Shown one piece after another: positions 1 through 64,000 of a stretch of DNA of 64,000 nt. Below the pieces are notes generated by a model. The model did no database searches, was not told the DNA's origin, and worked only from the letters and a program-made list of their open reading frames with translations. Numbering within the stretch: the stretch's first letter is position 1; every line of letters begins with the position of its first letter. Both the position numbers and the translations under genes were made by a program. Source of the stretch: Campylobacter curvus (GTDB lineage Bacteria > Campylobacterota > Campylobacteria > Campylobacterales > Campylobacteraceae); the NCBI RefSeq assembly GCF_013372125.1, contig NZ_CP053826.1, forward strand, positions 1,426,001 through 1,490,000, read 5' to 3'.

Positions 1-1
1 G

Positions 2-532
2 CAAACGGCGAAATTTACGCAAATTTTGGCTAAATTTAACCGCGTGCATAGCCTGACAAATTATAAAAATTTTGATGAGCAAATAAGCGACAGCATTAAG
101 CCGCTTGTTTGGCTAAAATTTTACCCAAAAACGGCGATCGATGTTGGCAGCGGGGCGGGATTTCCCGCGATATTTTTAGCGATGATTTTAAAGGATTGCC
201 AGTGGTGGCTTTTTGAGCCAAATGCGAAAAAATCATCATTTTTAAGCTACATAAAAGCCGAACTAAATTTGCAAAACGTGAATATAAAAAGCTGCAAGAT
301 CGAGGCGTGCAAGCCCTTTGTAGCCCAGCTTATCACCAGTCGCGCGCTGATGAAGACAAAAGAGCTGCTTAAAATTTGCCGCGGATTTTATGACGATGAG
401 ACGCAAATTTTACTCTACAAAGGAAGCAGCGTAGAGAGCGAGCTAGGCGGTCTTGACGCGCAAATTTACGGCGTCAAAAATAGAAATTATGTATTTTTAA
501 ATGTAAAACGAGGCTGGAAAGAAAATGAGTAA
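2..532 (+). CDS. rsmG: 16S rRNA (guanine-527-N7)-methyltransferase RsmG, 5' end outside window
   Basis: RsmG (GidB) uses S-adenosylmethionine to methylate N7 of G527 in the small-subunit rRNA. The visible part has the Rossmann SAM-binding motif [14 protein letters not shown] early in the protein, then [11 protein letters not shown] and a TSRAL segment typical of the family. The frame is open to the left edge of the window and a TTG at 26 is only an internal candidate, so the gene very likely starts upstream. The family is usually near 190 residues, so roughly the first 15-20 are missing. Its stop lies inside the start of the next small gene (overlap 525-532), suggesting translational coupling. 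Confidence 0.9.
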
Positions 533-725
533 AATTTTAATATTTTTGGCTATTTTGCTAGCCATTTATATCGTGTTTTTTAAAATGAAAAAGCGCGGCG
601 ATAAAGAGGCGCAAAATTTTGTAGAATGCGCCAAGTGCGGCACTTTCGTCGATATGAAAGAGACCGTTTTAAGTAGCGGCAGATATATCTGTAAAGAGTG
701 CATAAAGGATGAGCGATGCAGCTGA
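525..725 (+). CDS. Small membrane-anchored CxxC protein, PP0621-like
   Basis: A 66-residue protein with one N-terminal membrane segment (about residues 3-20), a short basic linker, and a cytoplasmic zinc-ribbon-like tail with two CxxC pairs (C35/C38 and C56/C59). This layout matches the PP0621 family of small conserved proteins, whose function is unknown. The four cysteines probably bind one zinc. It overlaps rsmG by 8 bases and the following gene by 10, so the three genes appear to be one transcript. No catalytic residues are recognisable. Confidence 0.6.
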
Positions 726-1090
726 TCGGTCACTGGCTAGTGCCCTACGAGCCCTTATTTTGGGTGCAATCCAAAAACGAAATTTCAAACGAGAGGCAAA
801 ATTTATTTAAATACGACGAGGACGCGATAGGACGCGCAAAGGAGCTAAACGCCGAATTTAGCGTCATTTGCCACTATGTGAGCGAGGCCATCATCGCAAA
901 CGCAGCAGGAGCGAAATTTATCGTTTGCAGCACCCACGAAGCCAAAGAGATCGCGGATCTAGCGCAGTTTTATCTCTTTGACAGCAAAATAGCCTGCGTG
1001 ATAAAAAGCGAGGACGAGCTTGAAAATTTGGCTAAATTTGGCGTAGATGCCGCGATATTCAGACAAGGCATCATCGGTGGAAATTTTTAA
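716..1090 (+). CDS. Conserved hypothetical protein in the rsmG-htpX operon
   Basis: A 124-residue soluble protein with no signal peptide or membrane segment. I do not recognise a named domain. The sequence alternates helix and strand, with hydrophobic strands at FSVICHYV, KFIVCSTH and KIACVIKS, as in a small Rossmann- or TIM-like alpha/beta fold. The ATG overlaps the stop of the preceding gene, and its own 3' end overlaps the likely GTG start of htpX at 1077, so it is co-transcribed with both. Similar proteins upstream of htpX in campylobacters, as far as I recall, are annotated only as hypothetical. Confidence 0.55.
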   Translation: MQLIGHWLVPYEPLFWVQSKNEISNERQNLFKYDEDAIGRAKELNAEFSVICHYVSEAIIANAAGAKFIVCSTHEAKEIADLAQFYLFDSKIACVIKSEDELENLAKFGVDAAIFRQGIIGGNF

Positions 1091-1730
1091 GACCTGTTTT
1101 TTGATGGTCGTTTTGATGCTGCTTTTTATCTTTGTAGGTGGCTATGTCGGCGGTCAGCAGGGTATGGTTATTGCCTTTTTAGTCGCACTTGGAATGAATT
1201 TTTTCTCATATTTTTTCTCCGACAAGCTCGTGCTAAAACGCTACAACGCCGTAGAGGTCAGCGAAAAAAATGCAAAAGGACTTTACGCGATAGTGCGTAG
1301 GTTGAGCCAAAATGCGGGTCTGCCGATGCCAAAAATATACATAATCCCCGAGCGAGCACCAAACGCCTTTGCCACGGGTCGCAACCCCAGCCACGCCGCA
1401 GTCGCCGTCACGGAGGGGCTTTTAAATCTGCTTAACGAAAACGAGATCGAGGGTGTGCTGGCTCATGAGCTAAGCCACGTGCGCCACTACGACATCCTCA
1501 CGGGCTCGATAGCCGCGGTGATGGCCGGAGCTATCGCGATGCTGGCAAATTTCGCAAAATTCGGCGCGGCTTCAGGCTCAAACCGCAACACACAAAAGGG
1601 CAACGCGGCCATAATGCTGATAATCGCACTCATAATGCCACTAGCTGCCACGATCATACAAATGGCGATATCCAGAGAGCGAGAATACAAAGCCGATAAA
1701 GGCGCAGCGCTACTGACAGGGCATCCCGAG

Positions 1731-1733
1731 TAG
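1731..1733 (+). other. In-frame TAG in htpX
   Basis: This TAG interrupts the HtpX reading frame directly after GHPE. Coding similarity to HtpX resumes in the same frame immediately downstream, so the codon replaced a sense codon (for example Trp or Tyr, one base away). Confidence 0.85.
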
Positions 1734-1872
1734 CTAGAAAGCGCCCTAAATAAGCTCGAAAACTACTCGAATTCATACACGATGCAAAACGCCTCGCCGC
1801 AAAGCGCGCATATGTTTATCATTAATCCCTTTGGCGGCATCAAAAATACACTAAGCACACTCTTTCGCACGC

Positions 1873-1882
1873 ATCCTATCCT
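1873..1882 (+). repeat. ATCCT tandem duplication that frameshifts htpX
   Basis: ATCCT occurs twice in direct succession (1873-1877 and 1878-1882). Removing one copy restores the normal C-terminal frame of htpX, so the second copy looks like a replication-slippage insertion. Confidence 0.85.
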
Positions 1883-2000
1883 AGCACGAACGATCGTATA
1901 GCCGAGCTAAGAAAGATAGAAGCGCAGCTTAAAAATCGATGATTTGCGGCTAAATTTAGCTTTTTAGCAAACAAAAGCGCCTAAGGGAAATCAAAATTTG

Positions 2001-2228
2001 ACCCCGTTTTAAAAAAAGTGTAGATATTTAAAAATTTTATGACGCCCTGGCGTAGTCAAATCTTAATGCGTTCGCAACGCTATGCTTACAGGAAGAACAC
2101 GGGCAGTGTTTTGAATAAGACGAAGTCGAAGCGTCCCCTTGGGCTACGAGTGGAACGAAGTAGAAAACTTCGCTCGAGGTATGGATGCGGTAGCTGACCG
2201 CCAAAATACGACAAGGACAGCTTTTATA
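2001..2228. repeat. Dispersed repeat family, copy A (degenerate)
   Basis: This gap between htpX and the next gene has no supported coding frame. It contains words shared with other gaps in the window: GTTTTAAAAAAAGTGTAGA (compare the ends of copies C, D and E), GGCGTAGTCAAATCTTA (compare copy E) and GCGGTAGCTGACCGC (compare copies B, D and E). It looks like a decayed member of the MITE-like family described under findings. Boundaries are approximate. Confidence 0.55.
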
Positions 2229-2240
2229 GTGGATAAAATT

Positions 2241-2642
2241 TCATTTTTGATTTAGACAATCAAGCCTCGTGATCTCATACTCAAACAAAAGCTTGCCGTT
2301 CTCATCGTAAAAAAGCTGCTGCAACGCGATATTTGCATCAAGCAAAGCAAGCACCTCTTTATCTTTGCAGGCCTCGCGCAGGTTTAAATTTTTAGTCTCC
2401 TGCGCATATTTTTTCAGTTCGTTTTCGTTAAATTTCGTGACCCAAGTCTTTTTCGTATCATTTACCCCGTATCTGTAGATCAAAGTATCAGAAACGTTTA
2501 AAATATCGTTTAACACGAGGTTTGAGTTGCATCTATGAGGTAAAGCTTTCTTATAAAATTTCGCGTATCTTTCCGCTGCCTGCTCGGCGCTTGAGGCAAA
2601 TGAAATTTCACACAAAATTAGCAAGAAAATGGCTATTCGCAA
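2241..2642 (-). CDS. Secreted hypothetical protein, paralogue of the upstream neighbour
   Basis: A 133-residue protein with a cleavable-looking signal peptide (MRIAIFLLILCEISFASS), so probably periplasmic. After the signal it shares a pattern with the gene just upstream (2633-3064): a helix ending in LPHR, a Y..NDT motif in the middle, a central cysteine, and a C-terminal D-x-C close to the end. The two genes overlap by 10 bases. I see no known domain; the paired cysteines could form a disulfide. The role is unknown. Confidence 0.6.
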   Translation of the reverse strand: MRIAIFLLILCEISFASSAEQAAERYAKFYKKALPHRCNSNLVLNDILNVSDTLIYRYGVNDTKKTWVTKFNENELKKYAQETKNLNLREACKDKEVLALLDANIALQQLFYDENGKLLFEYEITRLDCLNQK

Positions 2643-3064
2643 CTTCTTTTGTCCATTTTGATATCAAAAAAATGCCTACCATCAAGCGCGTATCGACCCT
2701 TTAGCGTTATGCCGCGATTTAGCACCGCGTGAGATATCGCCGTAGCACATAAAGCGGCCTTGCCATTTTCGTAAAATTCTTTTTTCAAGGATCTGATCTC
2801 GTTTGCGCTATATCGCGAAATTTTTCTATTTTCGGTATCGTTTAGCGCGAAATTTGCCTCAATATCAAGCCCCTTGTAGCTAAGCGACTGCAAAGTCACC
2901 ATCTCATCAACTCTATGAGGCAGGTTTTCCTTTGCTAACTGCGCGATAAAGGGCGGTATTTGCTCGGTTTTTAGGCTTGCTAGTATCTGCTCGTAAAATT
3001 TTATCTCGTTCTCGTCTATGCCAAAGGCGAAGCACGCCAAAAATGCCAGAATGATCTTTCTCAT
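2633..3064 (-). CDS. Secreted hypothetical protein, first of a paralogous pair
   Basis: A 143-residue protein with a short signal peptide (MRKIILAFLACFAFG). The mature part is helical at first (FYEQILASLKTEQIPPFIAQLA), then LPHR, a strand-rich middle containing ALNDTENRK, a central cysteine (KAALCATA) and a final KMDKRSCE. The same order of landmarks is seen in the downstream gene, so the two look like a tandem duplication that has diverged strongly. A TAGAAT -10-like hexamer lies at 3086-3091 on the minus strand. The fold resembles small periplasmic lipoprotein-like proteins, but no family is recognised. Confidence 0.6.
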   Translation of the reverse strand: MRKIILAFLACFAFGIDENEIKFYEQILASLKTEQIPPFIAQLAKENLPHRVDEMVTLQSLSYKGLDIEANFALNDTENRKISRYSANEIRSLKKEFYENGKAALCATAISHAVLNRGITLKGRYALDGRHFFDIKMDKRSCE

Positions 3065-3125
3065 CGATTTCCTTTAAATGATGTTATTCTAGCCGTAAAT
3101 TTTAAAAATTTAGTAAAGATCGCAT

Positions 3126-4139
3126 TTAGACGAATTTTCGTTTGATGTTTGGTGAGAGTTTTACCAAAATGTCGTAGTTTATCGTATCAAAATATCGCGC
3201 CCAAACGTTAGCATCGTCAAACACGCAGACCCACTCGCCCGCGTCCTCACAGCTAAAGCTGTCCATCGACATCTTGCCAAGCATCGCCTTGCCGTTTGCA
3301 AGCGGCAGCTCGCCATCTCCAGCGTATCTAAGCAGCCCGTCACCGTATCCTAGATCGTAAGTAGCGATATTTATATCTTTATCGGCGCAAAATTTAGCCC
3401 CGTAGCCTACGCATTGACCCGCTTTTAGCACGCGTTCACTCACCTTTTGCGCCCAGAGGCTAAGCACCGGTTTTAAATTTAGACTCTCATTAAACTGCGC
3501 GTATCCGTGCTGAGCTATGCCGACTCTGACCATATCGTCGTCAAATTCGCTAAATCTCTCGAGCGCGGCGGAGTTGTGCGAGTGAAAGATCGGATGAGGC
3601 ATGGAGAATTTCTCGCAAAGCCTTAAAATTTCGGCCTTTGCCTCTTTGAAATTTTGCTTTTGCACGAAATAATCAGCGTTCATCTCATCGCTCGCGCGAA
3701 AATGCGTATATGCGCCCTCAAGCGCCAAATCCCTCTCTTGTATGAGCCCGAACGCCGCTTCAAGCTCGCTAAATTTTAGCCCGTTTCTGTGCATATTCGT
3801 ATCTATGACTAGATGTATGCGCGTGCCATGCTTTATGCGGCTAAGCGCCTTCATATCGTTTATGGCGTATATAAAATTTTGATCTTCATCGCCGTTTGCG
3901 ATATGCGAAAGGATCAAAATTTTCTCGAAATTTCGCTGTATTTCAAGAGCTTCGCTCTGGCTTTTTACAGCACAAAATTTTATTCCGAATTCGCTCGCCG
4001 CAGCGGCTATCAGCTTTGCGCCGTGTCCGTAGGCGTTGTCTTTTAGCACGAGCATGACGCGCTCTTTGCCGCCGGCTTTGTTTGAAATTTGCGTTAGGTT
4101 GTGGATATAGGCTTTTTTATTTAAACGTATCTCAGACAT
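3126..4139 (-). CDS. alr: Alanine racemase
   Basis: This PLP enzyme interconverts L- and D-alanine for peptidoglycan. The PLP lysine is K33 in VLKDNAYGHG. The downstream GYGAKF carries the catalytic tyrosine, and MLGKMSMDSF is the family's C-terminal-domain motif. At 337 residues it is slightly short compared with the usual 350-380, and the C-terminal domain looks compact. Its start overlaps the end of the 81-residue gene by 8 bases, which in turn overlaps the Pgp2-like gene, so wall-precursor synthesis and wall trimming share a transcript. Confidence 0.93.
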   Translation of the reverse strand: MSEIRLNKKAYIHNLTQISNKAGGKERVMLVLKDNAYGHGAKLIAAAASEFGIKFCAVKSQSEALEIQRNFEKILILSHIANGDEDQNFIYAINDMKALSRIKHGTRIHLVIDTNMHRNGLKFSELEAAFGLIQERDLALEGAYTHFRASDEMNADYFVQKQNFKEAKAEILRLCEKFSMPHPIFHSHNSAALERFSEFDDDMVRVGIAQHGYAQFNESLNLKPVLSLWAQKVSERVLKAGQCVGYGAKFCADKDINIATYDLGYGDGLLRYAGDGELPLANGKAMLGKMSMDSFSCEDAGEWVCVFDDANVWARYFDTINYDILVKLSPNIKRKFV

Positions 4140-4377
4140 TAAAATTCACATCAAATGCGTCATAAACATCGGGCAAGAGCTTTCTTAGGCTGTAATCATA
4201 AGCGTAAAATCTCGCGTAGATCTCTTTTAGATCCGCTTTTTTCACGGCGTCAAAGTCAAAAACATCAGTGCCGTTTTTCTTTGGCACTTGCCTGTCCAGC
4301 TCGGCGAAAAATTCGCCCCTTGCCTTTAAAATCGCCTCTATTTTTTGTTTTACTACATTTTTATCTTGCATTTTCAC
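4132..4377 (-). CDS. 81-residue conserved hypothetical between pgp2 and alr
   Basis: A small, charged, mostly helical protein with no signal peptide, so cytoplasmic. It has a lysine-rich N-terminal helix (NVVKQKIEAILKARGEFFAEL) and an aromatic C-terminal half (IYARFYAYDYSLRKLLPDVYDAF). Its ATG overlaps the stop of the Pgp2-like gene (4374-4377), and its stop overlaps the alr start. This tight coupling implies a real gene. No motif indicates an activity; by position it might modulate or accompany the wall enzymes, which is inference only. Confidence 0.6.
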   Translation of the reverse strand: MKMQDKNVVKQKIEAILKARGEFFAELDRQVPKKNGTDVFDFDAVKKADLKEIYARFYAYDYSLRKLLPDVYDAFDVNFNV

Positions 4378-5339
4378 TCCTCGATAAAAATTTTCATATC
4401 ATTGCCGTAAAGCTTGACATAAAGTGTCTTTTGTCCCGCAAATTTATGCGTAGCGCTCGCATAATCCTCAAAAAAGCTCACGCGAAAAAGCTTATCTTTT
4501 TTGAGATTCGGATAAGGCGTGATGAGAAAATTCGAAAACGCTATGCTCTTGCTCTCTTTTCGTGCAAATATCGATTTTTTCATACTTTTGAAATTTTCTA
4601 AGCTCATACCGTCGTAGCGCGCGAAATCTTTATCGTAAAATTTCAAATAGCTGTCTATATCGTTTTCGATCCATGTCTTTTTCCATGTAAAAAGTCCCGA
4701 TATGATCGCGGCTATTTCACTTGCATTGGTCTGAGGCCTCACGTCCTCGTATATGAGTGCCAGCGTCTTTTTGTGGTCGATAACCTTGTCAAATTTCATC
4801 AAAATGTCATTTTCCATCGCGACGCAGCCCTTGGTTTTTAGCTCGTCCGTCCTTTGTCCGTCAAGCGGATAGCCGTGTATCCAGATGCCTCCGCCGTTTC
4901 TTTTGGCGAGTTTATCGAGTAAATTAGGGTACGAAAGCGAAAAGGCAAGAGGCCCTAGATACGGGTCGCTTGGCGTAAATCTGCGCGTAAGCTGATAGAC
5001 TCCCACAGGCGTTTTTAGATCGCCCTCTAAGAGCTTGTCTCCGCTTTTGCCCACTATCACGCCGGTATCAAAAACGCGTTCCAGTTTGCCGTTATCATAA
5101 GAAAGCACTTCCAGCTTTTTGCCCGTTTTATCGACTACCGCAAGCAGCACCTCGTTGTCGTAGTAGCCGTATTTTACGTCTTTGCCATCAAGTCTTTTAG
5201 CCCAGTATTCTTTACTTAAAACATTTTTCTCTATCGCCTTTATGACGGCGCCAGCACCGCTTTTAAGATAGATATCCTCGTAATTTTGAGCGCTAAGGCT
5301 CGCCGCCAGTATGAAAAAAGGGAAAATTATTTTTTTCAA
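4374..5339 (-). CDS. pgp2: Pgp2-like peptidoglycan LD-carboxypeptidase (YkuD fold)
   Basis: In C. jejuni, Pgp2 trims tetrapeptides to tripeptides in the wall and is needed for helical cell shape. This 321-residue protein starts with a signal peptide (MKKIIFPFFILAASLSA). An LD-transpeptidase/YkuD domain carries the catalytic pattern IWIHGYPLDG ... TKGCVAM with the nucleophilic cysteine. The C-terminal third (from about residue 205) resembles the NTF2-like domain of Pgp2. Length and domain order fit the family. It heads a three-gene overlapping operon with the 81-residue protein and alr. An LD-transpeptidase activity is the alternative, but the NTF2-like tail favours Pgp2. Confidence 0.8.
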   Translation of the reverse strand: MKKIIFPFFILAASLSAQNYEDIYLKSGAGAVIKAIEKNVLSKEYWAKRLDGKDVKYGYYDNEVLLAVVDKTGKKLEVLSYDNGKLERVFDTGVIVGKSGDKLLEGDLKTPVGVYQLTRRFTPSDPYLGPLAFSLSYPNLLDKLAKRNGGGIWIHGYPLDGQRTDELKTKGCVAMENDILMKFDKVIDHKKTLALIYEDVRPQTNASEIAAIISGLFTWKKTWIENDIDSYLKFYDKDFARYDGMSLENFKSMKKSIFARKESKSIAFSNFLITPYPNLKKDKLFRVSFFEDYASATHKFAGQKTLYVKLYGNDMKIFIEE

Positions 5340-5431
5340 TCAAAACCCCGAATTGTGAAATTTAATCCGTAATTATAGCTTAAAATTTATATTTTTCACG
5401 CCTTTAAACATAAATTTAGGTCATTAGATTG

Positions 5432-5437
5432 TATAAT
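5432..5437 (+). promoter_or_regulatory. -10 box upstream of the copper chaperone gene
   Basis: TATAAT preceded by TG, 38 bases before the ATG at 5475, with a good AAAGGA ribosome site between. It lacks an obvious -35, as is usual for Campylobacter sigma-70 promoters. Confidence 0.6.
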
Positions 5438-5474
5438 TTAAAAATTATTATCAAATCTCTTTAAAGGAAAAAAT

Positions 5475-5906
5475 ATGAAAAAATTTGTTTTAGCGGCTAT
5501 TTTCGCGGCTTTTGGCGGTATGAGCCTATTTGCGGGCGACATCAGCATCGACAACATCAGAGCCAGGGACACTAAACCGGGCACTAACAACAGCGCTATC
5601 TTTATGAATATCAAAAATAGCTCAAATGCCGATGTAAAGCTAGTTAGCGTCAAATCAAGCGTCTGCAAAAGCACCGAGATGCACACTCATAAAATGGCAG
5701 ATGGTATGATGGCGATGGTGCAGGTAAAAGATATCGACGTGCCTAAAAATGGCGAAGTGATGCTGGCTCCAGGCGGCCTTCATGTCATGCTCATCGATCT
5801 TAATAAACCTCTAAAAGACGGCGACAAAGTCGATCTTGAGCTAAAATTTAGCAACGGTGAGACGATGAAATTTGACAGCATCAATGTGACTAAAAATTTC
5901 AAATAA
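5475..5906 (+). CDS. Periplasmic copper chaperone, PCu(A)C family
   Basis: PCu(A)C proteins bind Cu(I) in the periplasm and deliver it to the CuA or CuB site of cytochrome c oxidases together with Sco1. This 143-residue protein has a signal peptide (about residues 1-20). The conserved Met/His set is spread over EMHTHKM, GMMAM and GGLHVML, which fits the family's H-M-x-M-H-x-M pattern. Its TAA overlaps the next ATG by one base (5906). The following genes include Sco1/SenC, so the cluster is an oxidase-copper assembly operon. Confidence 0.85.
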   Translation: MKKFVLAAIFAAFGGMSLFAGDISIDNIRARDTKPGTNNSAIFMNIKNSSNADVKLVSVKSSVCKSTEMHTHKMADGMMAMVQVKDIDVPKNGEVMLAPGGLHVMLIDLNKPLKDGDKVDLELKFSNGETMKFDSINVTKNFK

Positions 5907-6373
5907 TGAAAAAGTTCCTAGTCCTTTTTTCGTTTTTATTCATAGCGGCGGGGCTATTTTGGGTTTGTTATAAATTTTTTATGACAAGCAGCGACGATCC
6001 GCCTGAATTTGCAAATTTCAGCACTACGCTAGAGCCTTTGGCGTGCGATATGAACAAAGCCGCGTGCCCTGTGGATTTTAACGGCGAGCAGCTGAAATTC
6101 GAGCTCAATCCAAAGCCGATCTACGCGATGAGGCCGGTCACTTTAAAGATCACTGGCGGCGCAAAGCTAGCCCTTAAAGAGCCCGGTCTTGAAATTTACG
6201 GATTAAACATGGACATGGGCGTCATACGCGCGAAGCTAGAGCAAAAAGGCGACGATCTAGTCGCTCAGGTCGTGCTTAGTGCCTGCGTGGTCGATATCAT
6301 GCGTTATAGATTTGACGTGACGGATAAAGGCTCTAAGATAGGGCTTCACATAGACTTTGACCTTAAAATTTAG
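5906..6373 (+). CDS. Membrane-anchored hypothetical protein in the copper/Sco operon
   Basis: A 155-residue protein with one N-terminal membrane helix (about residues 3-24) and a periplasmic domain with an extended, strand-rich look. Three cysteines are visible in the periplasmic part (ACDMNKAACPVDF and LSACVVDI). The phrase LEIYGLNMDMGVIRAKLEQ, with a Met-rich stretch, would suit metal contact. Its place between a PCu(A)C chaperone and Sco1 recalls the C. jejuni Cj0909-Cj0911 arrangement (from memory). Function unknown; a role in copper handling or oxidase maturation is inferred from context. Confidence 0.65.
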   Translation: MKKFLVLFSFLFIAAGLFWVCYKFFMTSSDDPPEFANFSTTLEPLACDMNKAACPVDFNGEQLKFELNPKPIYAMRPVTLKITGGAKLALKEPGLEIYGLNMDMGVIRAKLEQKGDDLVAQVVLSACVVDIMRYRFDVTDKGSKIGLHIDFDLKI

Positions 6374-6383
6374 GAGGCAGCGG

Positions 6384-6926
6384 ATGAAAAGGGTGTTTGG
6401 ATTTTTGGTATTTTTGCTCATTTGCGGTGGGGCTTTGTTTTTGCTCATTAAGCCAAACAAATACGACTTCACCGCCGACTCCGCAAACGGTCAGGTGACT
6501 CTTAAAAATTTTGACGGCAAATACAAAGCCATATATTTTGGCTTTCTCTTTTGTCCTGACGTTTGTCCGACGACGCTCTCGCTTTTGGGCGAGCAGCTAG
6601 AAGCGCTAAAACGCGATGACTTCGAGCTTATCTTCGTCACTCTCGATCCAGAGCGCGACACTCCGGAAAATTTGACCTTGATGGCGCAAAATTTTTACAA
6701 AAACTCGATCGGCCTCAAGATGAAAAATTTAGCCCAAGTCACGAAACATTATGGGGTGAAATTTAAAAAAGTCCAGCTCAAAGACTCCGCGCTAGACTAC
6801 TCTATCGCACATAGCTCGTCGATCTATCTGCTCGATAAAGAGGGGAAATTTTTCAGCGAGATTTCAAATCTGACAAAAGACAACATCAAAGAAAACCTAC
6901 AAAATATGATCAAAGAGCGACCTTGA
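6384..6926 (+). CDS. Sco1/SenC copper-dependent thioredoxin-like protein
   Basis: Sco proteins carry copper or reduce the CuA cysteines during cytochrome oxidase assembly. The start is ATG 6384, preceded by AGGAGG; an in-frame extension to 6357 would overlap the previous gene and lacks a ribosome site. The 180-residue product has an N-terminal membrane anchor (about residues 3-22), the CxxxC pair C57/C61 in FCPDVCPTTL, and the conserved distal His, H143 in IAHSSSIYLL. All three copper ligands are therefore present. It is third in the copper chaperone operon. Confidence 0.88.
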   Translation: MKRVFGFLVFLLICGGALFLLIKPNKYDFTADSANGQVTLKNFDGKYKAIYFGFLFCPDVCPTTLSLLGEQLEALKRDDFELIFVTLDPERDTPENLTLMAQNFYKNSIGLKMKNLAQVTKHYGVKFKKVQLKDSALDYSIAHSSSIYLLDKEGKFFSEISNLTKDNIKENLQNMIKERP

Positions 6927-6964
6927 GCCTACTTTAAGCGTCGCGAGATCAAAAAAGGATAATC

Positions 6965-7357
6965 ATGAACAAAATTTCAAAATTTACGCTATGCCTCGTG
7001 CTTTGCGTAAGCGCAGCATTTGCCAAAATAGAAACTCTCGAGGCCTCTCCTCAAAATGTAGAGAAATTCGAACAGATCGTCGACGTGAGGACTCCTAGCG
7101 AATGGCAAGAAACCGGCGTCATCAAAGGCGCGAAGCTAGTTACGCTAGTTAATGACAAAGGCAAATTTCTAGCCAAGCTAAAAGACTCGGGCGTTGATCT
7201 TAGTAAACCGGTAGCTTTTATCTGCAGGAGCGGACGCAGAAGCCTAGCTGCAGCAAACCTCGCAGATAGCGCGGATGCCAATATAACAAACCTGGACGGC
7301 GGCATGAGCGGGCTCATCTCAAAAGGCTACAAGACCGAGCCTTACAGCGGTAAATAA
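6965..7357 (+). CDS. Periplasmic rhodanese-like protein
   Basis: A single-domain rhodanese of 130 residues with a signal peptide (MNKISKFTLCLVLCVSAAFA). The entry motif VDVRTPSEW and the active loop CRSGRRS, with nucleophile C87, are intact. Rhodaneses move sulfane sulfur. A periplasmic one next to copper/oxidase genes, in a genome that also has a polysulfide-type reductase, could serve sulfur carriage or thiol repair; that is inference. It sits 38 bases after the Sco gene and may share the transcript. Confidence 0.85.
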   Translation: MNKISKFTLCLVLCVSAAFAKIETLEASPQNVEKFEQIVDVRTPSEWQETGVIKGAKLVTLVNDKGKFLAKLKDSGVDLSKPVAFICRSGRRSLAAANLADSADANITNLDGGMSGLISKGYKTEPYSGK

Positions 7358-7400
7358 ACGGGTTTTATTTACGCTAAAAGCTGTATCATTTTAAAAAAAA

Positions 7401-7625
7401 TTGGCTCTGTTATAAAATTGACACTTGCTTCGCAAACCCTGTTCGCTCCGCAAAGCGCCGAACATGTAGCACGATTTACGCGCTCAGCTACCGCTTCCCT
7501 GTCCTCGTAGCGAAGTCTCGTTACGAGTGCGTAGCACGAAGTAAAAATCGGCGGCGATAGCGTCGCTTCACAAGGTTTGACTTCGCTTTGAAAGCTAAAA
7601 GTCAATGAAATATTTTAACAGATCC
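7401..7625. repeat. Dispersed repeat family, copy B
   Basis: A 225-bp non-coding block between the rhodanese and nitroreductase genes. It begins TTGGCTCTGTTATAA and ends TTTTAACAGATCC, so the ends are imperfect inverted repeats. Bases 7484-7575 match the reverse complement of 26494-26588 exactly apart from one extra CGG in the latter. The core word CAGCTACCGCTTCCCTGTC is the reverse complement of words in copies D and E. Short hairpins (CTCGTA ... TACGAG) occur inside. No coding frame is supported. Confidence 0.85.
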
Positions 7626-7649
7626 TAAAAATTTTATAAAGGAGAGACA

Positions 7650-8279
7650 ATGAATTTTTTAGAAGCGATGAAATTTCGCCATGCGTGCAAAATTTTTGAC
7701 GAAAATAAAAAAATAAGCGCGGGCGAATTTGATTTTATCTTGGAGGCGGGCAGATTAAGCCCAAGCTCGACCGGGCTTGAGCAGTGGGACTTCATCATCG
7801 TGCAAAACAAAGAGCTACGCCAAAAGATCCGCGAAATTTCGTGGAATCAAGTGCAAGTGACCTCATGCTCGCACCTGGTCGTGATCGCAGCAAAGATCGC
7901 CGAGGTCAAGCCCGGTAGCAAATACATCAGCGACATCATCGCCAAGCGCACTAACAAAGCACCGGATATAGTGGGCGATAGGACGAAATTTTATCACGAC
8001 TTTTTGACAGGACGCTTTAAAAACGACGACGAGCTCACGTATGAGTGGTCAGCCAAGCAGTGCTACATCGCGGCGGCAAATATGATGACCGCAGCGGCTA
8101 GCCTAGGCATCGATAGCTGCCCGATGGAGGGCTTTGACGAGGAGGCGCTGGATAAGCTTTTGGGGCTTGACACTAAAAAGCAACGCGCCGCGATAATGAT
8201 ACCTTTTGGCTACCGTATCAACCCACAACCGCAAAAATACCGCCGCGACCTAAATGATATTGTGAAGTGGATCTACTAA
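7650..8279 (+). CDS. NAD(P)H nitroreductase, RdxA/NfsB-like
   Basis: An FMN-dependent oxidoreductase of 209 residues in the NfsB/RdxA group, which reduces nitroaromatic compounds and quinones and can activate metronidazole. Family landmarks are the N-terminal FRHACKIFD (FMN phosphate contact), SPSSTGLEQWDF, and the C-terminal IPFGYR. The start ATG follows a strong GGAGAG ribosome site. It converges on the nap operon across a bidirectional hairpin terminator. Confidence 0.82.
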   Translation: MNFLEAMKFRHACKIFDENKKISAGEFDFILEAGRLSPSSTGLEQWDFIIVQNKELRQKIREISWNQVQVTSCSHLVVIAAKIAEVKPGSKYISDIIAKRTNKAPDIVGDRTKFYHDFLTGRFKNDDELTYEWSAKQCYIAAANMMTAAASLGIDSCPMEGFDEEALDKLLGLDTKKQRAAIMIPFGYRINPQPQKYRRDLNDIVKWIY

Positions 8280-8286
8280 ATTAAAA

Positions 8287-8312
8287 CGCCTTGAAATTTC
8301 AAGGCGTTTTTA
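8287..8312. terminator. Bidirectional hairpin between nitroreductase and napD
   Basis: A perfect stem, CGCCTTGAAATTTCAAGGCG (8287-8306), is followed by TTTTT on the plus strand and a T-rich run on the minus strand. It separates two convergent transcripts. Confidence 0.85.
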
Positions 8313-8346
8313 CCATAAACGACTAAAATCTCCGTTTTAAAGATCT

Positions 8347-8694
8347 CTATTTGACCTTATGCTTCACGCTGCCGCCGTATGTTATATCCTCGGCTTTTAT
8401 ATCGTCGTTTGTCAAAATTTCGCTTATCCTGCCCTGCATTTGCAGCTTTTGCTTGTTATCGTAAGCGTCCTCTTGATAGCTATACACCATCACTACGCCG
8501 ACTACGCCCTCTATCGCCTCGATATTTTTAAAGATTCGTATCTCGTCGTCGATATCTTTTGCGCTTACGACCACGACTATTTTGTCATCTTGAGCAGCGG
8601 CTATCTCGCACTCTTTAAATTCGCCCAAATTTTGCTGCACAGCGGCATTTTTCGAGCTATCTTTCAGATATATTATAAGGCTTGAGATATTCAT
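8347..8694 (-). CDS. napD: NapD, chaperone for nitrate reductase NapA
   Basis: NapD binds the twin-arginine signal of NapA and assists its cofactor loading. The 115-residue product begins MNISSLIIYL. I chose ATG 8694 because it overlaps the napL stop (ATGA) and has GGAGG at the right distance; an ATG four codons earlier is weaker. The ferredoxin-like pattern of strands (KIVVVVSAKD, GVVGVVMVYSY) fits NapD, with a longer C-terminal tail than enterobacterial NapD. It is the last gene of the nap operon. Confidence 0.82.
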   Translation of the reverse strand: MNISSLIIYLKDSSKNAAVQQNLGEFKECEIAAAQDDKIVVVVSAKDIDDEIRIFKNIEAIEGVVGVVMVYSYQEDAYDNKQKLQMQGRISEILTNDDIKAEDITYGGSVKHKVK

Positions 8695-9626
8695 TTTATC
8701 CTCCAAAATAGCAAATTTTTCTCATACGCGCTCGTGACGATCTCATCATCACCGATAAAAACGATGCTGTTTATCGTACTTTGTCCCGTTTTTAGCATAG
8801 CTAAATTCTTAAGAGTCGCCATATCTACGAGGCTTACATCGCTCATCTCGTCGCTCATATAAGCGCCTATTTTGCCGTCTTTGCTAAGTCCTACGCCATA
8901 CACTAAAAATCCCGCGTCTATCTTTTTTAGCATCCCGCCGCTAAAGACGCCCACTATCCTGTCCGTGCCACCCGTTATCAGCGCGCCGTTTTTATAGGAT
9001 ATGTCGTAAATATTATCGGTGTGGATGTCAAGCATTTGTTTCATTTTTTTGGCTGCGATGTCATAAAAATAGACCTTGCCGCTCTCGCATCCGATGGCGA
9101 GCGTGCTTCTATCCTCGCTAAGCTCCATATCTGAAAGCATCGCGGTCGAAATTTTAAAGCTCTCAAAAATTTCACCGTCATTTAGCCGCATGAAATAAAT
9201 TTCATTACTGATAGAGCCTAAAACTACGACATTTTCATCTAAAAACAGAGCCTTTTTAATGGCTTGGTTTTTTAGTTTATATGGCCTTAGTCCGCCCTCG
9301 TCTTTTAGATAAAGCGTCCTAGCGCCAAAATCGGCCTCGCTAAGCATCAAAATTTTGCCGTTCATCTCATCGACGCTTAAAATTTTAGGCCTCTCGTGGC
9401 CGCTCACGTAGCTTTTGATATCGTCAAATTTTATGATCTCGCTAAAATTCCCGTCATTTATGCTATAAATCTCGACCGTGCCGCCGTCAGTAGCGATATA
9501 AAGCTTGTCGCCGATCAGCGTCGTGCCAAGTACGTTTGCGCTAGCGCTCACTACCTTAAAAGGCTCGCTTATGACCTGAGCAAAGGCAAAATTTAGCAGC
9601 CACAAAATCAAAAATATCGCCCTCAC
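8691..9626 (-). CDS. napL: NapL, periplasmic WD40-like nap accessory protein
   Basis: NapL is found in epsilonproteobacterial nap operons; its exact job is not established. This 311-residue protein has a signal peptide (MRAIFLILWLLNFAFA) and repeated beta-propeller blades with turns such as SEDRSTLAIGCESGKVYFYD and ITGGTDRIVGVFSGG, as in WD40-like proteins. It carries DGNFS, a match to the D/E-x-N-x-S/T N-glycosylation sequon. The gene overlaps napF upstream and napD downstream by a few bases. Confidence 0.82.
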   Translation of the reverse strand: MRAIFLILWLLNFAFAQVISEPFKVVSASANVLGTTLIGDKLYIATDGGTVEIYSINDGNFSEIIKFDDIKSYVSGHERPKILSVDEMNGKILMLSEADFGARTLYLKDEGGLRPYKLKNQAIKKALFLDENVVVLGSISNEIYFMRLNDGEIFESFKISTAMLSDMELSEDRSTLAIGCESGKVYFYDIAAKKMKQMLDIHTDNIYDISYKNGALITGGTDRIVGVFSGGMLKKIDAGFLVYGVGLSKDGKIGAYMSDEMSDVSLVDMATLKNLAMLKTGQSTINSIVFIGDDEIVTSAYEKNLLFWRIK

Positions 9627-10096
9627 AGCGCCTCCATTTTCAGTGAATTTTTAAAACAAACGTCAAGGCACTCGCCACATCCCGTGCAGCGCTCGTTTAT
9701 CATCGGGCGAAATACGCCTAAAAAATCGATCGCTTTAAATTTACACGCGTCTTGGCAGTTGTAGCAGATCGTGCCGTTCCACGCGAGGCAGGAATTTACC
9801 TCTATGCTCACCTTGGCGTTTACGGATTTTGCGAAATTTAGCCCAAGACTCTTACGACCTGCCTGCTCGCAAGCGATAGCGCACGCCTCGCAAAAATTGC
9901 AGCCAAGCTTTTTAACTTTAAAGACCACCTTGTCGTCCTCAAAGCTAAGAAGCTCGCGTTCGCACGCGCCCACGCAAGGCGCATTGCAAAGCGTACAGTC
10001 AAATTCTCCGCTAAAATACGGAGGAGTGATCGCTTTGGGAGCGGTTTTGCCCGCACCCAAAATTTTATTGAACAGCTCGCGTCTGGTTTGCATCAT
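9623..10096 (-). CDS. napF: NapF, iron-sulfur protein of the nap operon
   Basis: A 157-residue ferredoxin with four cysteine clusters: CTLCNAPCVGAC, CNFCEACAIAC, CYNCQDAC and CTGCGECLDVC. NapF is cytoplasmic and is thought to act on NapA before export, through iron-sulfur assembly or electron supply. The N-terminal TRRELFNKIL resembles the twin-arginine-like start seen in NapF proteins, without a cleavable signal. It overlaps the napB stop (ATGATGA). C. jejuni nap lacks napF as I recall; the order here matches the Wolinella-type napAGHBFLD. Confidence 0.85.
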   Translation of the reverse strand: MMQTRRELFNKILGAGKTAPKAITPPYFSGEFDCTLCNAPCVGACERELLSFEDDKVVFKVKKLGCNFCEACAIACEQAGRKSLGLNFAKSVNAKVSIEVNSCLAWNGTICYNCQDACKFKAIDFLGVFRPMINERCTGCGECLDVCFKNSLKMEAL

Positions 10097-10620
10097 TTGA
10101 CGCCGTCATTTAGCACGTCTAGCAAATTTGACTTGTGAGAACCGTTTGAGTCGCGAAATTCGGGCTTGAATTTATTTCCAACGAGCTGCGTTATGCCGCT
10201 TTGTTGCTCGACGTGACAAGTCGTGCAGACGTAGCGCTCGTCATCAAGCTGTCCGGCTAAATCTTTTTTGTTTCTTATATCATAAAGATGTGATGCAGGG
10301 ATCGGCGTAGCACCGCTATCTTTGGCAAATTCAGGCATGTGGCAGGTCACGCACATATTTAGATCCTTGGTTATAGGCACTAGCCCCTCGGTATCGTGCG
10401 GGATGAACGGCGGAGCGTTCTCGAACGATCGGTCAAATCTCTTTGCCATGCCCGCAGGCTCTTTTGTATAGTTGATGTCTTTTAGCGTGACGTTGCTCTC
10501 GTCAAGCAAGTCGATATGCCTAAAGCCCATTTGGCTATCGCTGAGTTTGCTGCCTGAAATCGCACAGGCAGCTAGAAATGCCGCTACAAGCGCCAACAGC
10601 ACCGTTGTTTTCATTTTCAT
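10093..10620 (-). CDS. napB: NapB, diheme cytochrome c subunit of nitrate reductase
   Basis: NapB passes electrons to NapA in the periplasm. Two heme sites are present: C90-VT-CH (CVTCH) and C132-TT-CH (CTTCH). Further conserved features are the IPHDTEG region and axial-ligand histidines, for example in ASHLYD. The N-terminus ends in LAAC at C19, a good lipobox, so this NapB could be lipid-anchored rather than soluble (see findings). At 175 residues it is of normal size. It overlaps napH by 4 bases. Confidence 0.9.
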   Translation of the reverse strand: MKMKTTVLLALVAAFLAACAISGSKLSDSQMGFRHIDLLDESNVTLKDINYTKEPAGMAKRFDRSFENAPPFIPHDTEGLVPITKDLNMCVTCHMPEFAKDSGATPIPASHLYDIRNKKDLAGQLDDERYVCTTCHVEQQSGITQLVGNKFKPEFRDSNGSHKSNLLDVLNDGVK

Positions 10621-11411
10621 TTTTCTCTCCTTAAATTTCTAATACTAAATTTCAAAGCCTCGTCACCGCATACATCTATGCAGCGTCCGCAGCTTATGCA
10701 CTCGCTAGAGCTTACAAAGCCGCTTTGTTTGCCTATGAGGCCTAATACCTGCACCTCGGGACAAACCAGCTTGCATTTCATACATTTAGTGCAGGCCTCT
10801 TCGTCGTGCCTCACGCGAATGAGCGAAAATTTAGACGCTAGCGCCCAAAACGCTCCGAGCGGGCAAAGATGTCCGCAGATGCCGCGTCCCGCTACGAACA
10901 CGTCAAAAGCGATGATGCCGATAGCCACGCCGATAGCGCTACTAGCGCCAAAAATCACGCCGCGCTGGATGATGCCGATGTAGCTTATCGCTTCAAACGC
11001 CGGCTGAGCCAGCATAAAGGATAGCACAAGGCTTAGCACGAGCATGAAATAGCGTAAATTTTTACTCATTATGAGCATCCGCTCGCCCTTAAAGCCAAAT
11101 TTGTTTTTCAGCTTGAAGGCGATATCGGTCAGTAAATTTACCGGGCAAACCCACGAGCAAAAGACGCGAGGCGCGATAACAGCGTAAAAGGCAAAGACGA
11201 TGAGCGCGCCGATCACGGCATTTACGCTTACGCTAAGGCCTGCGATGAAAATCTGCAAAACCGCGAACGGGTCGCTTAAAGGCACTTTGCCAAAAACGAT
11301 CGACGAGCTTAGATCGCCGCTTAAAATTTTGACGCCGTAGAAATTCGCGATGACAAAGAGCGCCAAGATCGATATCTGCGTGATCCTACGTAAAATAAGA
11401 AATTTCATCAC
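10617..11411 (-). CDS. napH: NapH, membrane quinol-oxidising iron-sulfur protein
   Basis: NapH has several membrane helices (around residues 8-30, 47-80, 118-145 and 150-175) and cytoplasmic cysteine motifs. These include two CxxxCP (CSWVCPVN and CGHLCPLG) and two C-terminal [4Fe-4S] sets (CTKCMKCKLVCP and CISCGRCIDVC). With NapG it forms the quinol dehydrogenase that feeds NapB-NapA when NapC is absent, as here. The 264-residue length is typical. Overlaps with napG and napB by 4 bases each indicate coupled translation. Confidence 0.92.
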   Translation of the reverse strand: MMKFLILRRITQISILALFVIANFYGVKILSGDLSSSIVFGKVPLSDPFAVLQIFIAGLSVSVNAVIGALIVFAFYAVIAPRVFCSWVCPVNLLTDIAFKLKNKFGFKGERMLIMSKNLRYFMLVLSLVLSFMLAQPAFEAISYIGIIQRGVIFGASSAIGVAIGIIAFDVFVAGRGICGHLCPLGAFWALASKFSLIRVRHDEEACTKCMKCKLVCPEVQVLGLIGKQSGFVSSSECISCGRCIDVCGDEALKFSIRNLRREK

Positions 11412-12181
11412 AACTCCCCGCCGTTTAGATAATCAGTCGCTTTTTTACTGTCAAGTTTTATCGTGCTATCGGCCTCATCGACGCGGCGCTCGTCCTCTTT
11501 GACCCAGCCTTTTACGTAGTTATCGCCTACTGCGCCCAGAGCCACCTCGCGGTTTAAGACCACGATGGCGGGTTTTTGCGTGATACAGGCGCGCTCGCAT
11601 ACCCCGCACCCCGTGCAGACGTCGCTATCTACGATCGGCAGCAAAAATGCGTGCTTTTGCGTGCGTTCGTTGCGCTTATACTCGAGGTAAAGGGCTTTAT
11701 CCAGTAGCGGACAGGCTCGGTAGCAAGCGTCACATTGTATGCCCCAATAAGCCACGCAGTTTTTCATATCCACGACTGCGACGCCCATTTTGGCCTTTTC
11801 TATATCGAGCTTGCCGTCAGTGCTGACTAAATTTACATCTAGCGCCCCGGTCGGGCAAACCGGCACGCACGGGATATCCTCGCACATATAGCATGGAATT
11901 TCACGCGGCCTGAAAAACGGCGTGCCCGCACTTATGCCATCGCCAAGCTTGGCTAGGCTTAGAGTATCGAACGGACAGGCCTGCACGCAAAGACCGCAAC
12001 GTATGCAGCTTGCGATAAATTCTTTTTCAGGTTTGGCTGCCGGTGGGCGAAGAAGTACCAAAGGGGCAGCTTGTGTGGCTTGTCTCCAAACAAAGCCGCC
12101 TCCAGCCGCCAGGGCCAAGGCCTTAAGCCCAAATTTCAGTACTTCACGTCTATTTTTTAAATCTAAATTTTGCAAGATCAA
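11408..12181 (-). CDS. napG: NapG, periplasmic ferredoxin-type subunit
   Basis: A 257-residue iron-sulfur protein with a twin-arginine-type start ([20 protein letters not shown]), so exported by Tat. Four [4Fe-4S] cysteine groups are visible: [43 protein letters not shown] and [11 protein letters not shown]. NapG takes electrons from NapH and passes them to NapB. The gene follows napA with a 4-base overlap and precedes napH. Confidence 0.92.
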
Positions 12182-14958
12182 GCCTTGTAAATTTTAACCG
12201 CACACTTTTTATAATCTGTCTCTTTAGAGATCGGGCAGGTCGAATCAAGCGTGACTTTGTTTATAAACACGTTCTCATCGAACCACGGCACGTAGATGAG
12301 CCCGACAGGCGGCTTGTTCCTGCCTTTTAGATCTACGCGGGCTTTGACCTTGCCACGGCGAGACTCGATCCAGACGATCTCGTTTTGAAGCACGCCTAGC
12401 TTTGCAGCGTCCTGCTCGTGCATATAGCAAAGCGCCTCGGGGACGGCCCTATAAAGCTCAGGAACGCGCATAGTCATCGTGCCTGAGTGCCAGTGCTCGA
12501 GCACACGGCCGGTGCATAGCCAAAACGGATATTCGCTGCTTGGCATCTCGCAAGGATCCATGTAAGGGCGGAAGAAAATTTTAGCTTTGTTCGTAAGCGG
12601 AGTTTTTTCTTTGTCAGTCACGCCTTTTAGATCGCCGCTTGGAAGGGCTGCGGCCTTGTTGCCATAAAATGCGAATTTATCGTTTGGAGCGGCCTTCTTA
12701 GCGTAAGGATCGAATTTGGTGTTAAACCTCCACTGCGTCTCTTTGCCATCGACGACCGGCCATCTAAGCCCGCGCACCCTGTGATAGGTGTCAAAATCAG
12801 CCAGATCGTGTCCGTGTCCGAGGCCAAATTTTCGGTATTCTTCCCAAAGGTATTTATGAACGAAAAAGCCATATCCTTTAAATTCTTTACCATCCGAGCC
12901 GATGACTCCTCGCTTGTCGCCAAAGACTTCGGTGTTGTCAAAATTTTCCATTATAGGATCGTTTGCAGGATAGCTCTTTGCCTCCTCGTTTGCGAAAAGT
13001 ACGTCAAACAGCGTATCCTCCTCGCTGTATCCCATGGCTTTTGCAGCGTCCAAGACGCTTGGCAGAGTCACCTTGTCGTTTAGCTTTTTCTCGCCCCAAA
13101 CGTCTTTTAGCTTGAAGCGTTTGCTAAATTCCAGCATCTGCCAGATATCAGGCATCGCTTCGCCCACAGGTAGCACTTGCTGTCTCCAGTGCTGCGTCCT
13201 GCGCTCGGCATTGCCGTATGCTCCCCATTTTTCATATATCATCGCAGTTGGGAGGATAAGGTCAGCTACTTTTGCAGAAATTCCTGGATAAGGGTCGCTT
13301 ACGACGATGAAGTTGTCCATCTCGCGAGCAGCCTTGATCCAGTGGTTTGCATTTGCGGTGTTTTGCCAAGGGTTATTTACCTGAACCCAGATGAATTTCA
13401 CTTTGCCGTCTTCTAGATCGCGCATCATTTTTACGTAGTGAGAGCCCAGTACGCCGTTTAGCGTTCCTGCTGGAAGCTTCCAAATTTTTTCTGAGATTTC
13501 TCTATGTTTTGGATTATTCACCACCATATCAGCAGGCAAGCGGTTAATGAATGTTCCTACCTCGCGAGCCGTACCGCACGCGCTTGGCTGACCGGTGAGA
13601 GAAAAGGCTCCAGAGCCAGGGAGGGCTTGCTTGCCAAGTAAAAAATGCACCATATAAGCTTGCTCATTTACCCAGGTGCCACGCTGATGTTGGTTGAAGC
13701 CCATGGTCCAAAAGCTCACGACCTTGCGGTTTTTCTCGATGTAAAGATCGGCTAGAGCCTTTAGCTTGCCTTTAAATTCCTCTATATCTTCGTTTGGATC
13801 GCCCTTTGCGACCTTAGCGGTAAATTCCAGCGTATAAGGCGCAAGGGCTTTTTTAAATTCTTCAAAGCTTATGTGCCAGTGATTGCCAGCTGTGGCTGTA
13901 TTTTTATTTTCCATCGTATCGCCGGCTTTTAGGCCAAGGTAAGATAGGGTCACGCCCTCTGCCTCACTAAGTACTTTTGATTTTTCTGTCGCAGCGGTAT
14001 CTAGTTCGCTTTGATCATATTTTTTATGTTTTATGTCAGGGCGCAGTCCGTATCCGATATCCACAGGTCCGGTCGTAAACACACAATGGTTTTTAACAAA
14101 TTCCTCGTCTATCATTTCAGGGTGGTTATAAACGATCTCATGAGCGATGTAGTTCCAGATCGCAAGGTCCGCAGACGGAGAGAAAATAATCTCGATATCG
14201 GCCAAATTTGAAGTCCTGGTCGAATAGGTACTTAAATTTACAACCTTTACTTTATCGGGATCGCTAAGCTTTCTGTCACTTACCCTGGCCCACAAGATCG
14301 GGTGCATCTCGGCCATATTTGCACCCCAAGCTACGATAGTGTCCGTTAGCTCTATGTCGTCAAAACAACCCGATGGCTCGTCTATACCAAAAACTTGCAT
14401 AAATCCTGCAACTGCGCTTGCCATACAGTGTCTAGCATTTGGATCGATACTGTTGCTTCTAAAGCCAGCTTTCATCATCTTAGAGGCTACATAGCCTTCA
14501 GGGATGGTGTATTGTCCCGAGCCCAAAACGCCCACTCCGTGAGGTCCAAGCTCGTCATAGGCCTTTCTAAACTGAGCCTCCATCACGTCAAAGGCTTGCT
14601 TCCAGCTTACTTGCTTAAATTTACCCTTTTTATCGAACTCGCCCTTTTCATTTACGCGTAAAAGCGGGTGCGTGATCCTGTCCTCGCCATACATGATCTT
14701 GGCATTAAAATAGCCCTTTATACAGTTTAGTCCGCGATTTACCGGTGCTTCCGGGTCACCCTTGACGGCTACTATCTTGCCCTCTTTTGTAGCGACCATG
14801 ATACCACAGCCCGTCCCGCAGAAACGGCAAGCAGCCTTATCCCAGCGCCAGCCCTTTTCAGCTTCGCTCGCCGCAGATAAATTTGCAGGTATAGCGATAC
14901 CCGCACTAGCACAGGCGGCACTAGCAGCGGCTGACTTTATGAAATCTCGTCGATTCAT
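12178..14958 (-). CDS. napA: NapA, periplasmic nitrate reductase catalytic subunit
   Basis: A 926-residue bis-molybdopterin guanine dinucleotide enzyme that reduces nitrate to nitrite. It begins with a Tat signal ([15 protein letters not shown]). The [4Fe-4S] cysteines are C44, C47, C51 and C79 (CRFCGTGC ... GLNCIKG). The molybdenum-ligand cysteine lies in [13 protein letters not shown], and the C-terminal molydopterin domain has [10 protein letters not shown]. The length matches epsilonproteobacterial NapA, which is longer than the E. coli form. It is first in the seven-gene nap operon, behind a GGAGAG ribosome site. Confidence 0.97.
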
Positions 14959-15297
14959 CTTCTCTCCTTACAATCTTAAAGTTGCATTTTTGCGCGTATC
15001 TTAACGACGAGAAACTTATTTACGACTTATTTAAATTAATTAATTTTTTTGATTTATGACAAGGCAAATCAATTTAAATCTCTTTGGGTATTTTAAAATT
15101 TAAAATTCTAACGGCAAGATGAGGTCTAAGTATATCTTTTTATATCGATTATATTTGATTGTCATTTTCAAAAAATGTCACGATTTTGTTTTGCTGTATT
15201 AAAATTTTATTTATATTAATGTGTAGAAAAGTAACTCTTGAAAGCAGGATAATAAAATTTAGATTTCAAAGTAAGACCAAGTGAGATTTTTAAGAAA
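14959..15297. other. AT-rich gap upstream of napA, downstream of tmRNA
   Basis: No coding frame is supported here. The napA-proximal part holds the minus-strand leader and presumably the nap promoter. I see A/T-rich stretches (TTAAATTAATTAATTTTTTT) but no convincing -10 or regulator site. No clear terminator follows the tmRNA. Confidence 0.5.
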
Positions 15298-15656
15298 TGG
15301 TGGAAGCGAGGGGGATCGAACCCCTGTCCAAAAACAAAACAACCACAGCCTCTACATGTTTAGCAAAAGTGAAAATTTCATCTAGCCACGCTCACTTTCC
15401 AAAACGAACGGCTAAACTAAGACGAAATTTCAGCTCACGCCTCGTCAGGACGCACGCCTACTCTATCTGGGGTTACTCGCATACTTTCTTAGATAGTATC
15501 AAAAGGGCGAGGCTCAACTGAACTTACGCAGCTTTAGCGTAAGCAGGAGCGAATTTAACGTTATTTGCGTTTAAATTTAGTTTGAGCTTTTTACGCTTTG
15601 CTCAAAGCGACATGCCACCGTAGCCACTCTGCTCCTGTCGAAGCCAAGTCGCTCCC
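15298..15656 (-). ncRNA. ssrA: Transfer-messenger RNA (tmRNA)
   Basis: tmRNA rescues stalled ribosomes with SmpB. The 359-nt gene has the tRNA-like ends: 5' GGGAGCGACTTGG and a 3' T-arm GGTTCGATCCCCC followed by acceptor bases and an encoded CCA (15298-15300). The acceptor strands GGGAGCG and CGCTTCC pair. The resume frame reads GCA AAT AAC GTT ... GCG TAA, giving the tag ANNVKFAPAYAKAA, as in Campylobacter. A canonical promoter lies just upstream. Confidence 0.96.
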
Positions 15657-15672
15657 ATATCAAAGGAGGGCT

Positions 15673-15701
15673 ATTGTAATACTTTTTAAAATTTTAGTCA
15701 A
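15673..15701 (-). promoter_or_regulatory. Canonical sigma-70 promoter of ssrA
   Basis: On the minus strand TTGACT (15696-15701) and TACAAT (15673-15678) are separated by exactly 17 bases. The -10 ends 17 bases before the mature tmRNA 5' end, leaving a short leader for RNase P removal. Confidence 0.8.
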
Positions 15702-16101
15702 GCTTTTCGGGGATATTTATGATGAGCGGGTCAAGGACGCTAAAATACTCCGCGTCATGCTCGACATCTTGTCTATATTTTTCAAACTGATCGCTCACCA
15801 TCAAGAGCCAGTCGATGAAATCATCATTCGCAGGCCCGTTTAGGACTCTAGCCTCCTCGCAGACCTCCTCCGCAAGCGTCGTCAGCTTGAGGATAGGATC
15901 AAGATGCATGAAACCGGCAGCGGATTTGATGTTATGAAAGATCCTAAAAAGTTCTTGGATATTGTTTTTATATTTGTCGTTTCTAGCTAAATTTACTATC
16001 AAAGGCTCCATCAAATCGCACATCAAAGAGTAGTGCGATAGAAATTCTTCAACTATATCATACGAATAATCTATCTCCAGCCTTTTTAATATACCCATCA
16101 T
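15694..16101 (-). CDS. Stand-alone histidine phosphotransfer (Hpt) domain protein
   Basis: A 135-residue helical protein. The motif FHNIKSAAGFM (H56) matches the Hpt signature around the phosphorylated histidine (compare HTIKGGAGFL in CheA P1). Hpt proteins relay phosphate between response regulators or from a kinase. There is no kinase, receiver or dimerisation domain attached, and no partner next door. It ends at the ssrA promoter and is divergent from panB. Confidence 0.75.
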   Translation of the reverse strand: MMGILKRLEIDYSYDIVEEFLSHYSLMCDLMEPLIVNLARNDKYKNNIQELFRIFHNIKSAAGFMHLDPILKLTTLAEEVCEEARVLNGPANDDFIDWLLMVSDQFEKYRQDVEHDAEYFSVLDPLIINIPEKLD

Positions 16102-16182
16102 TACGTCCCCTAAGAAATTCTAGCAATTGTAGCAAAATTTTGATAAAATTAAAAACTTTTTATATAAATTTCGAGGCATTTT

Positions 16183-16992
16183 ATGGCAAACGACAAGAAA
16201 AAACTCACGGTAAACGATATAAAAAACAAAAAGATAAAAGGCGAGCCGATAGTCATGATGACCGCCTACGATGCGCTTTTTGCCAAAATTTTCGATGATT
16301 ACGCCGATATCATTTTAGTCGGCGATAGCCTAAATATGAGCTTTCATCTAAAAAAAGAGACGATAAGCGCCACGATGGAAATGATGCTTTATCACACAAA
16401 GGCCGTTTGCGCCGGGGCTAAAAGCTCGTTTATCCTGGCCGATATGCCTTTTGGCAGTTACAGCGACGAAAGGTCGGCTCTAAAAAACGCGATGAAATTT
16501 TTTAAACAAACCGAAGCAGATGCCGTAAAGATCGAAGGTGGGATGAAAAACACAGCTATCATAAAAAGGCTTTGCGAGGAAGGTATAAGCGTGATGGGGC
16601 ACATCGGGCTCATGCCGCAGTTTTCGAAATTTGAGGGTGGGTTTAAGATAAAAGGCCGCGATGAAACCGAGGTAAAGAGGCTGATGGATGAGGCCAAAGC
16701 GATCGAGCAAGCGGGCGCGTTTGCTATCTTGCTTGAAGGCACGATAAACAGCGTCGCAAAGCAGATTTCAGATAGCGTGAGCGTGCCGGTCATCGGCATT
16801 GGCTCTGGCGCGGATGTGGACGGGCAGGTCTTGGTGTGGTCCGATATGCTCGGGTTTTTTGAGGATTTTAAGCCAAAATTTGCCAAAAGATACCTAAACG
16901 GCGCCGAGCTCGTCAGACAAAGTGTGCAAACATACGCAAACGAGGTCAAAAATAGAATTTTCCCAAGCGAGGAATTTTCATATAAAGGCTGA
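16183..16992 (+). CDS. panB: 3-methyl-2-oxobutanoate hydroxymethyltransferase
   Basis: PanB makes ketopantoate from alpha-ketoisovalerate and methylene-tetrahydrofolate in pantothenate synthesis. The TIM-barrel landmarks are all present: MMTAYDALFAKIFDD, ILVGDSLNM (metal-site Asp), DMPFGSY, VKIEGG, GHIGLMPQ and the catalytic-Glu segment AILLEG, then VIGIGSG. The 269-residue length is normal. The start follows a GAGG ribosome site. No panC or panD is adjacent. Confidence 0.95.
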   Translation: MANDKKKLTVNDIKNKKIKGEPIVMMTAYDALFAKIFDDYADIILVGDSLNMSFHLKKETISATMEMMLYHTKAVCAGAKSSFILADMPFGSYSDERSALKNAMKFFKQTEADAVKIEGGMKNTAIIKRLCEEGISVMGHIGLMPQFSKFEGGFKIKGRDETEVKRLMDEAKAIEQAGAFAILLEGTINSVAKQISDSVSVPVIGIGSGADVDGQVLVWSDMLGFFEDFKPKFAKRYLNGAELVRQSVQTYANEVKNRIFPSEEFSYKG

Positions 16993-17099
16993 CCTTGCGT
17001 GAATTTAGATAAATTTTGCAAGGCAAAGGCGCGTGTAGAGCTTGGAAACTGGCGAAATTTAAGATATGGCTTTAAATTTAGCCCTTTTAGTTTAAAATA

Positions 17100-17248
17100 A
17101 GGCTCTATTTTTAAAAGTGTTGATGTGTCAAACGAGCGCTTCGCGTCTGCTTTAGAGTCCAAGGGGACGCTTGTGAACGTCGCAAGCGCTAATGAAGTGA
17201 AAAATTAGGGCTTGCTGAGGCTTTAAAATACTTTGCCAAAATAGAGCG
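17100..17248. repeat. Dispersed repeat family, short copy C
   Basis: A block of about 149 bp between panB and ruvB. It starts GGCTCTATTTTTAAAAGTGTTGA, nearly identical to the reverse complement of the right end of copy D, and closes with AAAATAGAGCG, the inverted form of its own start. Inside is another GC-rich stretch (CGCTTCGCGTC ... GACGCTTGTGAACGTC). No coding frame is supported in the gap 16993-17282. Confidence 0.7.
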
Positions 17249-17282
17249 TAAATTCAGGCCAAAACTAAAATTTAGGATAAAA

Positions 17283-18299
17283 ATGGACAGGATAGTCGAG
17301 ATCGAAAAAGTAAGTTTCGAGAGCGAATTTGAAGTATCTTTGCGCCCTTCAAGCTTTGATGACTACATCGGGCAGGAGAAGATAAAGCAAAATTTAGACG
17401 TTTTCATAAAGGCCGCCAAAAAGCGCGGCGAATGCCTGGATCACGTGCTCTTTTACGGTCCTCCCGGACTTGGCAAGACCACGCTCGCACACATCATAGC
17501 AAACGAGATGGCTGTCAGTATAAAAATGACCGCAGCCCCGATGATAGAAAAAAGCGGCGATCTGGCGGCGATCTTAACAAACCTACAAGAGGGCGACGTG
17601 CTCTTTATCGATGAGATCCACCGCCTAAGCCCCGCGATCGAAGAGGTGCTTTACCCTGCAATGGAGGACTTTCGCCTCGACATTATCATCGGCTCAGGCC
17701 CCGCAGCGCAAACGATAAAGATCGATCTGCCGAAATTTACGCTCATCGGCGCTACGACGCGTGCCGGTATGATCTCCGCGCCGCTACGAGATCGCTTTGG
17801 GATGGATTTTAGGCTTCAGTTTTACAGCACCGCCGAGCTTAGTAGGATCATCCAGATAGCCTCTGTAAAGCTTGGCAAAGAGTGCGACAAGGCAGCCGCC
17901 CTAGAGATAGCAAAACGCGCTAGGGCCACGCCTCGCATAGCGCTAAGGCTGCTAAAACGTATCCGCGACTTTGCCGAGGTCAATGACGAGGCCATGATCT
18001 CTCACGAACGCGCAAAAGAGGGGCTAAACGCACTTGGCGTAAATTCGCTCGGGTTTGACGAGATGGATATAAAATATCTTGAAATTTTACTTGACGCCAA
18101 ACGCCGTCCGCTAGGCCTTAGCACTATCGCTGCGGCACTTAGCGAGGACGAGGGCACGGTTGAGGACGTCATCGAGCCTTATTTGCTGGCAAACGGCTTT
18201 ATCGAGCGCACGGCAAAGGGGCGCATCGCAAGCGAGAAATGCTTCGAGACTTTTAAAATAAAACTAAACCGAACAAAAGGGCTTTTTGATGGTGAGTAA
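17283..18299 (+). CDS. ruvB: Holliday junction branch-migration helicase RuvB
   Basis: RuvB is the hexameric AAA+ motor that drives RuvA-bound Holliday junctions. Walker A is GPPGLGKTT (starts residue 59), Walker B/DExH is LFIDEIHRL, sensor 1 is [16 protein letters not shown] with the arginine finger region, and the C-terminal winged helix includes RTAKGR. The 338-residue length is typical. The gene overlaps the following membrane-protein gene by 14 bases. Confidence 0.97.
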
Positions 18300-19335
18300 C
18301 AGCAGAATTTTCTTTGGTATCTTTATATTTGTGGCGCTCTCGCTCGTGATTTATCTGTTTAAGCCGTTTTTACTAGATCTCTTCATCGCTGCACTTTTAG
18401 CCGTAGCCACTTCAAACATAAATGTGCTGTTTTTAAAGCTCACAAAAGAGCGCAAAACGCTTTCGGCCGCACTCACGACGGCAGTTTTGTTCACACTTTT
18501 CATCGCGCCTTTTTTATACGCAGTGATCGAGCTTACCAGATACGCTTCGACCTTTAATATGAACAACATAACGGGCACGATAGATTACATCAAAAACTAC
18601 AACTTCGCGCTGCCTTCATCGATCGAGTTTTTAGAGCCGAAATTTAAAGAATTCATCGCTCAGGTCGACATCAAAGCAATCACAGCCAACATTTTGACAA
18701 ACCTTGCAAATTTAGGCAAACTAAGTGCGAAATTTATCGCCGATGTCGCTTTCATCCTCGTATTTTTCTTTTTTGCGATCCTTTATGGCAACGAGCTTGT
18801 CATTTATATGAAAAAGGCGCTTCCGATGAAAGAGAGCGAGAGCGGCTTTATACTAAGCGAGATGGCTAACGTGATGAGCGTGGTGCTTTACTCTATCATC
18901 ATAAACGCGATCTTGCAAGGGCTTTTGTTTGCCTTCATCACGATCATCTACGACTATAATGGCTTTTTGACGGGTATCTTGTTTGCCTTCATGTCGCTCA
19001 TCCCGGTAGTGGGCGGGGTCTTAGCCTGGGCGCCTATCAGCCTTTACGAGCTCGCAAACGGCAATGCTACAGGTGCTATCGTCATCGCGCTTTATACGAT
19101 CATCGTGATCTCGGTCATCGCCGATACGTTTTTAAAGCCGCTGGTGATCAAATTTATAAACGACAAACTAGTAAAGATCCCGACTAAGATCAACGAGCTT
19201 TTGATATTTTTCGCGATGATAGCAGGCATCACCACATTTGGCTTTTGGGGGCTCATACTTGGACCTGCGATCGTTACGTTTTTCCTCTCGACCATCAAGC
19301 TTTACGTGCTTTTAAAAGAGCGCTCGGTCGTTTGA
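18286..19335 (+). CDS. AI-2E family (TqsA/PerM-like) membrane protein
   Basis: A 349-residue protein with about eight membrane helices in the family arrangement. Two hydrophobic hairpins lie near the N-terminus, then a soluble loop (residues about 90-145), then helices through [11 protein letters not shown] and the C-terminal [16 protein letters not shown]. Members move small molecules or ions; some export AI-2, others are antiporters, so substrate cannot be named. It overlaps ruvB by 14 bases, a pairing seen in related genomes. Confidence 0.85.
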
Positions 19336-19357
19336 AATTTCAAATTTAGGATGCAAA

Positions 19358-19729
19358 ATGATCTATGAAGACGAATTTATAAAAGTAGAGCAAGAGGCGA
19401 GTGAACTGCCTTGGGTCAAAATTTTCACCCAAAAGCCGTTTAAGGAGCTTAGCGACTGCGACGAGCAAACACGCGCGCATCTGTTTGAAGCGATAATGAT
19501 GACCGAAAGGGCGATGCTGAAATTTTATAAACCCACAAAGATCAATATCGCAAGCTTTGGCAACTACGTCCCGCACGTGCATATCCATGTCATCGCGCGT
19601 TTTAAAGACGATAAATTTTTCCCACAAAGCGTCTGGGGTGAGGTGCAACGCGAAAGCTCGCTAAATTTACCGCAGTTTGAGCGGTTTGCAAAAATTTTAG
19701 CCACCGAGCTAAAGGATGAATTTTGCTGA
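19358..19729 (+). CDS. HIT family protein
   Basis: A 123-residue histidine-triad protein with H73-V-H75-I-H77 in VPHVHIHVIARF, the nucleotide-binding and catalytic motif of HIT hydrolases/transferases. The preceding strand KINIASFGN is also typical. Substrates are usually adenosine-phosphoramidates or dinucleoside polyphosphates; the exact one cannot be inferred. Its stop overlaps the TTG start of the next gene. Confidence 0.85.
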   Translation: MIYEDEFIKVEQEASELPWVKIFTQKPFKELSDCDEQTRAHLFEAIMMTERAMLKFYKPTKINIASFGNYVPHVHIHVIARFKDDKFFPQSVWGEVQRESSLNLPQFERFAKILATELKDEFC

Positions 19730-20610
19730 ATTTTAGGAAAAACAAGGTCGCTTATATAGTCGTTTTCATCGTATTTTTGGTATTTGGACTGCTTTATGAT
19801 CTCTACTGCTCTTATGAGCAAGAGCAGCAGCAAAGCAATATGAAGAGCTTTTTTGACTATCACATAAAGCAGCTAAACAAAAATATCGAGGACGCAAAGC
19901 TCTCGTCTATGGCGATAGCAGTGCTGCTAGGACAAAACGACAGCATACAAAAATGCCTGCTGAATTTAGACAGGGGCGAATGTATAAAAAACGTGAATAA
20001 CATCGTAAATACGCTAAGCGCGGTCTCGATGTATAACAATATAAAAATTCATCTGCATACAAAAGATCTTAAAAGCTACGTAAGAAGCTGGGATACAAAT
20101 CAGTTTGGCGACACGCTGACGTCGTTTCGCTATCTGATAAACCAAGCCATAAAAAAGCAAAAACCAGTCGCCGGCATAGAGGCTGGAGTGGCGGGCGTTT
20201 ATATGCGTGCAGTCTCAAGCGTAGCATACGAGGGCGAAAACATCGGCAGTGTCGAGGTTTTACTAAACTACGAGCATTTGGGGAATTTTTTCAAAGAGCA
20301 AGGCATCGACCTTTTCGTGTTGCTTGACAAAAACCAAGCCATCTCGCACAAGCCGGGGCCAAATGACGATCTTTTAAAAGACTATTACATAGAAAATTTA
20401 AACAGCGCGAATTTAAATATCCTCGAAATTTTGCGCGGCATAGACTTTGAAAAGACTGATTTTTACGCGTATAAGACGCACTATTTTAGCATGGTGCCTC
20501 TCATCGACGCTAGCTCAAAGAGGATAGGATACTACGTGCTTCACATAAACACGGACACCAAAGAGCGCAACATATCGCAAAACTATCTGCACGCCGAGGA
20601 GCTGTTTTAA
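19723..20610 (+). CDS. Membrane-anchored Cache-like sensor protein without output domain
   Basis: A 295-residue protein with one N-terminal membrane helix (about residues 10-30) and a large extracytoplasmic domain. Its pattern (long helix, then RSWDTNQFGDTLTSFRYLI, VAGIEAGVAGVYMRAVSSV, YVLHINTD) resembles the dCache/PDC ligand-binding domains of chemoreceptors and kinases. The protein ends after this domain with no HAMP, kinase, cyclase or MCP part. The TTG start at 19723 overlaps the HIT stop and has AAAGGA upstream. It faces the sensor kinase of the psr operon, but a functional link is only a guess. Confidence 0.6.
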   Translation: MLNFRKNKVAYIVVFIVFLVFGLLYDLYCSYEQEQQQSNMKSFFDYHIKQLNKNIEDAKLSSMAIAVLLGQNDSIQKCLLNLDRGECIKNVNNIVNTLSAVSMYNNIKIHLHTKDLKSYVRSWDTNQFGDTLTSFRYLINQAIKKQKPVAGIEAGVAGVYMRAVSSVAYEGENIGSVEVLLNYEHLGNFFKEQGIDLFVLLDKNQAISHKPGPNDDLLKDYYIENLNSANLNILEILRGIDFEKTDFYAYKTHYFSMVPLIDASSKRIGYYVLHINTDTKERNISQNYLHAEELF

Positions 20611-20674
20611 GATGTCTCGCTCGCAAGTAGCGAGTAAGCGAATTTGACTACGCTTAAATTTCAAGAAACATCTT
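20609..20674. repeat. Three-way hairpin structure between convergent genes, possible repeat remnant
   Basis: AAGATGT (20609-20615) can pair with ACATCTT (20668-20674). The two adjoining internal stems are CTCGCT/AGCGAG (20616-20634) and TAAGCG/CGCTTA (20635-20656), a three-way junction. On the minus strand it contains GCGTAGTCAAAT, a 12-mer also found in repeat copies A and E. It may act as a convergent terminator, though a clear T-run is missing. Confidence 0.5.
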
Positions 20675-21779
20675 TTAAAATTTTAAACGTATAAAAAAAT
20701 GTGCTGCCCTCGCCGGGCACGCTCTTTACATCATAGGCGATGTCATTTTTTTTGCAGATTTCAGAGACGATGTTGAGCCCCAGTCCAAAGCCGCCTTGCA
20801 CCTCATCTTCGCGCTCGTATCGTTTCCAGATACGTTTGGTGTCTTTTATGCCCTCGCCGAAGTCCTGCACGCTAAGCACGGCCGTATCGCCATTTTGAGC
20901 TAAATTTATGAAAATTTGCGTATCTTGCGGGCTATATTTTATGGCGTTGGTTATGGTGTTGTCGATGATGCGCTGGGCGGCGAGCTTGCTTATGAGCACG
21001 AATACGCCGTCTTTTATGTCGGTGATGAGTTTTATATGTTTAGCCCCGGCGACACTTCTTAAAAACCTGACTCGCTCAAGCGCATACATACCAAGATCCA
21101 GCCTCTCTTTTGGGAATTTTATATATCCGCGCTTTATGAAGTATTCCACGTCTTCGTAGGTTATTTGCATCTGCTTAAGCGCATTTTTGATGCGGTTTGT
21201 ATATTTGTTCTCAAGCCCCAGCATCTCCAAATTTATCCCGGCCACGCCAAGAGGCGTTTTTAGTTCGTGCATGGCGTCGTTAAAGAAGTTGTTCATATAT
21301 TTTTGCACGTCCTTGTAGGGCTTGACGCTACCAAGGTAGGAGACATAAAGTATAAATGACACCGCCGTTAGTATCAAAGTCAGCATGAGTGCGGTCAAAA
21401 ACAGCATCTTTTTATGGCTTTGCTCCTGGGCGATCACGATGTAGTAAGGCTGTTTGTCTTTGACAAAAAAGCTCTTGTAAAACAAAAATCCGTCTTGCTC
21501 CAGCACTATAAATTTAAAATCTTTAGGTTTCATCGTCAGGTTTGAAACGATAGGGGTGAAATTTTGATCATAAATCGCGTATTTGTAGATAAGCGAGCTT
21601 GGCATGCTCTCGTTGCCTAGAAACAGCGTCCTTATGCGCTTTTCGTGTTTTATGAGGCCAAAAAGATTTTTAGAGGTCTCATCTTTTTGGCTTAAATTTA
21701 AGATGACGAAGCTTTGAAAGACAAATAGCGCCATTATGATAAATGTCGCTAATATCGGGACTTTAAAGCTTTTTTGCAT
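20661..21779 (-). CDS. Sensor histidine kinase, co-transcribed with psrABC-type genes
   Basis: A 372-residue kinase with two membrane helices (about 8-29 and 126-149) enclosing a small periplasmic domain of about 95 residues. The DHp motif is MHELKTPLGV with H171. The catalytic domain has the N box NTITNAIKYSP, DFGEGI, and the G box GGFGLGLNIV. There is no HAMP domain. The start overlaps the response regulator gene by 17 bases. The stimulus is unknown; its operon partners suggest sulfur-compound or redox sensing, which is inference. Confidence 0.9.
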   Translation of the reverse strand: MQKSFKVPILATFIIMALFVFQSFVILNLSQKDETSKNLFGLIKHEKRIRTLFLGNESMPSSLIYKYAIYDQNFTPIVSNLTMKPKDFKFIVLEQDGFLFYKSFFVKDKQPYYIVIAQEQSHKKMLFLTALMLTLILTAVSFILYVSYLGSVKPYKDVQKYMNNFFNDAMHELKTPLGVAGINLEMLGLENKYTNRIKNALKQMQITYEDVEYFIKRGYIKFPKERLDLGMYALERVRFLRSVAGAKHIKLITDIKDGVFVLISKLAAQRIIDNTITNAIKYSPQDTQIFINLAQNGDTAVLSVQDFGEGIKDTKRIWKRYEREDEVQGGFGLGLNIVSEICKKNDIAYDVKSVPGEGSTFFYTFKILKDVS

Positions 21780-22431
21780 CTATGCGGTAACCGACTCGTC
21801 TTTTTGAGGTGATAAAGTCGTTTGAAGTCTTTTGGCGGATCTTTAGCACGTGCATGCGGATATCGGCGCCGTCTATCTCTTTATCGCCCCAGACTTGCTC
21901 TCTGATATCCTCCATGCTCACGTAGGTATTCAAATGAGCGACCAAGCACTGCACGAGCTCGATCTCTTTGGCGCTTAGCTCGATCAATACGCCATTATGA
22001 TGCAAGGTCTTTTTATTCGCGTTGAAGTCGAAGTCGCCGTTTAGTTTGACGATGTTTTTATCATCCACGCTATAATACTTCCTCATAAGCTCGCCCACGC
22101 GAAATTTCAGCTCGGCAAGCTCGAAAGGCTTCTTGAGGTATTCGTTGCATCCTAGCTCGTAGCCTATCGCCATATCGTCTATATCTACAAGCGAGGTCAT
22201 TATCATTATAGGAGTGTCTAAATTTAGGCTTTTTATGTATTTTATGACCTCGTGTCCGCTAAGATGCGGCACCTTGATATCTAGTATGAAGAGATGGTAA
22301 AAATTCTTAGCTATCAGATCACAGGCCATCTGTCCGTCGCTGGCGCATTCGACATCGTAGCCTAGTGTCTGCAAATACTCGCAGACACTTTCGCAAAATT
22401 GTAAATCATCCTCTAAAAGTAAAATTTTCAA
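21763..22431 (-). CDS. OmpR/PhoB-type response regulator, co-transcribed with psrABC-type genes
   Basis: A 222-residue regulator with receiver residues E7/D8/D9 (LLLEDDL), phospho-acceptor D51 (LFILDIKVP), the T/S-K pair (IMTS ... KKPF), and a C-terminal winged helix (VWGDKEIDGADIRMHVLKIR, KRRVGYRI). It begins three bases after the stop of the psrC-like gene and overlaps the kinase, so all five genes appear to be one operon. A likely target is the operon's own promoter upstream of psrA, but no binding site is evident by eye. Confidence 0.9.
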   Translation of the reverse strand: MKILLLEDDLQFCESVCEYLQTLGYDVECASDGQMACDLIAKNFYHLFILDIKVPHLSGHEVIKYIKSLNLDTPIMIMTSLVDIDDMAIGYELGCNEYLKKPFELAELKFRVGELMRKYYSVDDKNIVKLNGDFDFNANKKTLHHNGVLIELSAKEIELVQCLVAHLNTYVSMEDIREQVWGDKEIDGADIRMHVLKIRQKTSNDFITSKRRVGYRIDAKKL

Positions 22432-22434
22432 GTT

Positions 22435-23409
22435 TTAAGCCCCCGTAAAAATTTGCCCTGCATAAACTATGTAGTATCTTAGCAAAATTACGCCGCAAAT
22501 TACAATAAACGTGTTAAAAACTATCACGGCAGGCTTAAAAGCGTGTCCTTTTAACGCAGTGAAGTCGATTAATATCGGTAAAATCAGTCCCACGCCAAGC
22601 ACGCCTATCCAAAAGATAAATGCCAGGTAGTTTGCACTAAGCGCCTCTTTTGCCGCCTTCATGCTGACTTCGCCGCCGTTAAACATCATAGCAAATAGCA
22701 CGCCAAGAAGCGCGATCTCGCAAACTATCGCAAAAAGATCGAATTTAAGCAAGCTTGAAACCACGTGCCTATCTACGTCCTCTTTAAAAAAGGCCATACC
22801 GCAAAGCACACTGGCTGCGATACCAGAGCTAAAACCGGATACCAAAAACAGCACAGGTAGCACCCAAGTATCCCAAAGCGGCACTTTATGCACGGCACTT
22901 AGCAAAAAGCCCGTATATACGCCAACTCCGATAGCCAGGACAAAAAGCAAAATTTCTATGAATTTTACCAGGCCAGAGCCGATCAGCAGATCTGAAATTT
23001 TACCCGGCAAGACGAAATTTAGCCTCTTTACCTGCGGTGCGAAAGCTACCAGCAAATACACGCAAGCAAGCGGCGTATAGACTAAAAGCAACGCGACGCC
23101 GATAGACATCACGGAGGTGAAATTATACTTTAAAAGTATCCAGTAAAAGCTAAGCGGCTTACCAAGATCAAGCACCAAAAGCGATAGTCCCGTTATGATC
23201 GCTAGCGGCGCGAGGATGGCTGCAGCCTTAAAGCAAGCGTCAAAGCGAGAGCCGGCTGAAATTTGAGCTAAATTTATAAATTTCCATCTATATTTTATCG
23301 CCACCATCATCGCACCCGCAGAAAGCCCCGCCAAAAATAGATACAAGGCTATCGGCCACGGCCAGTAAATTTCAGTGTATTGAGTCATGCTTCCCCACAT
23401 GTTATTCAT
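22435..23409 (-). CDS. psrC: NrfD/PsrC-family membrane quinone subunit
   Basis: A 324-residue integral membrane protein with about eight to nine helices. The opening WPWPIALYLFLAGLSAGAMM is typical of NrfD/PsrC, the subunit that oxidises menaquinol and hands electrons to the iron-sulfur subunit. It overlaps the psrB-like gene by 8 bases. Whether the complex reduces polysulfide, thiosulfate or another sulfur compound cannot be told from this subunit. Confidence 0.82.
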   Translation of the reverse strand: MNNMWGSMTQYTEIYWPWPIALYLFLAGLSAGAMMVAIKYRWKFINLAQISAGSRFDACFKAAAILAPLAIITGLSLLVLDLGKPLSFYWILLKYNFTSVMSIGVALLLVYTPLACVYLLVAFAPQVKRLNFVLPGKISDLLIGSGLVKFIEILLFVLAIGVGVYTGFLLSAVHKVPLWDTWVLPVLFLVSGFSSGIAASVLCGMAFFKEDVDRHVVSSLLKFDLFAIVCEIALLGVLFAMMFNGGEVSMKAAKEALSANYLAFIFWIGVLGVGLILPILIDFTALKGHAFKPAVIVFNTFIVICGVILLRYYIVYAGQIFTGA

Positions 23410-23968
23410 GGCTTCCTCCTTTGCGGTTAGCTATCATCGCAAGCTGCGGATGAGTCTTAAACTCGGCTTTTGGCAGATAGACCTTTTTGTTTTTCATGAG
23501 CTTTGAAATTTCAGAATTTTCATCGTTTATGTCGCCAAAGACCAGCGCATCCGTCGGACAAACGCTGACGCAGGCAGGCTGCTCGTCTTTAGAGAGTCTG
23601 TTTTCGTAGCAAAACGTGCATTTTCCTATCTCGCCTGTCTTTGGTTCGACGAAGCGAGCGTCGTAAGGACAGGCTAATATGCAGTATTTGCAGCTCACAC
23701 AGATACGGTGATCTAGTAAGGTGACGCCCTCTTTCGTCTTAAAACTAGCTCCCGTCGGACAAACGTCCACGCAAGGGCTATCCTCGCACATCACGCAGCT
23801 TTGGCGGATAAAGTCAAGCTTTAAATTTGGAAATTCCCCGCTCATCTTTGAATGCACCTGCAAGCGATAAACGCCGTTAGGAACGCCGTTTTCGCTCCTG
23901 CAAGCCACAGAGCACGCCTGACAGCCTATGCATAAATTTTCATCATGTATCATCATGTATTTTTTCAT
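23402..23968 (-). CDS. psrB: PsrB/PhsB-type four-cluster ferredoxin subunit
   Basis: A 188-residue iron-sulfur protein with four [4Fe-4S] cysteine groups: CIGCQACSVAC, CVMCEDSPCVDVCP, CVSCKYCILACP and CTFCYENRLSKDEQPACVSVCP. It lacks its own signal peptide and would be exported together with the Tat-carrying catalytic subunit. It links the membrane quinol site to the molybdopterin subunit. It starts 11 bases after psrA, with an AGGGGAG-like ribosome site. Confidence 0.88.
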   Translation of the reverse strand: MKKYMMIHDENLCIGCQACSVACRSENGVPNGVYRLQVHSKMSGEFPNLKLDFIRQSCVMCEDSPCVDVCPTGASFKTKEGVTLLDHRICVSCKYCILACPYDARFVEPKTGEIGKCTFCYENRLSKDEQPACVSVCPTDALVFGDINDENSEISKLMKNKKVYLPKAEFKTHPQLAMIANRKGGSHE

Positions 23969-23979
23969 TTTTCTCCCCT

Positions 23980-26265
23980 TTACGCCTTAAGTATATCCAC
24001 GCCGACATTTGTCACCATCGTAGCGGCCACCGGCCCCTCCTCGGGGCTCAAAAGAACGCTGGAATTCACGCCGATCCCGTTTGCGCGGCTCATGCCCGGT
24101 GTCACGTGGCCAAAGCCGTGATAAACAAACAGCGTGTCCTCTCTGATGCCCTGAGTGAGCATGATCTTGCCTTTTTGTTTGCCGTATTTGTTTTGCAAAA
24201 CGACCTCATCGCCATCTTTTAAATTTTTACGAGCAGCGGTATTTGGATGTATCCAGATAGGAGACTCACTCATTAGATCGTGTAAAAACGGCACGTTTTG
24301 AGTATGGCCGTTTGTATGTACCGGCGTTTTACCGCTCATCAGGCAAAGCTCATGCCCGTCAAAGACGTCGATATCTTTTGTATTTAGACAGCCATATCCA
24401 GGGAACTCCACCTCGACTTGCTCGCTAAAAAGCTCGATCTTGCCGCTTTTTGTAGCGAGCTTTGCTAGCCCGTCCATGAGGCCATTTTCACCTACAAACT
24501 GCGCTGCGTTTGGAAATTTCTCCACGAATTTATCAACAAGAGCCTTTTCTCTAAATAAAATTCCAGGTACCTTCCACGTGACATAACCGTCTTTTTCTAG
24601 CGCACTTAAGAGTTCGACATTGCCTTTTACCTGCTGCATACGCCACTCGCGCATGTCATTCCATGTATAAAGCTCATCTATCTTCATCCTGCGCGCAAGC
24701 TCTCTAAATATGCCTGCGCCATCCTTGGTGTCGCCTATTGGATCGACTATTTTATTTCGTATCATGTATGCTGGCTTGAGGCCCGACTTGTCCTCGATGC
24801 CTTCGTCGCGCTCGAGATATGTGCTCTCCGGTAAAACGACGTCGGCATAGGTAGCCATATCGTTTAGATAGATGTCGCTAACCACGATGAAATCGAGCTT
24901 CTTGAGCGCCTCTACGCTTTTATCGGTGCCTGCGACGTTTATTAGGTGATTGAAGCGGATGTTGAACCAGCCCTTTATAGGATAAGGTTTTTCGCTCAGT
25001 ATCGCCTCGTTTATATCCATCAAAACGCCGTGTTTGCGGCTGACGAATTTATGCTTCCCGCTATCTCCTGCGTGATCGAGACGTGTCACTTTAGGTACTT
25101 TAAACGGCTCGTCCATATTTTTAAGCTCCGGAAAGTCGCTCGTTCCGGTCAGTTTGTTGAAAGTCTTTGCGTTTTTACCGCCAAACAAGCCGCCTTTGAC
25201 CTCCCAGTTGCCCATCATCGCATTTGCCGTCATTATGGCGCGCGTTCGCATATATTCGGCCTTTGTCGTGGTCGTCTTGTGTCCAAAGTCAATGATGACG
25301 CGCGGAGCTGCAGCCCAAATTTCAGCCGCTATGCGCTCCACCGTATCGGCTGGTATGCCGGTGATCGCCTCTTGCCACTGCGGCGTGGTGTCTTTGGTGT
25401 TTTCCACGACCTTATCAAAGCCGATCGTAAATTTATCGACAAACTCCTTGTCGTATGTGCCGTTTTTTATCCAAGTGTTGATAAGCGCCATGACAAAGGC
25501 GATATCGGTGCCGGGCTTTACAGGCAGCCACTCGTCCGCCTTTGAGGCCACTACGCTAAATCTAGGATCCAGCACGAGTAGCTTGGTGTCCTTTTTGTCG
25601 GCAAATTTCGCCAGCTTTTTAGCATCAGCGATAACGATGCCTTCAAAGAGATTGTGCCCGAAATTCACAACATATTTTGCGTTTGCAAAGTCGCGCTTAA
25701 GCTTAGGCTTGCCATACATATGCTCGCACACCATTTGATATGTGATCGGACAGCAAGAAAAGTGTGAAAAGCAGTTTGGCGAGCCGTAGCTACTGGCGAA
25801 ATTTACCATTAGCTTATGAGTTTGGCTCGATTTTGCAGTGAAGACAAAACTCTGGGCTCCGTATTTTTCCTTGATCTCGAGCATCTTTTTTGCGACTAGA
25901 TCAAGCGCCTCGTCCCAGCTGGCCTCGCGCCACTTGCCCTCGCCTCGCTCGCCTGCGCGTATGAGAGGCTTTACGATACGCTCTTTGTCATAAAGCTGGT
26001 TGTGCCCTGAGCCGCCTCGAGCGCAAACAGACGTGGCTGTCCCGCTTACTTTGTGGTTGCCTTGTATGAAGATGTTTTTGCCATCGACCACGCGACCCTC
26101 GATAGGACAGCGCGAAGAGCACATCTCGCAAAAGCTTGGTGTGAAATTTTCACTGCCCTTTAGCGCACCGGCACCGACTGCACCGAGGCTTCCGGGCGTA
26201 AGACAGGTCGCTAGAGCGCTAGCACCCGCACCGATTTTCAGGAAATCTCGTCTAGATTTATCCAT
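23980..26265 (-). CDS. psrA: Polysulfide/thiosulfate reductase molybdopterin subunit
   Basis: A 761-residue molybdopterin oxidoreductase of the PsrA/PhsA group. It has a Tat signal (SRRDFLKIGAGASAL), [4Fe-4S] cysteines C46, C49, C53 and C81, and a cysteine in FSHFSCCPITY at the molybdenum-ligand position. The C-terminal cofactor domain ends with GHVTPGMSRANGIG. The length is close to Wolinella PsrA. The periplasmic enzyme reduces polysulfide or thiosulfate with quinol-derived electrons. Substrate choice between these, and tetrathionate, is unresolved. Confidence 0.88.
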   Translation of the reverse strand: MDKSRRDFLKIGAGASALATCLTPGSLGAVGAGALKGSENFTPSFCEMCSSRCPIEGRVVDGKNIFIQGNHKVSGTATSVCARGGSGHNQLYDKERIVKPLIRAGERGEGKWREASWDEALDLVAKKMLEIKEKYGAQSFVFTAKSSQTHKLMVNFASSYGSPNCFSHFSCCPITYQMVCEHMYGKPKLKRDFANAKYVVNFGHNLFEGIVIADAKKLAKFADKKDTKLLVLDPRFSVVASKADEWLPVKPGTDIAFVMALINTWIKNGTYDKEFVDKFTIGFDKVVENTKDTTPQWQEAITGIPADTVERIAAEIWAAAPRVIIDFGHKTTTTKAEYMRTRAIMTANAMMGNWEVKGGLFGGKNAKTFNKLTGTSDFPELKNMDEPFKVPKVTRLDHAGDSGKHKFVSRKHGVLMDINEAILSEKPYPIKGWFNIRFNHLINVAGTDKSVEALKKLDFIVVSDIYLNDMATYADVVLPESTYLERDEGIEDKSGLKPAYMIRNKIVDPIGDTKDGAGIFRELARRMKIDELYTWNDMREWRMQQVKGNVELLSALEKDGYVTWKVPGILFREKALVDKFVEKFPNAAQFVGENGLMDGLAKLATKSGKIELFSEQVEVEFPGYGCLNTKDIDVFDGHELCLMSGKTPVHTNGHTQNVPFLHDLMSESPIWIHPNTAARKNLKDGDEVVLQNKYGKQKGKIMLTQGIREDTLFVYHGFGHVTPGMSRANGIGVNSSVLLSPEEGPVAATMVTNVGVDILKA

Positions 26266-26420
26266 CTCTCCCTCCTTGATATTTTATGGCATTTTATTAT
26301 CTTTGCGTAAAAATAAGGTAAAAATTTGCTTAAATATAAAGTTTAATTTTTATATTTTATATTTTGAGATAAAGGCTATCAAAAAGTAGGATTTTTAATG
26401 AAATTTTGGGTTTTAAAATT
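26266..26420. other. Leader/promoter region of the psr operon
   Basis: About 150 bases of A/T-rich DNA between the psrA start and repeat copy D. GGAGGGAGAG precedes the ATG. The promoter must lie here or inside the repeat. TATATTTTATATTTTGAG and ATATAAAG stretches could supply a -10, but none is decisive. Confidence 0.4.
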
Positions 26421-26867
26421 TTGGCTCTGTTACAATATTTCATTGATTTTCAGATTTCAAAGCAGGAGAATGCGAACAGCATTCGAGTAAAAGCCTTGTG
26501 AAGCGACGCTATCGCCGCCGCCGATTTTTACTTCGTGCTACGCACTCGTAACGAGACTTCGCTACGAGGACAGGGAAGCGGTAGCTGACCGCGGTCTGCT
26601 TGCAGTTGCGAGTGCAACGAAGCGTCTTGAAAAGCTGCAAGCAACGCGAAGCAGAAAAAATCGTGCTATATGTTCGGCGTCTTGCGGAGAGAGTATGGTT
26701 TTTGCTTCACTTCGTTCGCAACTGCAAAGCAGAAGTGAAGCAAGTGTCAATAATTTATTAAAATTTTACTACGCCCTAGCAAGCTAAATAGAATTCGGCG
26801 ACATTTCGCTTCGCTTGTTCGTAGCTGTAAGTGAGAAATTTATCAACACTTTTTAAAATAGAGCCAA
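26421..26867. repeat. Dispersed repeat family, longest copy D (447 bp)
   Basis: The block starts TTGGCTCTGTTACAATATTT and ends TTTTAAAATAGAGCCAA, so the two ends are inverted copies of each other. Bases 26494-26588 equal the reverse complement of copy B (7484-7575) apart from one CGG. The segment with GTGCTATATGTTCGGC recurs in copies B and E. Between the shared modules is an extra stretch (about 26593-26662) rich in CTGCAAGC-type words. A hairpin-forming TTGCTTCACTT ... AAGTGAAGCAA occurs near 26702-26743. No supported gene; the 62-codon frame inside is a shadow. Confidence 0.85.
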
Positions 26868-26885
26868 GTAAAATTTAAAGAAAGA

Positions 26886-26906
26886 GACCGAGAAAGCATC
26901 TCGGTC
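26886..26906 (-). terminator. Terminator after dcuA
   Basis: The stem GACCGAGA ... TCTCGGTC with a 5-base loop lies just beyond the dcuA stop, followed on the minus strand by a pyrimidine/T-rich run (TCTTTCTTT). Confidence 0.75.
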
Positions 26907-26913
26907 AAAATTT

Positions 26914-28254
26914 TTATAGAAGTATAGGTGCTACTATAAAGCCTAACGCAACTGAAACTGCGACCATTATAGTGCCCGGTATAAAGAAAGAGTGGTTGAA
27001 TACGAATTTTCCGACTCTTGTCGTTCCTGTGTCATCCATCGCTATCGCACCAAGAGTGGTAGGATATGTAGGAAGGACGAATAGTCCTGAAACAGCTGCA
27101 AATGAAGCGACTAGTATCCAAACTTGACCTGAATTTTCAGGGCTTGTCATACCAAGTGCTAGCGCGACGACAGGCATCATGACTTTTGTAGTAACGGCTT
27201 GTGAATAAAGAAGCGCACTGACAAAGTATAAAACGACAGCCAAAACGAATGGATATTGTTTTACGAATTCAGATGCCACGGCTTTGATCGCATCAACGTG
27301 TCCGCCGACAAACGTGCTGCCTAGCCATGCGATACCAAGCACGCAGATGCACGCGTTCATACCGCTTTGGAAAGTGCTAGTTGAAAGTAGCTTGCCTGTC
27401 TCGACTTTGCAAAGCATAACGATGAATGCACCAATAGTAAGCATGAAGCTAATGATCGCACCATCTCTACCAAGGATGACCGGGTTGATAAGTCCGACAT
27501 TCTTTGAGATAGCCAAAGCGTAGATGACGACGGCTAAAACGCCGATACCAAAGATCGCGACAGAGCGTTTTGCATAAGGTAAAAGCTCCTTTTCCTCATG
27601 CCCCTTGATCTCTTTGACAAGACCTTTTGCAAGTCTTTCTTGATAAATAGGATCTTTTGAAAGGTCCAAATCATAAAACATATTTACTATGAATGCAGTT
27701 ATGAGCATGCCAACGAATGTAGTAGATATGCAGATGAAAAGCAACATAGGATAATTCACACCAAGTGGCTCACATAGACCGCTCATCGCGACAAATGCCG
27801 CCGATATCGGGCTAGCAGTGATCGCTACCTGAGATGAAACGACTGAAAGCGCAAGTGGAGCGGAAGGTTTTATATTTTCGCTTTTTGCGACCTCGACGAT
27901 GACAGGTATCATAGAAAACGCAGTGTGTCCGGTACCTGCAAATACTGTCAATAAATAAGTAACAGTCGGTGCTAGATAGTTGATCTGTTTTGGATTTTTA
28001 CGCAAAATTCTCTCTGCCACCTGAACCAAATAATCAAGTCCGCCTGCAACTTGCAAAGCCGTGATAGCCGAGATGACTGATGCGATGATCAAGATGACGT
28101 CCCAAGGCAAATTTGCCGGCTTCATACCAAAGCACAAGGACAAAATAATAACGCCAAGACCACCGGCGTAACCTATACCCATACCTCCTAGCCTGACGCC
28201 TAGGTAAATACCTCCAAACAAGACTATAATCTGTAAAATCAGCATTATATCCAT
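26914..28254 (-). CDS. dcuA: Anaerobic C4-dicarboxylate transporter (DcuA/DcuB family)
   Basis: This 446-residue inner-membrane carrier exchanges fumarate, aspartate or malate for succinate. About ten to twelve helices are visible, with family segments GTGHTAFSMIPVIVEVAK, VAITASPISAAF and LPTYPTTLGAIAMDDTG. It lies downstream of aspA on the same strand. Aspartate imported and deaminated by AspA yields fumarate for FrdCAB, and succinate leaves through this carrier. DcuB is the alternative name; sequence by eye cannot separate the two, but pairing with aspA favours dcuA. Confidence 0.88.
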   Translation of the reverse strand: MDIMLILQIIVLFGGIYLGVRLGGMGIGYAGGLGVIILSLCFGMKPANLPWDVILIIASVISAITALQVAGGLDYLVQVAERILRKNPKQINYLAPTVTYLLTVFAGTGHTAFSMIPVIVEVAKSENIKPSAPLALSVVSSQVAITASPISAAFVAMSGLCEPLGVNYPMLLFICISTTFVGMLITAFIVNMFYDLDLSKDPIYQERLAKGLVKEIKGHEEKELLPYAKRSVAIFGIGVLAVVIYALAISKNVGLINPVILGRDGAIISFMLTIGAFIVMLCKVETGKLLSTSTFQSGMNACICVLGIAWLGSTFVGGHVDAIKAVASEFVKQYPFVLAVVLYFVSALLYSQAVTTKVMMPVVALALGMTSPENSGQVWILVASFAAVSGLFVLPTYPTTLGAIAMDDTGTTRVGKFVFNHSFFIPGTIMVAVSVALGFIVAPILL

Positions 28255-28298
28255 TGGAATCTCCTTTTAAAAAATTATTTTAAAAATTTTAAACTCTC

Positions 28299-28330
28299 AA
28301 GCATTGAAAGCTGGGTGGCTCTCAATGCTT
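28299..28330 (-). terminator. Hairpin between aspA and dcuA
   Basis: AAGCATTGA (28299-28307) pairs with TCAATGCTT (28322-28330) around a 14-base loop, in the 143-base gap between aspA and dcuA. A weak T-containing stretch follows on the minus strand. It may partly terminate or process the aspA-dcuA transcript. Confidence 0.55.
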
Positions 28331-28397
28331 TTATGATTAGGATTTTATTACAATCAGTATAAAACTTAAATTAAATCCTTAAATTTTATAACTAATT

Positions 28398-29813
28398 TTA
28401 TTTACCTATGTCGTCTTTACTCATGCTAGGATTTAGCATATTTTTTGGCTCTAAAATTTTATCTATCTGAGCCTTTGACAAATAGCCTCTCTCAAGGCAG
28501 ATGTCACCTACGGCTTTGCCTGTTTGAAGTGCCTCTTTAGCGATGCTTGCTGATTTCTCGTATCCGATATGCGGGTTGAATGCTGTGACGATACCGACTG
28601 AGCCAAGGACTGATTTTAGGCAAGCCTCAGGATTTGCAGTCAGTTTCTTGATGGCTTTTTCAGCTAGCGTTTTCATTGCGTTTTCAAGTATGCAAATAGA
28701 GTTGAATAGTCCATAAGCGATACCAGGTTCGAATGCGTTTAGCTCAAATTCGCCGCGCTCGCTGCAAAGCATGATAGTCACGTCGTTGCCGATGACCTCA
28801 TAGCAAGCCTCGCCTACGACCTCTGCGATGACAGGGTTTACTTTACCAGGCATGATAGAGCTACCAGGTTGCATTTGAGGTAAATTTATCTCGCCAAGTC
28901 CGCATCTTGGGCCTGAGTTCATCAAACGAAGGTCGTTTGCTATCTTTGAAAGGCGAACGGCGGCTGTTTTTAGTGCACCGCTTACATGGACGAAGTCCGC
29001 AGTATCTTGTGTAGCTGCGATGAAATCATCCGCAGCTTCAAATTTCACTCCGGTTATCTCAGATAGCTTTTTCTCGACTACGAATTTATAGTCAGGATGG
29101 CAGTTGATACCTGTTCCTATCGCAGTCGCGCCCATATTTAGATATCTCATTGACTCGCGTGCAGCAGTGATCTTTTCGATGTCGCTTTTGATGTAAGTGG
29201 CAAAAGCGTTAAATGTGTTGCCAAGTGTCGTAGGAACGGCGTCTTCCAGCTCTGTCCTACCCATTTTGATGACATCTTTCCACTCTTTTGCTTTTACCTC
29301 AAGCTCGCTTTTTAAAAGCTCCATAGCTTTAAGCAAATCGGTAAGTTTAGCGTAAGCTGCTACTTTGATAGAGCTTGGATAAGTGTCATTCGTGCTTTGA
29401 CCTAAATTTGTGTGGTCGTTTGGATGAAGGTATTGATATTCGCCTTTTTTATGCCCCATGCTCTCAAGCGCGACGTTTGTGATGACCTCGTTTGCGTTCA
29501 TATTCGTGCTGGTTCCCGCGCCACCTTGGATCATATCTACGACAAATTGATCTCTAAATTCGCCCGCAATGAGTCTATCGCAAGCTTTAGCTATCGCATC
29601 TGCTTTAGCAGCCTCTAAAACGCCGACTTCTTTGTTTGCAAGAGCCGCAGCTTTTTTGATCTGAGCGAAAGCTTTTATAAAATAAGGATAGTCGCTTAGT
29701 TTTCGTCCGCTCATATGGAAATTCTCAAGTGCTCTGAATGTTTGCACACCGTAATAGACATCATTAGAGATTTCAAGCTCGCCGATGAAGTCGTGTTCTT
29801 TTCTAGTACCCAT
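28398..29813 (-). CDS. aspA: Aspartate ammonia-lyase (aspartase)
   Basis: Aspartase converts L-aspartate to fumarate and ammonia. The 471-residue product carries the superfamily signature GSSIMPGKVNP with the catalytic serine, plus TSTNMNANEVI and HPNDHTNLGQSTND, which bind substrate. The N-terminal RKEHDFIGELEI is typical of AspA rather than class II fumarase FumC. The start has GGAGAA upstream. It supplies fumarate to FrdCAB, encoded about 7.5 kb away in this window. Confidence 0.92.
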   Translation of the reverse strand: MGTRKEHDFIGELEISNDVYYGVQTFRALENFHMSGRKLSDYPYFIKAFAQIKKAAALANKEVGVLEAAKADAIAKACDRLIAGEFRDQFVVDMIQGGAGTSTNMNANEVITNVALESMGHKKGEYQYLHPNDHTNLGQSTNDTYPSSIKVAAYAKLTDLLKAMELLKSELEVKAKEWKDVIKMGRTELEDAVPTTLGNTFNAFATYIKSDIEKITAARESMRYLNMGATAIGTGINCHPDYKFVVEKKLSEITGVKFEAADDFIAATQDTADFVHVSGALKTAAVRLSKIANDLRLMNSGPRCGLGEINLPQMQPGSSIMPGKVNPVIAEVVGEACYEVIGNDVTIMLCSERGEFELNAFEPGIAYGLFNSICILENAMKTLAEKAIKKLTANPEACLKSVLGSVGIVTAFNPHIGYEKSASIAKEALQTGKAVGDICLERGYLSKAQIDKILEPKNMLNPSMSKDDIGK

Positions 29814-29846
29814 AATGGTTCTCCTTTATAAGAAATTGTTATCGGA

Positions 29847-29852
29847 ATTATA
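29847..29852 (-). promoter_or_regulatory. -10 box upstream of aspA
   Basis: TATAAT on the minus strand, 33 bases before the aspA ATG, preceded by TTTA and without a clear -35. Confidence 0.6.
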
Positions 29853-30182
29853 AACTATTTTTTAATTTCAAAGATTAATTTTTAATTTGTGGTTTAAGTT
29901 TTTCAGGTAAGGCTTGTTTAGCAATGTTTTTAGAGACAATTAATAATATAATTTAAGCTATATTTTATATTATTGGTCGAAAAAATTATTATAGATATAA
30001 AATAGTAACGTTTTTATTACTAAAAAGTCACACTAATCTTGTGATTTTCATATTTTTTTTAAGTTTCACATCTAAATTTTAAAGAGTATTAATACAAAAT
30101 AAACTAAATTTTAGCACTCATAAATAGCAAATGATAAAATTCTGATACAAAGGTGATACTTTTATGAGATTTTATAGCAGAA
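29853..30182. other. AT-rich gap upstream of aspA
   Basis: About 330 bases between the aspA promoter and the ABC-F terminator hold no supported gene. The DNA is very A/T-rich with several TATAAAAT-like words (for example near 29992-30003 and 30131-30137). Regulatory sites for aspA may be here, but none is identified. Confidence 0.45.
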
Positions 30183-30205
30183 AATGCCGTTTTCAAAACG
30201 GCATT
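30183..30205 (-). terminator. Terminator of the ABC-F ATPase gene
   Basis: A perfect stem AATGCCGTTTT C AAAACGGCATT, read on the minus strand and followed by TTCTG, lies 13 bases after the stop codon of the ABC-F gene. Confidence 0.8.
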
Positions 30206-30217
30206 GTAAATGAAAGT

Positions 30218-31807
30218 TTAATCCTCAAGTCCTAAATTCTGACGGTATTCTTCGTATGTGCCTCTAAAATCAACCACTTCGCCATCGCCTTTTAAGTGCA
30301 AAATTCTATTTGCAAAAGCGTCGATCAGCTCTCTATCGTGGCTCACGCATACGACGCTTCCGTTAAAATTATAAAACGCCTCGCCAAGTGCGATGATCGC
30401 TTCAAGGTCTAGGTGGTTGTTTGGCTCATCCATCACGAGTAAATTTGGACGATGCAGCATGAGCTGAGCGAGCCTGACGCGATGCTTCTCGCCACCACTT
30501 AAAGCGCCCACGGCCTTTTCCTGTTCGGCACCGCTAAAGAGCATGCGCCCTAGGCACTTTCTGATCTCGTCGATATCCTTGTTTTTAGCATCTTGCAAGT
30601 ATTCATAAAGCTTTAGATCGCTGGTGATTTTATTTACGGTATCTTGCGCGAAATACCCCAGCTCGATAGTCGCTCCGATATGCACCGAGCCGCCATCTGG
30701 GGCCAGCTCACCGGTTATTAGCTTGCAAAGCGTGCTTTTGCCAACACCGTTATGGCCGATGATGGCGAGCTTATCACCCTTTTCAAGCTTGAAATTTAGC
30801 CCATCAAAGACGACTTTATCGTCAAATTTCTTGCTTAAATTTTTGATCTCGATGAGCTCGTTTCCTATCTCGCGGTTCGTGCGAAAAAGTATGCTAGGAT
30901 CGCGTCTGCTCGATACTGCGATCTCGGCGATATCCAGCTTTTCAAGCTGTTTGGCGCGACTGGTCGCTTGCTTGGCTTTGCTCGCATTTGCCGAAAAGCG
31001 CGCGATAAACCGCTCTAGCTCCTCTTTTTCCTTCAGTTTCTTGTCGCGCTCCATCTCGTGCTGTTTGGTGATGAGGTTCGCCGCCATATACCAGTCGTCG
31101 TAATTACCCGAAAATTCACGGATTTTCTTAAAATCCACATCCAAAATATGCGTGCAGACGCGATTTAAAAAGTGCCTATCGTGGCTGATAACTACAAGCG
31201 TTCCCTCGTGGTGATTGAGCTCGTTTTCCAGCCATGCGATGGCGTCGATGTCGAGGTTGTTCGTCGGCTCGTCCAAAAACAAAATATCAGGCTTTGGAAA
31301 CAGCACTTGCGCCAAAAGGACCTTGACCTTTTCGGAATTTTCAAGCTCGCTCATAGATTTATCAAACTCATTTAGTCCCAGTGAGCTTAAAATTTTCTCG
31401 ATCCTGGTTTCGTATTCGTATGTGGGATCCTCCTCTGCGGTGATCATCTCAAGCTCGCTTAGTCGGTCGTTTATGGCGTCTGTAAATTCAGGGCTCTCAT
31501 AAAGCTTTTCTTTTTCTTTAACTGCGTCGTAAAGGCGCTTGTTGCCATATAGAACGGCATCTTTTAGGCTGAAATTTTCAAACGCGAACTGATCTTGACC
31601 AAGCACACCCACACGAAGACCGTTTTCTATCACGATCTCGCCGCTAGTAGGCTCTATCTCGCCACTTAAAATTTTTAAAAATGTCGATTTCCCGGCGCCG
31701 TTCGCACCGATCAGTCCGTATCTGTTGTGGCGATTTAGCTTTAAATTTACATCTTCAAACAGCAAGCTACTGGCAAATCTCTGTGTCAAACCTCTAACTT
31801 CTAACAT
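30218..31807 (-). CDS. ABC-F family ATPase (ribosome-associated, YbiT-like)
   Basis: A soluble protein of 529 residues with two ATP-binding cassettes and no membrane helices. Walker A motifs are GANGAGKST (near residue 35) and GHNGVGKST (near residue 348). The second signature motif is LSGGEKHRVRLAQLM; the first is degenerate (SMSELENSEKVKVLLAQ). The Walker B motifs are DILFLDEPTNNLD and LLVMDEPNNHLD. A charged linker (EMERDKKLKEKEELERFIARF) joins them. ABC-F proteins bind the ribosomal E site and relieve stalls; length suggests the YbiT subgroup. Note that the first LSGGE-type signature is poorly conserved. Confidence 0.88.
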   Translation of the reverse strand: MLEVRGLTQRFASSLLFEDVNLKLNRHNRYGLIGANGAGKSTFLKILSGEIEPTSGEIVIENGLRVGVLGQDQFAFENFSLKDAVLYGNKRLYDAVKEKEKLYESPEFTDAINDRLSELEMITAEEDPTYEYETRIEKILSSLGLNEFDKSMSELENSEKVKVLLAQVLFPKPDILFLDEPTNNLDIDAIAWLENELNHHEGTLVVISHDRHFLNRVCTHILDVDFKKIREFSGNYDDWYMAANLITKQHEMERDKKLKEKEELERFIARFSANASKAKQATSRAKQLEKLDIAEIAVSSRRDPSILFRTNREIGNELIEIKNLSKKFDDKVVFDGLNFKLEKGDKLAIIGHNGVGKSTLCKLITGELAPDGGSVHIGATIELGYFAQDTVNKITSDLKLYEYLQDAKNKDIDEIRKCLGRMLFSGAEQEKAVGALSGGEKHRVRLAQLMLHRPNLLVMDEPNNHLDLEAIIALGEAFYNFNGSVVCVSHDRELIDAFANRILHLKGDGEVVDFRGTYEEYRQNLGLED

Positions 31808-31920
31808 TATTTTCCTTTAAATTTTAAACGGTAATTTTGCCAAAAATTTTATTAATTTCTAATCTTTTAGCAAAATAATACGCAAAGCCCGCCGTCATTT
31901 AAATTCGGCTTCTTTCTGAT

Positions 31921-32112
31921 AAAGTGTTGATTTTTAAAAAATTTAAATGTTCTAGCGTAGTCAAATCTTATGCAGCGACACTATTGCCGCCGAAATTAAG
32001 GGAAGCGTAAGCTGACCGCTAATTTCGTGCTATATGTTCGGCACTTTGTGGAGCAAGTAAGATTTACGAAGCTTTCATTTAAGGCTATCAGCACTTTTTA
32101 AAACAGAGCCAA
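31921..32112. repeat. Dispersed repeat family, copy E
   Basis: A 192-bp non-coding block between the ABC-F gene and the DUF1287 gene. It begins AAAGTGTTGATTTTTAAAAA and ends CACTTTTTAAAACAGAGCCAA, again inverted ends. It carries GCGTAGTCAAATCTTA (shared with copy A), GGGAAGCGTAAGCTGACCGC and TTCGTGCTATATGTTCGGC (shared with copies B and D) in the same order as D. The flanks (31808-31920 and 32113-32165) show nothing else. Confidence 0.8.
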
Positions 32113-32165
32113 ATTCCATTGTATAGCATAAAGCCATAGTCGTATAAAAAAATAAAATTTCTCCC

Positions 32166-32711
32166 TCATTTTATCCGAAAATGCCCAGTCAGCTTAAAGC
32201 GATCCAAGATGTCTTCCTCTTGCGTCCCAGAGCCGATATTGTGGATTATAAGCGGTGTAGAACCGTTAAATTTATCGGAGACGATGCCGATGTGAGGGAG
32301 ATTACCCGGTAGCTGCCACGTGAGTATGTCTCCTGGCATGAAAGTATCGTCATTCACCTCAAGTCCTCGCCTTTTTAGATATGTAGCGATGTTTAGCACA
32401 CGGCGATGATCGATGTTTTTATCAGTTCCTTTTAGACCCCATTTTTTAGGATAGGAGCTAAAATTTTTAGCCATATCGTCATGTATCAGCTTTTGTAAGT
32501 CTATATTTTGAAGTCTCAAGGCTCGCACCAGCACATCGGAGCACACGCCTTTTGAGATCTCCACATCGCCCATCGGATAGGCAAGGCTGGAGTATGAGGG
32601 ATCGTAATAGATCGTAACGCCGATCTGGCTCCTGGCGTCAGTGACTAGCTTTTGTGGAGAAAAGGCGAACAGCACCGTAGCAAAAAGCATCAAAATTTTA
32701 AAAATTTTCAA
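32166..32711 (-). CDS. DUF1287 family secreted protein (NlpC/P60-like fold)
   Basis: A 181-residue protein with a signal peptide (MKIFKILMLFATVLFAFS) and the DUF1287 pattern: YYDPSYSSLAYPMGDV, GVCSDVLVRALR with the presumed catalytic cysteine, DHRRVLNI, and PGDILTWQLPGNLPHIGIVSD with the His. The arrangement of Cys and His resembles NlpC/P60 amidases and peptidases acting on the wall, but activity is not established for this family. It is 15 bases downstream of pgi and probably co-transcribed. Confidence 0.82.
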   Translation of the reverse strand: MKIFKILMLFATVLFAFSPQKLVTDARSQIGVTIYYDPSYSSLAYPMGDVEISKGVCSDVLVRALRLQNIDLQKLIHDDMAKNFSSYPKKWGLKGTDKNIDHRRVLNIATYLKRRGLEVNDDTFMPGDILTWQLPGNLPHIGIVSDKFNGSTPLIIHNIGSGTQEEDILDRFKLTGHFRIK

Positions 32712-32726
32712 ATTTGATCCTAAATT

Positions 32727-33944
32727 TTACTTCAAAAGCATCGTTTTTAGTATGCGTTTGCCGATCTCCACGCCAGGCTGATCGTATGTGTTTATGCCCA
32801 GCATTATGCCGGTAGCAGACGTCAAAAGCTCGTAGTAAAAGACCAGCCAGCCCGCATGCCACTCATCAAGCGCATCAAGCGTGATGATATCCACGCTTAC
32901 GCCCTCTTGCACTAGCGCCATCGCAGTAGCGTCGCATTGTAAATTTAAAAGCTTGTTTAGGCTAAGCCCGCTCACAAAGTCGCATCCCTCAAGCCCTTGT
33001 AAGCTGATGTCAGGTATGTTCGTATCGACTCCGGCGTCATTTATCTTTATAAATGTCACGCTTTTGTCTTTCACGCCGTCCATTATGAGCTGTAAAAAGC
33101 TGTGCTGATCGCGACTGCCGACCAGCCCGACCGGCGTGAGGCCTACACGTTTGTAGCCTCTTTTTTTACCAAGACTCTCCGCCCAAAGCTGCACATACCA
33201 GTCGTTAAACTCAAAAAATCGGTCGCAGTAGCTAAAGACGACATTTATACTCGCACTTCTATGAGTGGCGTAGTGGTAGGCTTTCGCGATAAGCGAGGCG
33301 TCCTTTTCGTCGATATATCGCCTCTTACAAGCTAACGCCCCGGCTAGAAGCTGCTTCACGTCGTATCCGCAGATAGCAAGCGGAGCCAGCCCTATCGCGC
33401 TTAAAACGCTGAATCTGCCGCCCACATTTGACGGGATATTGAAAAATTTTATACCGTTTTGAGTAGCGAAATTTTGCAAATTCGTGCCAGGATCGGTGAT
33501 TATCAAAAAATTTCGGCTAAGAGAGCTTGGGCCAAAGCGATCTAGCAAGCACTTAAATATCGTGATCGTCTCGATCGTGTTGCCCGATTTGGAGCTGATG
33601 ATAAAAAGCGTCTCGTCAAAATTTATCGTGCTTACAACGCTTTCAAAGCTGTTTGGATCGACGTTATCTAGGAAATAAAGCTCTCTTTTGCTCTTTTTTG
33701 CCCCGAGCATCGACTTTAGCGCTTTTACACCCAGCGAACTGCCGCCGATGCCTACTAACACGACGTTTTTTATACCTTGTAGGCTTTTTTCGTAGGTGTA
33801 AATTTCACTCACCAGCTCCTCGCCAAGATCGGGCAGATGATAATATCCTATCTCGCCGCTTTCGTATTCGTCGTTCATACGCTTTGCGTAAGCGGCGATG
33901 AGCTCCTCTTTGGTGAAGTTGAATTTAAAGCTATTTTCTACCAT
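32727..33944 (-). CDS. pgi: Glucose-6-phosphate isomerase
   Basis: Pgi interconverts glucose-6-phosphate and fructose-6-phosphate. The 405-residue form is the short type seen in campylobacters. Substrate-binding landmarks are VGIGGSSLGVKAL, SKSGNTIET, GGRFSVLSAIGL and the catalytic region near GSRDQHSFLQL. Since these bacteria generally lack a complete glycolysis, it serves gluconeogenesis and surface sugar supply together with galU, whose end overlaps the pgi start by 14 bases. Confidence 0.94.
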   Translation of the reverse strand: MVENSFKFNFTKEELIAAYAKRMNDEYESGEIGYYHLPDLGEELVSEIYTYEKSLQGIKNVVLVGIGGSSLGVKALKSMLGAKKSKRELYFLDNVDPNSFESVVSTINFDETLFIISSKSGNTIETITIFKCLLDRFGPSSLSRNFLIITDPGTNLQNFATQNGIKFFNIPSNVGGRFSVLSAIGLAPLAICGYDVKQLLAGALACKRRYIDEKDASLIAKAYHYATHRSASINVVFSYCDRFFEFNDWYVQLWAESLGKKRGYKRVGLTPVGLVGSRDQHSFLQLIMDGVKDKSVTFIKINDAGVDTNIPDISLQGLEGCDFVSGLSLNKLLNLQCDATAMALVQEGVSVDIITLDALDEWHAGWLVFYYELLTSATGIMLGINTYDQPGVEIGKRILKTMLLK

Positions 33945-34761
33945 TTTTTAGCTCGTAAAAGAAATTCGTAGCCTCTACAAAGCCGTCTATACTGCCGCAG
34001 TCAAAGCGCCTGCCTTTGAATTTATAAGCTATCACGATGCCCTCTTTAGCCTGTGATCTTAGAGCGTCCGTTATCTGAATTTCGCCGTTTTTACCGGGTT
34101 TTGTGCGCTCTAATATATTAAAGATATCAGGCGTCAATATATATCGTCCGATAATGGCTAAATTTGTCGGAGCATCGGCAGGATCGGGCTTTTCTACCAT
34201 ATCATCGACCATTATGAGATCATCTTCTATGAAGCGGCCGCTCACCACGCCGTAGGATTTTATCTGCTCTTTTGGCACTTCCATCACCGCAACTACCGAG
34301 CAGCGGTATTTTTCATAAATTTTTACCATCTGAGCCAGCACGCCCTCGCCTGCGTCGTTCACGCAAAGATCATCCGCGAGCACCACGCCAAAAGCCTCGT
34401 CGCGAACGAGCGTCTTGCCCGTGTAGATAGCATGCCCAAGCCCTCTCATCTCGTTTTGGCGGGTAAAGCTGAAAGTGCATGAGTCCATGAGCTTTCTGAT
34501 GTCATCAAGCAGCGGCTCTTTGCTGGTGCCGGCTATTTGATGCTCCAGCTCGTAGCTGATATCAAAATAATCCTCCAAAGCGCGCTTGCCGCGCCCCGTG
34601 ACAAAGGCCATATTGTTCATCCCCGCCTCCAAGGCCTCATCGACTCCGTAATGCACCAAGGGCTTTGTCAAGATCGGCAACATCTCTTTTGGTAGTGATT
34701 TTGTCGCCGGTAAGAATCTCGTTCCGTATCCGGCAGCCGGAAATAGGCAGGTTTGTATCAT
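33931..34761 (-). CDS. galU: UTP-glucose-1-phosphate uridylyltransferase
   Basis: GalU makes UDP-glucose for lipooligosaccharide or capsule sugars. The 276-residue protein has the nucleotidyltransferase motif FPAAGYGTRFLPATKSLPKE, then LVHYGVDEA, VVLADDLC with the metal-binding Asp, and the late VEKPDP and GEIQITDAL segments. It begins an operon galU-pgi-DUF1287 on the minus strand. Confidence 0.94.
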   Translation of the reverse strand: MIQTCLFPAAGYGTRFLPATKSLPKEMLPILTKPLVHYGVDEALEAGMNNMAFVTGRGKRALEDYFDISYELEHQIAGTSKEPLLDDIRKLMDSCTFSFTRQNEMRGLGHAIYTGKTLVRDEAFGVVLADDLCVNDAGEGVLAQMVKIYEKYRCSVVAVMEVPKEQIKSYGVVSGRFIEDDLIMVDDMVEKPDPADAPTNLAIIGRYILTPDIFNILERTKPGKNGEIQITDALRSQAKEGIVIAYKFKGRRFDCGSIDGFVEATNFFYELKNGRK

Positions 34762-34870
34762 TTTTATCCTTTTATCAAAGTTGCAAAATTCTACTACTTT
34801 TAGCTTAAAAATGCCAGAACGGGTAAATTTTTGCTATCATTAGCGCACAAAAATCAAAAATAGGCGAATT

Positions 34871-35485
34871 TTGCAAACCGTATCCGAAATTTACAGCGCA
34901 AAGACCGAGATCAAAAAATCTACTTTCCTAAGCTACCTCCTGCCGATCGCTAAATTTGAAGAATTTCACGAAATTTTAAGGTCAGATCATCCAAAAGCCG
35001 CACATATCGTCTGGGCTTACAGAAAACTGAACAAATACGCCCAGATCATCGAGGCTCAAAGCGATGACGGCGAGCCAAAAGGCACATCAGGGCAGCCTTG
35101 TTTGAACGCTTTGCGAGGAGCTCGGCTAATAGACACGGCAGTGCTGGTGGTGCGATATTTTGGAGGCGTAAAGCTTGGTACGGGCGGGCTTGTGAGAGCT
35201 TACGGCGGAGCTGCAAATCTAGCGATAAACGAGGCGAATTTAGAAATTTTCGAGCAAAAAGATATATGCGGCTTTTTCGTGCCGTTTTCATTGACAGCTA
35301 GGTTTGAGCATTTCTTACAAAAGCAAAATTTAGAGGCTAAACGCGAATTTAACGAGGATGGAGCGATATGGCGGGTGGAATTTAACGAGGATGAATTTAA
35401 CGCGTTTTATGATTTCGCTCACCACTTTGAGGCGCAAAATTTCGCCTTTTTAGCCATACCGCTCTTTGCAAGGCGTATTTTTTAA
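34871..35485 (+). CDS. YigZ/IMPACT family protein
   Basis: A 204-residue member of the YigZ (UPF0029/IMPACT) family. The N-terminal domain has KSTFLSYLLPI, AAHIVWAYR, DDGEPKGTSGQP and VVRYFGGVKLGTGGLVRAYG, all diagnostic, and a ferredoxin-like C-terminal domain follows. The molecular role is unclear; relatives affect translation regulation. The best start is TTG 34871, after an AGGCG-type site. A TATCAT -10-like word at 34835-34840 is preceded by TTTTTGC, in the Campylobacter style. Confidence 0.85.
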   Translation: MQTVSEIYSAKTEIKKSTFLSYLLPIAKFEEFHEILRSDHPKAAHIVWAYRKLNKYAQIIEAQSDDGEPKGTSGQPCLNALRGARLIDTAVLVVRYFGGVKLGTGGLVRAYGGAANLAINEANLEIFEQKDICGFFVPFSLTARFEHFLQKQNLEAKREFNEDGAIWRVEFNEDEFNAFYDFAHHFEAQNFAFLAIPLFARRIF

Positions 35486-35525
35486 GCCTATGAGGTGTAA
35501 AATCACAAAATTTTAAGGTAAGATC

Positions 35526-36338
35526 ATGAGCACTTGGAACGATATCTACAACCACTTTGACCCCGTCGCCTTCACGCTTTTTGACTTTAGCGTGCATTGG
35601 TACGGCATAATGTATATCTTAGCCCTACTTAGCGCGCTAGGGGCGGCAAAATACTTTGTCAAAAAGGACAATATCCCGATAACGGACGCACTTTTGGATA
35701 ATTACTTTTTTTGGGTGGAGATCGGCGTGATACTTGGAGCCAGGCTCGGATACATCGCGATCTACTCCGGTGAGGCGGTTTATTTTTTCACTCATCCTTG
35801 GCAGATTTTCAACCCCTTTCACAACGGCGAATTTGTCGGTATCCGAGGCATGAGCTATCACGGGGCGGTAGTTGGATTTTTACTAGCGACGATACTATTT
35901 TGTAAAAAATACAAGCAAAATTTATGGCAGCTGCTCGATCTGTGCGCACTTTGTATCCCGTTCGGGTATATATTCGGACGTATCGGAAATTTTTTAAACC
36001 AAGAGCTCTTTGGCAGAGCGACAGATGTGAGCTGGGGCATAAATGTATTTGGGATTTTAAGACACCCTTCGCAGCTTTACGAAGCCGCACTCGAGGGTCT
36101 AGTCGTTTTCTTAATCCTCTTTTTCTACCGTAAATTTAAAAAATTTGACGGCGAGCTCATCGCACTTTATGCGATACTATACACGCTAGCTCGCTTTATC
36201 TGCGAGTTTTTTAGAGAGCCTGATGCAGGGATAGGCTTTATCATATTTGGCCTTTCTATGGGGCAGATATTATCAATTTTGATGTTTTTTGGCGGAATTC
36301 TGGCGTATTTCTTTTTGAAAAAAAATTATATTAAATAG
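35526..36338 (+). CDS. lgt: Prolipoprotein diacylglyceryl transferase
   Basis: Lgt attaches diacylglycerol to the lipobox cysteine of lipoproteins. The 270-residue protein has about seven membrane helices. The conserved segments are [14 protein letters not shown] and the signature [15 protein letters not shown], plus RHPSQLYEA. It acts at the inner membrane on substrates such as the FlgP-like and other lipoproteins encoded in this window. Confidence 0.95.
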
Positions 36339-36366
36339 TTTAACTTAGTTTAAAGTTATATAGGTG

Positions 36367-36372
36367 TATAAT
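36367..36372 (+). promoter_or_regulatory. -10 box of the frdCAB operon
   Basis: TATAAT preceded by TG lies 49 bases before the frdC ATG at 36421. A longer in-frame extension of frdC would begin on top of this box, which supports the downstream start. Confidence 0.65.
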
Positions 36373-36420
36373 CGCCGCAAAAGAAAACCAAATATTAATA
36401 AATTCTTAGAAGGAGTGCTC

Positions 36421-37122
36421 ATGGTTGGGCTTATAGAGGGTTTCCTCGGTAAGCAGGCAGACTGCAAAAAGAGTCGTGTGCCTGCGGTTTTTGATAGGTG
36501 GCAGAGTATAACGGGTTTTATTCTTGCCTGTTTCATACTATGTCACATGGTATTCACTTCGACTATTCTACTTGGCAAAGATGCGTTCAATGCAGTCGTA
36601 GAATTTGCGGAAGCCAGCTTTTTGATCAAAGGCGGGTTACCTATCGTAACAAATTTGATAGCCGCTGTGATCTTCGTCGTTTTCATCGCTCATGCTTTCT
36701 TAGCGATGAGGAAATTTCCCGCCAACTTTAGACAGCTTATAATGTTTAAAGGACACAAAGATCGCATGAAGCACTGGGATACGACGCTTTGGTGGTTTCA
36801 GTTTTTGACAGGATTTGCACTATTTTTCACTGCGAGCGCTCATTTGGTCGATATCGTTTTCAATCCGCATAAGATAACAGCCGAGCATTCGGCGGCAAAT
36901 TTCCATACTTTAGAATTTTTCTATTTTGCATTGCTTGTTTTTATGGTAGTGCATGCCGGCGTAGGAATGTATCGTTTATATGTCAAATGGATAAGTATTG
37001 AGGGTGCTAATAAACAAGAGATGTTTGCAAAAAGAAACAGAGTCAAAACTATAATTTTTGCAATCTTTGGAGTGCTCGCATTAATCGCATTAATCGCTGA
37101 TTTTGTTTGGGTCAGCCTTTAG
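36421..37122 (+). CDS. frdC: Fumarate reductase cytochrome b subunit
   Basis: FrdC anchors the complex and carries two b hemes that accept electrons from menaquinol. The 233-residue product begins MVGLIEGFLGK after AAGGAGTG. Five membrane helices are visible with heme-ligand histidines in CHMVFTS, IAHAFLAM, SAHLVDIV and VVHAGVGMY. The order frdC-frdA-frdB is usual in epsilonproteobacteria (Wolinella type). Confidence 0.95.
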   Translation: MVGLIEGFLGKQADCKKSRVPAVFDRWQSITGFILACFILCHMVFTSTILLGKDAFNAVVEFAEASFLIKGGLPIVTNLIAAVIFVVFIAHAFLAMRKFPANFRQLIMFKGHKDRMKHWDTTLWWFQFLTGFALFFTASAHLVDIVFNPHKITAEHSAANFHTLEFFYFALLVFMVVHAGVGMYRLYVKWISIEGANKQEMFAKRNRVKTIIFAIFGVLALIALIADFVWVSL

Positions 37123-37143
37123 TTTGGTAAATAGGAGCTAAAA

Positions 37144-39132
37144 ATGAATGTAAAATATTGTGATGCATTGGTTATAGGCGGAGGTCTTGCGGGACTACGA
37201 GCTGCGGTCGCGGCTGGCGAAAAGGGACTTAGCACGATAGTTTTGAGCCTTATCCCGGTCAAACGCTCTCACTCGGCAGCCGCACAAGGCGGTATGCAAG
37301 CGTCTTTGGGAAATTCAAAAATGAGCGAAGGCGACAACGAGGACGTGCATTTTGCCGATACGGTAAAGGGAAGCGACTGGGGCTGTGACCAAACGGTCGC
37401 GCGTATGTTTTGCCAAACCGCTCCAAAAGCGATTAGAGAGCTTGCAGCTTGGGGCGTGCCATGGACCAGGATAACAAAGGGCGAGCGAAGTGCCATCATC
37501 AACGCTCAAAAAACCACTATTGTCGAAAAAGAAGAGGTGCATGGACTCATCCACTCTCGCGACTTTGGCGGCACTAAAAAATGGCGCACCTGCTACACTG
37601 CTGACGCGACCGGACACACCATGCTCTTTGCCGTGGCGAACGAAGCGCTAAAACACAACGTAGAAATCCACGACCGTAAAGAAGCGATCGCTCTCATCCA
37701 CGAAAACAACCGCTGTTACGGCGCGATAGTCCGCGATCTAGTGACCGGCGAGATCATCGCCTACGTATCAAAAGGCACGCTCATCGCAACCGGTGGCTAC
37801 GGACGCGTTTATAAACACACTACAAACGCCGTCGTGTGCGAGGGTATAGGTGCTGCGATCGCACTAGAAACTGGCGTAGCACAGCTTGGCAATATGGAAG
37901 CGGTGCAGTTTCACCCGACTCCGATCGTACCAAGCGGAATTTTGCTAACGGAGGGTTGCCGCGGTGACGGCGGAATTTTACGTGATGTCGATGGCTACCG
38001 CTTTATGCCAGACTATGAACCGGAGAAAAAAGAGCTCGCCAGCCGCGACGTCGTGAGCCGCCGTATCATGGAGCACATCAGAAAAGGCAAAGGCGTCAAA
38101 AGCCCTTACGGCGAGCATGTCTGGCTAGATATCAGTATACTTGGCCGCGAACACATCGAGAAAAATTTACGCGACGTGCAAGAAATTTGTATGATATTTA
38201 ACGGCATCGATCCGGCAGACGAAGGTCCAAAGGGCTGGGCACCAATCCTGCCTATGCAGCACTACTCTATGGGCGGCATAAAAACAAAGCCAACAGGCGA
38301 GAGCCCGACGCTAGCCGGACTATTTAGCGCTGGCGAAGCTGCATGCTGGGATATGCACGGCTTTAACCGCCTTGGTGGAAATTCCGTATCAGAGACTGTC
38401 GTAGCGGGTATGATCGTGGGTGATTATTTCGCAGATTTCTGCGCGAGCCATGAGATAGATATAAAGACCGAAAATTTAGAAAAATTCGTCAAAAAAGAGA
38501 CTGATTATCTACAAGGACTACTTGATAAAGAGGGCAAATACAATGTCTTTGAGATCAAAAACCGCATGAAAGATGTGATGTGGGAGCACGTAGCCATCTT
38601 TAGAACGGGCGAGGGCCTCGAAAAAGCCGTCAAAGAGCTTGAAGAGCTTTACAAAAAATCGCTTGATGTCAAGGTAACGAACAAAACGCTATTTGGCAAC
38701 CCTGAGTTAGAAGAGGCTTACCGCGTTCCAAAAATGCTAAAACTAGCCCTTTGTATCGCTTACGGCGCACTCTTACGCACCGAAAGCCGCGGGGCGCATT
38801 ATAGAGAGGACTACACCAAGCGCGACGATCTAAACTGGCTAAGCAGGACTCTAACGAGCTGGAAAGAAGGCGCTACGATGCCGACAGTCGAATATGAAGC
38901 GCTTGATATAATGAAGATGGAAATTCCACCTGCATTTAGAGGATACGGTGCCAAAGGTAACATCATCGAGCATCCTGACAGCGCGAAACGCCAAGCGCAA
39001 GTCGATGAGATCCGCGAGAAAATGCAAGCCGAGGGCAAAGGAAGATATGAAATTCAAGAGGCTTTGATGCACTACGAGCTTCAGCCAAAATATAAAGCAC
39101 CAAATGAAAGAGCAGGTATAGGTTATGAGTAG
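37144..39132 (+). CDS. frdA: Fumarate reductase flavoprotein subunit
   Basis: A 662-residue catalytic subunit reducing fumarate to succinate. The dinucleotide-binding motif is [16 protein letters not shown], and H43 in [13 protein letters not shown] is the covalent FAD site. Substrate residues lie in [16 protein letters not shown] and SRRIMEHI, with the helical HYSMGGI motif later. The gene ends in TAG inside the first codons of frdB (8-base overlap), so TAG serves as a real stop in this genome. Confidence 0.97.
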
Positions 39133-39844
39133 GAAAATCACGATAAAAGCGTTCAAATACAATCCGCAAAGCAAAATTTCAAAGCCGCATTTTGCCTCTT
39201 ACGAGCTAGAGGAAACCGACGGTATGACTTTGTTTATTGCGTTAAATGTCATCAGGGAGAAATTTGACCCTGATCTTAGCTTTGACTTTGTTTGTCGCGC
39301 GGGCATCTGCGGTAGCTGCGGCATGCTAGTAAACGGCAAGCCTAGTCTTGCGTGCAGGACGCTTACTAAGGACTTCCCAAGTGGCGTCATCGAGCTTATG
39401 CCGCTTCCGGTGTTTAAGCTATTAAAAGATCTAAGCGTAGATACCGGTAACTGGATGAACGCTATGAGTAGGCGCGTAGAGAGCTGGATACACTCCGATC
39501 ACGTCACTGACATATCAAAGCTTGAAGAAAAGGTCGAGCCGGAGGTCGCTCAGGAGGTTTTCGAGCTAGATCGCTGCATAGAGTGCGGTATCTGCGTCGC
39601 AGCGTGCGGCACAGCCATCATGAGACCTGATTTCATCGGTGCTGTGGGACTTAACCGCGTGGCTCGTTTCAAGATAGACGCGCTTGATAAGAGGACCGAC
39701 GAGGACTTTTACGAGCTCATCGGAGACGATGACGGGGTATTTGGCTGTATGACGCTGCTAGGCTGCGAAGACAACTGCCCAAAACACCTACCGCTTCAAA
39801 GCAGGATCGCATATATGCGCCGTAAAATGGCGGTTATTAAATAA
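39125..39844 (+). CDS. frdB: Fumarate reductase iron-sulfur subunit
   Basis: A 239-residue subunit linking heme b to FAD through three clusters. The [2Fe-2S] cysteines are in [21 protein letters not shown], and the C-terminal clusters use [12 protein letters not shown] and [12 protein letters not shown]. It overlaps frdA and is followed by a strong terminator. Confidence 0.96.
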
Positions 39845-39856
39845 CTTATCTCCTTC

Positions 39857-39889
39857 GTGTCGCGTGAAGAAATTTGCGCGACACTTTTT
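39857..39889 (+). terminator. Terminator of frdCAB
   Basis: Stem GTGTCGCG (39857-39864) and CGCGACAC (39877-39884), followed by TTTTT, 13 bases after the frdB stop. Confidence 0.9.
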
Positions 39890-40025
39890 AAATTTACAAA
39901 AATATCATACTTCGTCCGACGAACAAATCTGCACTTTTAAGTCTGTAGACTCTATGAATGAGATGAAAAACGAGCGTAGAATTTAAGAGTAAAAGAGCCA
40001 GTAGTGATAGCTCACGATAAACTGA

Positions 40026-40055
40026 ATTTAGGGGCAAAGCCGCCCCTAAATTTTT
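40026..40055. terminator. Hairpin after the porin gene
   Basis: TTTAGGGGC and GCCCCTAAA pair around a 6-base loop directly after the minus-strand stop of the porin gene. A T-run on the plus strand (TTTTT) also makes it a possible second terminator for frd read-through. Confidence 0.75.
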
Positions 40056-41433
40056 AGTTCAAGAGATTAAATTTATAAGTTAGCTGCAACCAAAGCTCGT
40101 TGTTATCAGGCTTTGTTACTGCACCGTTTGCCGCGTGATTTTCTCTCTCAAGCGCTACGTAAGTCGCAGATGCGCTTAGACCTTTTACATAAGGGATATC
40201 GTAGCTAGCTATCGCAGCCCAGCCCTTTACATCCATATGAGTTCCTTTTTGTTGTCCGATAGAGTCGCCTTTATGGGTGTTATGCGACAACGTATCTTGC
40301 TCACCCTTTAGCCATTGTAAAGATGTCTTGAGCCCCTTTACACCGATCGCACCAAAGTCATATCCAAGCGTGATCTTATGTATATCCATGCCAGCGTAGT
40401 TTGTAAATACGAAAGGTCCGCGGATAGGAAGCGCGGTATATGAGCCAGGTCCATTGCCTATGCCAAGGATCATCGCATCGTCATCGCTCACGGTCGAATA
40501 CGCATAAGATGCGCTAAATCCAAACAGCTCCGAGATACCTACTCTAAAATTCCACATATCGCCGTCTAAATGCGCGTTATCCATCGCCCCATTTACGCGT
40601 GAGCCCTTATACATCACGTCAAAACCAAGCTTAAATGCGTCAAACGGTAGCTTATAGTTGGCCTCTAGATTGTATAAATTCACATCGTCTTTATTACCAG
40701 CGAAGTACTCGACCTCTGTGGCTCTGGCATAGGCTGCCGTTAGCTTGAGGCCCGGGATAGATTGATTTGAGATAGCGCCTGTAAAGATGTTGTCAAATTT
40801 AAGCGCATAAGGTCCAAGCCCGCCAAAGATCACTCTATCTTTAAACGTCGGCGCTCTACCTACGTCGTCACGGTCAAATTTACTGCCGGCACGATCCATC
40901 GCGACCTTACTCCTGCCTTGGAATTTATAAAACCAAGCCGCTCTTAGCGAAGTGTCCGGGATGTCTTTGTTCTCTATGCTCACACCCTCGAATGCCTCTT
41001 TAAAGGCGCGAGTGTAGTTTCCTGCGACCAGCGGAGAGACGTAGTACTGGCGTCCGGCTTTGATGTCGGTCTTGCCTATGGAGTATCCTAGGTATAACTC
41101 CGAAAGCACCGCGCCGTTAGCGTACCACTCTTTGTCATACATCGTTTTGGCATTTTTCTCCGGGCTAAACGGCGAGCCGTAGGCTTGACCGGTAGCGCCT
41201 ATCCTAAATCCATAAAGCGGATCGGTGACGTAGCCCAGCTCAAGTCCGATGCCAAAGATGTTTTCGTTATGCATCGAAAGTCTTTCATCGGTCTGATCGG
41301 CATAAGTAGCCTTTATAGTTCCGCTGAGCTTGCCTTTTGTGAAAGCCTCTGCGAGCGTGTCGGCAGCGTTAGCGTAACTCAAGCAACCAAGCGCAACAGC
41401 CGCGACTAAACTAAGTTTGCCTAGTTTCATCAT
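40054..41433 (-). CDS. OprD-family outer membrane porin
   Basis: A 459-residue protein with a signal peptide (MMKLGKLSLVAAVALGCLSYANA) and alternating amphipathic strands typical of an outer-membrane barrel, ending in an aromatic-containing strand (LWLQLTYKFNLLN). Segments such as LAEAFTKGKLSGTIKATYAD and DTSLRAAWFYKFQGR match the OprD-like porins of campylobacters. These let small solutes, possibly peptides or carboxylates, through the outer membrane. The substrate cannot be named. TATAAT lies at 41491-41496 on the minus strand. Confidence 0.85.
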   Translation of the reverse strand: MMKLGKLSLVAAVALGCLSYANAADTLAEAFTKGKLSGTIKATYADQTDERLSMHNENIFGIGLELGYVTDPLYGFRIGATGQAYGSPFSPEKNAKTMYDKEWYANGAVLSELYLGYSIGKTDIKAGRQYYVSPLVAGNYTRAFKEAFEGVSIENKDIPDTSLRAAWFYKFQGRSKVAMDRAGSKFDRDDVGRAPTFKDRVIFGGLGPYALKFDNIFTGAISNQSIPGLKLTAAYARATEVEYFAGNKDDVNLYNLEANYKLPFDAFKLGFDVMYKGSRVNGAMDNAHLDGDMWNFRVGISELFGFSASYAYSTVSDDDAMILGIGNGPGSYTALPIRGPFVFTNYAGMDIHKITLGYDFGAIGVKGLKTSLQWLKGEQDTLSHNTHKGDSIGQQKGTHMDVKGWAAIASYDIPYVKGLSASATYVALERENHAANGAVTKPDNNELWLQLTYKFNLLN

Positions 41434-41490
41434 GAACTCCTTATAAAAATTTTAAATATTTAATATAAAAATTAAATATTTTGTTTCAGT

Positions 41491-41496
41491 ATTATA
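41491..41496 (-). promoter_or_regulatory. -10 box of the porin gene
   Basis: TATAAT on the minus strand, preceded by GTGT and followed by a leader of about 57 bases that is very A/T-rich, then AAGGAG and the ATG. Confidence 0.6.
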
Positions 41497-41644
41497 ACAC
41501 ACGAAGTAAAATTTCCCTAAAAATTTCACTATTTTTGATAAACAAATGGCAACAAAGTCACACTATTCTCACAAAACGCTTGATAGCTTTGTAAGCAAAT
41601 ATATACTAAAATCTATCTAAATTTTAAACGTTCAAAGAGCGAAA

Positions 41645-43768
41645 ATGGATAAATTTTTGACCGAAATTTGGGGCGGTGTGAAGCTTTTCTTAGACCAAAG
41701 AGTCCAAATGATAGCCGATGAAAGAGATCTGGCGATCTTGCTAGCGTGCAATGCCCTAAACTACGATAGGTTTATAGCTATAAGCGAATTTAGGCAGATA
41801 CTTCACTCGCTTGGTCTAAGAGCTGATGTTTACAGCGTGCAAACAGCGCAAATAGGCGCTATCAACGCACTAAGATCATCTAAGATCTCAAAAAACAAAG
41901 TGATCAGGGCATTAAAAAGACTAGAAAATGAAAATATCATAAGCGAAGCTGAATTTATAAATTTAGAATTTTTTTTAAATTCTATAAGCCAAGACAGCAT
42001 CAAAGCAGACACAGAGACAAAGATCAAACAAGTCGATGTCTTTCACGAAAAGATCGACAAGCTAAACGCTATTTGCGAGAAGATCTGCTCGCTTGGCGGC
42101 AGTGAAATTTCAATCAGCAAGGCAAAGGCGGCAAGGCAAAAGATAGAGGAGCTTAAATTTAATATCGTAGTGACCGGCGTCGTCAACGCAGGCAAATCAA
42201 CGCTATTAAACGCCTTGCTAAACGCTAAAATTTTGGGCACTTCAAATGTGCCCGAGACCATAAATTTAAGTATCTTGAAATTCGCTAGCGAGCCTTACGC
42301 GAAGGTAAATTTTTGGAGCAAAAGCGAGCTAAAAGAGCTTGGTGTAGCCATTTCTAGCGAGCCGACCGACCTTACAGGAAGCAGCATAGCCATACAAACA
42401 AACGAGCTTAAAAACTACACTTCGGCCGGCTCGGCGCATGCAAAGCTCGTTAAAAGCGTCGAACTTTACGAAAATTTAGAGCTTTTAAAGGACAACATCC
42501 GCATCATAGACACACCGGGCATCGATGACGCGGTGTTTTTAAGAGAGCGACTGGTGCGGGATTTCATGAGCGAGTGCGATTTGATGGTACATCTGATGAA
42601 CGTCTCTCAAAGCACCACGCAAAAAGACGTGGAATTCATCGAGCAAAGCGTGCACGGCTCACATATCGTGAAGCTGGTAGTCGTTTTGACACATGTCGAT
42701 CTTTTAAACAATGACGAACTAAACGAGGTCACCAGCTATACCAAAAAGCGCATGAACGAACGCTTTGGTGACAAAAACAACGATCTTGAAGTGAAATTTT
42801 TTGCTATCAGCGCCAAAAACTACCTAGACGGTAAGCCAAATAGCGGCGTAGAGGAGTTTAAAGAGTATCTTTACGAGACGTTTTTTGGGGCTAATAGCGA
42901 GAAGTCACGCCTTAGCCTTGAGGCTTACAAAAAGGAGCTTAACGGCGTTTGCGAGGAGCTCTTGGCTCAAACCACGCAAAGTATCTTAAATTTAAGCGGT
43001 TCGAATTTAAGCCTGAACGAGGAATTCAACGAGCTAAACGAGCAAGAAGCGGCACTGAAAAGTGAGTTTGAAGCGCTGTCTCAAACGGCGCAGGAGCAAC
43101 TAAATAGGCTCGATGTCTCGGGGCTTGAGGCAAATTTTAGCACCGGGCTAAAAATGCTGGCTCAAAGCCTGCAAGAGCGCATCTTAAGAGAAGCGGACTT
43201 TGCCGGACGAAAGAAAGAAAAACTAGAAGCAAAACGCATGAACTACATCGTGCAAAGCACGCTAAGTGATGGCATCATAAGCCTGATGCGCCAAAACAGA
43301 AACGAAATTTTAAGCCGCATAAAAGCTTGCAGGAGCGACATATCACTGAAATTTCAGGGCTTTTTGCAAGATAAAAAAGAGGAAATTTTTAGCATAAACG
43401 ACTATTTGAAGCTAAAAGGGATCGTTTTTGACACGGCAAAGGTGTGCGAGTGCGCCGTCAAATCGGTAAATTTAGGCACTAAAGAGATAGCGGTAGCACT
43501 AAATGCCGCGCTAGAGGAGTTTTTAGGCGATGAGAAGATCAAAAATTTCGTATTTGAGCTGAGCCGTTTTGAAAAGGACGAATTCATAAAAGAGATAAAA
43601 GATGCCGTGCAAAGCAAAGAGGAGCTTTTTAAAGCAAGCTGCGAGCGCCTAAAAAAAGAAGTCGCACTACTAAATAGCACGAGCGAGGACGTCTCGGCGA
43701 AGCTCTTGGGCCTTCAAGGCCTAAAAAACGATCTAAACGCCATCATCTCGGAGCTAAAAGATGTTTGA
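41645..43768 (+). CDS. Bacterial dynamin-like protein, first of a pair
   Basis: A 707-residue GTPase resembling C. jejuni Cj0411 (DLP1), part of a membrane-tethering dynamin pair. An N-terminal helical region (about 1-140) precedes the G domain: P-loop GVVNAGKS (178-185), IIDTPGID (G3) and VVVLTHVDLL (G4-like TxxD). Long coiled-coil segments (about 445-520 and the C-terminus) form the stalk. It overlaps the second GTPase gene by 8 bases. Its place after frdCAB and a porin matches the C. jejuni neighbourhood as I recall. TATACT at 41602-41607 is a possible -10. Confidence 0.88.
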   Translation: MDKFLTEIWGGVKLFLDQRVQMIADERDLAILLACNALNYDRFIAISEFRQILHSLGLRADVYSVQTAQIGAINALRSSKISKNKVIRALKRLENENIISEAEFINLEFFLNSISQDSIKADTETKIKQVDVFHEKIDKLNAICEKICSLGGSEISISKAKAARQKIEELKFNIVVTGVVNAGKSTLLNALLNAKILGTSNVPETINLSILKFASEPYAKVNFWSKSELKELGVAISSEPTDLTGSSIAIQTNELKNYTSAGSAHAKLVKSVELYENLELLKDNIRIIDTPGIDDAVFLRERLVRDFMSECDLMVHLMNVSQSTTQKDVEFIEQSVHGSHIVKLVVVLTHVDLLNNDELNEVTSYTKKRMNERFGDKNNDLEVKFFAISAKNYLDGKPNSGVEEFKEYLYETFFGANSEKSRLSLEAYKKELNGVCEELLAQTTQSILNLSGSNLSLNEEFNELNEQEAALKSEFEALSQTAQEQLNRLDVSGLEANFSTGLKMLAQSLQERILREADFAGRKKEKLEAKRMNYIVQSTLSDGIISLMRQNRNEILSRIKACRSDISLKFQGFLQDKKEEIFSINDYLKLKGIVFDTAKVCECAVKSVNLGTKEIAVALNAALEEFLGDEKIKNFVFELSRFEKDEFIKEIKDAVQSKEELFKASCERLKKEVALLNSTSEDVSAKLLGLQGLKNDLNAIISELKDV

Positions 43769-45608
43769 AAAATTTATAAACGCCTACAAAATGGCATATT
43801 TCAAGATATTTGGCGATGATTTTTACGGGCGTTTCAAACGCTTTGAAAACGAGCTAATTGAGCCTAAATTTCACGCAAGTACGCAGCTAAAAGATGAGCT
43901 AAGAAAGCTTGATCTTTTCATCAACGAGCCCGTCACTATCGCGATCGTCGGGCAGTTTTCAAGCGGTAAATCGACATTTTTAAACGCACTTTTGGGTCGC
44001 GAAATTTTGCCCACAGGAGTGACGCCCGTGACAGCAAAGCTCACCCACATCAGATACGGGCAAAGCTACGCGCTAAGAGTAGATTATAAAAACGGCAAAG
44101 AGCTGAATTTAGACGTGAGCGAAATAGCTAAATTTGTCGATCAGCGCGTGTTTGGCGACGATGTGAAGCAGCTTTGCATATATGCGCCGGTGCCGCTTTT
44201 AAAGAGCGTGAATTTCATCGATACGCCGGGGCTCAACTCGCTTTCAAACTCCGATACGAACATAACCAAAGAGGTGCTAAAAGACGTCGCTGGCGTCATC
44301 TGGCTAAGCCTCATAGAAAACGCCGCAAGAGCGAGCGAGCTAAACGACCTGAACGAATTTTTGGCAAACAGCGACAAACTGGCTATTTGCGTGCTAAATC
44401 AAAAAGACAAGCTAAGTCAAAGCGAGCTTGAAAACGTGCTGGATCACGCGCGCACGACATATAAAAATTTCTTCGCTCAAATCATCGCGATCTCCGCCAA
44501 ACAAGCCATCGAGACGCAAAAACAAAACGACTGCAAGCTAGCTGAAATTTCAAATTTCGCCGCCGTTACGAGCGCCATAGAGCGGCATTTCTCAAACGAA
44601 AATTTAAAGCATAATTTCGTCCTTAAAAAATGCGCCGCTATAGTGCGCGCAAACATAGACCAGCACGAGCATATCGAGAGTATCTATAAAGATGCGGGCG
44701 AAATTTTACAAAATTTCGACGACGCCCTTGATGAAAGCTTGAAGGCGCTCGCACTGGAATTTAGACCAAAGATAGAGCTTGCTTTTAACGAGCTAAAGCA
44801 AATAGCCAAGCAGATCGCAGACGAGATACAAGCTAGTCTAAAGCCTTTTAAAAAGTCAAGGTTCGAGCTTAAAAAGAGGCTTTTAAAAGGCCAATACTAC
44901 GAAAAAAGCGAATACGAGATGATGAGCTTTGACAATGATGAAATTTTCTCCAAGCTCATCTACAACGACACGAAACTAGCGAAATTTTTTAGGATATACC
45001 GAAGAGATCTGGGCACTTTACAAAGCGAGCTGTGCGCCAAAATAGATGAAATTTACGCACATCTTGAGCGTGAGTTCATGATATATAAAGCTAGGTTTGA
45101 AAGTATCCGTAAAGAGGAGGCGGTGCACTCTGATATCGAATTTGCCGCGATAAGGACATACGCCGGGCAGGTTTATGAGATGTTTTTAAGAGATTACGAG
45201 ACGGCAAAATTCAAGCAGCTACAAAAGATCTCGCTCTTTTTTGACAAGCTAAACCTCAAGGTCGCGGCAAACTACGAAAACGCGATTAAAATAGCGGTGC
45301 ATTTTATCAAAGAAAAGATCGACAACGCCGCGCTATCATACGAAAAAGACCCGTTACATTTCTCGCTTTTCATCCCTGGCGCGAACGAAATTTACGAGCG
45401 GGTGCTGACATCGCTAAATTTATACGAGTTTGAGAACGAAATGCTAGGCAATGCGTCCTTTTTGAATAAAATTTTAAACGCCTTGGCTGAGGAATTTCAC
45501 GAGCTAAAGGGCGCAAAGATGGAAAAAATTTCTCGATTAGCCGCTCGCCACGAGGTGCTGAAAAACGAGCTTTTACGAATCGGCAAGGAGTTTGGTTCTG
45601 GTTTATAA
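43761..45608 (+). CDS. Bacterial dynamin-like protein, second of a pair
   Basis: A 615-residue GTPase resembling C. jejuni Cj0412 (DLP2). The P-loop is GQFSSGKS (64-71), followed by GVTPVTAKLTHIRYG (switch I with Thr), FIDTPGLNSL (G3) and CVLNQKDKL (G4, NQKD). The rest is helical with a hydrophobic paddle-like segment around PLHFSLFIPG. The pair is thought to assemble as a heterotetramer bridging membranes. The conserved overlap supports equal expression. Confidence 0.88.
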   Translation: MFEKFINAYKMAYFKIFGDDFYGRFKRFENELIEPKFHASTQLKDELRKLDLFINEPVTIAIVGQFSSGKSTFLNALLGREILPTGVTPVTAKLTHIRYGQSYALRVDYKNGKELNLDVSEIAKFVDQRVFGDDVKQLCIYAPVPLLKSVNFIDTPGLNSLSNSDTNITKEVLKDVAGVIWLSLIENAARASELNDLNEFLANSDKLAICVLNQKDKLSQSELENVLDHARTTYKNFFAQIIAISAKQAIETQKQNDCKLAEISNFAAVTSAIERHFSNENLKHNFVLKKCAAIVRANIDQHEHIESIYKDAGEILQNFDDALDESLKALALEFRPKIELAFNELKQIAKQIADEIQASLKPFKKSRFELKKRLLKGQYYEKSEYEMMSFDNDEIFSKLIYNDTKLAKFFRIYRRDLGTLQSELCAKIDEIYAHLEREFMIYKARFESIRKEEAVHSDIEFAAIRTYAGQVYEMFLRDYETAKFKQLQKISLFFDKLNLKVAANYENAIKIAVHFIKEKIDNAALSYEKDPLHFSLFIPGANEIYERVLTSLNLYEFENEMLGNASFLNKILNALAEEFHELKGAKMEKISRLAARHEVLKNELLRIGKEFGSGL

Positions 45609-45624
45609 ATCAAAAGGAGTCAAA

Positions 45625-45924
45625 ATGATAGGAGTTTATGTCGTAGTAAATGTCAAAGCCGCAAGCGTGGCGAAATTTGAGGAAATTTTAAAGATCATCG
45701 TGCCGGCCTCGCAAAAAGATAAGGGCTGCATAAACTACGAATGCGGAGCGATCGTGGGGCAAAATGGAGCTTATGTCTTTCTTGAGATATGGCAAAGCCT
45801 GCAAGATCAAAAAGATCATATGAATAGCCCTCACATGCGCGAAAATGCAGCCACTTTAGCCCGATGCTACGACGGCGAACCGCAGATAAATTTTATAAAT
45901 TTAGTCGACTGGGGCAAAATTTAA
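45625..45924 (+). CDS. Antibiotic biosynthesis monooxygenase (YgiN-like) family protein
   Basis: A 99-residue ferredoxin-like small protein of the ABM fold (MIGVYVVVNVK ... GCINYECGAI ... VFLEIWQSLQDQKDHMNSPHMRE). Members act as quinol or small-molecule monooxygenases or dimeric binding proteins. The start at 45625 has AAAAGGAG before it; an in-frame extension to 45592 lies inside the previous gene. It is 16 bases from the next enzyme gene. Confidence 0.82.
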   Translation: MIGVYVVVNVKAASVAKFEEILKIIVPASQKDKGCINYECGAIVGQNGAYVFLEIWQSLQDQKDHMNSPHMRENAATLARCYDGEPQINFINLVDWGKI

Positions 45925-45940
45925 CCACCAAGAGGACAAA

Positions 45941-46333
45941 ATGGATATCAAAAATATCGATCATATCGTGCTTAGCGTCGCGGACGTGGACGCTTCGGTG
46001 AAATTTTACGAAGAGGTGCTTGGCATGCAGGCGTTTTGCTTTACGGGAGCCGACGGGCAGGAGCGAAAGGCGGTTAAATTTGGCGCGACTAAGATAAATT
46101 TTCACGATTTAAGAGCGCCCGTGAAGCCAAACGCCAAAAATATGACGGCCGGCTCGGCGGATATCTGCTTTATCTGCGCCCAGCCGCTAGAGGAAATTTT
46201 AGAGGAGCTAAAAGCCAAAGGCGTCGCGCCGATTGATGGCATAGTCGCTAGAAGCGGTGCAAATGGCAAGATAAGGTCGCTTTATCTACGCGACCCGGAT
46301 GGCAATCTACTCGAGCTTAGCAACTACGTTTAG
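45941..46333 (+). CDS. VOC (glyoxalase/dioxygenase) family protein
   Basis: A 130-residue vicinal-oxygen-chelate protein with two beta-alpha-beta-beta-beta halves: IDHIVLSVADVDASVKFYEEVLGM at the start and LYLRDPDGNLLELSNY at the end. Metal-ligand candidates are H8, H45 region (INFHDL) and the final Glu. The closest type looks like small stand-alone glyoxalase or fosfomycin-like proteins, but the substrate is unknown. It forms a unit with the ABM gene. Confidence 0.85.
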   Translation: MDIKNIDHIVLSVADVDASVKFYEEVLGMQAFCFTGADGQERKAVKFGATKINFHDLRAPVKPNAKNMTAGSADICFICAQPLEEILEELKAKGVAPIDGIVARSGANGKIRSLYLRDPDGNLLELSNYV

Positions 46334-46405
46334 CCGGATGTAAATTTAGCATACAAACGGAACAAAATTTGCATGAAATTTACAAAAACAAAATTTAGGA
46401 AAAAT

Positions 46406-46648
46406 ATGAACGAACAAAACATACTTCAGATGCTAAACGCTACGTCAGACGAGATATTTATGGCGATAGTAAGGGGCAACGCCACGTGCCGATCCTGCCA
46501 GGACGACAGGGAATTCATATCGAATTTACGTGAAAATATCTTATCAAAAGAGCAAACAAACATTGATTTCGAGCAGCTTTCTGGAGTCATGATCAAAATT
46601 TTTGAAAAATACAGAGCTAAAAATTTAAACAGCATATTGCCTATTTAA
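46406..46648 (+). CDS. 80-residue hypothetical with CxxC
   Basis: A small acidic protein with a single CRSC motif (residues 28-31) in an otherwise helical sequence (NILQMLNATSDEIFMAIV and FEQLSGVMIKIFEKY). ATG 46406 has TAGGA upstream. No signal peptide or membrane segment. I do not recognise a family. It follows two small redox-type enzymes by about 70 bases and may belong with them. Confidence 0.5.
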   Translation: MNEQNILQMLNATSDEIFMAIVRGNATCRSCQDDREFISNLRENILSKEQTNIDFEQLSGVMIKIFEKYRAKNLNSILPI

Positions 46649-47025
46649 AACTCTAAAACTGCTAAATAAAATGAAAAAAATTGTAAAATATAAATTAATT
46701 GTTCCAATGAAATTTAAATATACAAGCAGAATATAGCCTAACTACAGCACCTTACATTCTACATCACTAATTATATAGTTCACCTGCATATTTAATGAGC
46801 ATAACCATATAGTATCTACTTTAAACCTCATAACTATGTGTAACCTCATTTTAAAATTTACTTTATTTATTATGTAATATGAGTTATTTTCTTTTGTTTT
46901 TATTTTAGAATATAACAATTTCACCATATTCTGTCCTAGTGAATTTTGCGTTCCGATTATCGCTTAATATTACATTATACGATATTAAGATATTATTCGT
47001 CTATTTTTCTAACAAGGACACACTA
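46649..47025. other. Very AT-rich gap before the SbmA-like gene
   Basis: About 375 bases with almost no G/C-rich words, unlike the flanking genes. A 61-codon frame on the minus strand (46742-46927) is Lys/Ile/Tyr-rich, as expected by chance in A/T-rich DNA, and has no good ribosome site. The SbmA-like promoter must lie near the right end (for example the TTATACGAT region at 46975-46983). Confidence 0.5.
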
Positions 47026-48189
47026 TTGCTTTCATCTTTTTTTGCAAACAAAAAATGGGCTTTATGGGCCTATGCGGGGCTTGCGTTTTTGATAGGTTCG
47101 CTCTACGTACAAGTCCAGCTAAGCGTCGCTATCAACAACTGGTATAAAAGCTTTTACGATATCGTAGGCAACCCCGAGCTAAACGCTACAAAGGCTGAAA
47201 TTTTAGACAAAGACAGAAGCTTTAGCCTACTTTTTAAAGACGTAGACAAAGAGGAGAAAAAACCAAATGCCTCGCAGGAGAGACCCTCTCAAACGAACAA
47301 AAATGTGAATTTAGATAAAAATTCCTCTCAAAATACCACCGCCAAGATGACGGCAGCTCAAAAGAACAAACAAAAATACACCCTGCTTGATTTTTGGCAA
47401 AGTATGATAAATTTTGCCTGGATAGCCTTCCCGTATGTGCTGCTAGCTACGCTGACGGGCTATTTCACGCGCGTTTGGGCGTTTAAGTGGCGCGAGGCGA
47501 TGACGTTTGATTATATAAAATACTGGAAAAACGTAGAGCGCGAGATCGAAGGCAGCTCTCAACGTATCCAAGAGGATATCTACCGCTTCGCCAGGATCGT
47601 AGAAAGCCTGGGGCTTCAAGTAGTAAGAGCGATAATGAAGCTTATCGCCTTTTTACCGATACTTTGGGGGCTAAGTAGCAGCGTCGCACTGCCATTCATC
47701 AAAGACTACGAGGGCTCATTGGTCTGGATAGCGCTACTGGTAAGCGTGGGTGGGCTTGCCATATCGTGGTTCGTGGGTATCTTGCTGCCAGGACTTGAAT
47801 ACAACAACCAAAAGGTCGAAGCGGCCTTTAGAAAAGAGCTAGTTTACGGCGAAGACGATAAGAAAAATCACGCCGGCGTAGAGACCCTGACCGAGCTCTT
47901 CACAGGGCTGAAATTTAACTATAATAGGCTATTTTTGCACTACGGATACTTTGATATATGGATAAATTTCTTCTCTCAGCTAATGGTCATCGTGCCGCTT
48001 TTGATAATGGCTCCGGGCATCTTTACGGGCATCATCACGCTTGGCTCGCTGATGCAGGTAAATAACGCATTTTCGCAAGTCAGGATGTCATTTTCACTTT
48101 TTATAAACAATTGGACGACGATCACGGAGCTTCGCTCTATCCATAAACGTTTGAAAGAATTTGAGATAAATATCGGGTATCGACACTAA
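47026..48189 (+). CDS. SbmA/BacA-like inner membrane peptide transporter
   Basis: A 387-residue protein similar to SbmA/BacA, proton-driven importers of peptides and peptide antibiotics. The family core is clear: LSVAINNWYKSFYD, FRTRVW-like FTRVWAFKWREAM, SQRIQEDIYRFA, LPGLEYNNQKVEAAFRKELVYGEDD and the final ITELRSIHKRLKEFE. The best start is TTG 47026, preceded by AAGGA; the longer ATG at 46939 lies in the A/T-rich gap. A polar insert of about 60 residues between the first two membrane regions contains DKNSS, a glycosylation sequon. Confidence 0.82.
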   Translation: MLSSFFANKKWALWAYAGLAFLIGSLYVQVQLSVAINNWYKSFYDIVGNPELNATKAEILDKDRSFSLLFKDVDKEEKKPNASQERPSQTNKNVNLDKNSSQNTTAKMTAAQKNKQKYTLLDFWQSMINFAWIAFPYVLLATLTGYFTRVWAFKWREAMTFDYIKYWKNVEREIEGSSQRIQEDIYRFARIVESLGLQVVRAIMKLIAFLPILWGLSSSVALPFIKDYEGSLVWIALLVSVGGLAISWFVGILLPGLEYNNQKVEAAFRKELVYGEDDKKNHAGVETLTELFTGLKFNYNRLFLHYGYFDIWINFFSQLMVIVPLLIMAPGIFTGIITLGSLMQVNNAFSQVRMSFSLFINNWTTITELRSIHKRLKEFEINIGYRH

Positions 48190-48240
48190 ATTTAATGTTT
48201 GATTTTATGATTTTGATTTTAAATTGAGAGGAATAAAAAG

Positions 48241-48315
<75 letters not shown>

Positions 48316-48331
48316 ATATAAAAGAAGTCGT

Positions 48332-48360
48332 ATTATAGAAAAAAACGACCGTTTTGTCAA
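48332..48360 (-). promoter_or_regulatory. Consensus sigma-70 promoter of tRNA-Asn
   Basis: TTGACA (48355-48360) and TATAAT (48332-48337), both perfect hexamers, separated by 17 bases on the minus strand, with the -10 ending 16 bases before the tRNA 5' end. Confidence 0.88.
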
Positions 48361-48396
48361 TAAAATTTAGCTTAAAATTTCCGCAAACAGCTCGGG

Positions 48397-49299
48397 CTAA
48401 ATTCTGACCTTATAAAACCAAACGCCTGCGACTTGCGTTTTATAAACTTTACCGTCGTCCAAAAGCTCACTCAAATTTTGCCTCGAAAGCTCGGAAAAAT
48501 TTTCCTGCACATTCTTTTGGCTTTGTGGGCGACGCGCCAAAAGCTCTAAAATCTCATCTTTGCTAAATTCCATCACCTTATCGCTACTCTTTGCACTAGC
48601 GATCACGCAGGGCACGTTTTTTATATGCTCCGCCAGTTCATGCAAAAGCTCGCTATCTACGCCCTTTACAGGATAGGCGGGCGGGCGATCTATGGTGCTT
48701 ATATCCACGCGGGCGGGGTGAATTTTATTGATAGCTAAATTTAGCGCCTCAAATTCCGCAAAAGTATCGTTAAAGCCCTTTACCACAAGCACTTCAAGCA
48801 CCAGCTGACCTTTAAATTCTCGCCTAAATTTAGCTATGGCTTCGATGATATCATCTATCATCAGCCCTCTTTGTCCGCGATCTATCTTTTTAAATGTCTT
48901 TTGTAGCGCGCTGTCAAGGCTAAATTTCACGATATCAAGCCCCATCAATGCATCGCAAACCTCGGGCTTCAAAACGCCCGTTGCGTTTGAGAGTATCAGT
49001 AGCTTTGCGCCGCCTTTTATTAAATTTAGCTGTGCGATGAGCTCTTTTAAATTTGTATAAAGTGTCGGCTCGCCGTTTGCCGTGAGCGTGATGACGTCGA
49101 TGTTTTCATGCTCACGAAGTGCCGCCTTCACCTCGCTTATGATCTGCGAGATCGGCGGCTCGTTTGCTATCTTGTCAGTCGTTTTCGCGCCGCTTAGCTC
49201 GCAGTAAATGCAGTCAAAGTTACAGCATTTTTGCCCTAAGGACAAGTCTATGCCAAGCGACATACCAAAACGGCGCGAATTTATGGGTCCAAAGACCAC
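48397..49299 (-). CDS. Radical SAM protein
   Basis: A 300-residue radical SAM enzyme with the cluster motif C26-x3-C30-x2-C33 (CNFDCIYC) and the GEP-like motif TANGEPTLY. SAM-binding strands are IVKFSLDS and LVLEVLVVKGFND. The C-terminal 70 residues look like a small helical/winged domain. It begins FGPINSRRFGMSLGIDLS, typical of a conserved bacterial family of unknown substrate. It follows the MCP gene by 5 bases and lies in an operon with hemE. Confidence 0.85.
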   Translation of the reverse strand: MVFGPINSRRFGMSLGIDLSLGQKCCNFDCIYCELSGAKTTDKIANEPPISQIISEVKAALREHENIDVITLTANGEPTLYTNLKELIAQLNLIKGGAKLLILSNATGVLKPEVCDALMGLDIVKFSLDSALQKTFKKIDRGQRGLMIDDIIEAIAKFRREFKGQLVLEVLVVKGFNDTFAEFEALNLAINKIHPARVDISTIDRPPAYPVKGVDSELLHELAEHIKNVPCVIASAKSSDKVMEFSKDEILELLARRPQSQKNVQENFSELSRQNLSELLDDGKVYKTQVAGVWFYKVRI

Positions 49300-49304
49300 T
49301 GAAT

Positions 49305-51260
49305 TTAAAATTTCTTTCTCCTGACCTCTTCGACGATACTGCTAGCCATCGCATCAACTTCGTTCGTGACCTCGTTGGTTTTGTTTGCGACCGCGACGTT
49401 TTGATGTGTCAGATTATCTATTTGAGCGACGGATTGATTTATCATATTTATGCCATCAGCCTGCTCTCTTATAGATTCGCTCATCTCGTTTATGCTTTGA
49501 GCCAGCACGTTTGCGTTGGCCTCGATCTCGCCTAAGCTCTTTTGTGTGCGTTCGGCAAGCTTTCTCACCTCGTCTGCTACGACGGCAAAGCCTCTACCAT
49601 GTTCGCCTGCACGCGCCGCCTCGATAGCAGCATTTAGGGCGAGTAAATTCGTCTGATCAGCGATGTCACGGATTATCACGATGATATTTTTTATTTCTTC
49701 GCTTTGGCGTGTCACATCTTGGGCTTTTTGACTGATGGCGTTCATGGAGCTACTCATCTGCTCGACAGCCGCCGCGCTTTCTTGAAGCGAATTTGCCTGA
49801 GAGTTCGCGCCGTTTGTGAGTTCCTGCATAGAATTTGATAAAATTTCAGCCTTTTCTTTCAGCAAATGAGCCTGCTCTAAATTTGCCTTTAACATATTTG
49901 AAATTTCAGCCCCGAGCAGGTCTATGCCGTTTGCGACCCTACCGCTTTCGTTCACGCGCTTAGTGAAGTCTTGGGCTTTAAAGCCGTCAAGCACGTCAAA
50001 TATCGCCTTACTACTGCTTGCTATCTCCTCTTTTAGGCTATTTGATAGCTGAGCGAAGGCTTCTTTTAGTTTTATCAGAGCTGGGTTTGTAGTGCTTGCG
50101 TCTAAATTTGCAGTGTAGTTGCCGCTTCTTATTTGTCCTACGAAGTTGTTTGCAGCATTGATGAAGTCGTTTTGTTCGGATAGATTGTGTTCGATTTGTT
50201 TTATGTTTTCATTTACCAAAGTAGCCATTTGTCCTATCTCGTCACTACCTTTTACTTCAAGCAATGTAGCTTTACTTGTTTTGTTGTTTAGGAAGTCGAA
50301 GAAAGCTATCAGTCCGTCTTTTATAGAGTTGATGCCGGAGATGAGGTTTTTACCGATGAGTATGGAGATACTAAGTATAATCAAGACGATCGCGACTATC
50401 AAGACCGCGCTTAAAATGAGCTGGCTATCGGCGTCTGATTTGATTTTGGCGCTCGCCTCTTTCATATCATTTAGCAAGCTTAGCTCAAATTCTCTCATAT
50501 CGTCTATCAAATTTGTCATTTTACTAAACCAAGTCGGCGCGTCGTAGCTTGTGTTGCTTGAGTCGACGACGGTTTTTACTATGCCTGCGACCTCTTTAAA
50601 TTCAGGCTTTGAAAGCACGATATTTTCAAATTCCGAGGTGTATTTTGCAGGGTTGTATTCGTTAAAATCGTTGATAGACTTAAGGATGACTGCGTTTATG
50701 GAGACGATCCTATTGTATTCATCTTTTGACATGGTATGCTTTGAAAATACGCCGTTTAGCCGCGCTCTAAGGATACCGCACGACTCTTTTATCTCGCCGA
50801 TGATGAGCTCTCTTTTCAGTGCGTCGGTCAAGCTTGGCTCGATCTCGCCGGCATAACCGTTTATCGTGATGATCTCGCCTCTTATCATATCTGTCATTTG
50901 ATTTAATAAAGCGATACCGCCCTCTTTTTTATCTACGCCCGCTCTTATCGTGCTTAGCTTGCTTTTTATAGCGTCTTTATTAGGAAGATTTTCGACCGCT
51001 TTATCGACCTCGCCGCGCTGGGCTAAAAGGTTGGTATTGCTACCTCCTGCCAGTACGCCTGAGCTAAAGCCACGCTCTTTTTGTAGCTCATGGATGAAGT
51101 TGTTTTGATTGATTATGACGTCCACTATCTGCCCGCTTTTTGCGGCTCTCTCGCGAGTTTCCACGACCCCTTTTAAGTAAAGCACGCTAACTATGATAAT
51201 ACTAATAAGGCTAACAAGCATTAAGAGCATTATCTTTGTTTTTATGCCTAAATTCCTCAT
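49305..51260 (-). CDS. Methyl-accepting chemotaxis protein with NIT-type sensor domain
   Basis: A 651-residue chemoreceptor. Membrane helices lie at about 10-29 and 283-304. The periplasmic domain contains [16 protein letters not shown], the hallmark of the NIT (nitrate/nitrite sensing) domain. A HAMP-like linker precedes the signalling hairpin with [21 protein letters not shown] and [15 protein letters not shown]. Ligand residues cannot be confirmed, but nitrate or nitrite fits a genome with nap. The gene lies between hemE (10-base gap) and the radical SAM gene (5-base gap). The C-terminal EVRRKKF is common in campylobacter MCPs. Confidence 0.9.
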
Positions 51261-51270
51261 TTATGCCTCC

Positions 51271-52299
51271 TTATTTGTGATTGTGACTTTTTTCTTGAAC
51301 CTGTTTGATGAAGTACTTCGCATTTTCGACCGGTATGTCTGGTAAAATCCCGTGCCCTAGGTTAAAAATATGCGGCGCACCTTTCATTGTGTTTAAAATT
51401 TTATCCACGCCCGCGTCTATCGCCTTTTTCGAGTAAAGTCTGGTCGGCTCCATATTGCCTTGAAGGACGAATTTGGGACTTAGTTTTTCTTTTGCAAGCC
51501 CTATGGGCGTGCTCCAATCGACTCCAAAAACCTCGAAATTTCCTGAAATTTTGTCCAAAAAGCCGCTCACACCCTTTGGAAAAACGATGAGCGGAATATC
51601 TGGAAATTCAGCCTTTACGCTATCAACGATCTGCAAGATATATCGCCAGCCAAACTCAAAATACGCACTCTCTTCCAGCGCACCCGCCCAGCTGTCAAAG
51701 ATCTGCACCGCATCGACGCCCGCGCGGATCTGCGCCTTGATATAGTCCGTGAGCGCGGCGGTGACTTTGGCTAAAATTTGATGTAAAAACTCGGGATTTG
51801 TGTAAAGTAGCTTTTTGCAAACGGCGTAGGTCTTTGTGCCGCCGCCTTCTATCATATATGTCGCGATCGTCCATGGCGCACCGCAAAAGCCGATGAGTGC
51901 CTTGTCACGGGCTAAATTTTCGCGCGTGAGAGCGATCGTATCATAAACGTAACTTAAATTTTTGACCGCTTTCTCCACGTCCAGTGCGGCAAGATCGTCC
52001 GCCGTTTTTACGGGATGATCAAAAACCGGTCCTTCGCCCTTTTCAAATCGCAGCTCCATGCCCATTTCAAGCGGCACGACAAGGATGTCGCTAAAAAGTA
52101 TCGCCGCATCGACGCCTAAAATTTCAACTGGCTGGATGGTAACCGCGCTTGCTTTTTTGTAGTCCTTACAAAGGCTTAGAAAACCGCCCGCCTGCGCGCG
52201 CACAGCCATGTATTCGGGCAGGTAGCGCCCCGCTTGACGCATCATCCAAACTGGTGTATACGGAGTTGGCTTTTTCAGGCATGCATCGACGAATATCAT
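51271..52299 (-). CDS. hemE: Uroporphyrinogen decarboxylase
   Basis: HemE converts uroporphyrinogen III to coproporphyrinogen III in heme synthesis. The 342-residue protein has the N-terminal signature [46 protein letters not shown], and the late [14 protein letters not shown]. It leads an operon with the MCP and radical SAM genes. The heme demand is high here, with several cytochromes (NapB, FrdC) in the window. Confidence 0.96.
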
Positions 52300-52416
52300 A
52301 AATTTCCTTTGAATTTTCGGGAATTTTAGCGAAATTATTATAAATTCTTTAATAAATCGTCGATTTTTAAATATCCTAAAGCTTAAATTTAAAATTTGAT
52401 GAAAATACCTGAAATT

Positions 52417-52920
52417 TTAGTGTTCGCCTTTATGAAGAAAGTAAAGTCCGAGGCAAAGTGCCAGCACCGAGAGCGCAAGATACATCATTTCAAGCGGAGT
52501 GCTAAAGTCCGCATGCAGCACGCGCTGGAAGAAATTTACAATGAGTACCATGATGATGACCTTGCCAAGCTTATCTTTTAGCTCGTCAAGCGAATGCACC
52601 TCGATGACTTTGCTACGTTTAGAGTCTTTTAAGATACTGATCTCGGAGATGAAAAGCTCGTAAATTCCAAAGCTAAAGATGTAAAGCACGAGTGCCATGA
52701 GATATAGATCTATCGCACCGACCACCTCGCCAACGACCTCGGAGTGGAAATTTTCAGGATGAACGCCTGCAAAAAAGTAGTCGTAAACAGTGATCAAAAC
52801 CGCGAAGATATCGTAGCTGGCAATGATAAAAAGAACGATCGCACCAAGTAGTCCAAAGATCACGGGCAAGATGGTAAATGCGTTGCTGGAAAGCAAGATC
52901 CTCTCGAAAAAATTTCGCAA
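52417..52920 (-). CDS. YqhA family membrane protein
   Basis: A 167-residue integral membrane protein (UPF0114/YqhA) with about four helices and the conserved helix YIFSFGIYELFISEIS and KVIIMVLIVNFFQRVL. I chose the TTG at 52920 because it gives MRNFFERILL, as in relatives (MERFLEN in E. coli), with AAAAGGAA just upstream. Earlier ATGs at 52953 or 53043 would place coding sequence over a -10-like TATTAT (52957-52962). Function is unknown; relatives are uncharacterised. Confidence 0.72.
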   Translation of the reverse strand: MRNFFERILLSSNAFTILPVIFGLLGAIVLFIIASYDIFAVLITVYDYFFAGVHPENFHSEVVGEVVGAIDLYLMALVLYIFSFGIYELFISEISILKDSKRSKVIEVHSLDELKDKLGKVIIMVLIVNFFQRVLHADFSTPLEMMYLALSVLALCLGLYFLHKGEH

Positions 52921-53205
52921 ATGATTCCTTTTTGTTGGATTTAAAGGCGGCATTTTATAATAATCTTGTTTTAAAACGATTGAATTTACCTTTTTATAAG
53001 CTGGCGCTCGCAAATTGCCGGCAAGATGCCCTGTGATTTTCACATGAATGGTTCGTAGCTTGGCGTAAGACTTGCTTTTAGAATTTTACAAATTGAAAAC
53101 GGTACCATTTTAAATTTGATATTCTTGCTAAAATTCATCAAACCAATCAAAGGAGCAGATATGTTTTCAAAATTCTTTGGCAAAAAGCAGCCCGAACAAA
53201 AGCTG

Positions 53206-53208
53206 TAG
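53206..53208 (+). other. First in-frame TAG in the DUF695/RraB gene
   Basis: Codon 16 of the frame starting at 53161. Downstream coding similarity continues in frame, so a sense codon such as CAG, GAG or AAG may have mutated here. Confidence 0.8.
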
Positions 53209-53601
53209 ATCCCGCAAGATTGGGGAATATATATGTGCCGCGTCGATGATAAGGAGGCAAGCTTCAGGATAAATTTAGCCCTCGCAAGTATCGCGCCGAT
53301 AAAGGGCTACGATACCAGAGTATGCATACGCACTTGGCTCTTAAACCCGAGCGAGCGAAGCTTTCCTACAAACGAGGAGGTCCAAACGCTATATGATATA
53401 GAAGACGCCCTAATGAACGAGCTGGAAGCCAAAGGAGCAGTATTTGTAGGTACCGTCAAAAGCGACGGCTGGCTTGATTCTTGGCTTTACGCAAAGGGCG
53501 TCAAAGACTATGAGGCGATCATAAACGAGAAATTTAGCCTATTCAAAGGCTATAAATACAGCATAGATATCAAAAACGATGCGCAGTGGGAGACGTATTT
53601 T

Positions 53602-53604
53602 TAG
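53602..53604 (+). other. Second in-frame TAG in the DUF695/RraB gene
   Basis: Lies between WETYF and YLYPDDYSY, in the middle of a segment that is continuous in relatives, at the junction of the DUF695 and RraB parts. Confidence 0.8.
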
Positions 53605-53951
53605 TATTTGTATCCCGATGATTATAGTTACTCTTGTATGCAAAACTTTAAAGTCTTGCGAAATCTAGCGGATAACGGCGATAATGCCTCCTTGCCACGC
53701 GATATCGATCACTTCATCGACTTTGATAGCGAGAAAGATATGGAGAATTTCGGTCAAAAGATCGAACAGATCGGCTATAAAATTTTATCAAAGCAGTCAC
53801 CTCGTGAGGATCTCAAAAAATTTAGCATAAACATAATGCGTAATCAAAATTTGGAAAATATCGACGAAGATACATGGGAGCTGATAAATTTAGCAAAAGA
53901 TTTTAACGGCATGTATGATGGCTGGGGCTGCCCAATAGCAAAGTAAATTTA

Positions 53952-53984
53952 CGAGCTTAGGCGCAAAACTTGTACGTAAGCTCG
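53952..53984. terminator. Hairpin between the DUF695/RraB pseudogene and asd
   Basis: CGAGCTTA (53952-53959) pairs with TAAGCTCG (53977-53984), followed by AATTTTAATTT on the plus strand. It lies between convergent genes and could act in both directions. Confidence 0.7.
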
Positions 53985-53993
53985 AATTTTAAT

Positions 53994-55028
53994 TTAGCCC
54001 TCTTGGTCCTGAAGCTCTATCCACTTTTGTGCGATCCTAACGGCGTTTGTCGCTGCACCCACGCGGATCTGGTCTGCGCTGCACCATAGATGAAGCACGT
54101 TGGAGCGGTAGTTGTCGCGGCGAATGCGTCCGACGTAGGTCTCGTTCGTATCGCTTGAGATGATAGGCATCGGGTATTTTTTATTTGCAGGCTCATCGAC
54201 TACGACTATGCTCGGGGCTTTGCGTAAAATTTCACGCGCCACAGCGGCATCGACATCGCGGTCAAAGTGTATCGTGATGGCCTCGGAGTGGCTACGAAGC
54301 ACGGGTACGCGCACGCAGGTCGCGCTCACTTCCATATTTTTATGAAGGATCTTTTGCGTCTCATTGACCATTTTCATCTCTTCTTTGGTATAGTCGTTAT
54401 CCAAAAATACATCGATATGAGGGATCACATTTAGAGCTAGGCGGTGCGCAAATACCTTTGGCTCGCACTCATCAAGTCTAAATTCGAAAAACTTTTGCAG
54501 CTGCACGACGAGCTCCTCCATGCCCTCTTTGCCAGCTCCGCTTGCAGCTTGATAGGTGCTCACATCGACGCGGTTGATGCTGTATGCGTCGTCAAGCGGC
54601 TTAAGTATTTGCACCATTTGGATGGTCGAGCAGTTTGGATTTGCGATGATGCCGCGGTTTTTCCAGAGCTTGATGTCCTCTGGATTGCACTCGGGTACGA
54701 CTAGCGGAATGTCTGCGTCCATGCGAAAGTGACTGGTGTTATCGATCACGACTGCACCGCTAGCGACTGCTAAAGGGGCAAATTTAGCCGACACCGATCC
54801 GCCCGCGCTAAAAAACGCTATATCGACCTCGTGCTCGTCAAATACGCTCTCAGTCAGCTCCACGACCTTGTAGTTTTTGCCTTTAAATTCTATCTTGCTT
54901 CCGGCACTTTTCGCACTGGCAAGGGGCAAAACCTCACCCACAGGGAAATCCACCTCAGCCAGGACATTAAATATCTCCTCGCCCACAGCTCCTGTCGCAC
55001 CGACGACCGCAATGTTAAATTTTCTCAC
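53994..55028 (-). CDS. asd: Aspartate-semialdehyde dehydrogenase
   Basis: Asd makes aspartate semialdehyde for lysine, diaminopimelate, threonine and methionine. The start is GTG 55028, giving MRKFNIAVVGATGAVGEEIF; it overlaps the flgR stop (GTGA) and has AAAGGA upstream. The longer in-frame extension would overlap flgR by 76 bases. The 344-residue protein has the NADP motif GATGAVG, the catalytic cysteine in NPNCSTIQMV, and the His region RLALNVIPH. Confidence 0.94.
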   Translation of the reverse strand: MRKFNIAVVGATGAVGEEIFNVLAEVDFPVGEVLPLASAKSAGSKIEFKGKNYKVVELTESVFDEHEVDIAFFSAGGSVSAKFAPLAVASGAVVIDNTSHFRMDADIPLVVPECNPEDIKLWKNRGIIANPNCSTIQMVQILKPLDDAYSINRVDVSTYQAASGAGKEGMEELVVQLQKFFEFRLDECEPKVFAHRLALNVIPHIDVFLDNDYTKEEMKMVNETQKILHKNMEVSATCVRVPVLRSHSEAITIHFDRDVDAAVAREILRKAPSIVVVDEPANKKYPMPIISSDTNETYVGRIRRDNYRSNVLHLWCSADQIRVGAATNAVRIAQKWIELQDQEG

Positions 55029-56326
55029 TCGTAATCCTTTAATTCGTATTGTTTGATCTTTTCTTTCAAGCTTTTCTCGTCTAAATTCAGTATCTCGCAC
55101 GCCTCTTTGAGCTCGCCGTTCACACTTTTTAAAACATCACGGATCAGCTCTTTTTTGATCTCGTCGGTCCGCTTTGCCTTCCTGCCTTCTAAAAACAGAT
55201 CGCTTGGCAAAATTTCACCACCTTCACTCAGTATCGCAGCTCTTTGAACGACCGATATGAGCTCTCTTATATTGCCAGGAAAATCATAGCTGATAAGCTC
55301 GCTAATCGCCTCTTTTGAGAAAAATTTCGCTTCAAAGCCATATTCTTCGCAGCTTTTGGCTAAAATTTCCTCTGCTATCGGCACGATCTCGTCCTTGCGT
55401 TCACGAAGTGGTGGGATCAGCACAGGGATCGTGTTTAAGCGGTAAAACAGATCCTCTCTAAATTTACCCTCTTTTATCAGGACTGCTAAATTTGCATTTG
55501 TTGCGCAGATTATGCGAACGTCTATTTTTGTGCTTTTGGTTGCCCCTAGCCGTGTGATCTCGCGCTCTTGTAGGGCTCGCAGCAGCTTTGGCTGTAAATT
55601 TAGCGGCATCTCACCGATCTCGTCTAAAAATAGCGTCCCGCCGTCTGCTAGCTCAAACTGCCCCTTCTTGGCTGCTTGCGCGTCTGTAAAAGCTCCTTTT
55701 TCAAAGCCAAAGAGCTCGCTTTCGATGAGATTTTCAGGTATCGCAGCCATATTTAGCGCGACAAAAGGCATATTTGCGCGTTTTGAGTTTTTGTGTATGA
55801 AATTTGCAAACAGCTCCTTGCCCACGCCGCTTTCTCCCATCAACATCACACTAGCATCGGTCTTTGCAGCCTTACTGGCTATATCAAGCGCTCTTTGTAG
55901 AGCCGCAGACGTCGCTATGAAATCACCGCTTTCACACTGCTTTTTGGCCGGCTTGGCTAAATTTACAGCTGTTTTTTTCTTTAAAATTTCAACTCTTTTT
56001 ATCGCCTCGTAAAGAGTTTCGTTGTCAAAAGGCTTTGTCAGGAAGTCCTTCACGCCAAGGCGCACGCTCTCGATAGCTTTGTTTAGCGTGGCGTTGCCGG
56101 TCATTATGATGACGTCGAATTTCCCATCAAGTCGCTTGATGAACTCTAGTCCGTCCATTTGAGGCATATTTATATCGGTGATTATGACGTCGGTATCCTC
56201 GCTCATTTTTTTTAGAGCCTCTACCGCGCTCTTATAGCTTTTGATTTTTAGCTCGTCATACTCTCCAAGCGCGATCTCAAGGGACTTTCGCATATTTATA
56301 TCGTCTTCGACGATAACTACGTTCAT
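55025..56326 (-). CDS. flgR: FlgR-like sigma-54 response regulator of flagellar genes
   Basis: FlgR with kinase FlgS activates sigma-54-dependent flagellar rod and hook genes. The 433-residue protein has a receiver with D51 (IITDINMPQMDG), a sigma-54 AAA+ domain with Walker A GESGVGKE, the sigma-54 contact loop ELFGFEKGAFTDAQ, and Walker B GGTLFLDEIGE. A short C-terminal domain follows. Length and neighbours (asd downstream, flgQ and flgP upstream) match the C. jejuni Cj1023c-Cj1027c order as I recall. Confidence 0.92.
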   Translation of the reverse strand: MNVVIVEDDINMRKSLEIALGEYDELKIKSYKSAVEALKKMSEDTDVIITDINMPQMDGLEFIKRLDGKFDVIIMTGNATLNKAIESVRLGVKDFLTKPFDNETLYEAIKRVEILKKKTAVNLAKPAKKQCESGDFIATSAALQRALDIASKAAKTDASVMLMGESGVGKELFANFIHKNSKRANMPFVALNMAAIPENLIESELFGFEKGAFTDAQAAKKGQFELADGGTLFLDEIGEMPLNLQPKLLRALQEREITRLGATKSTKIDVRIICATNANLAVLIKEGKFREDLFYRLNTIPVLIPPLRERKDEIVPIAEEILAKSCEEYGFEAKFFSKEAISELISYDFPGNIRELISVVQRAAILSEGGEILPSDLFLEGRKAKRTDEIKKELIRDVLKSVNGELKEACEILNLDEKSLKEKIKQYELKDYE

Positions 56327-56730
56327 CTGCCATCCTCGCTCTTAAATACGCCAATAATAGCCGATTTTGGCTTAAATTTTATTGTAAAACGTATCGGGAA
56401 AATTTTAAAATTTGAGGTTTGTGTAATATGATCGTTACGCCTTTTAAATTCGCCTTTTGCGCTTACTTTTTGCAGCGCGAAGCAGTCGAAAATTTTATCT
56501 TTGTTGAGGTTTAAAAAGGCTATCTCGCTCGTGTTTTCGTCCTTGATCGCGTCTATCTCGCACAAGAAATTTACCTTTGGGCTTTTAGTGATGACCATCG
56601 CCTTTGAAAATGCGATCTGCTCGGAGGAAATGATATTGTTTTTTGTATTGACATCGGCCCAAAATATAAATTCCTGCGAGCCAAATGCCAAATTTATAAA
56701 AATCGTTAGTATGAAAAGACTTCGCGCCAC
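56323..56730 (-). CDS. flgQ: FlgQ-like motility protein
   Basis: A 135-residue protein with a short signal peptide (MARSLFILTIFINLAFG). FlgQ is required with FlgP for motility in C. jejuni and helps stabilise the outer-membrane-associated disk system of the flagellar motor. Identity here rests mainly on position between flgP and flgR. It contains DENTS, matching the D/E-x-N-x-S/T sequon, and two cysteines (FLCEID and IFDCFAL). It overlaps flgP by 25 bases and flgR by 4. Confidence 0.75.
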   Translation of the reverse strand: MARSLFILTIFINLAFGSQEFIFWADVNTKNNIISSEQIAFSKAMVITKSPKVNFLCEIDAIKDENTSEIAFLNLNKDKIFDCFALQKVSAKGEFKRRNDHITQTSNFKIFPIRFTIKFKPKSAIIGVFKSEDGR

Positions 56731-57206
56731 TTTTCTTGGTCGATCCTAAGCTCCATATTGACTCTGTAAAGCCCGTCTTTAAAGCTCTCGCTCACGATAG
56801 TCGCATTTTTGACGAGCCCTTGCACTTTAGATGTGATGGACGAGTCGTTTAGCATCGCGTCGCGTACGGTGTCCTCGGCGTTGATCTTGACGCCATAAAG
56901 CTTGCCGGCAAGCTGCGAATACGCATCAGCCATCGCCGCGCGCTTGGCTAGAGTGACTGACTGCGCGTAAGAGACCGAATTCATCGGCGCTATACCCTCG
57001 CCAACAGCTCTAAACGTAGTCTCTTCGGGTGCGCTGTTATATATCATCTTTTCTTTTTTCATGACCTCTCTAAGGTCGTCTTTGTCGACCTTTTGTATGA
57101 CTACATCGCGGTTGGCAGTAGTGGTCGCGTCACCCATAAAGCCATTCCACGAGCATCCGCTAAAAGCGCCTAACAAAATACTGACAAGTAAAATTTTAAC
57201 TCTCAT
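56706..57206 (-). CDS. flgP: FlgP, flagellar basal-disk lipoprotein
   Basis: FlgP builds the large basal disk under the outer membrane of the Campylobacter motor. The 166-residue product has a lipoprotein signal with lipobox FSGC (C18). The mature part contains the LPP20-like core AVGEGIAPMNSVSYAQSVTLAKRAAM, MADAYSQLAGKLYGVKI and a closing strand YRVNMELRIDQEKW. It is 38 bases downstream of gyrA. The Lgt enzyme that would lipidate it is also in this window. Confidence 0.88.
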   Translation of the reverse strand: MRVKILLVSILLGAFSGCSWNGFMGDATTTANRDVVIQKVDKDDLREVMKKEKMIYNSAPEETTFRAVGEGIAPMNSVSYAQSVTLAKRAAMADAYSQLAGKLYGVKINAEDTVRDAMLNDSSITSKVQGLVKNATIVSESFKDGLYRVNMELRIDQEKWREVFSY

Positions 57207-57244
57207 GATCCAACCTTTAAATTTAGAAAATTTTAAAGCAAAAT

Positions 57245-59866
57245 TTATTCCAAAAGCCCGTTATCTTCGCTCTCTTCTACCTCGTCCCCATCGTTTTCAG
57301 CCTTAGGACATCTTGCGATACTCACGACATCGTCGCCGTCTACATTTACGACGATGACGCCGCTAGTGTTGCGTCCGGCCTTACGGATACTTTGCATATC
57401 CACGCGTATCATCTTGCCGCTTGAAGTCAGAGCCATCAGATCCATCTCGTCATCGACCATGACGACACCGATGAGCTCTCCCGTGCGGGTAGTTAGCTTC
57501 ATGCAGATGACACCCTTGCCGCCGCGATTTGTGAGGCGATACTCTTCAGCCGTCGTTCGCTTGCCGATACCTTTTTGAGAGATACTCAAAATTTCTTGAG
57601 TGTTACTCTCGATGACAGCGGCTCCCACGACCTCATCGCCTTTTTCTTTAAATTTGATACCTGTCACGCCGCGAGCCGTGCGTCCCATTTGGCGGACTTT
57701 ACTGAGCTTGAATTTAAGACACATCCCCTTTTTAGTGACGATAAAGAGCATCTTCTCGTCCGTATCATCAATGCTATCGATATTTTCATCGCTTTGCTCG
57801 TCTATCTCGCTCTCGATGGTCTCGATCTCGTTGATCTCCGTCTCCACGCCAAGCTCGTCTATTAAATTTTCAGGCTGGACACCCTCATCGCCGTGTTCTA
57901 CTATGAGAGCGGTAACCAGCTCGTCGTTTTCATCCAGGCTGATAGCGCGCACGCCGATCGAGCGGATATTTTTGAATTCGCTTAGATTCGTTCGTTTTAC
58001 GATGCCGTTTTTGGTGAAAAATGCCAGCGATTTGTTCTGCGCAAAATCAGTCGTCGGGATGATCGCCTTTATCTTCTCCTCAGGCTGCAGCTGGACTAAA
58101 TTTACCACCGCTTTGCCCTTTGCCGTGCGGCTGCCTTCCGGGATCTTATAGACTTTGAGCCAGTATAGCTGTCCGCGGTCGGTCACGAACATCAGCGTAT
58201 CGTGCGTATTTGACGTGAAAAAGCTCTCGATAAAATCATCATCGTATGTCGTCACAGCGACCTTGCCCTTACCGCCGCGCTTTTGCTTTTCGTATTGTTT
58301 GCTAGGCACGCGTTTGATGTAGCCGCGGTGCGTGATCGTAACGACCATGTTTTCGTTTGGTATCAGATCTTCGATGTCGATATCATCGTAGTCATCGATG
58401 ATCTCAGTAAGACGCGGCACTTTAAATTTGCTCTTTATCTCGAGCAGTTCATCTTTTATTAGATTTTCAAGTAGTGTTTCGCTCTTTAAAATTTCATCAA
58501 GCCTTGAAATTTCAGCCAAGAGCTCTTTTAGCTCGTTGTCAAGTTTCTCGCGCTCAAGCCCCGTCAGCTTGCTTAGTCTCATATCCAAAATAGCGTTTGA
58601 CTGTAGCTCGGAAAGCCCGAATTTCTCCATCAATCCATCACGAGCGCTAGGCGTATCGGCACTTTTTCTAATAAGCTCGATGACCTCGTCGATGTTGTCG
58701 AGCGCGATCTTTAGACCTTCCAAGATATGCGCCCTGGCACGCGCCTTTTCAAGGTCAAATATCGTTTTTCTGATGATGACGGTTTTTCTGTGATTTAAAA
58801 ATAGCTTAAGCAGCTCGATGAGAGTGAAAATTTTAGGCTCTTTATTGTCGATAGCCAGCATTATGACGCCAAATGTGCTCTCCATCGTCGTTGATTTAAA
58901 GAGATTATTCAACACGATATCGCTCATCGCGTCGCGTTTTAGCTCGATGACTACGCGGATACCCTCACGATCCGACTCGTCGCGTACTTCACTGATGCCC
59001 TCGATCTGTTTTTCTTTTACGAGCTCGGCGATCTGCTCTATGAGGCGGGCTTTGTTCGTCTGATACGGTAGCTCGTCGATCACGATTATGTCTTTGTTCG
59101 GCTTTTTTTCTATGTGAGTTTTGGCTCGTACCTTGACGCGACCGCGACCGGTGCGGTAGGCCTCGATGATGCCCTTTTTGCCAAAGATGATGCCGCCGGT
59201 CGGAAAGTCAGGCCCTTTTATATACTGCATGATCTCTTCTAAGCTGGCGTTTTTGTTATCAAGAAGCAATAAAAGCCCGTCTATCAGCTCGTCCAGGCTA
59301 TGAGGCGGGACGTTTGTCGCCATACCCACAGCGATACCGCTAGAGCCGTTTAAGAGCAAATTTGGCACACGGCTTGGCAAGACGTCTGGCTCAAGCGTGC
59401 TGTCATCGTAGTTTGGCACAAAATCTACCGTGTCTTTATCGATATCTCTTAAAAGCTCCTCGGCAAGTATCGTCATCCTAGCCTCTGTATAACGCATCGC
59501 CGCAGCACTGTCACCGTCGATCGAGCCGAAGTTTCCTTGACCGTCTACCGTCGGATAACGCATGGAAAAGCTTTGCGCCATACGCACAAGAGCGTCATAG
59601 ACTGCCGTATCGCCGTGCGGGTGATACTTACCGATGACATCACCTACGATACGAGCGGACTTTTTATAAGGACTGCGTGAACCCACGCCGAGATCGTTCA
59701 TCGCGTATAAAATTCGCCTATGGACTGGCTTTAAGCCATCTCTGGCATCCGGCAACGCACGTCCGATTATGACGCTCATCGAGTAGTCAAGATAGCTGCT
59801 TTTTATCGAGTCCTCGATATCCACGACCTTGATATCTTGATTTAAATTTAAAATATTCTCTTCCAT
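57245..59866 (-). CDS. gyrA: DNA gyrase subunit A
   Basis: GyrA cuts and rejoins DNA during negative supercoiling. The 873-residue protein has the active tyrosine Y126 ([11 protein letters not shown]) and the quinolone-resistance region [14 protein letters not shown]87 and D91 (T86 and D90 in C. jejuni numbering) are both wild type, so no common fluoroquinolone mutation is seen. The C-terminal pinwheel includes the GyrA box QKRGGKG. An acidic tail ([12 protein letters not shown]) ends the protein. Confidence 0.97.
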
Positions 59867-59931
59867 TTGTATCCTTAAAAATAACTAAAGGCGATTTTAG
59901 CCAAAATTTGATAAAAACTTGCTAAATGGCT

Positions 59932-60501
59932 TTAATATCTGGCATCCGCCAAAACTATCGCGCAAAGCACATCTATACCTGAATTTTCCAGCGTGGCTTT
60001 GGCTTCAAGTATCGTCGTGCCCGTAGTTACGATATCATCGACCAAAATAACGGGAAATTTAGGACGCTTTAAAATTTTAAAATCCCTAGGATGACTTTGA
60101 CGAAATTTCAGATCTTTTCCGCTGTAACTGACGTTTGAGCCAGCTTGCAAGGCTCGGTATATCGGGCGTAGAGTTTTGCTCTTTGCCGCACGTGCCAAGA
60201 TCGCGGTGTGAGAGTAGCCATGTGTTATCTTATCGTCGATAGGCACGATGTTTATAGGCGAGTCAAATTTAAAATTTCGGCTAAATTTAGCAATGCTGAA
60301 ATTCGCGAGGTTTTTATAGACGAAAAGCCCGTGCATTTGATGCTTGGAGTGGATCAAATTTTTGATCTCCGAGTAGTCATAGAAGCTGTAAATTTTAAAC
60401 TCGCCGACCTCACGACAGCGGATAACGGGGTCGGATAAAATTTTAGAGCAAATTTTACAAAACGTAGCGATACTAAATGCGCCGCAAAATGCGCATCGCA
60501 T
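59932..60501 (-). CDS. ComF-like phosphoribosyltransferase-fold protein
   Basis: A 189-residue protein with an N-terminal zinc-ribbon (CAFCGAFSIATFCKIC) and a C-terminal phosphoribosyltransferase motif VILVDDIVTTGTTILEA, the ComF family layout. ComF proteins act in DNA uptake and natural transformation. The C. jejuni homologue beside gyrA is called CtsW, if I recall correctly. It overlaps the upstream lipoprotein gene by one base. Confidence 0.82.
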   Translation of the reverse strand: MRCAFCGAFSIATFCKICSKILSDPVIRCREVGEFKIYSFYDYSEIKNLIHSKHQMHGLFVYKNLANFSIAKFSRNFKFDSPINIVPIDDKITHGYSHTAILARAAKSKTLRPIYRALQAGSNVSYSGKDLKFRQSHPRDFKILKRPKFPVILVDDIVTTGTTILEAKATLENSGIDVLCAIVLADARY

Positions 60502-61061
60502 CAGCTGTTTATTATCGCTGCGGCCGTGCGTTTGACGGCGTCGTCTATCATGTCTTTAAGAAACGGTTTAAAGGCGCTGCCCGTGCGGATGAGCTCAAAT
60601 TTCGTTTGATTGTTTGATATGTTTTTCACGATATTTTGATCGCCCTTGGTGATCTTTAGCGTGATCTTGATGTTGCCGCGGGTGTTGTCGCTTTTGTATC
60701 CACTCATATTCGCGTCAAATTCGTTTATGAAAACTTCGACCACTAGCCCGCCCATAGAGCCGACATTTACGCCGTTTGAGACTAGTTGCGTCGTGAGCGC
60801 CTCTTTAAACCAGCCGGCAAGGTCGTTTTGTAACATGACATACTCTTTTACGCTGCCCTTGCCGTCGGTTATCGTAGCTACGGTGCTTTTATTTTTGCGG
60901 TTGTCATGAACGTTTGAGATATAGACCTCAAGGCCGTTTTTGTTTGCCCCAGCCGAAGTCGCCTTATAAGGATCCAGCGCTACCACGCTTTGAGAAGGCG
61001 CGCAGCCTACCAAGATAAATGCAAAAAGCCCAAAAATCGCTAAAAATTTTAAATTTTTCAT
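60501..61061 (-). CDS. YajG-like outer membrane lipoprotein
   Basis: A 186-residue lipoprotein with lipobox LVGC (C20). The mature part (ANKNGLEVYISNVHDNRKN ... LVVEVFINEFDANMSGY) resembles YajG-type lipoproteins, with alternating strands and helices. It carries DANMS, a D/E-x-N-x-S/T glycosylation sequon. In C. jejuni this position between the ComF-like gene and lepA is held by the lipoprotein MapA (from memory), but I cannot confirm homology. Function unknown. Confidence 0.7.
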   Translation of the reverse strand: MKNLKFLAIFGLFAFILVGCAPSQSVVALDPYKATSAGANKNGLEVYISNVHDNRKNKSTVATITDGKGSVKEYVMLQNDLAGWFKEALTTQLVSNGVNVGSMGGLVVEVFINEFDANMSGYKSDNTRGNIKITLKITKGDQNIVKNISNNQTKFELIRTGSAFKPFLKDMIDDAVKRTAAAIINS

Positions 61062-61070
61062 ATCGTTTCC

Positions 61071-61781
61071 TTATAGTTTTGAAATTTCATCGGCTATCTT
61101 TATCGCCGCTTGCTTTACCAAAAGTGCGATAAAAAAGTCAAACTGATCCGACCTGTCGGCCTCTAACTTCTCGACATGATGCCTTGTGGCGATGTTGATT
61201 TGCTTGTTGAAATTTATATTTGAGAGGCGTAGTCTGCCATTTAGTCTGCCATTTAGTGTTTCGCCGTTTTGGTTGTAGTTTCCGCGAAGATAATCAAAGC
61301 TAAAATCAAGTCTATATGTATAAGGCGAGGTTTGCGTATCTACGACGACCATGCCCCTGGAGCTGAGCTCTTTTTCCAAAAATAGATAAAGCAGCACTTC
61401 AAGGCGCGGATTTGAGCTAAATACCATCCCCGAGCCGTCCTTTTTCGTGTAATAAATCGATCTCGCGTTCTCTCTGGCATCGACTATGCGGTGTAGATAG
61501 ACCTTTTTTAGCCCGATGTTTATGTCTATCATATTTTTTTCCAAGCAGCAGTTTATAGCCACATCGCTTTTATATTTCACACCGTTTATGAAAACGCCAT
61601 CTCCCGAGCCCTCGCACGCACTGCAATCAGCCGGTACGCGCATGACCTCTTCAAAATACATCTTGCTTTGACCGTCTATATCAGCACCCGCCGCACCGCA
61701 CGAGCCGCAATACCTAGACGCGCATCCGGCAAGCATGAACGCCGCGATCAGCGCGATAAAAATAGCTTTAAAATTTAGCAT
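61071..61781 (-). CDS. Cysteine-rich lipoprotein, hypothetical
   Basis: A 236-residue lipoprotein with lipobox LAGC (C20). Just after the anchor are more cysteines: RYCGSCGAAG, ADCSACEGSG and INCCLEKN, giving eight cysteines in the N-terminal third. The C-terminal two thirds have long strands and helices (LEVLLYLFLEKELSSRGM, YTYRLDFSFDYLRGNY) and resemble outer-membrane assembly lipoproteins. The domain is not recognised. A short direct repeat (LNGRLNGRL) is visible. It overlaps the tautomerase gene by 7 bases. Confidence 0.65.
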   Translation of the reverse strand: MLNFKAIFIALIAAFMLAGCASRYCGSCGAAGADIDGQSKMYFEEVMRVPADCSACEGSGDGVFINGVKYKSDVAINCCLEKNMIDINIGLKKVYLHRIVDARENARSIYYTKKDGSGMVFSSNPRLEVLLYLFLEKELSSRGMVVVDTQTSPYTYRLDFSFDYLRGNYNQNGETLNGRLNGRLRLSNINFNKQINIATRHHVEKLEADRSDQFDFFIALLVKQAAIKIADEISKL

Positions 61782-62005
61782 TTAAGCTCCTTTTGCTCTT
61801 TGGCTAGCTTTCTCACATTTGTTATCGTCTTGCCGCCAAGCCCGTAGTTATCGGTATCTATCTCATCGATGATGACGACCGTGCTGGCCTTGTTTTTACC
61901 AAGCACATCGACAAGCAACTGCGTCACGCCATCTATCAAGCGCTCCTTTTGCTCACGCGTAGGCTCGCCGTTTTCTTTAGTGATCCTTATATTTACAAAT
62001 GGCAT
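61775..62005 (-). CDS. 4-oxalocrotonate tautomerase-like protein (DmpI type)
   Basis: A 76-residue tautomerase with the catalytic proline exposed after Met removal (MPFVNIRI), the helix REQKERLIDGVTQLLVDVLG, and the strand TVVIIDEIDTDNYGLGGKTI. Such proteins isomerise unsaturated keto acids; the natural substrate here is unknown. It is 30 bases after lepA. Confidence 0.85.
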   Translation of the reverse strand: MPFVNIRITKENGEPTREQKERLIDGVTQLLVDVLGKNKASTVVIIDEIDTDNYGLGGKTITNVRKLAKEQKELKC

Positions 62006-62035
62006 ATCCGTCCTTTAAAATTTAGCACCAAAAGC

Positions 62036-63826
<1,791 letters not shown>

Positions 63827-64000
63827 AGAGTTCCTAAGCTAAATTTAGGGCGATTTTAGCGAAAAAATCATTTAAAACAGTATAAACGCAAGCTTTTTGC
63901 TAAATCAGCCCAAAATATGGCTAAATTTAGAAGCCAATATGTTAGCGGGTGCGGGCGTCATCGCTTTATAAGGCTGGGCGGCGATTAGTGGATAAATTTA
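63827..64000. other. Right edge, no supported feature
   Basis: The last 174 bases hold the lepA leader (minus) and A/T-rich spacer. No gene, RNA or repeat is recognisable before the window ends. Confidence 0.4.

Follow-up and report, generated by a model that had tools for sequence, protein, structure and literature searches.

The window analysed here, a stretch of 64,000 nucleotides from Campylobacter curvus, contains five blocks built from shared repeated sequences, and the question they raise is whether such blocks are mobile elements, structured RNA units, or both. As set out below, we hold it highly probable, taking the four parts jointly, that they belong to a MITE family, that an ISCaje5-like transposon moved this family in trans, that its hairpin core is under selection and that palindromes have enlarged its copies.

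Block D, used alone as a BLAST query, returned 86 matches in its own genome (E ≤ 0.01), which, together with the copies found across the family, excludes chance and establishes the five blocks at the places where the sequence-only reading had seen them. The reading would have been weakened by an absence of further copies, but many were found. In total, the family occupies at least 91 loci of the 1.97-Mb genome, comprising 81 BLAST loci (87 clusters before merging) and 10 loci detected by the covariance model only; the BLAST loci sum to 19.3 kb, about 1% of the genome. Both ends could be paired in 39 of the 87 clusters, delimiting copies of 148 to 443 bp with a mode at 187 bp, while a recognisable end pair is absent in the other 48. 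The repeats are a MITE family with a 187-bp unit bounded by GGCTCTGTT...AACAGAGCC, inserted at AT-rich sites and nearly always outside ORFs (64 of 65 covariance-model hits). Specifically, the copies are short (less than about 600 bp), carry no transposase gene, have inverted ends and are dispersed in high copy number. The full end reads GGCTCTGTTACAATATTTCATTGATT, and two end types, subfamily I and subfamily II, can be told apart.

Block D had no match among phages or plasmids, nor had one 187-bp copy among plasmids, and the word GTGCTATATGTTCGGCG matched only three unrelated bacteria in the GTDB contig collection, from which the species itself was possibly left out. A search of the whole window against Rfam at gathering score gave only tmRNA and tRNA-Asn, both away from the repeats, and as far as the searches reach the repeats matched no known coding or tRNA/rRNA sequence. 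When one 187-bp copy with its flanks was searched at a lax threshold, the best match was rliB, with 18.2 bits (E 0.12) against a cut-off of 40. No description of the family was found in the accessible parts of the literature on Campylobacter MITEs, IS1595 MITEs, IS1595 cargo and C. curvus repeats; the main text of the review PMC10969869, as far as accessible, has no occurrence of Campylobacter or of IS1595. As a separate observation, the G+C content of sampled stretches of the genome is 45%.

The five copies in the window, beyond which the BLAST cluster list has none there, differ in their state of preservation. Copy E (31907..32110, plus strand) is a subfamily II MITE with a clear right end, AAAACAGAGCC, and a diverged left end, GGCTTCTTTCTGATAAAGTGTTGATT; by our own reading it starts near 31907 and not at 31921, as had been proposed. 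Its 117-nt hairpin core (31956..32072, plus strand) gives a covariance-model hit of 129.8 bits (E 8.3e-28), E being one of the sequences used to build the model. Copy B (7403..7625, minus strand) is a 223-bp MITE with ends GGCTCTGTT and AACAGATCC, whose core contains an additional palindromic module, hit by the model at G000:1433427-1433585 (minus strand, 103.9 bits); it lies between the target duplications AAAAAATT (7395..7402) and TAAAAATT (7626-7633), identical at 7 of 8 positions. Copy C (17101..17248) is a degenerate or deleted copy of 148 bp, with subfamily II-like ends, a 6/8 target duplication and no core match to E. Copy D (26423..26865, plus strand, 443 bp) is an apparent composite, in which a copy with a subfamily I left end, enlarged by several palindromic modules, extends to about 26765, by our own reading, and is followed by a fragment with a subfamily II right end; its flanks show no target duplication (2/8). 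Copy A (2000..2228, plus strand) is decayed, consisting of a left arm that resembles subfamily II, with gaccccgttttaaaaaaagtg at 2000 (again our own reading), and a partial core, with no end pair by the rule used and an uncertain right limit. The inverted ends reported earlier are paired in B and C, within corrected limits, and are both present in D though of different subfamilies. The earlier statement that no block has a supported gene applies to A, B, D and E, in which there is no ORF of at least 80 aa, while a 234-aa frame starting with TTG (16458-17162, minus strand) enters C.

The flanks of the paired copies record how they arrived. An exact 8-bp target duplication was found in 22 of the 39, against a mean of 0.76 and a maximum of 5 with shuffled partners, and a duplication of at least 7/8 in 27 (shuffled mean 2.4, maximum 9); none of the 39 has an exact 9-bp duplication. 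These counts refer to the clusters in which each end scores at least 7/9 close to the edge of the cluster, the best end score being chosen regardless of duplication. We read the 12 copies below 7/8 as cases of decay or fusion. Comparison of occupied and empty sites led to the same unit: of the 21 relatives in which both flanks of the copy at 1138749-1138935 could be aligned, 20 have an overlap of exactly 8 bp between the two flank matches, as at an empty site carrying the 8-mer once, which was read directly in genome G001. For a copy in the related genome G007, nine relatives were matched, three of them with both flanks together, and all three have the target once. The proposal of non-autonomous mobile elements is thus borne out by duplications, by empty sites and by a matching transposon group.

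This group consists of ISCaje5-like IS1595 elements of related genomes, which have matching ends in five of five cases and carry methylase or restriction-modification-type genes. Of the 20 positions beyond GGCTCT, their ends share 13-17 with the best MITE end, compared with 8-10 for the other IS1595 group; the null has its 95% point at 12 and its maximum at 17, a value reached once by a random AT-rich 20-mer, the stretches sampled including the MITEs themselves. In all five, the transposase gene starts 81-85 bp inside the MITE-type end, and its product has a zinc ribbon, a weak PF12762 match (positions 1/2-145, 39.9-51.1 bits) and an NF033547 match of 181.6-193.9 bits. Exact 8-bp duplications flank four of the five complete elements; the fifth starts where its contig starts or ends. 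The named representative lies on a Campylobacter coli plasmid (NZ_CP082875.1): it measures 2899 bp, has the ends GGCTATGTTTTTATTAAGTATTGAAA and GGCTCTGTTTTTATAGTGTATTGATT, an exact ATTAATTT duplication and a site-specific DNA-methyltransferase gene, and its transposase is 64% identical to the G019 transposase used as query, for which ISSag10 is the next named match. It is autonomous and cargo-bearing, whereas the MITE has a hairpin core in place of a transposase. In addition, G007 contains both a full 187-bp copy and an ISCaje5-like transposon. Movement of the MITE in trans by an ISCaje5-like IS1595 transposase is therefore strongly supported on sequence grounds. The transposase of this group was not found in the C. 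curvus genome, so that we infer mobilisation from the ends, and the family looks orphaned here today.

The same features agree with what the accessible parts of PMC12561309 and PMC8101967 describe for the IS1595 family, for example ISApl4 of the IS1016 group, namely 8-bp AT-rich duplications and ends beginning with GG, shared by the partner group along with the DDE_Tnp_IS1595 domain; no MITE of a comparable kind was found there. The partner group also resembles tISCpe8 and MTnSag1 (PMC5704250, as far as accessible), in which an IS1595-type transposase is joined to additional genes, with the difference that the cargo of tISCpe8 is lincomycin resistance and that of the ISCaje5-like group DNA methylase and specificity-type genes.

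Two other IS1595 candidates were considered as partners. The 746-bp insertion sequence at G000:32710-33455 was rejected because, beyond GGCTC, its ends agree with MITE ends no better than by chance (8 and 10 of 20) and because it lies within a MITE copy, into which it has inserted. A third group (G021, G022, G023 and G062; loci L122-L125), with strong PF12762 matches of 129-134 bits, showed, within 1.5 kb, no pair of ends of the GGCTCTGTT type.

In the genus-wide covariance-model search the filters were stricter and no more than 76 candidates were scored per genome, so that its zeros may miss weak copies; for this reason the five transposon loci were searched again with the filters off, and the best match to the 117-nt core had only 14.5 bits (E 0.36). 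Derivation of the MITE interior from an IS1595 transposon did not emerge for the core, the part covered by this comparison, and the arms partly match the transposon ends.

The core is predicted to fold as one long hairpin, with double changes that keep pairing in 17 of 35 pairs. Covariation was measured in 32 copies with cores of 115-122 nt, thus leaving out the E-like copies of other lengths (36997, 61351, 609796, 1300673, 1654494 and 1710395) and copies rich in modules, B and D among them. It amounted to 76 cells, counts being inflated by kinship among copies, compared with 22.4 in shuffled alignments, none of 500 shuffles reaching the observed value, and with 2-11 in slid versions. The earlier suggestion of structured-RNA units is upheld as far as covariation beyond chance is concerned, the RNA form being a prediction. 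The core looks selected, possibly as RNA.

Such double changes could also arise in a functionless quasi-palindrome whose arms undergo template switching or gene conversion with each other, an explanation that we judge possible, though well short of even. The family is rich in palindromes and nested palindromic modules, so a process correcting hairpins may operate, and the arms diverge little more than the core (0.124 and 0.091) in 12 subfamily I copies that have both ends and no modules. However, correction between arms should erase mismatches, yet an internal tandem G.A mismatch stays, with A50, G63 and A64 invariant in the 32 copies and the fourth residue nearly so. The unpaired stretch TA-A-GTTC (columns 80-88) is likewise invariant at six of nine positions, next to pairs that covary. 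Moreover, some copies keep a core about 0.9 identical despite arms near noise, as copy 1497885 (0.66/0.92/0.62 to the reference, with arm null 95% points of 0.66 and 0.69), by a measure that is rough, given that copy 1899102, with both ends and an exact duplication, is flagged as well. Copy 32575, whose left arm is interrupted by an insertion sequence, was left out of the final comparison of arms and core.

Since covariation alone fits RNA and single-stranded DNA alike, and tandem G.A pairs can form in DNA too, the hairpin might work as single-stranded DNA, say by forming a cruciform or as a signal on the lagging strand. We regard this as unlikely. All 30 distinct cores fold as RNA at lower predicted energy on the E strand (-42.9 on average, as opposed to -34.4), and between tandem genes this strand is the sense strand in 30 of 43 cases (p 0.014, all 65 model hits counted; 30 vs 13, compared with 26 vs 11 in an earlier subset of 54 hits). 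In addition, the five full transposons have no core, which is therefore dispensable for their own transposition. The structure predicted for the E strand has 46 G.U and 9 A.C cells, a ratio that becomes 15 to 5 on pairs common to the folds of both strands and 46 to 38 on their union, and this asymmetry is confounded. Selection on the shape of the core, most likely at the RNA level and in the 3' untranslated region of the upstream gene, is supported but not proved. Terminator scans of one copy and of D found nothing inside the element.

Promoter-like hexamers at the MITE ends could instead make the element a mobile promoter driving adjacent genes, as promoters are carried by other MITEs (PMC10969869, accessible part). 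One copy has 5 promoter-like sites against 0.9 in shuffles, two of which overlap the ends on the E strand (L101, 1509-1481, TTGCGA-17-TATTAT; 1673-1645, TTATCA-17-TACAAT). We consider this role quite improbable: the sites match at 9/12 only, in an AT-rich context and in the one copy scored, copy D has 3 sites against 0.7 in shuffles, and the covarying core would be left unexplained.

As for the mover, ISL3 and IS6 also generate 8-bp duplications and have similar tips, those of IS6 being GGCTCTGTTGCAAA-like. Mobilisation by either is very improbable, since the extended ends are present in five of five ISCaje5-like IS1595 elements. The ISL3 domain (PF01610) has no match in this genome and matches in 7 of 48 genomes of the genus. 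Spread by duplication without a DDE transposase, as REP/ERIC-type palindromes or a structured-RNA gene family, would suit intergenic, palindromic and abundant repeats, but is refuted for copies with duplications and hardly credible overall given the exact duplications, whose length peaks sharply at 8 bp, and the precise empty sites.

In sum, a 187-bp unit has inserted into AT-rich sites, generating 8-bp target duplications, and we propose that an ISCaje5-like IS1595 transposase acted in trans on its ends; that the core may be read within the 3' untranslated region of the upstream gene, as a candidate processing or stability element; and that GC-rich palindromes would later have been added to many copies. 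A bolder version, which we put forward only tentatively, is that of a mobile regulatory RNA, in which a structured 117-nt RNA captured the ends of IS1595 transposons with restriction-modification genes, was carried by them to about 90 mostly intergenic sites in one species and became a selected 3'-UTR element, while short GC-rich palindromic units that appear independently mobile are still being inserted in the loops of the core.

With about 1% of the genome delimited as a MITE family and tied to a named transposon group, the family is linked to transposons by which methylase and restriction-modification-type genes are spread in the genus, and the strong covariation in 32 simple copies makes the choice between a selected RNA and a by-product hairpin directly testable. 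The Correia element of Neisseria, in the accessible part of PMC10969869, is likewise a MITE of about 200 bp, intergenic, hairpin-forming and in high copy number, and in some cases RNase III cleaves its transcripts; the Campylobacter MITE differs by its nested modules and by having a distinct core that covaries.

The longer copies, D among them, contain additional short palindromes that are present in other species too. We infer that short GC-rich palindromes entered many copies at a later stage and lengthened them; versions of these modules are also present elsewhere in the genus. A likeness by description exists with Rickettsia palindromic elements and mitochondrial GC clusters, which are short GC-rich palindromes inserted into other sequences; the modules described here have MITEs, insertion sequences and other repeats as their hosts. 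The sequences noticed earlier as shared between B and D are real, with stretches of 78 nt and 30 nt that are 99% and 97% complementary.

All five repeat blocks (A to E) that the sequence-only reading had picked out in the window were found, and they belong to a family dispersed through the whole genome, a single contig of 1.97 Mb (G000, in which the window is G000:C1:1426001-1490000). Used as queries, blocks D, E, A and C gave 86, 46, 21 and 10 own-genome matches, respectively. In the analysed stretches the matches formed 87 clusters (81 once neighbours were merged), with a total of 19.3 kb. A search of this genome and its relatives with a covariance model of the core, the internal 117-nt hairpin, recovered further copies: 65 matches at E<=0.01 in G000, 10 of them at loci without a BLAST match. 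Taken together, the 81 BLAST loci and the 10 covariance-model loci give a MITE family of at least 91 loci, a lower bound, as a limited number of candidates was scored per genome in each search. Across the genus, the core was detected in three of 48 genomes, namely G000 (65 matches), G007 (one) and G011 (one, weak), and at that sensitivity, with one genome per species, no match appeared in the other 45.

Alignment of simple copies defined the units of two subfamilies, told apart by their ends: GGCTCTGTTACAATATTTCATTGAT...core...TCAATGATTTATTATAACAGAGCC for subfamily I and GGCTCTGTTTTAAAAAGTGTTGATT...core...ATCAACACTTTTTAAAACAGAGCC for subfamily II. Both ends are present in 39 of the 87 clusters, with a modal length of 187 bp. 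The flanking 8-bp duplication is exact in 22 of these 39 copies and agrees at seven or more positions in 27, while random re-pairing of left and right flanks among copies (2000 times) gave a mean of 0.76 exact matches (maximum 5) and of 2.4 matches at seven or eight positions (maximum 9). The duplication length is sharp, since none of the 39 copies shows an exact match at 9 bp. Within the window, the target duplication scores 7/8 for copy B (7403-7625), 6/8 for C (17101-17248) and 2/8 for D (26423-26865); the latter appears to combine a subfamily I copy with a fragment bearing a subfamily II end.

The comparison of occupied and empty sites bears directly on the proposal of a non-autonomous mobile element. 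For the copy at 1138749-1138935, 36 same-genus relatives were searched: 22 gave a match to one flank or both, and 21 to both. The left and right matches overlap by precisely the 8 bases of the target in 20 of these 21; the exception is G016, whose right match begins five bases later, leaving an overlap of 3. In the relative G001 the site reads ATAAAAATAAATTTAAGGA without interruption, and in G000 AAATAAAT stands on either side of the element. Similarly, the MITE copy of G007 is exactly 187 bp long (L220:1462-1648; G007:117104-117290) and is flanked twice by AATTTTTA, and in the three relatives with contiguous flanks (G001, G002 and G009) the target occurs once. Because the empty sites hold a single 8-bp target that is duplicated at the copies, insertion of the MITE by transposition is directly demonstrated rather than inferred, and the mobile-element proposal is borne out. 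The G007 element went in where a conserved reading frame ends, and the new stop codon appears to be supplied by the element's own end.

On 32 module-free cores, RNAalifold predicted a single long hairpin of 35 pairs. Among the 30 distinct core rows, standard pairs make up 97.1% of the cells and double changes are kept in 17 pairs, amounting to 76 double-change cells against 22.4 +/- 4.2 after shuffling, a value reached in none of 500 shuffles; sliding the partner columns by 1-3 left 2-11 such cells. In the copy at 1373443, the arms of the inner stem are swapped, from GATTTTC/GAAAATC to GAAAATC/GATTTTC. Inside the hairpin, A50, G63 and A64 of a tandem G.A mismatch are invariant, as are six of the nine positions of an unpaired stretch (columns 80-88), which is difficult to explain by a process that only perfects palindromes.

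Selection is likely, if not proved, to act on this core. Some old copies retain it though their arms, the parts on either side, are near noise level: identities of left arm, core and right arm are 0.66, 0.92 and 0.62 in the copy at 1497885 and 0.66, 0.91 and 0.76 in that at 1107616, where the null for arms has 95% points of 0.66 and 0.69 and maxima of 0.80 and 0.90. This measure is rough, flagging also the copy at 1899102, which has an exact duplication. In 12 module-free, two-ended subfamily I copies the difference in divergence is small (arms 0.124, core 0.091), the arms being more diverged in 46 of 66 copy pairs. Three hints point to an RNA of one strand, that of the core of copy E (31907-32110). 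Folding energy is lower on this strand in all 30 distinct cores. G.U exceeds A.C on the predicted pairs (46 versus 9 cells, 16 versus 7 positions), a count biased by the choice of structure (15 versus 5 when restricted to the pairs shared by the two strands' folds, 46 versus 38 for their union). Finally, 64 of the 65 core matches lie outside simply called ORFs, and between tandem genes the E strand is sense in 30 of 43 (p 0.014), convergent (13) and divergent (8) sites being uninformative on orientation. Promoter-like sites overlap both element ends in the single copy scanned.

IS1595 transposase domains were matched in 23 of the 48 genus genomes. The only match in G000 lies within an insertion sequence of 746 bp that has the ends GGCTCAAGATAAGTTAAG (G000:32710-33455; L130 1423-2168), itself inserted in the MITE copy at 32.6 kb with a AAATCTTA duplication. 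A second IS1595 group, defined by weak PF12762 matches (39.9-51.1 bits, from position 1 or 2 to 145), occurs in G007, G019, G023, G026 and G029; its transposases have about 340 aa and a zinc ribbon (NF033547, 181.6-193.9 bits; NF050000). Complete elements measure 3627 bp in G007 (L214 1493-5119), 5215 bp in G019 (L216, reverse strand), 2999 bp in G023 (L215 1496-4494), 3832 bp in G026 (L218 58-3889) and 5242 bp in G029 (L217 1-5242). In each of the five, a GGCTCTGTT-type end precedes the transposase gene, whose start lies 81-85 bp further in. Exact 8-bp duplications flank four of the elements, and the fifth begins at a contig end. Compared with the best of 53 MITE ends, the ends of this group agree at 13-17 of 20 positions beyond GGCTCT, and the other IS1595 group's ends reach 8-10. 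For AT-rich random 20-mers, which were drawn from stretches that include MITEs themselves, agreement averages 9.6, with a 95% point of 12, and peaks at 17. Mobilisation of the MITE family by these ISCaje5-like IS1595 transposases is most likely. G003 (L180, L181), G016 (L182 1836-2025, read as 190 bp with an 8-bp duplication) and G026 (L183) contain diverged, AT-rich MITE-like elements with the same ends. They seem to be older relatives that lack the conserved core: no core was found in the five transposon loci and these four elements, the best match with filters off reaching 14.5 bits (E 0.36).

Over its length, the G019 transposase shares 63.8% identity with a transposase annotated as ISCaje5 on C. 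coli plasmids. The ISCaje5-like C. coli element spans 2899 bp (L304 2417-5315), has ends GGCTATGTTTTTATTAAG... and GGCTCTGTTTTTATAGTG... and an exact ATTAATTT duplication, and carries, after the transposase, a gene for a site-specific DNA-methyltransferase. Methylase or restriction-modification-type genes are present in all six ISCaje5-like transposons examined (five genomes and the C. coli plasmid), and exact 8-bp duplications in five: the cargo is an Eco57I-type methylase in G023, an HSDR_N plus N6_Mtase fusion in G007 and G019, and N6_Mtase in G029 and G026; G019 and G029 also encode proteins that resemble a specificity subunit at sub-threshold level. The G019 transposase is also 66.9% identical to one on an H. 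pylori plasmid, pY95 (NZ_MK795213.1, L305). This IS1595 transposase has as neighbours other transposase genes and a gene for an AlwI-type restriction endonuclease; by the end rule used, no left MITE-type end was found there.

The MITE class is already known and the partner transposon group has a named member in ISCaje5. What is new is the combination of a strongly covarying cargo hairpin, unusual and probably selected, with expansion in one species and nested palindromes; as far as listings show, literature searches turned up no description of it.

As regards the palindromes, longer MITE copies hold additional short GC-rich ones. Three such modules are nearly confined to MITE loci in the G000 stretches (17 of 20, 14 of 14 and 25 of 26 matches), these loci making up about 9% of stretches that were centred on them. 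Two of these modules are found in other palindromic contexts as well, in G005, G020, G029, G030 and G032; sampling 400 kb of G005 gave six matches for one, against none in shuffled sequence, and none for the other. A second palindromic repeat with GCGGCTTGTCTTTTTCCTTTATACTTCGC-type ends, present in G005, G020, G029 and G030 (L032, L033, L038, L039 and L040; L280 and L293 in the G005 sample), contains short modules that the MITEs have as well. The GC-rich palindromes look like independently inserted units. Copies of a 746-bp IS1595 insertion sequence in G005 (L184-L199) vary in internal GC-rich inserts, which are 13-73 bp long and in several cases palindromic, and some copies have an identical set.
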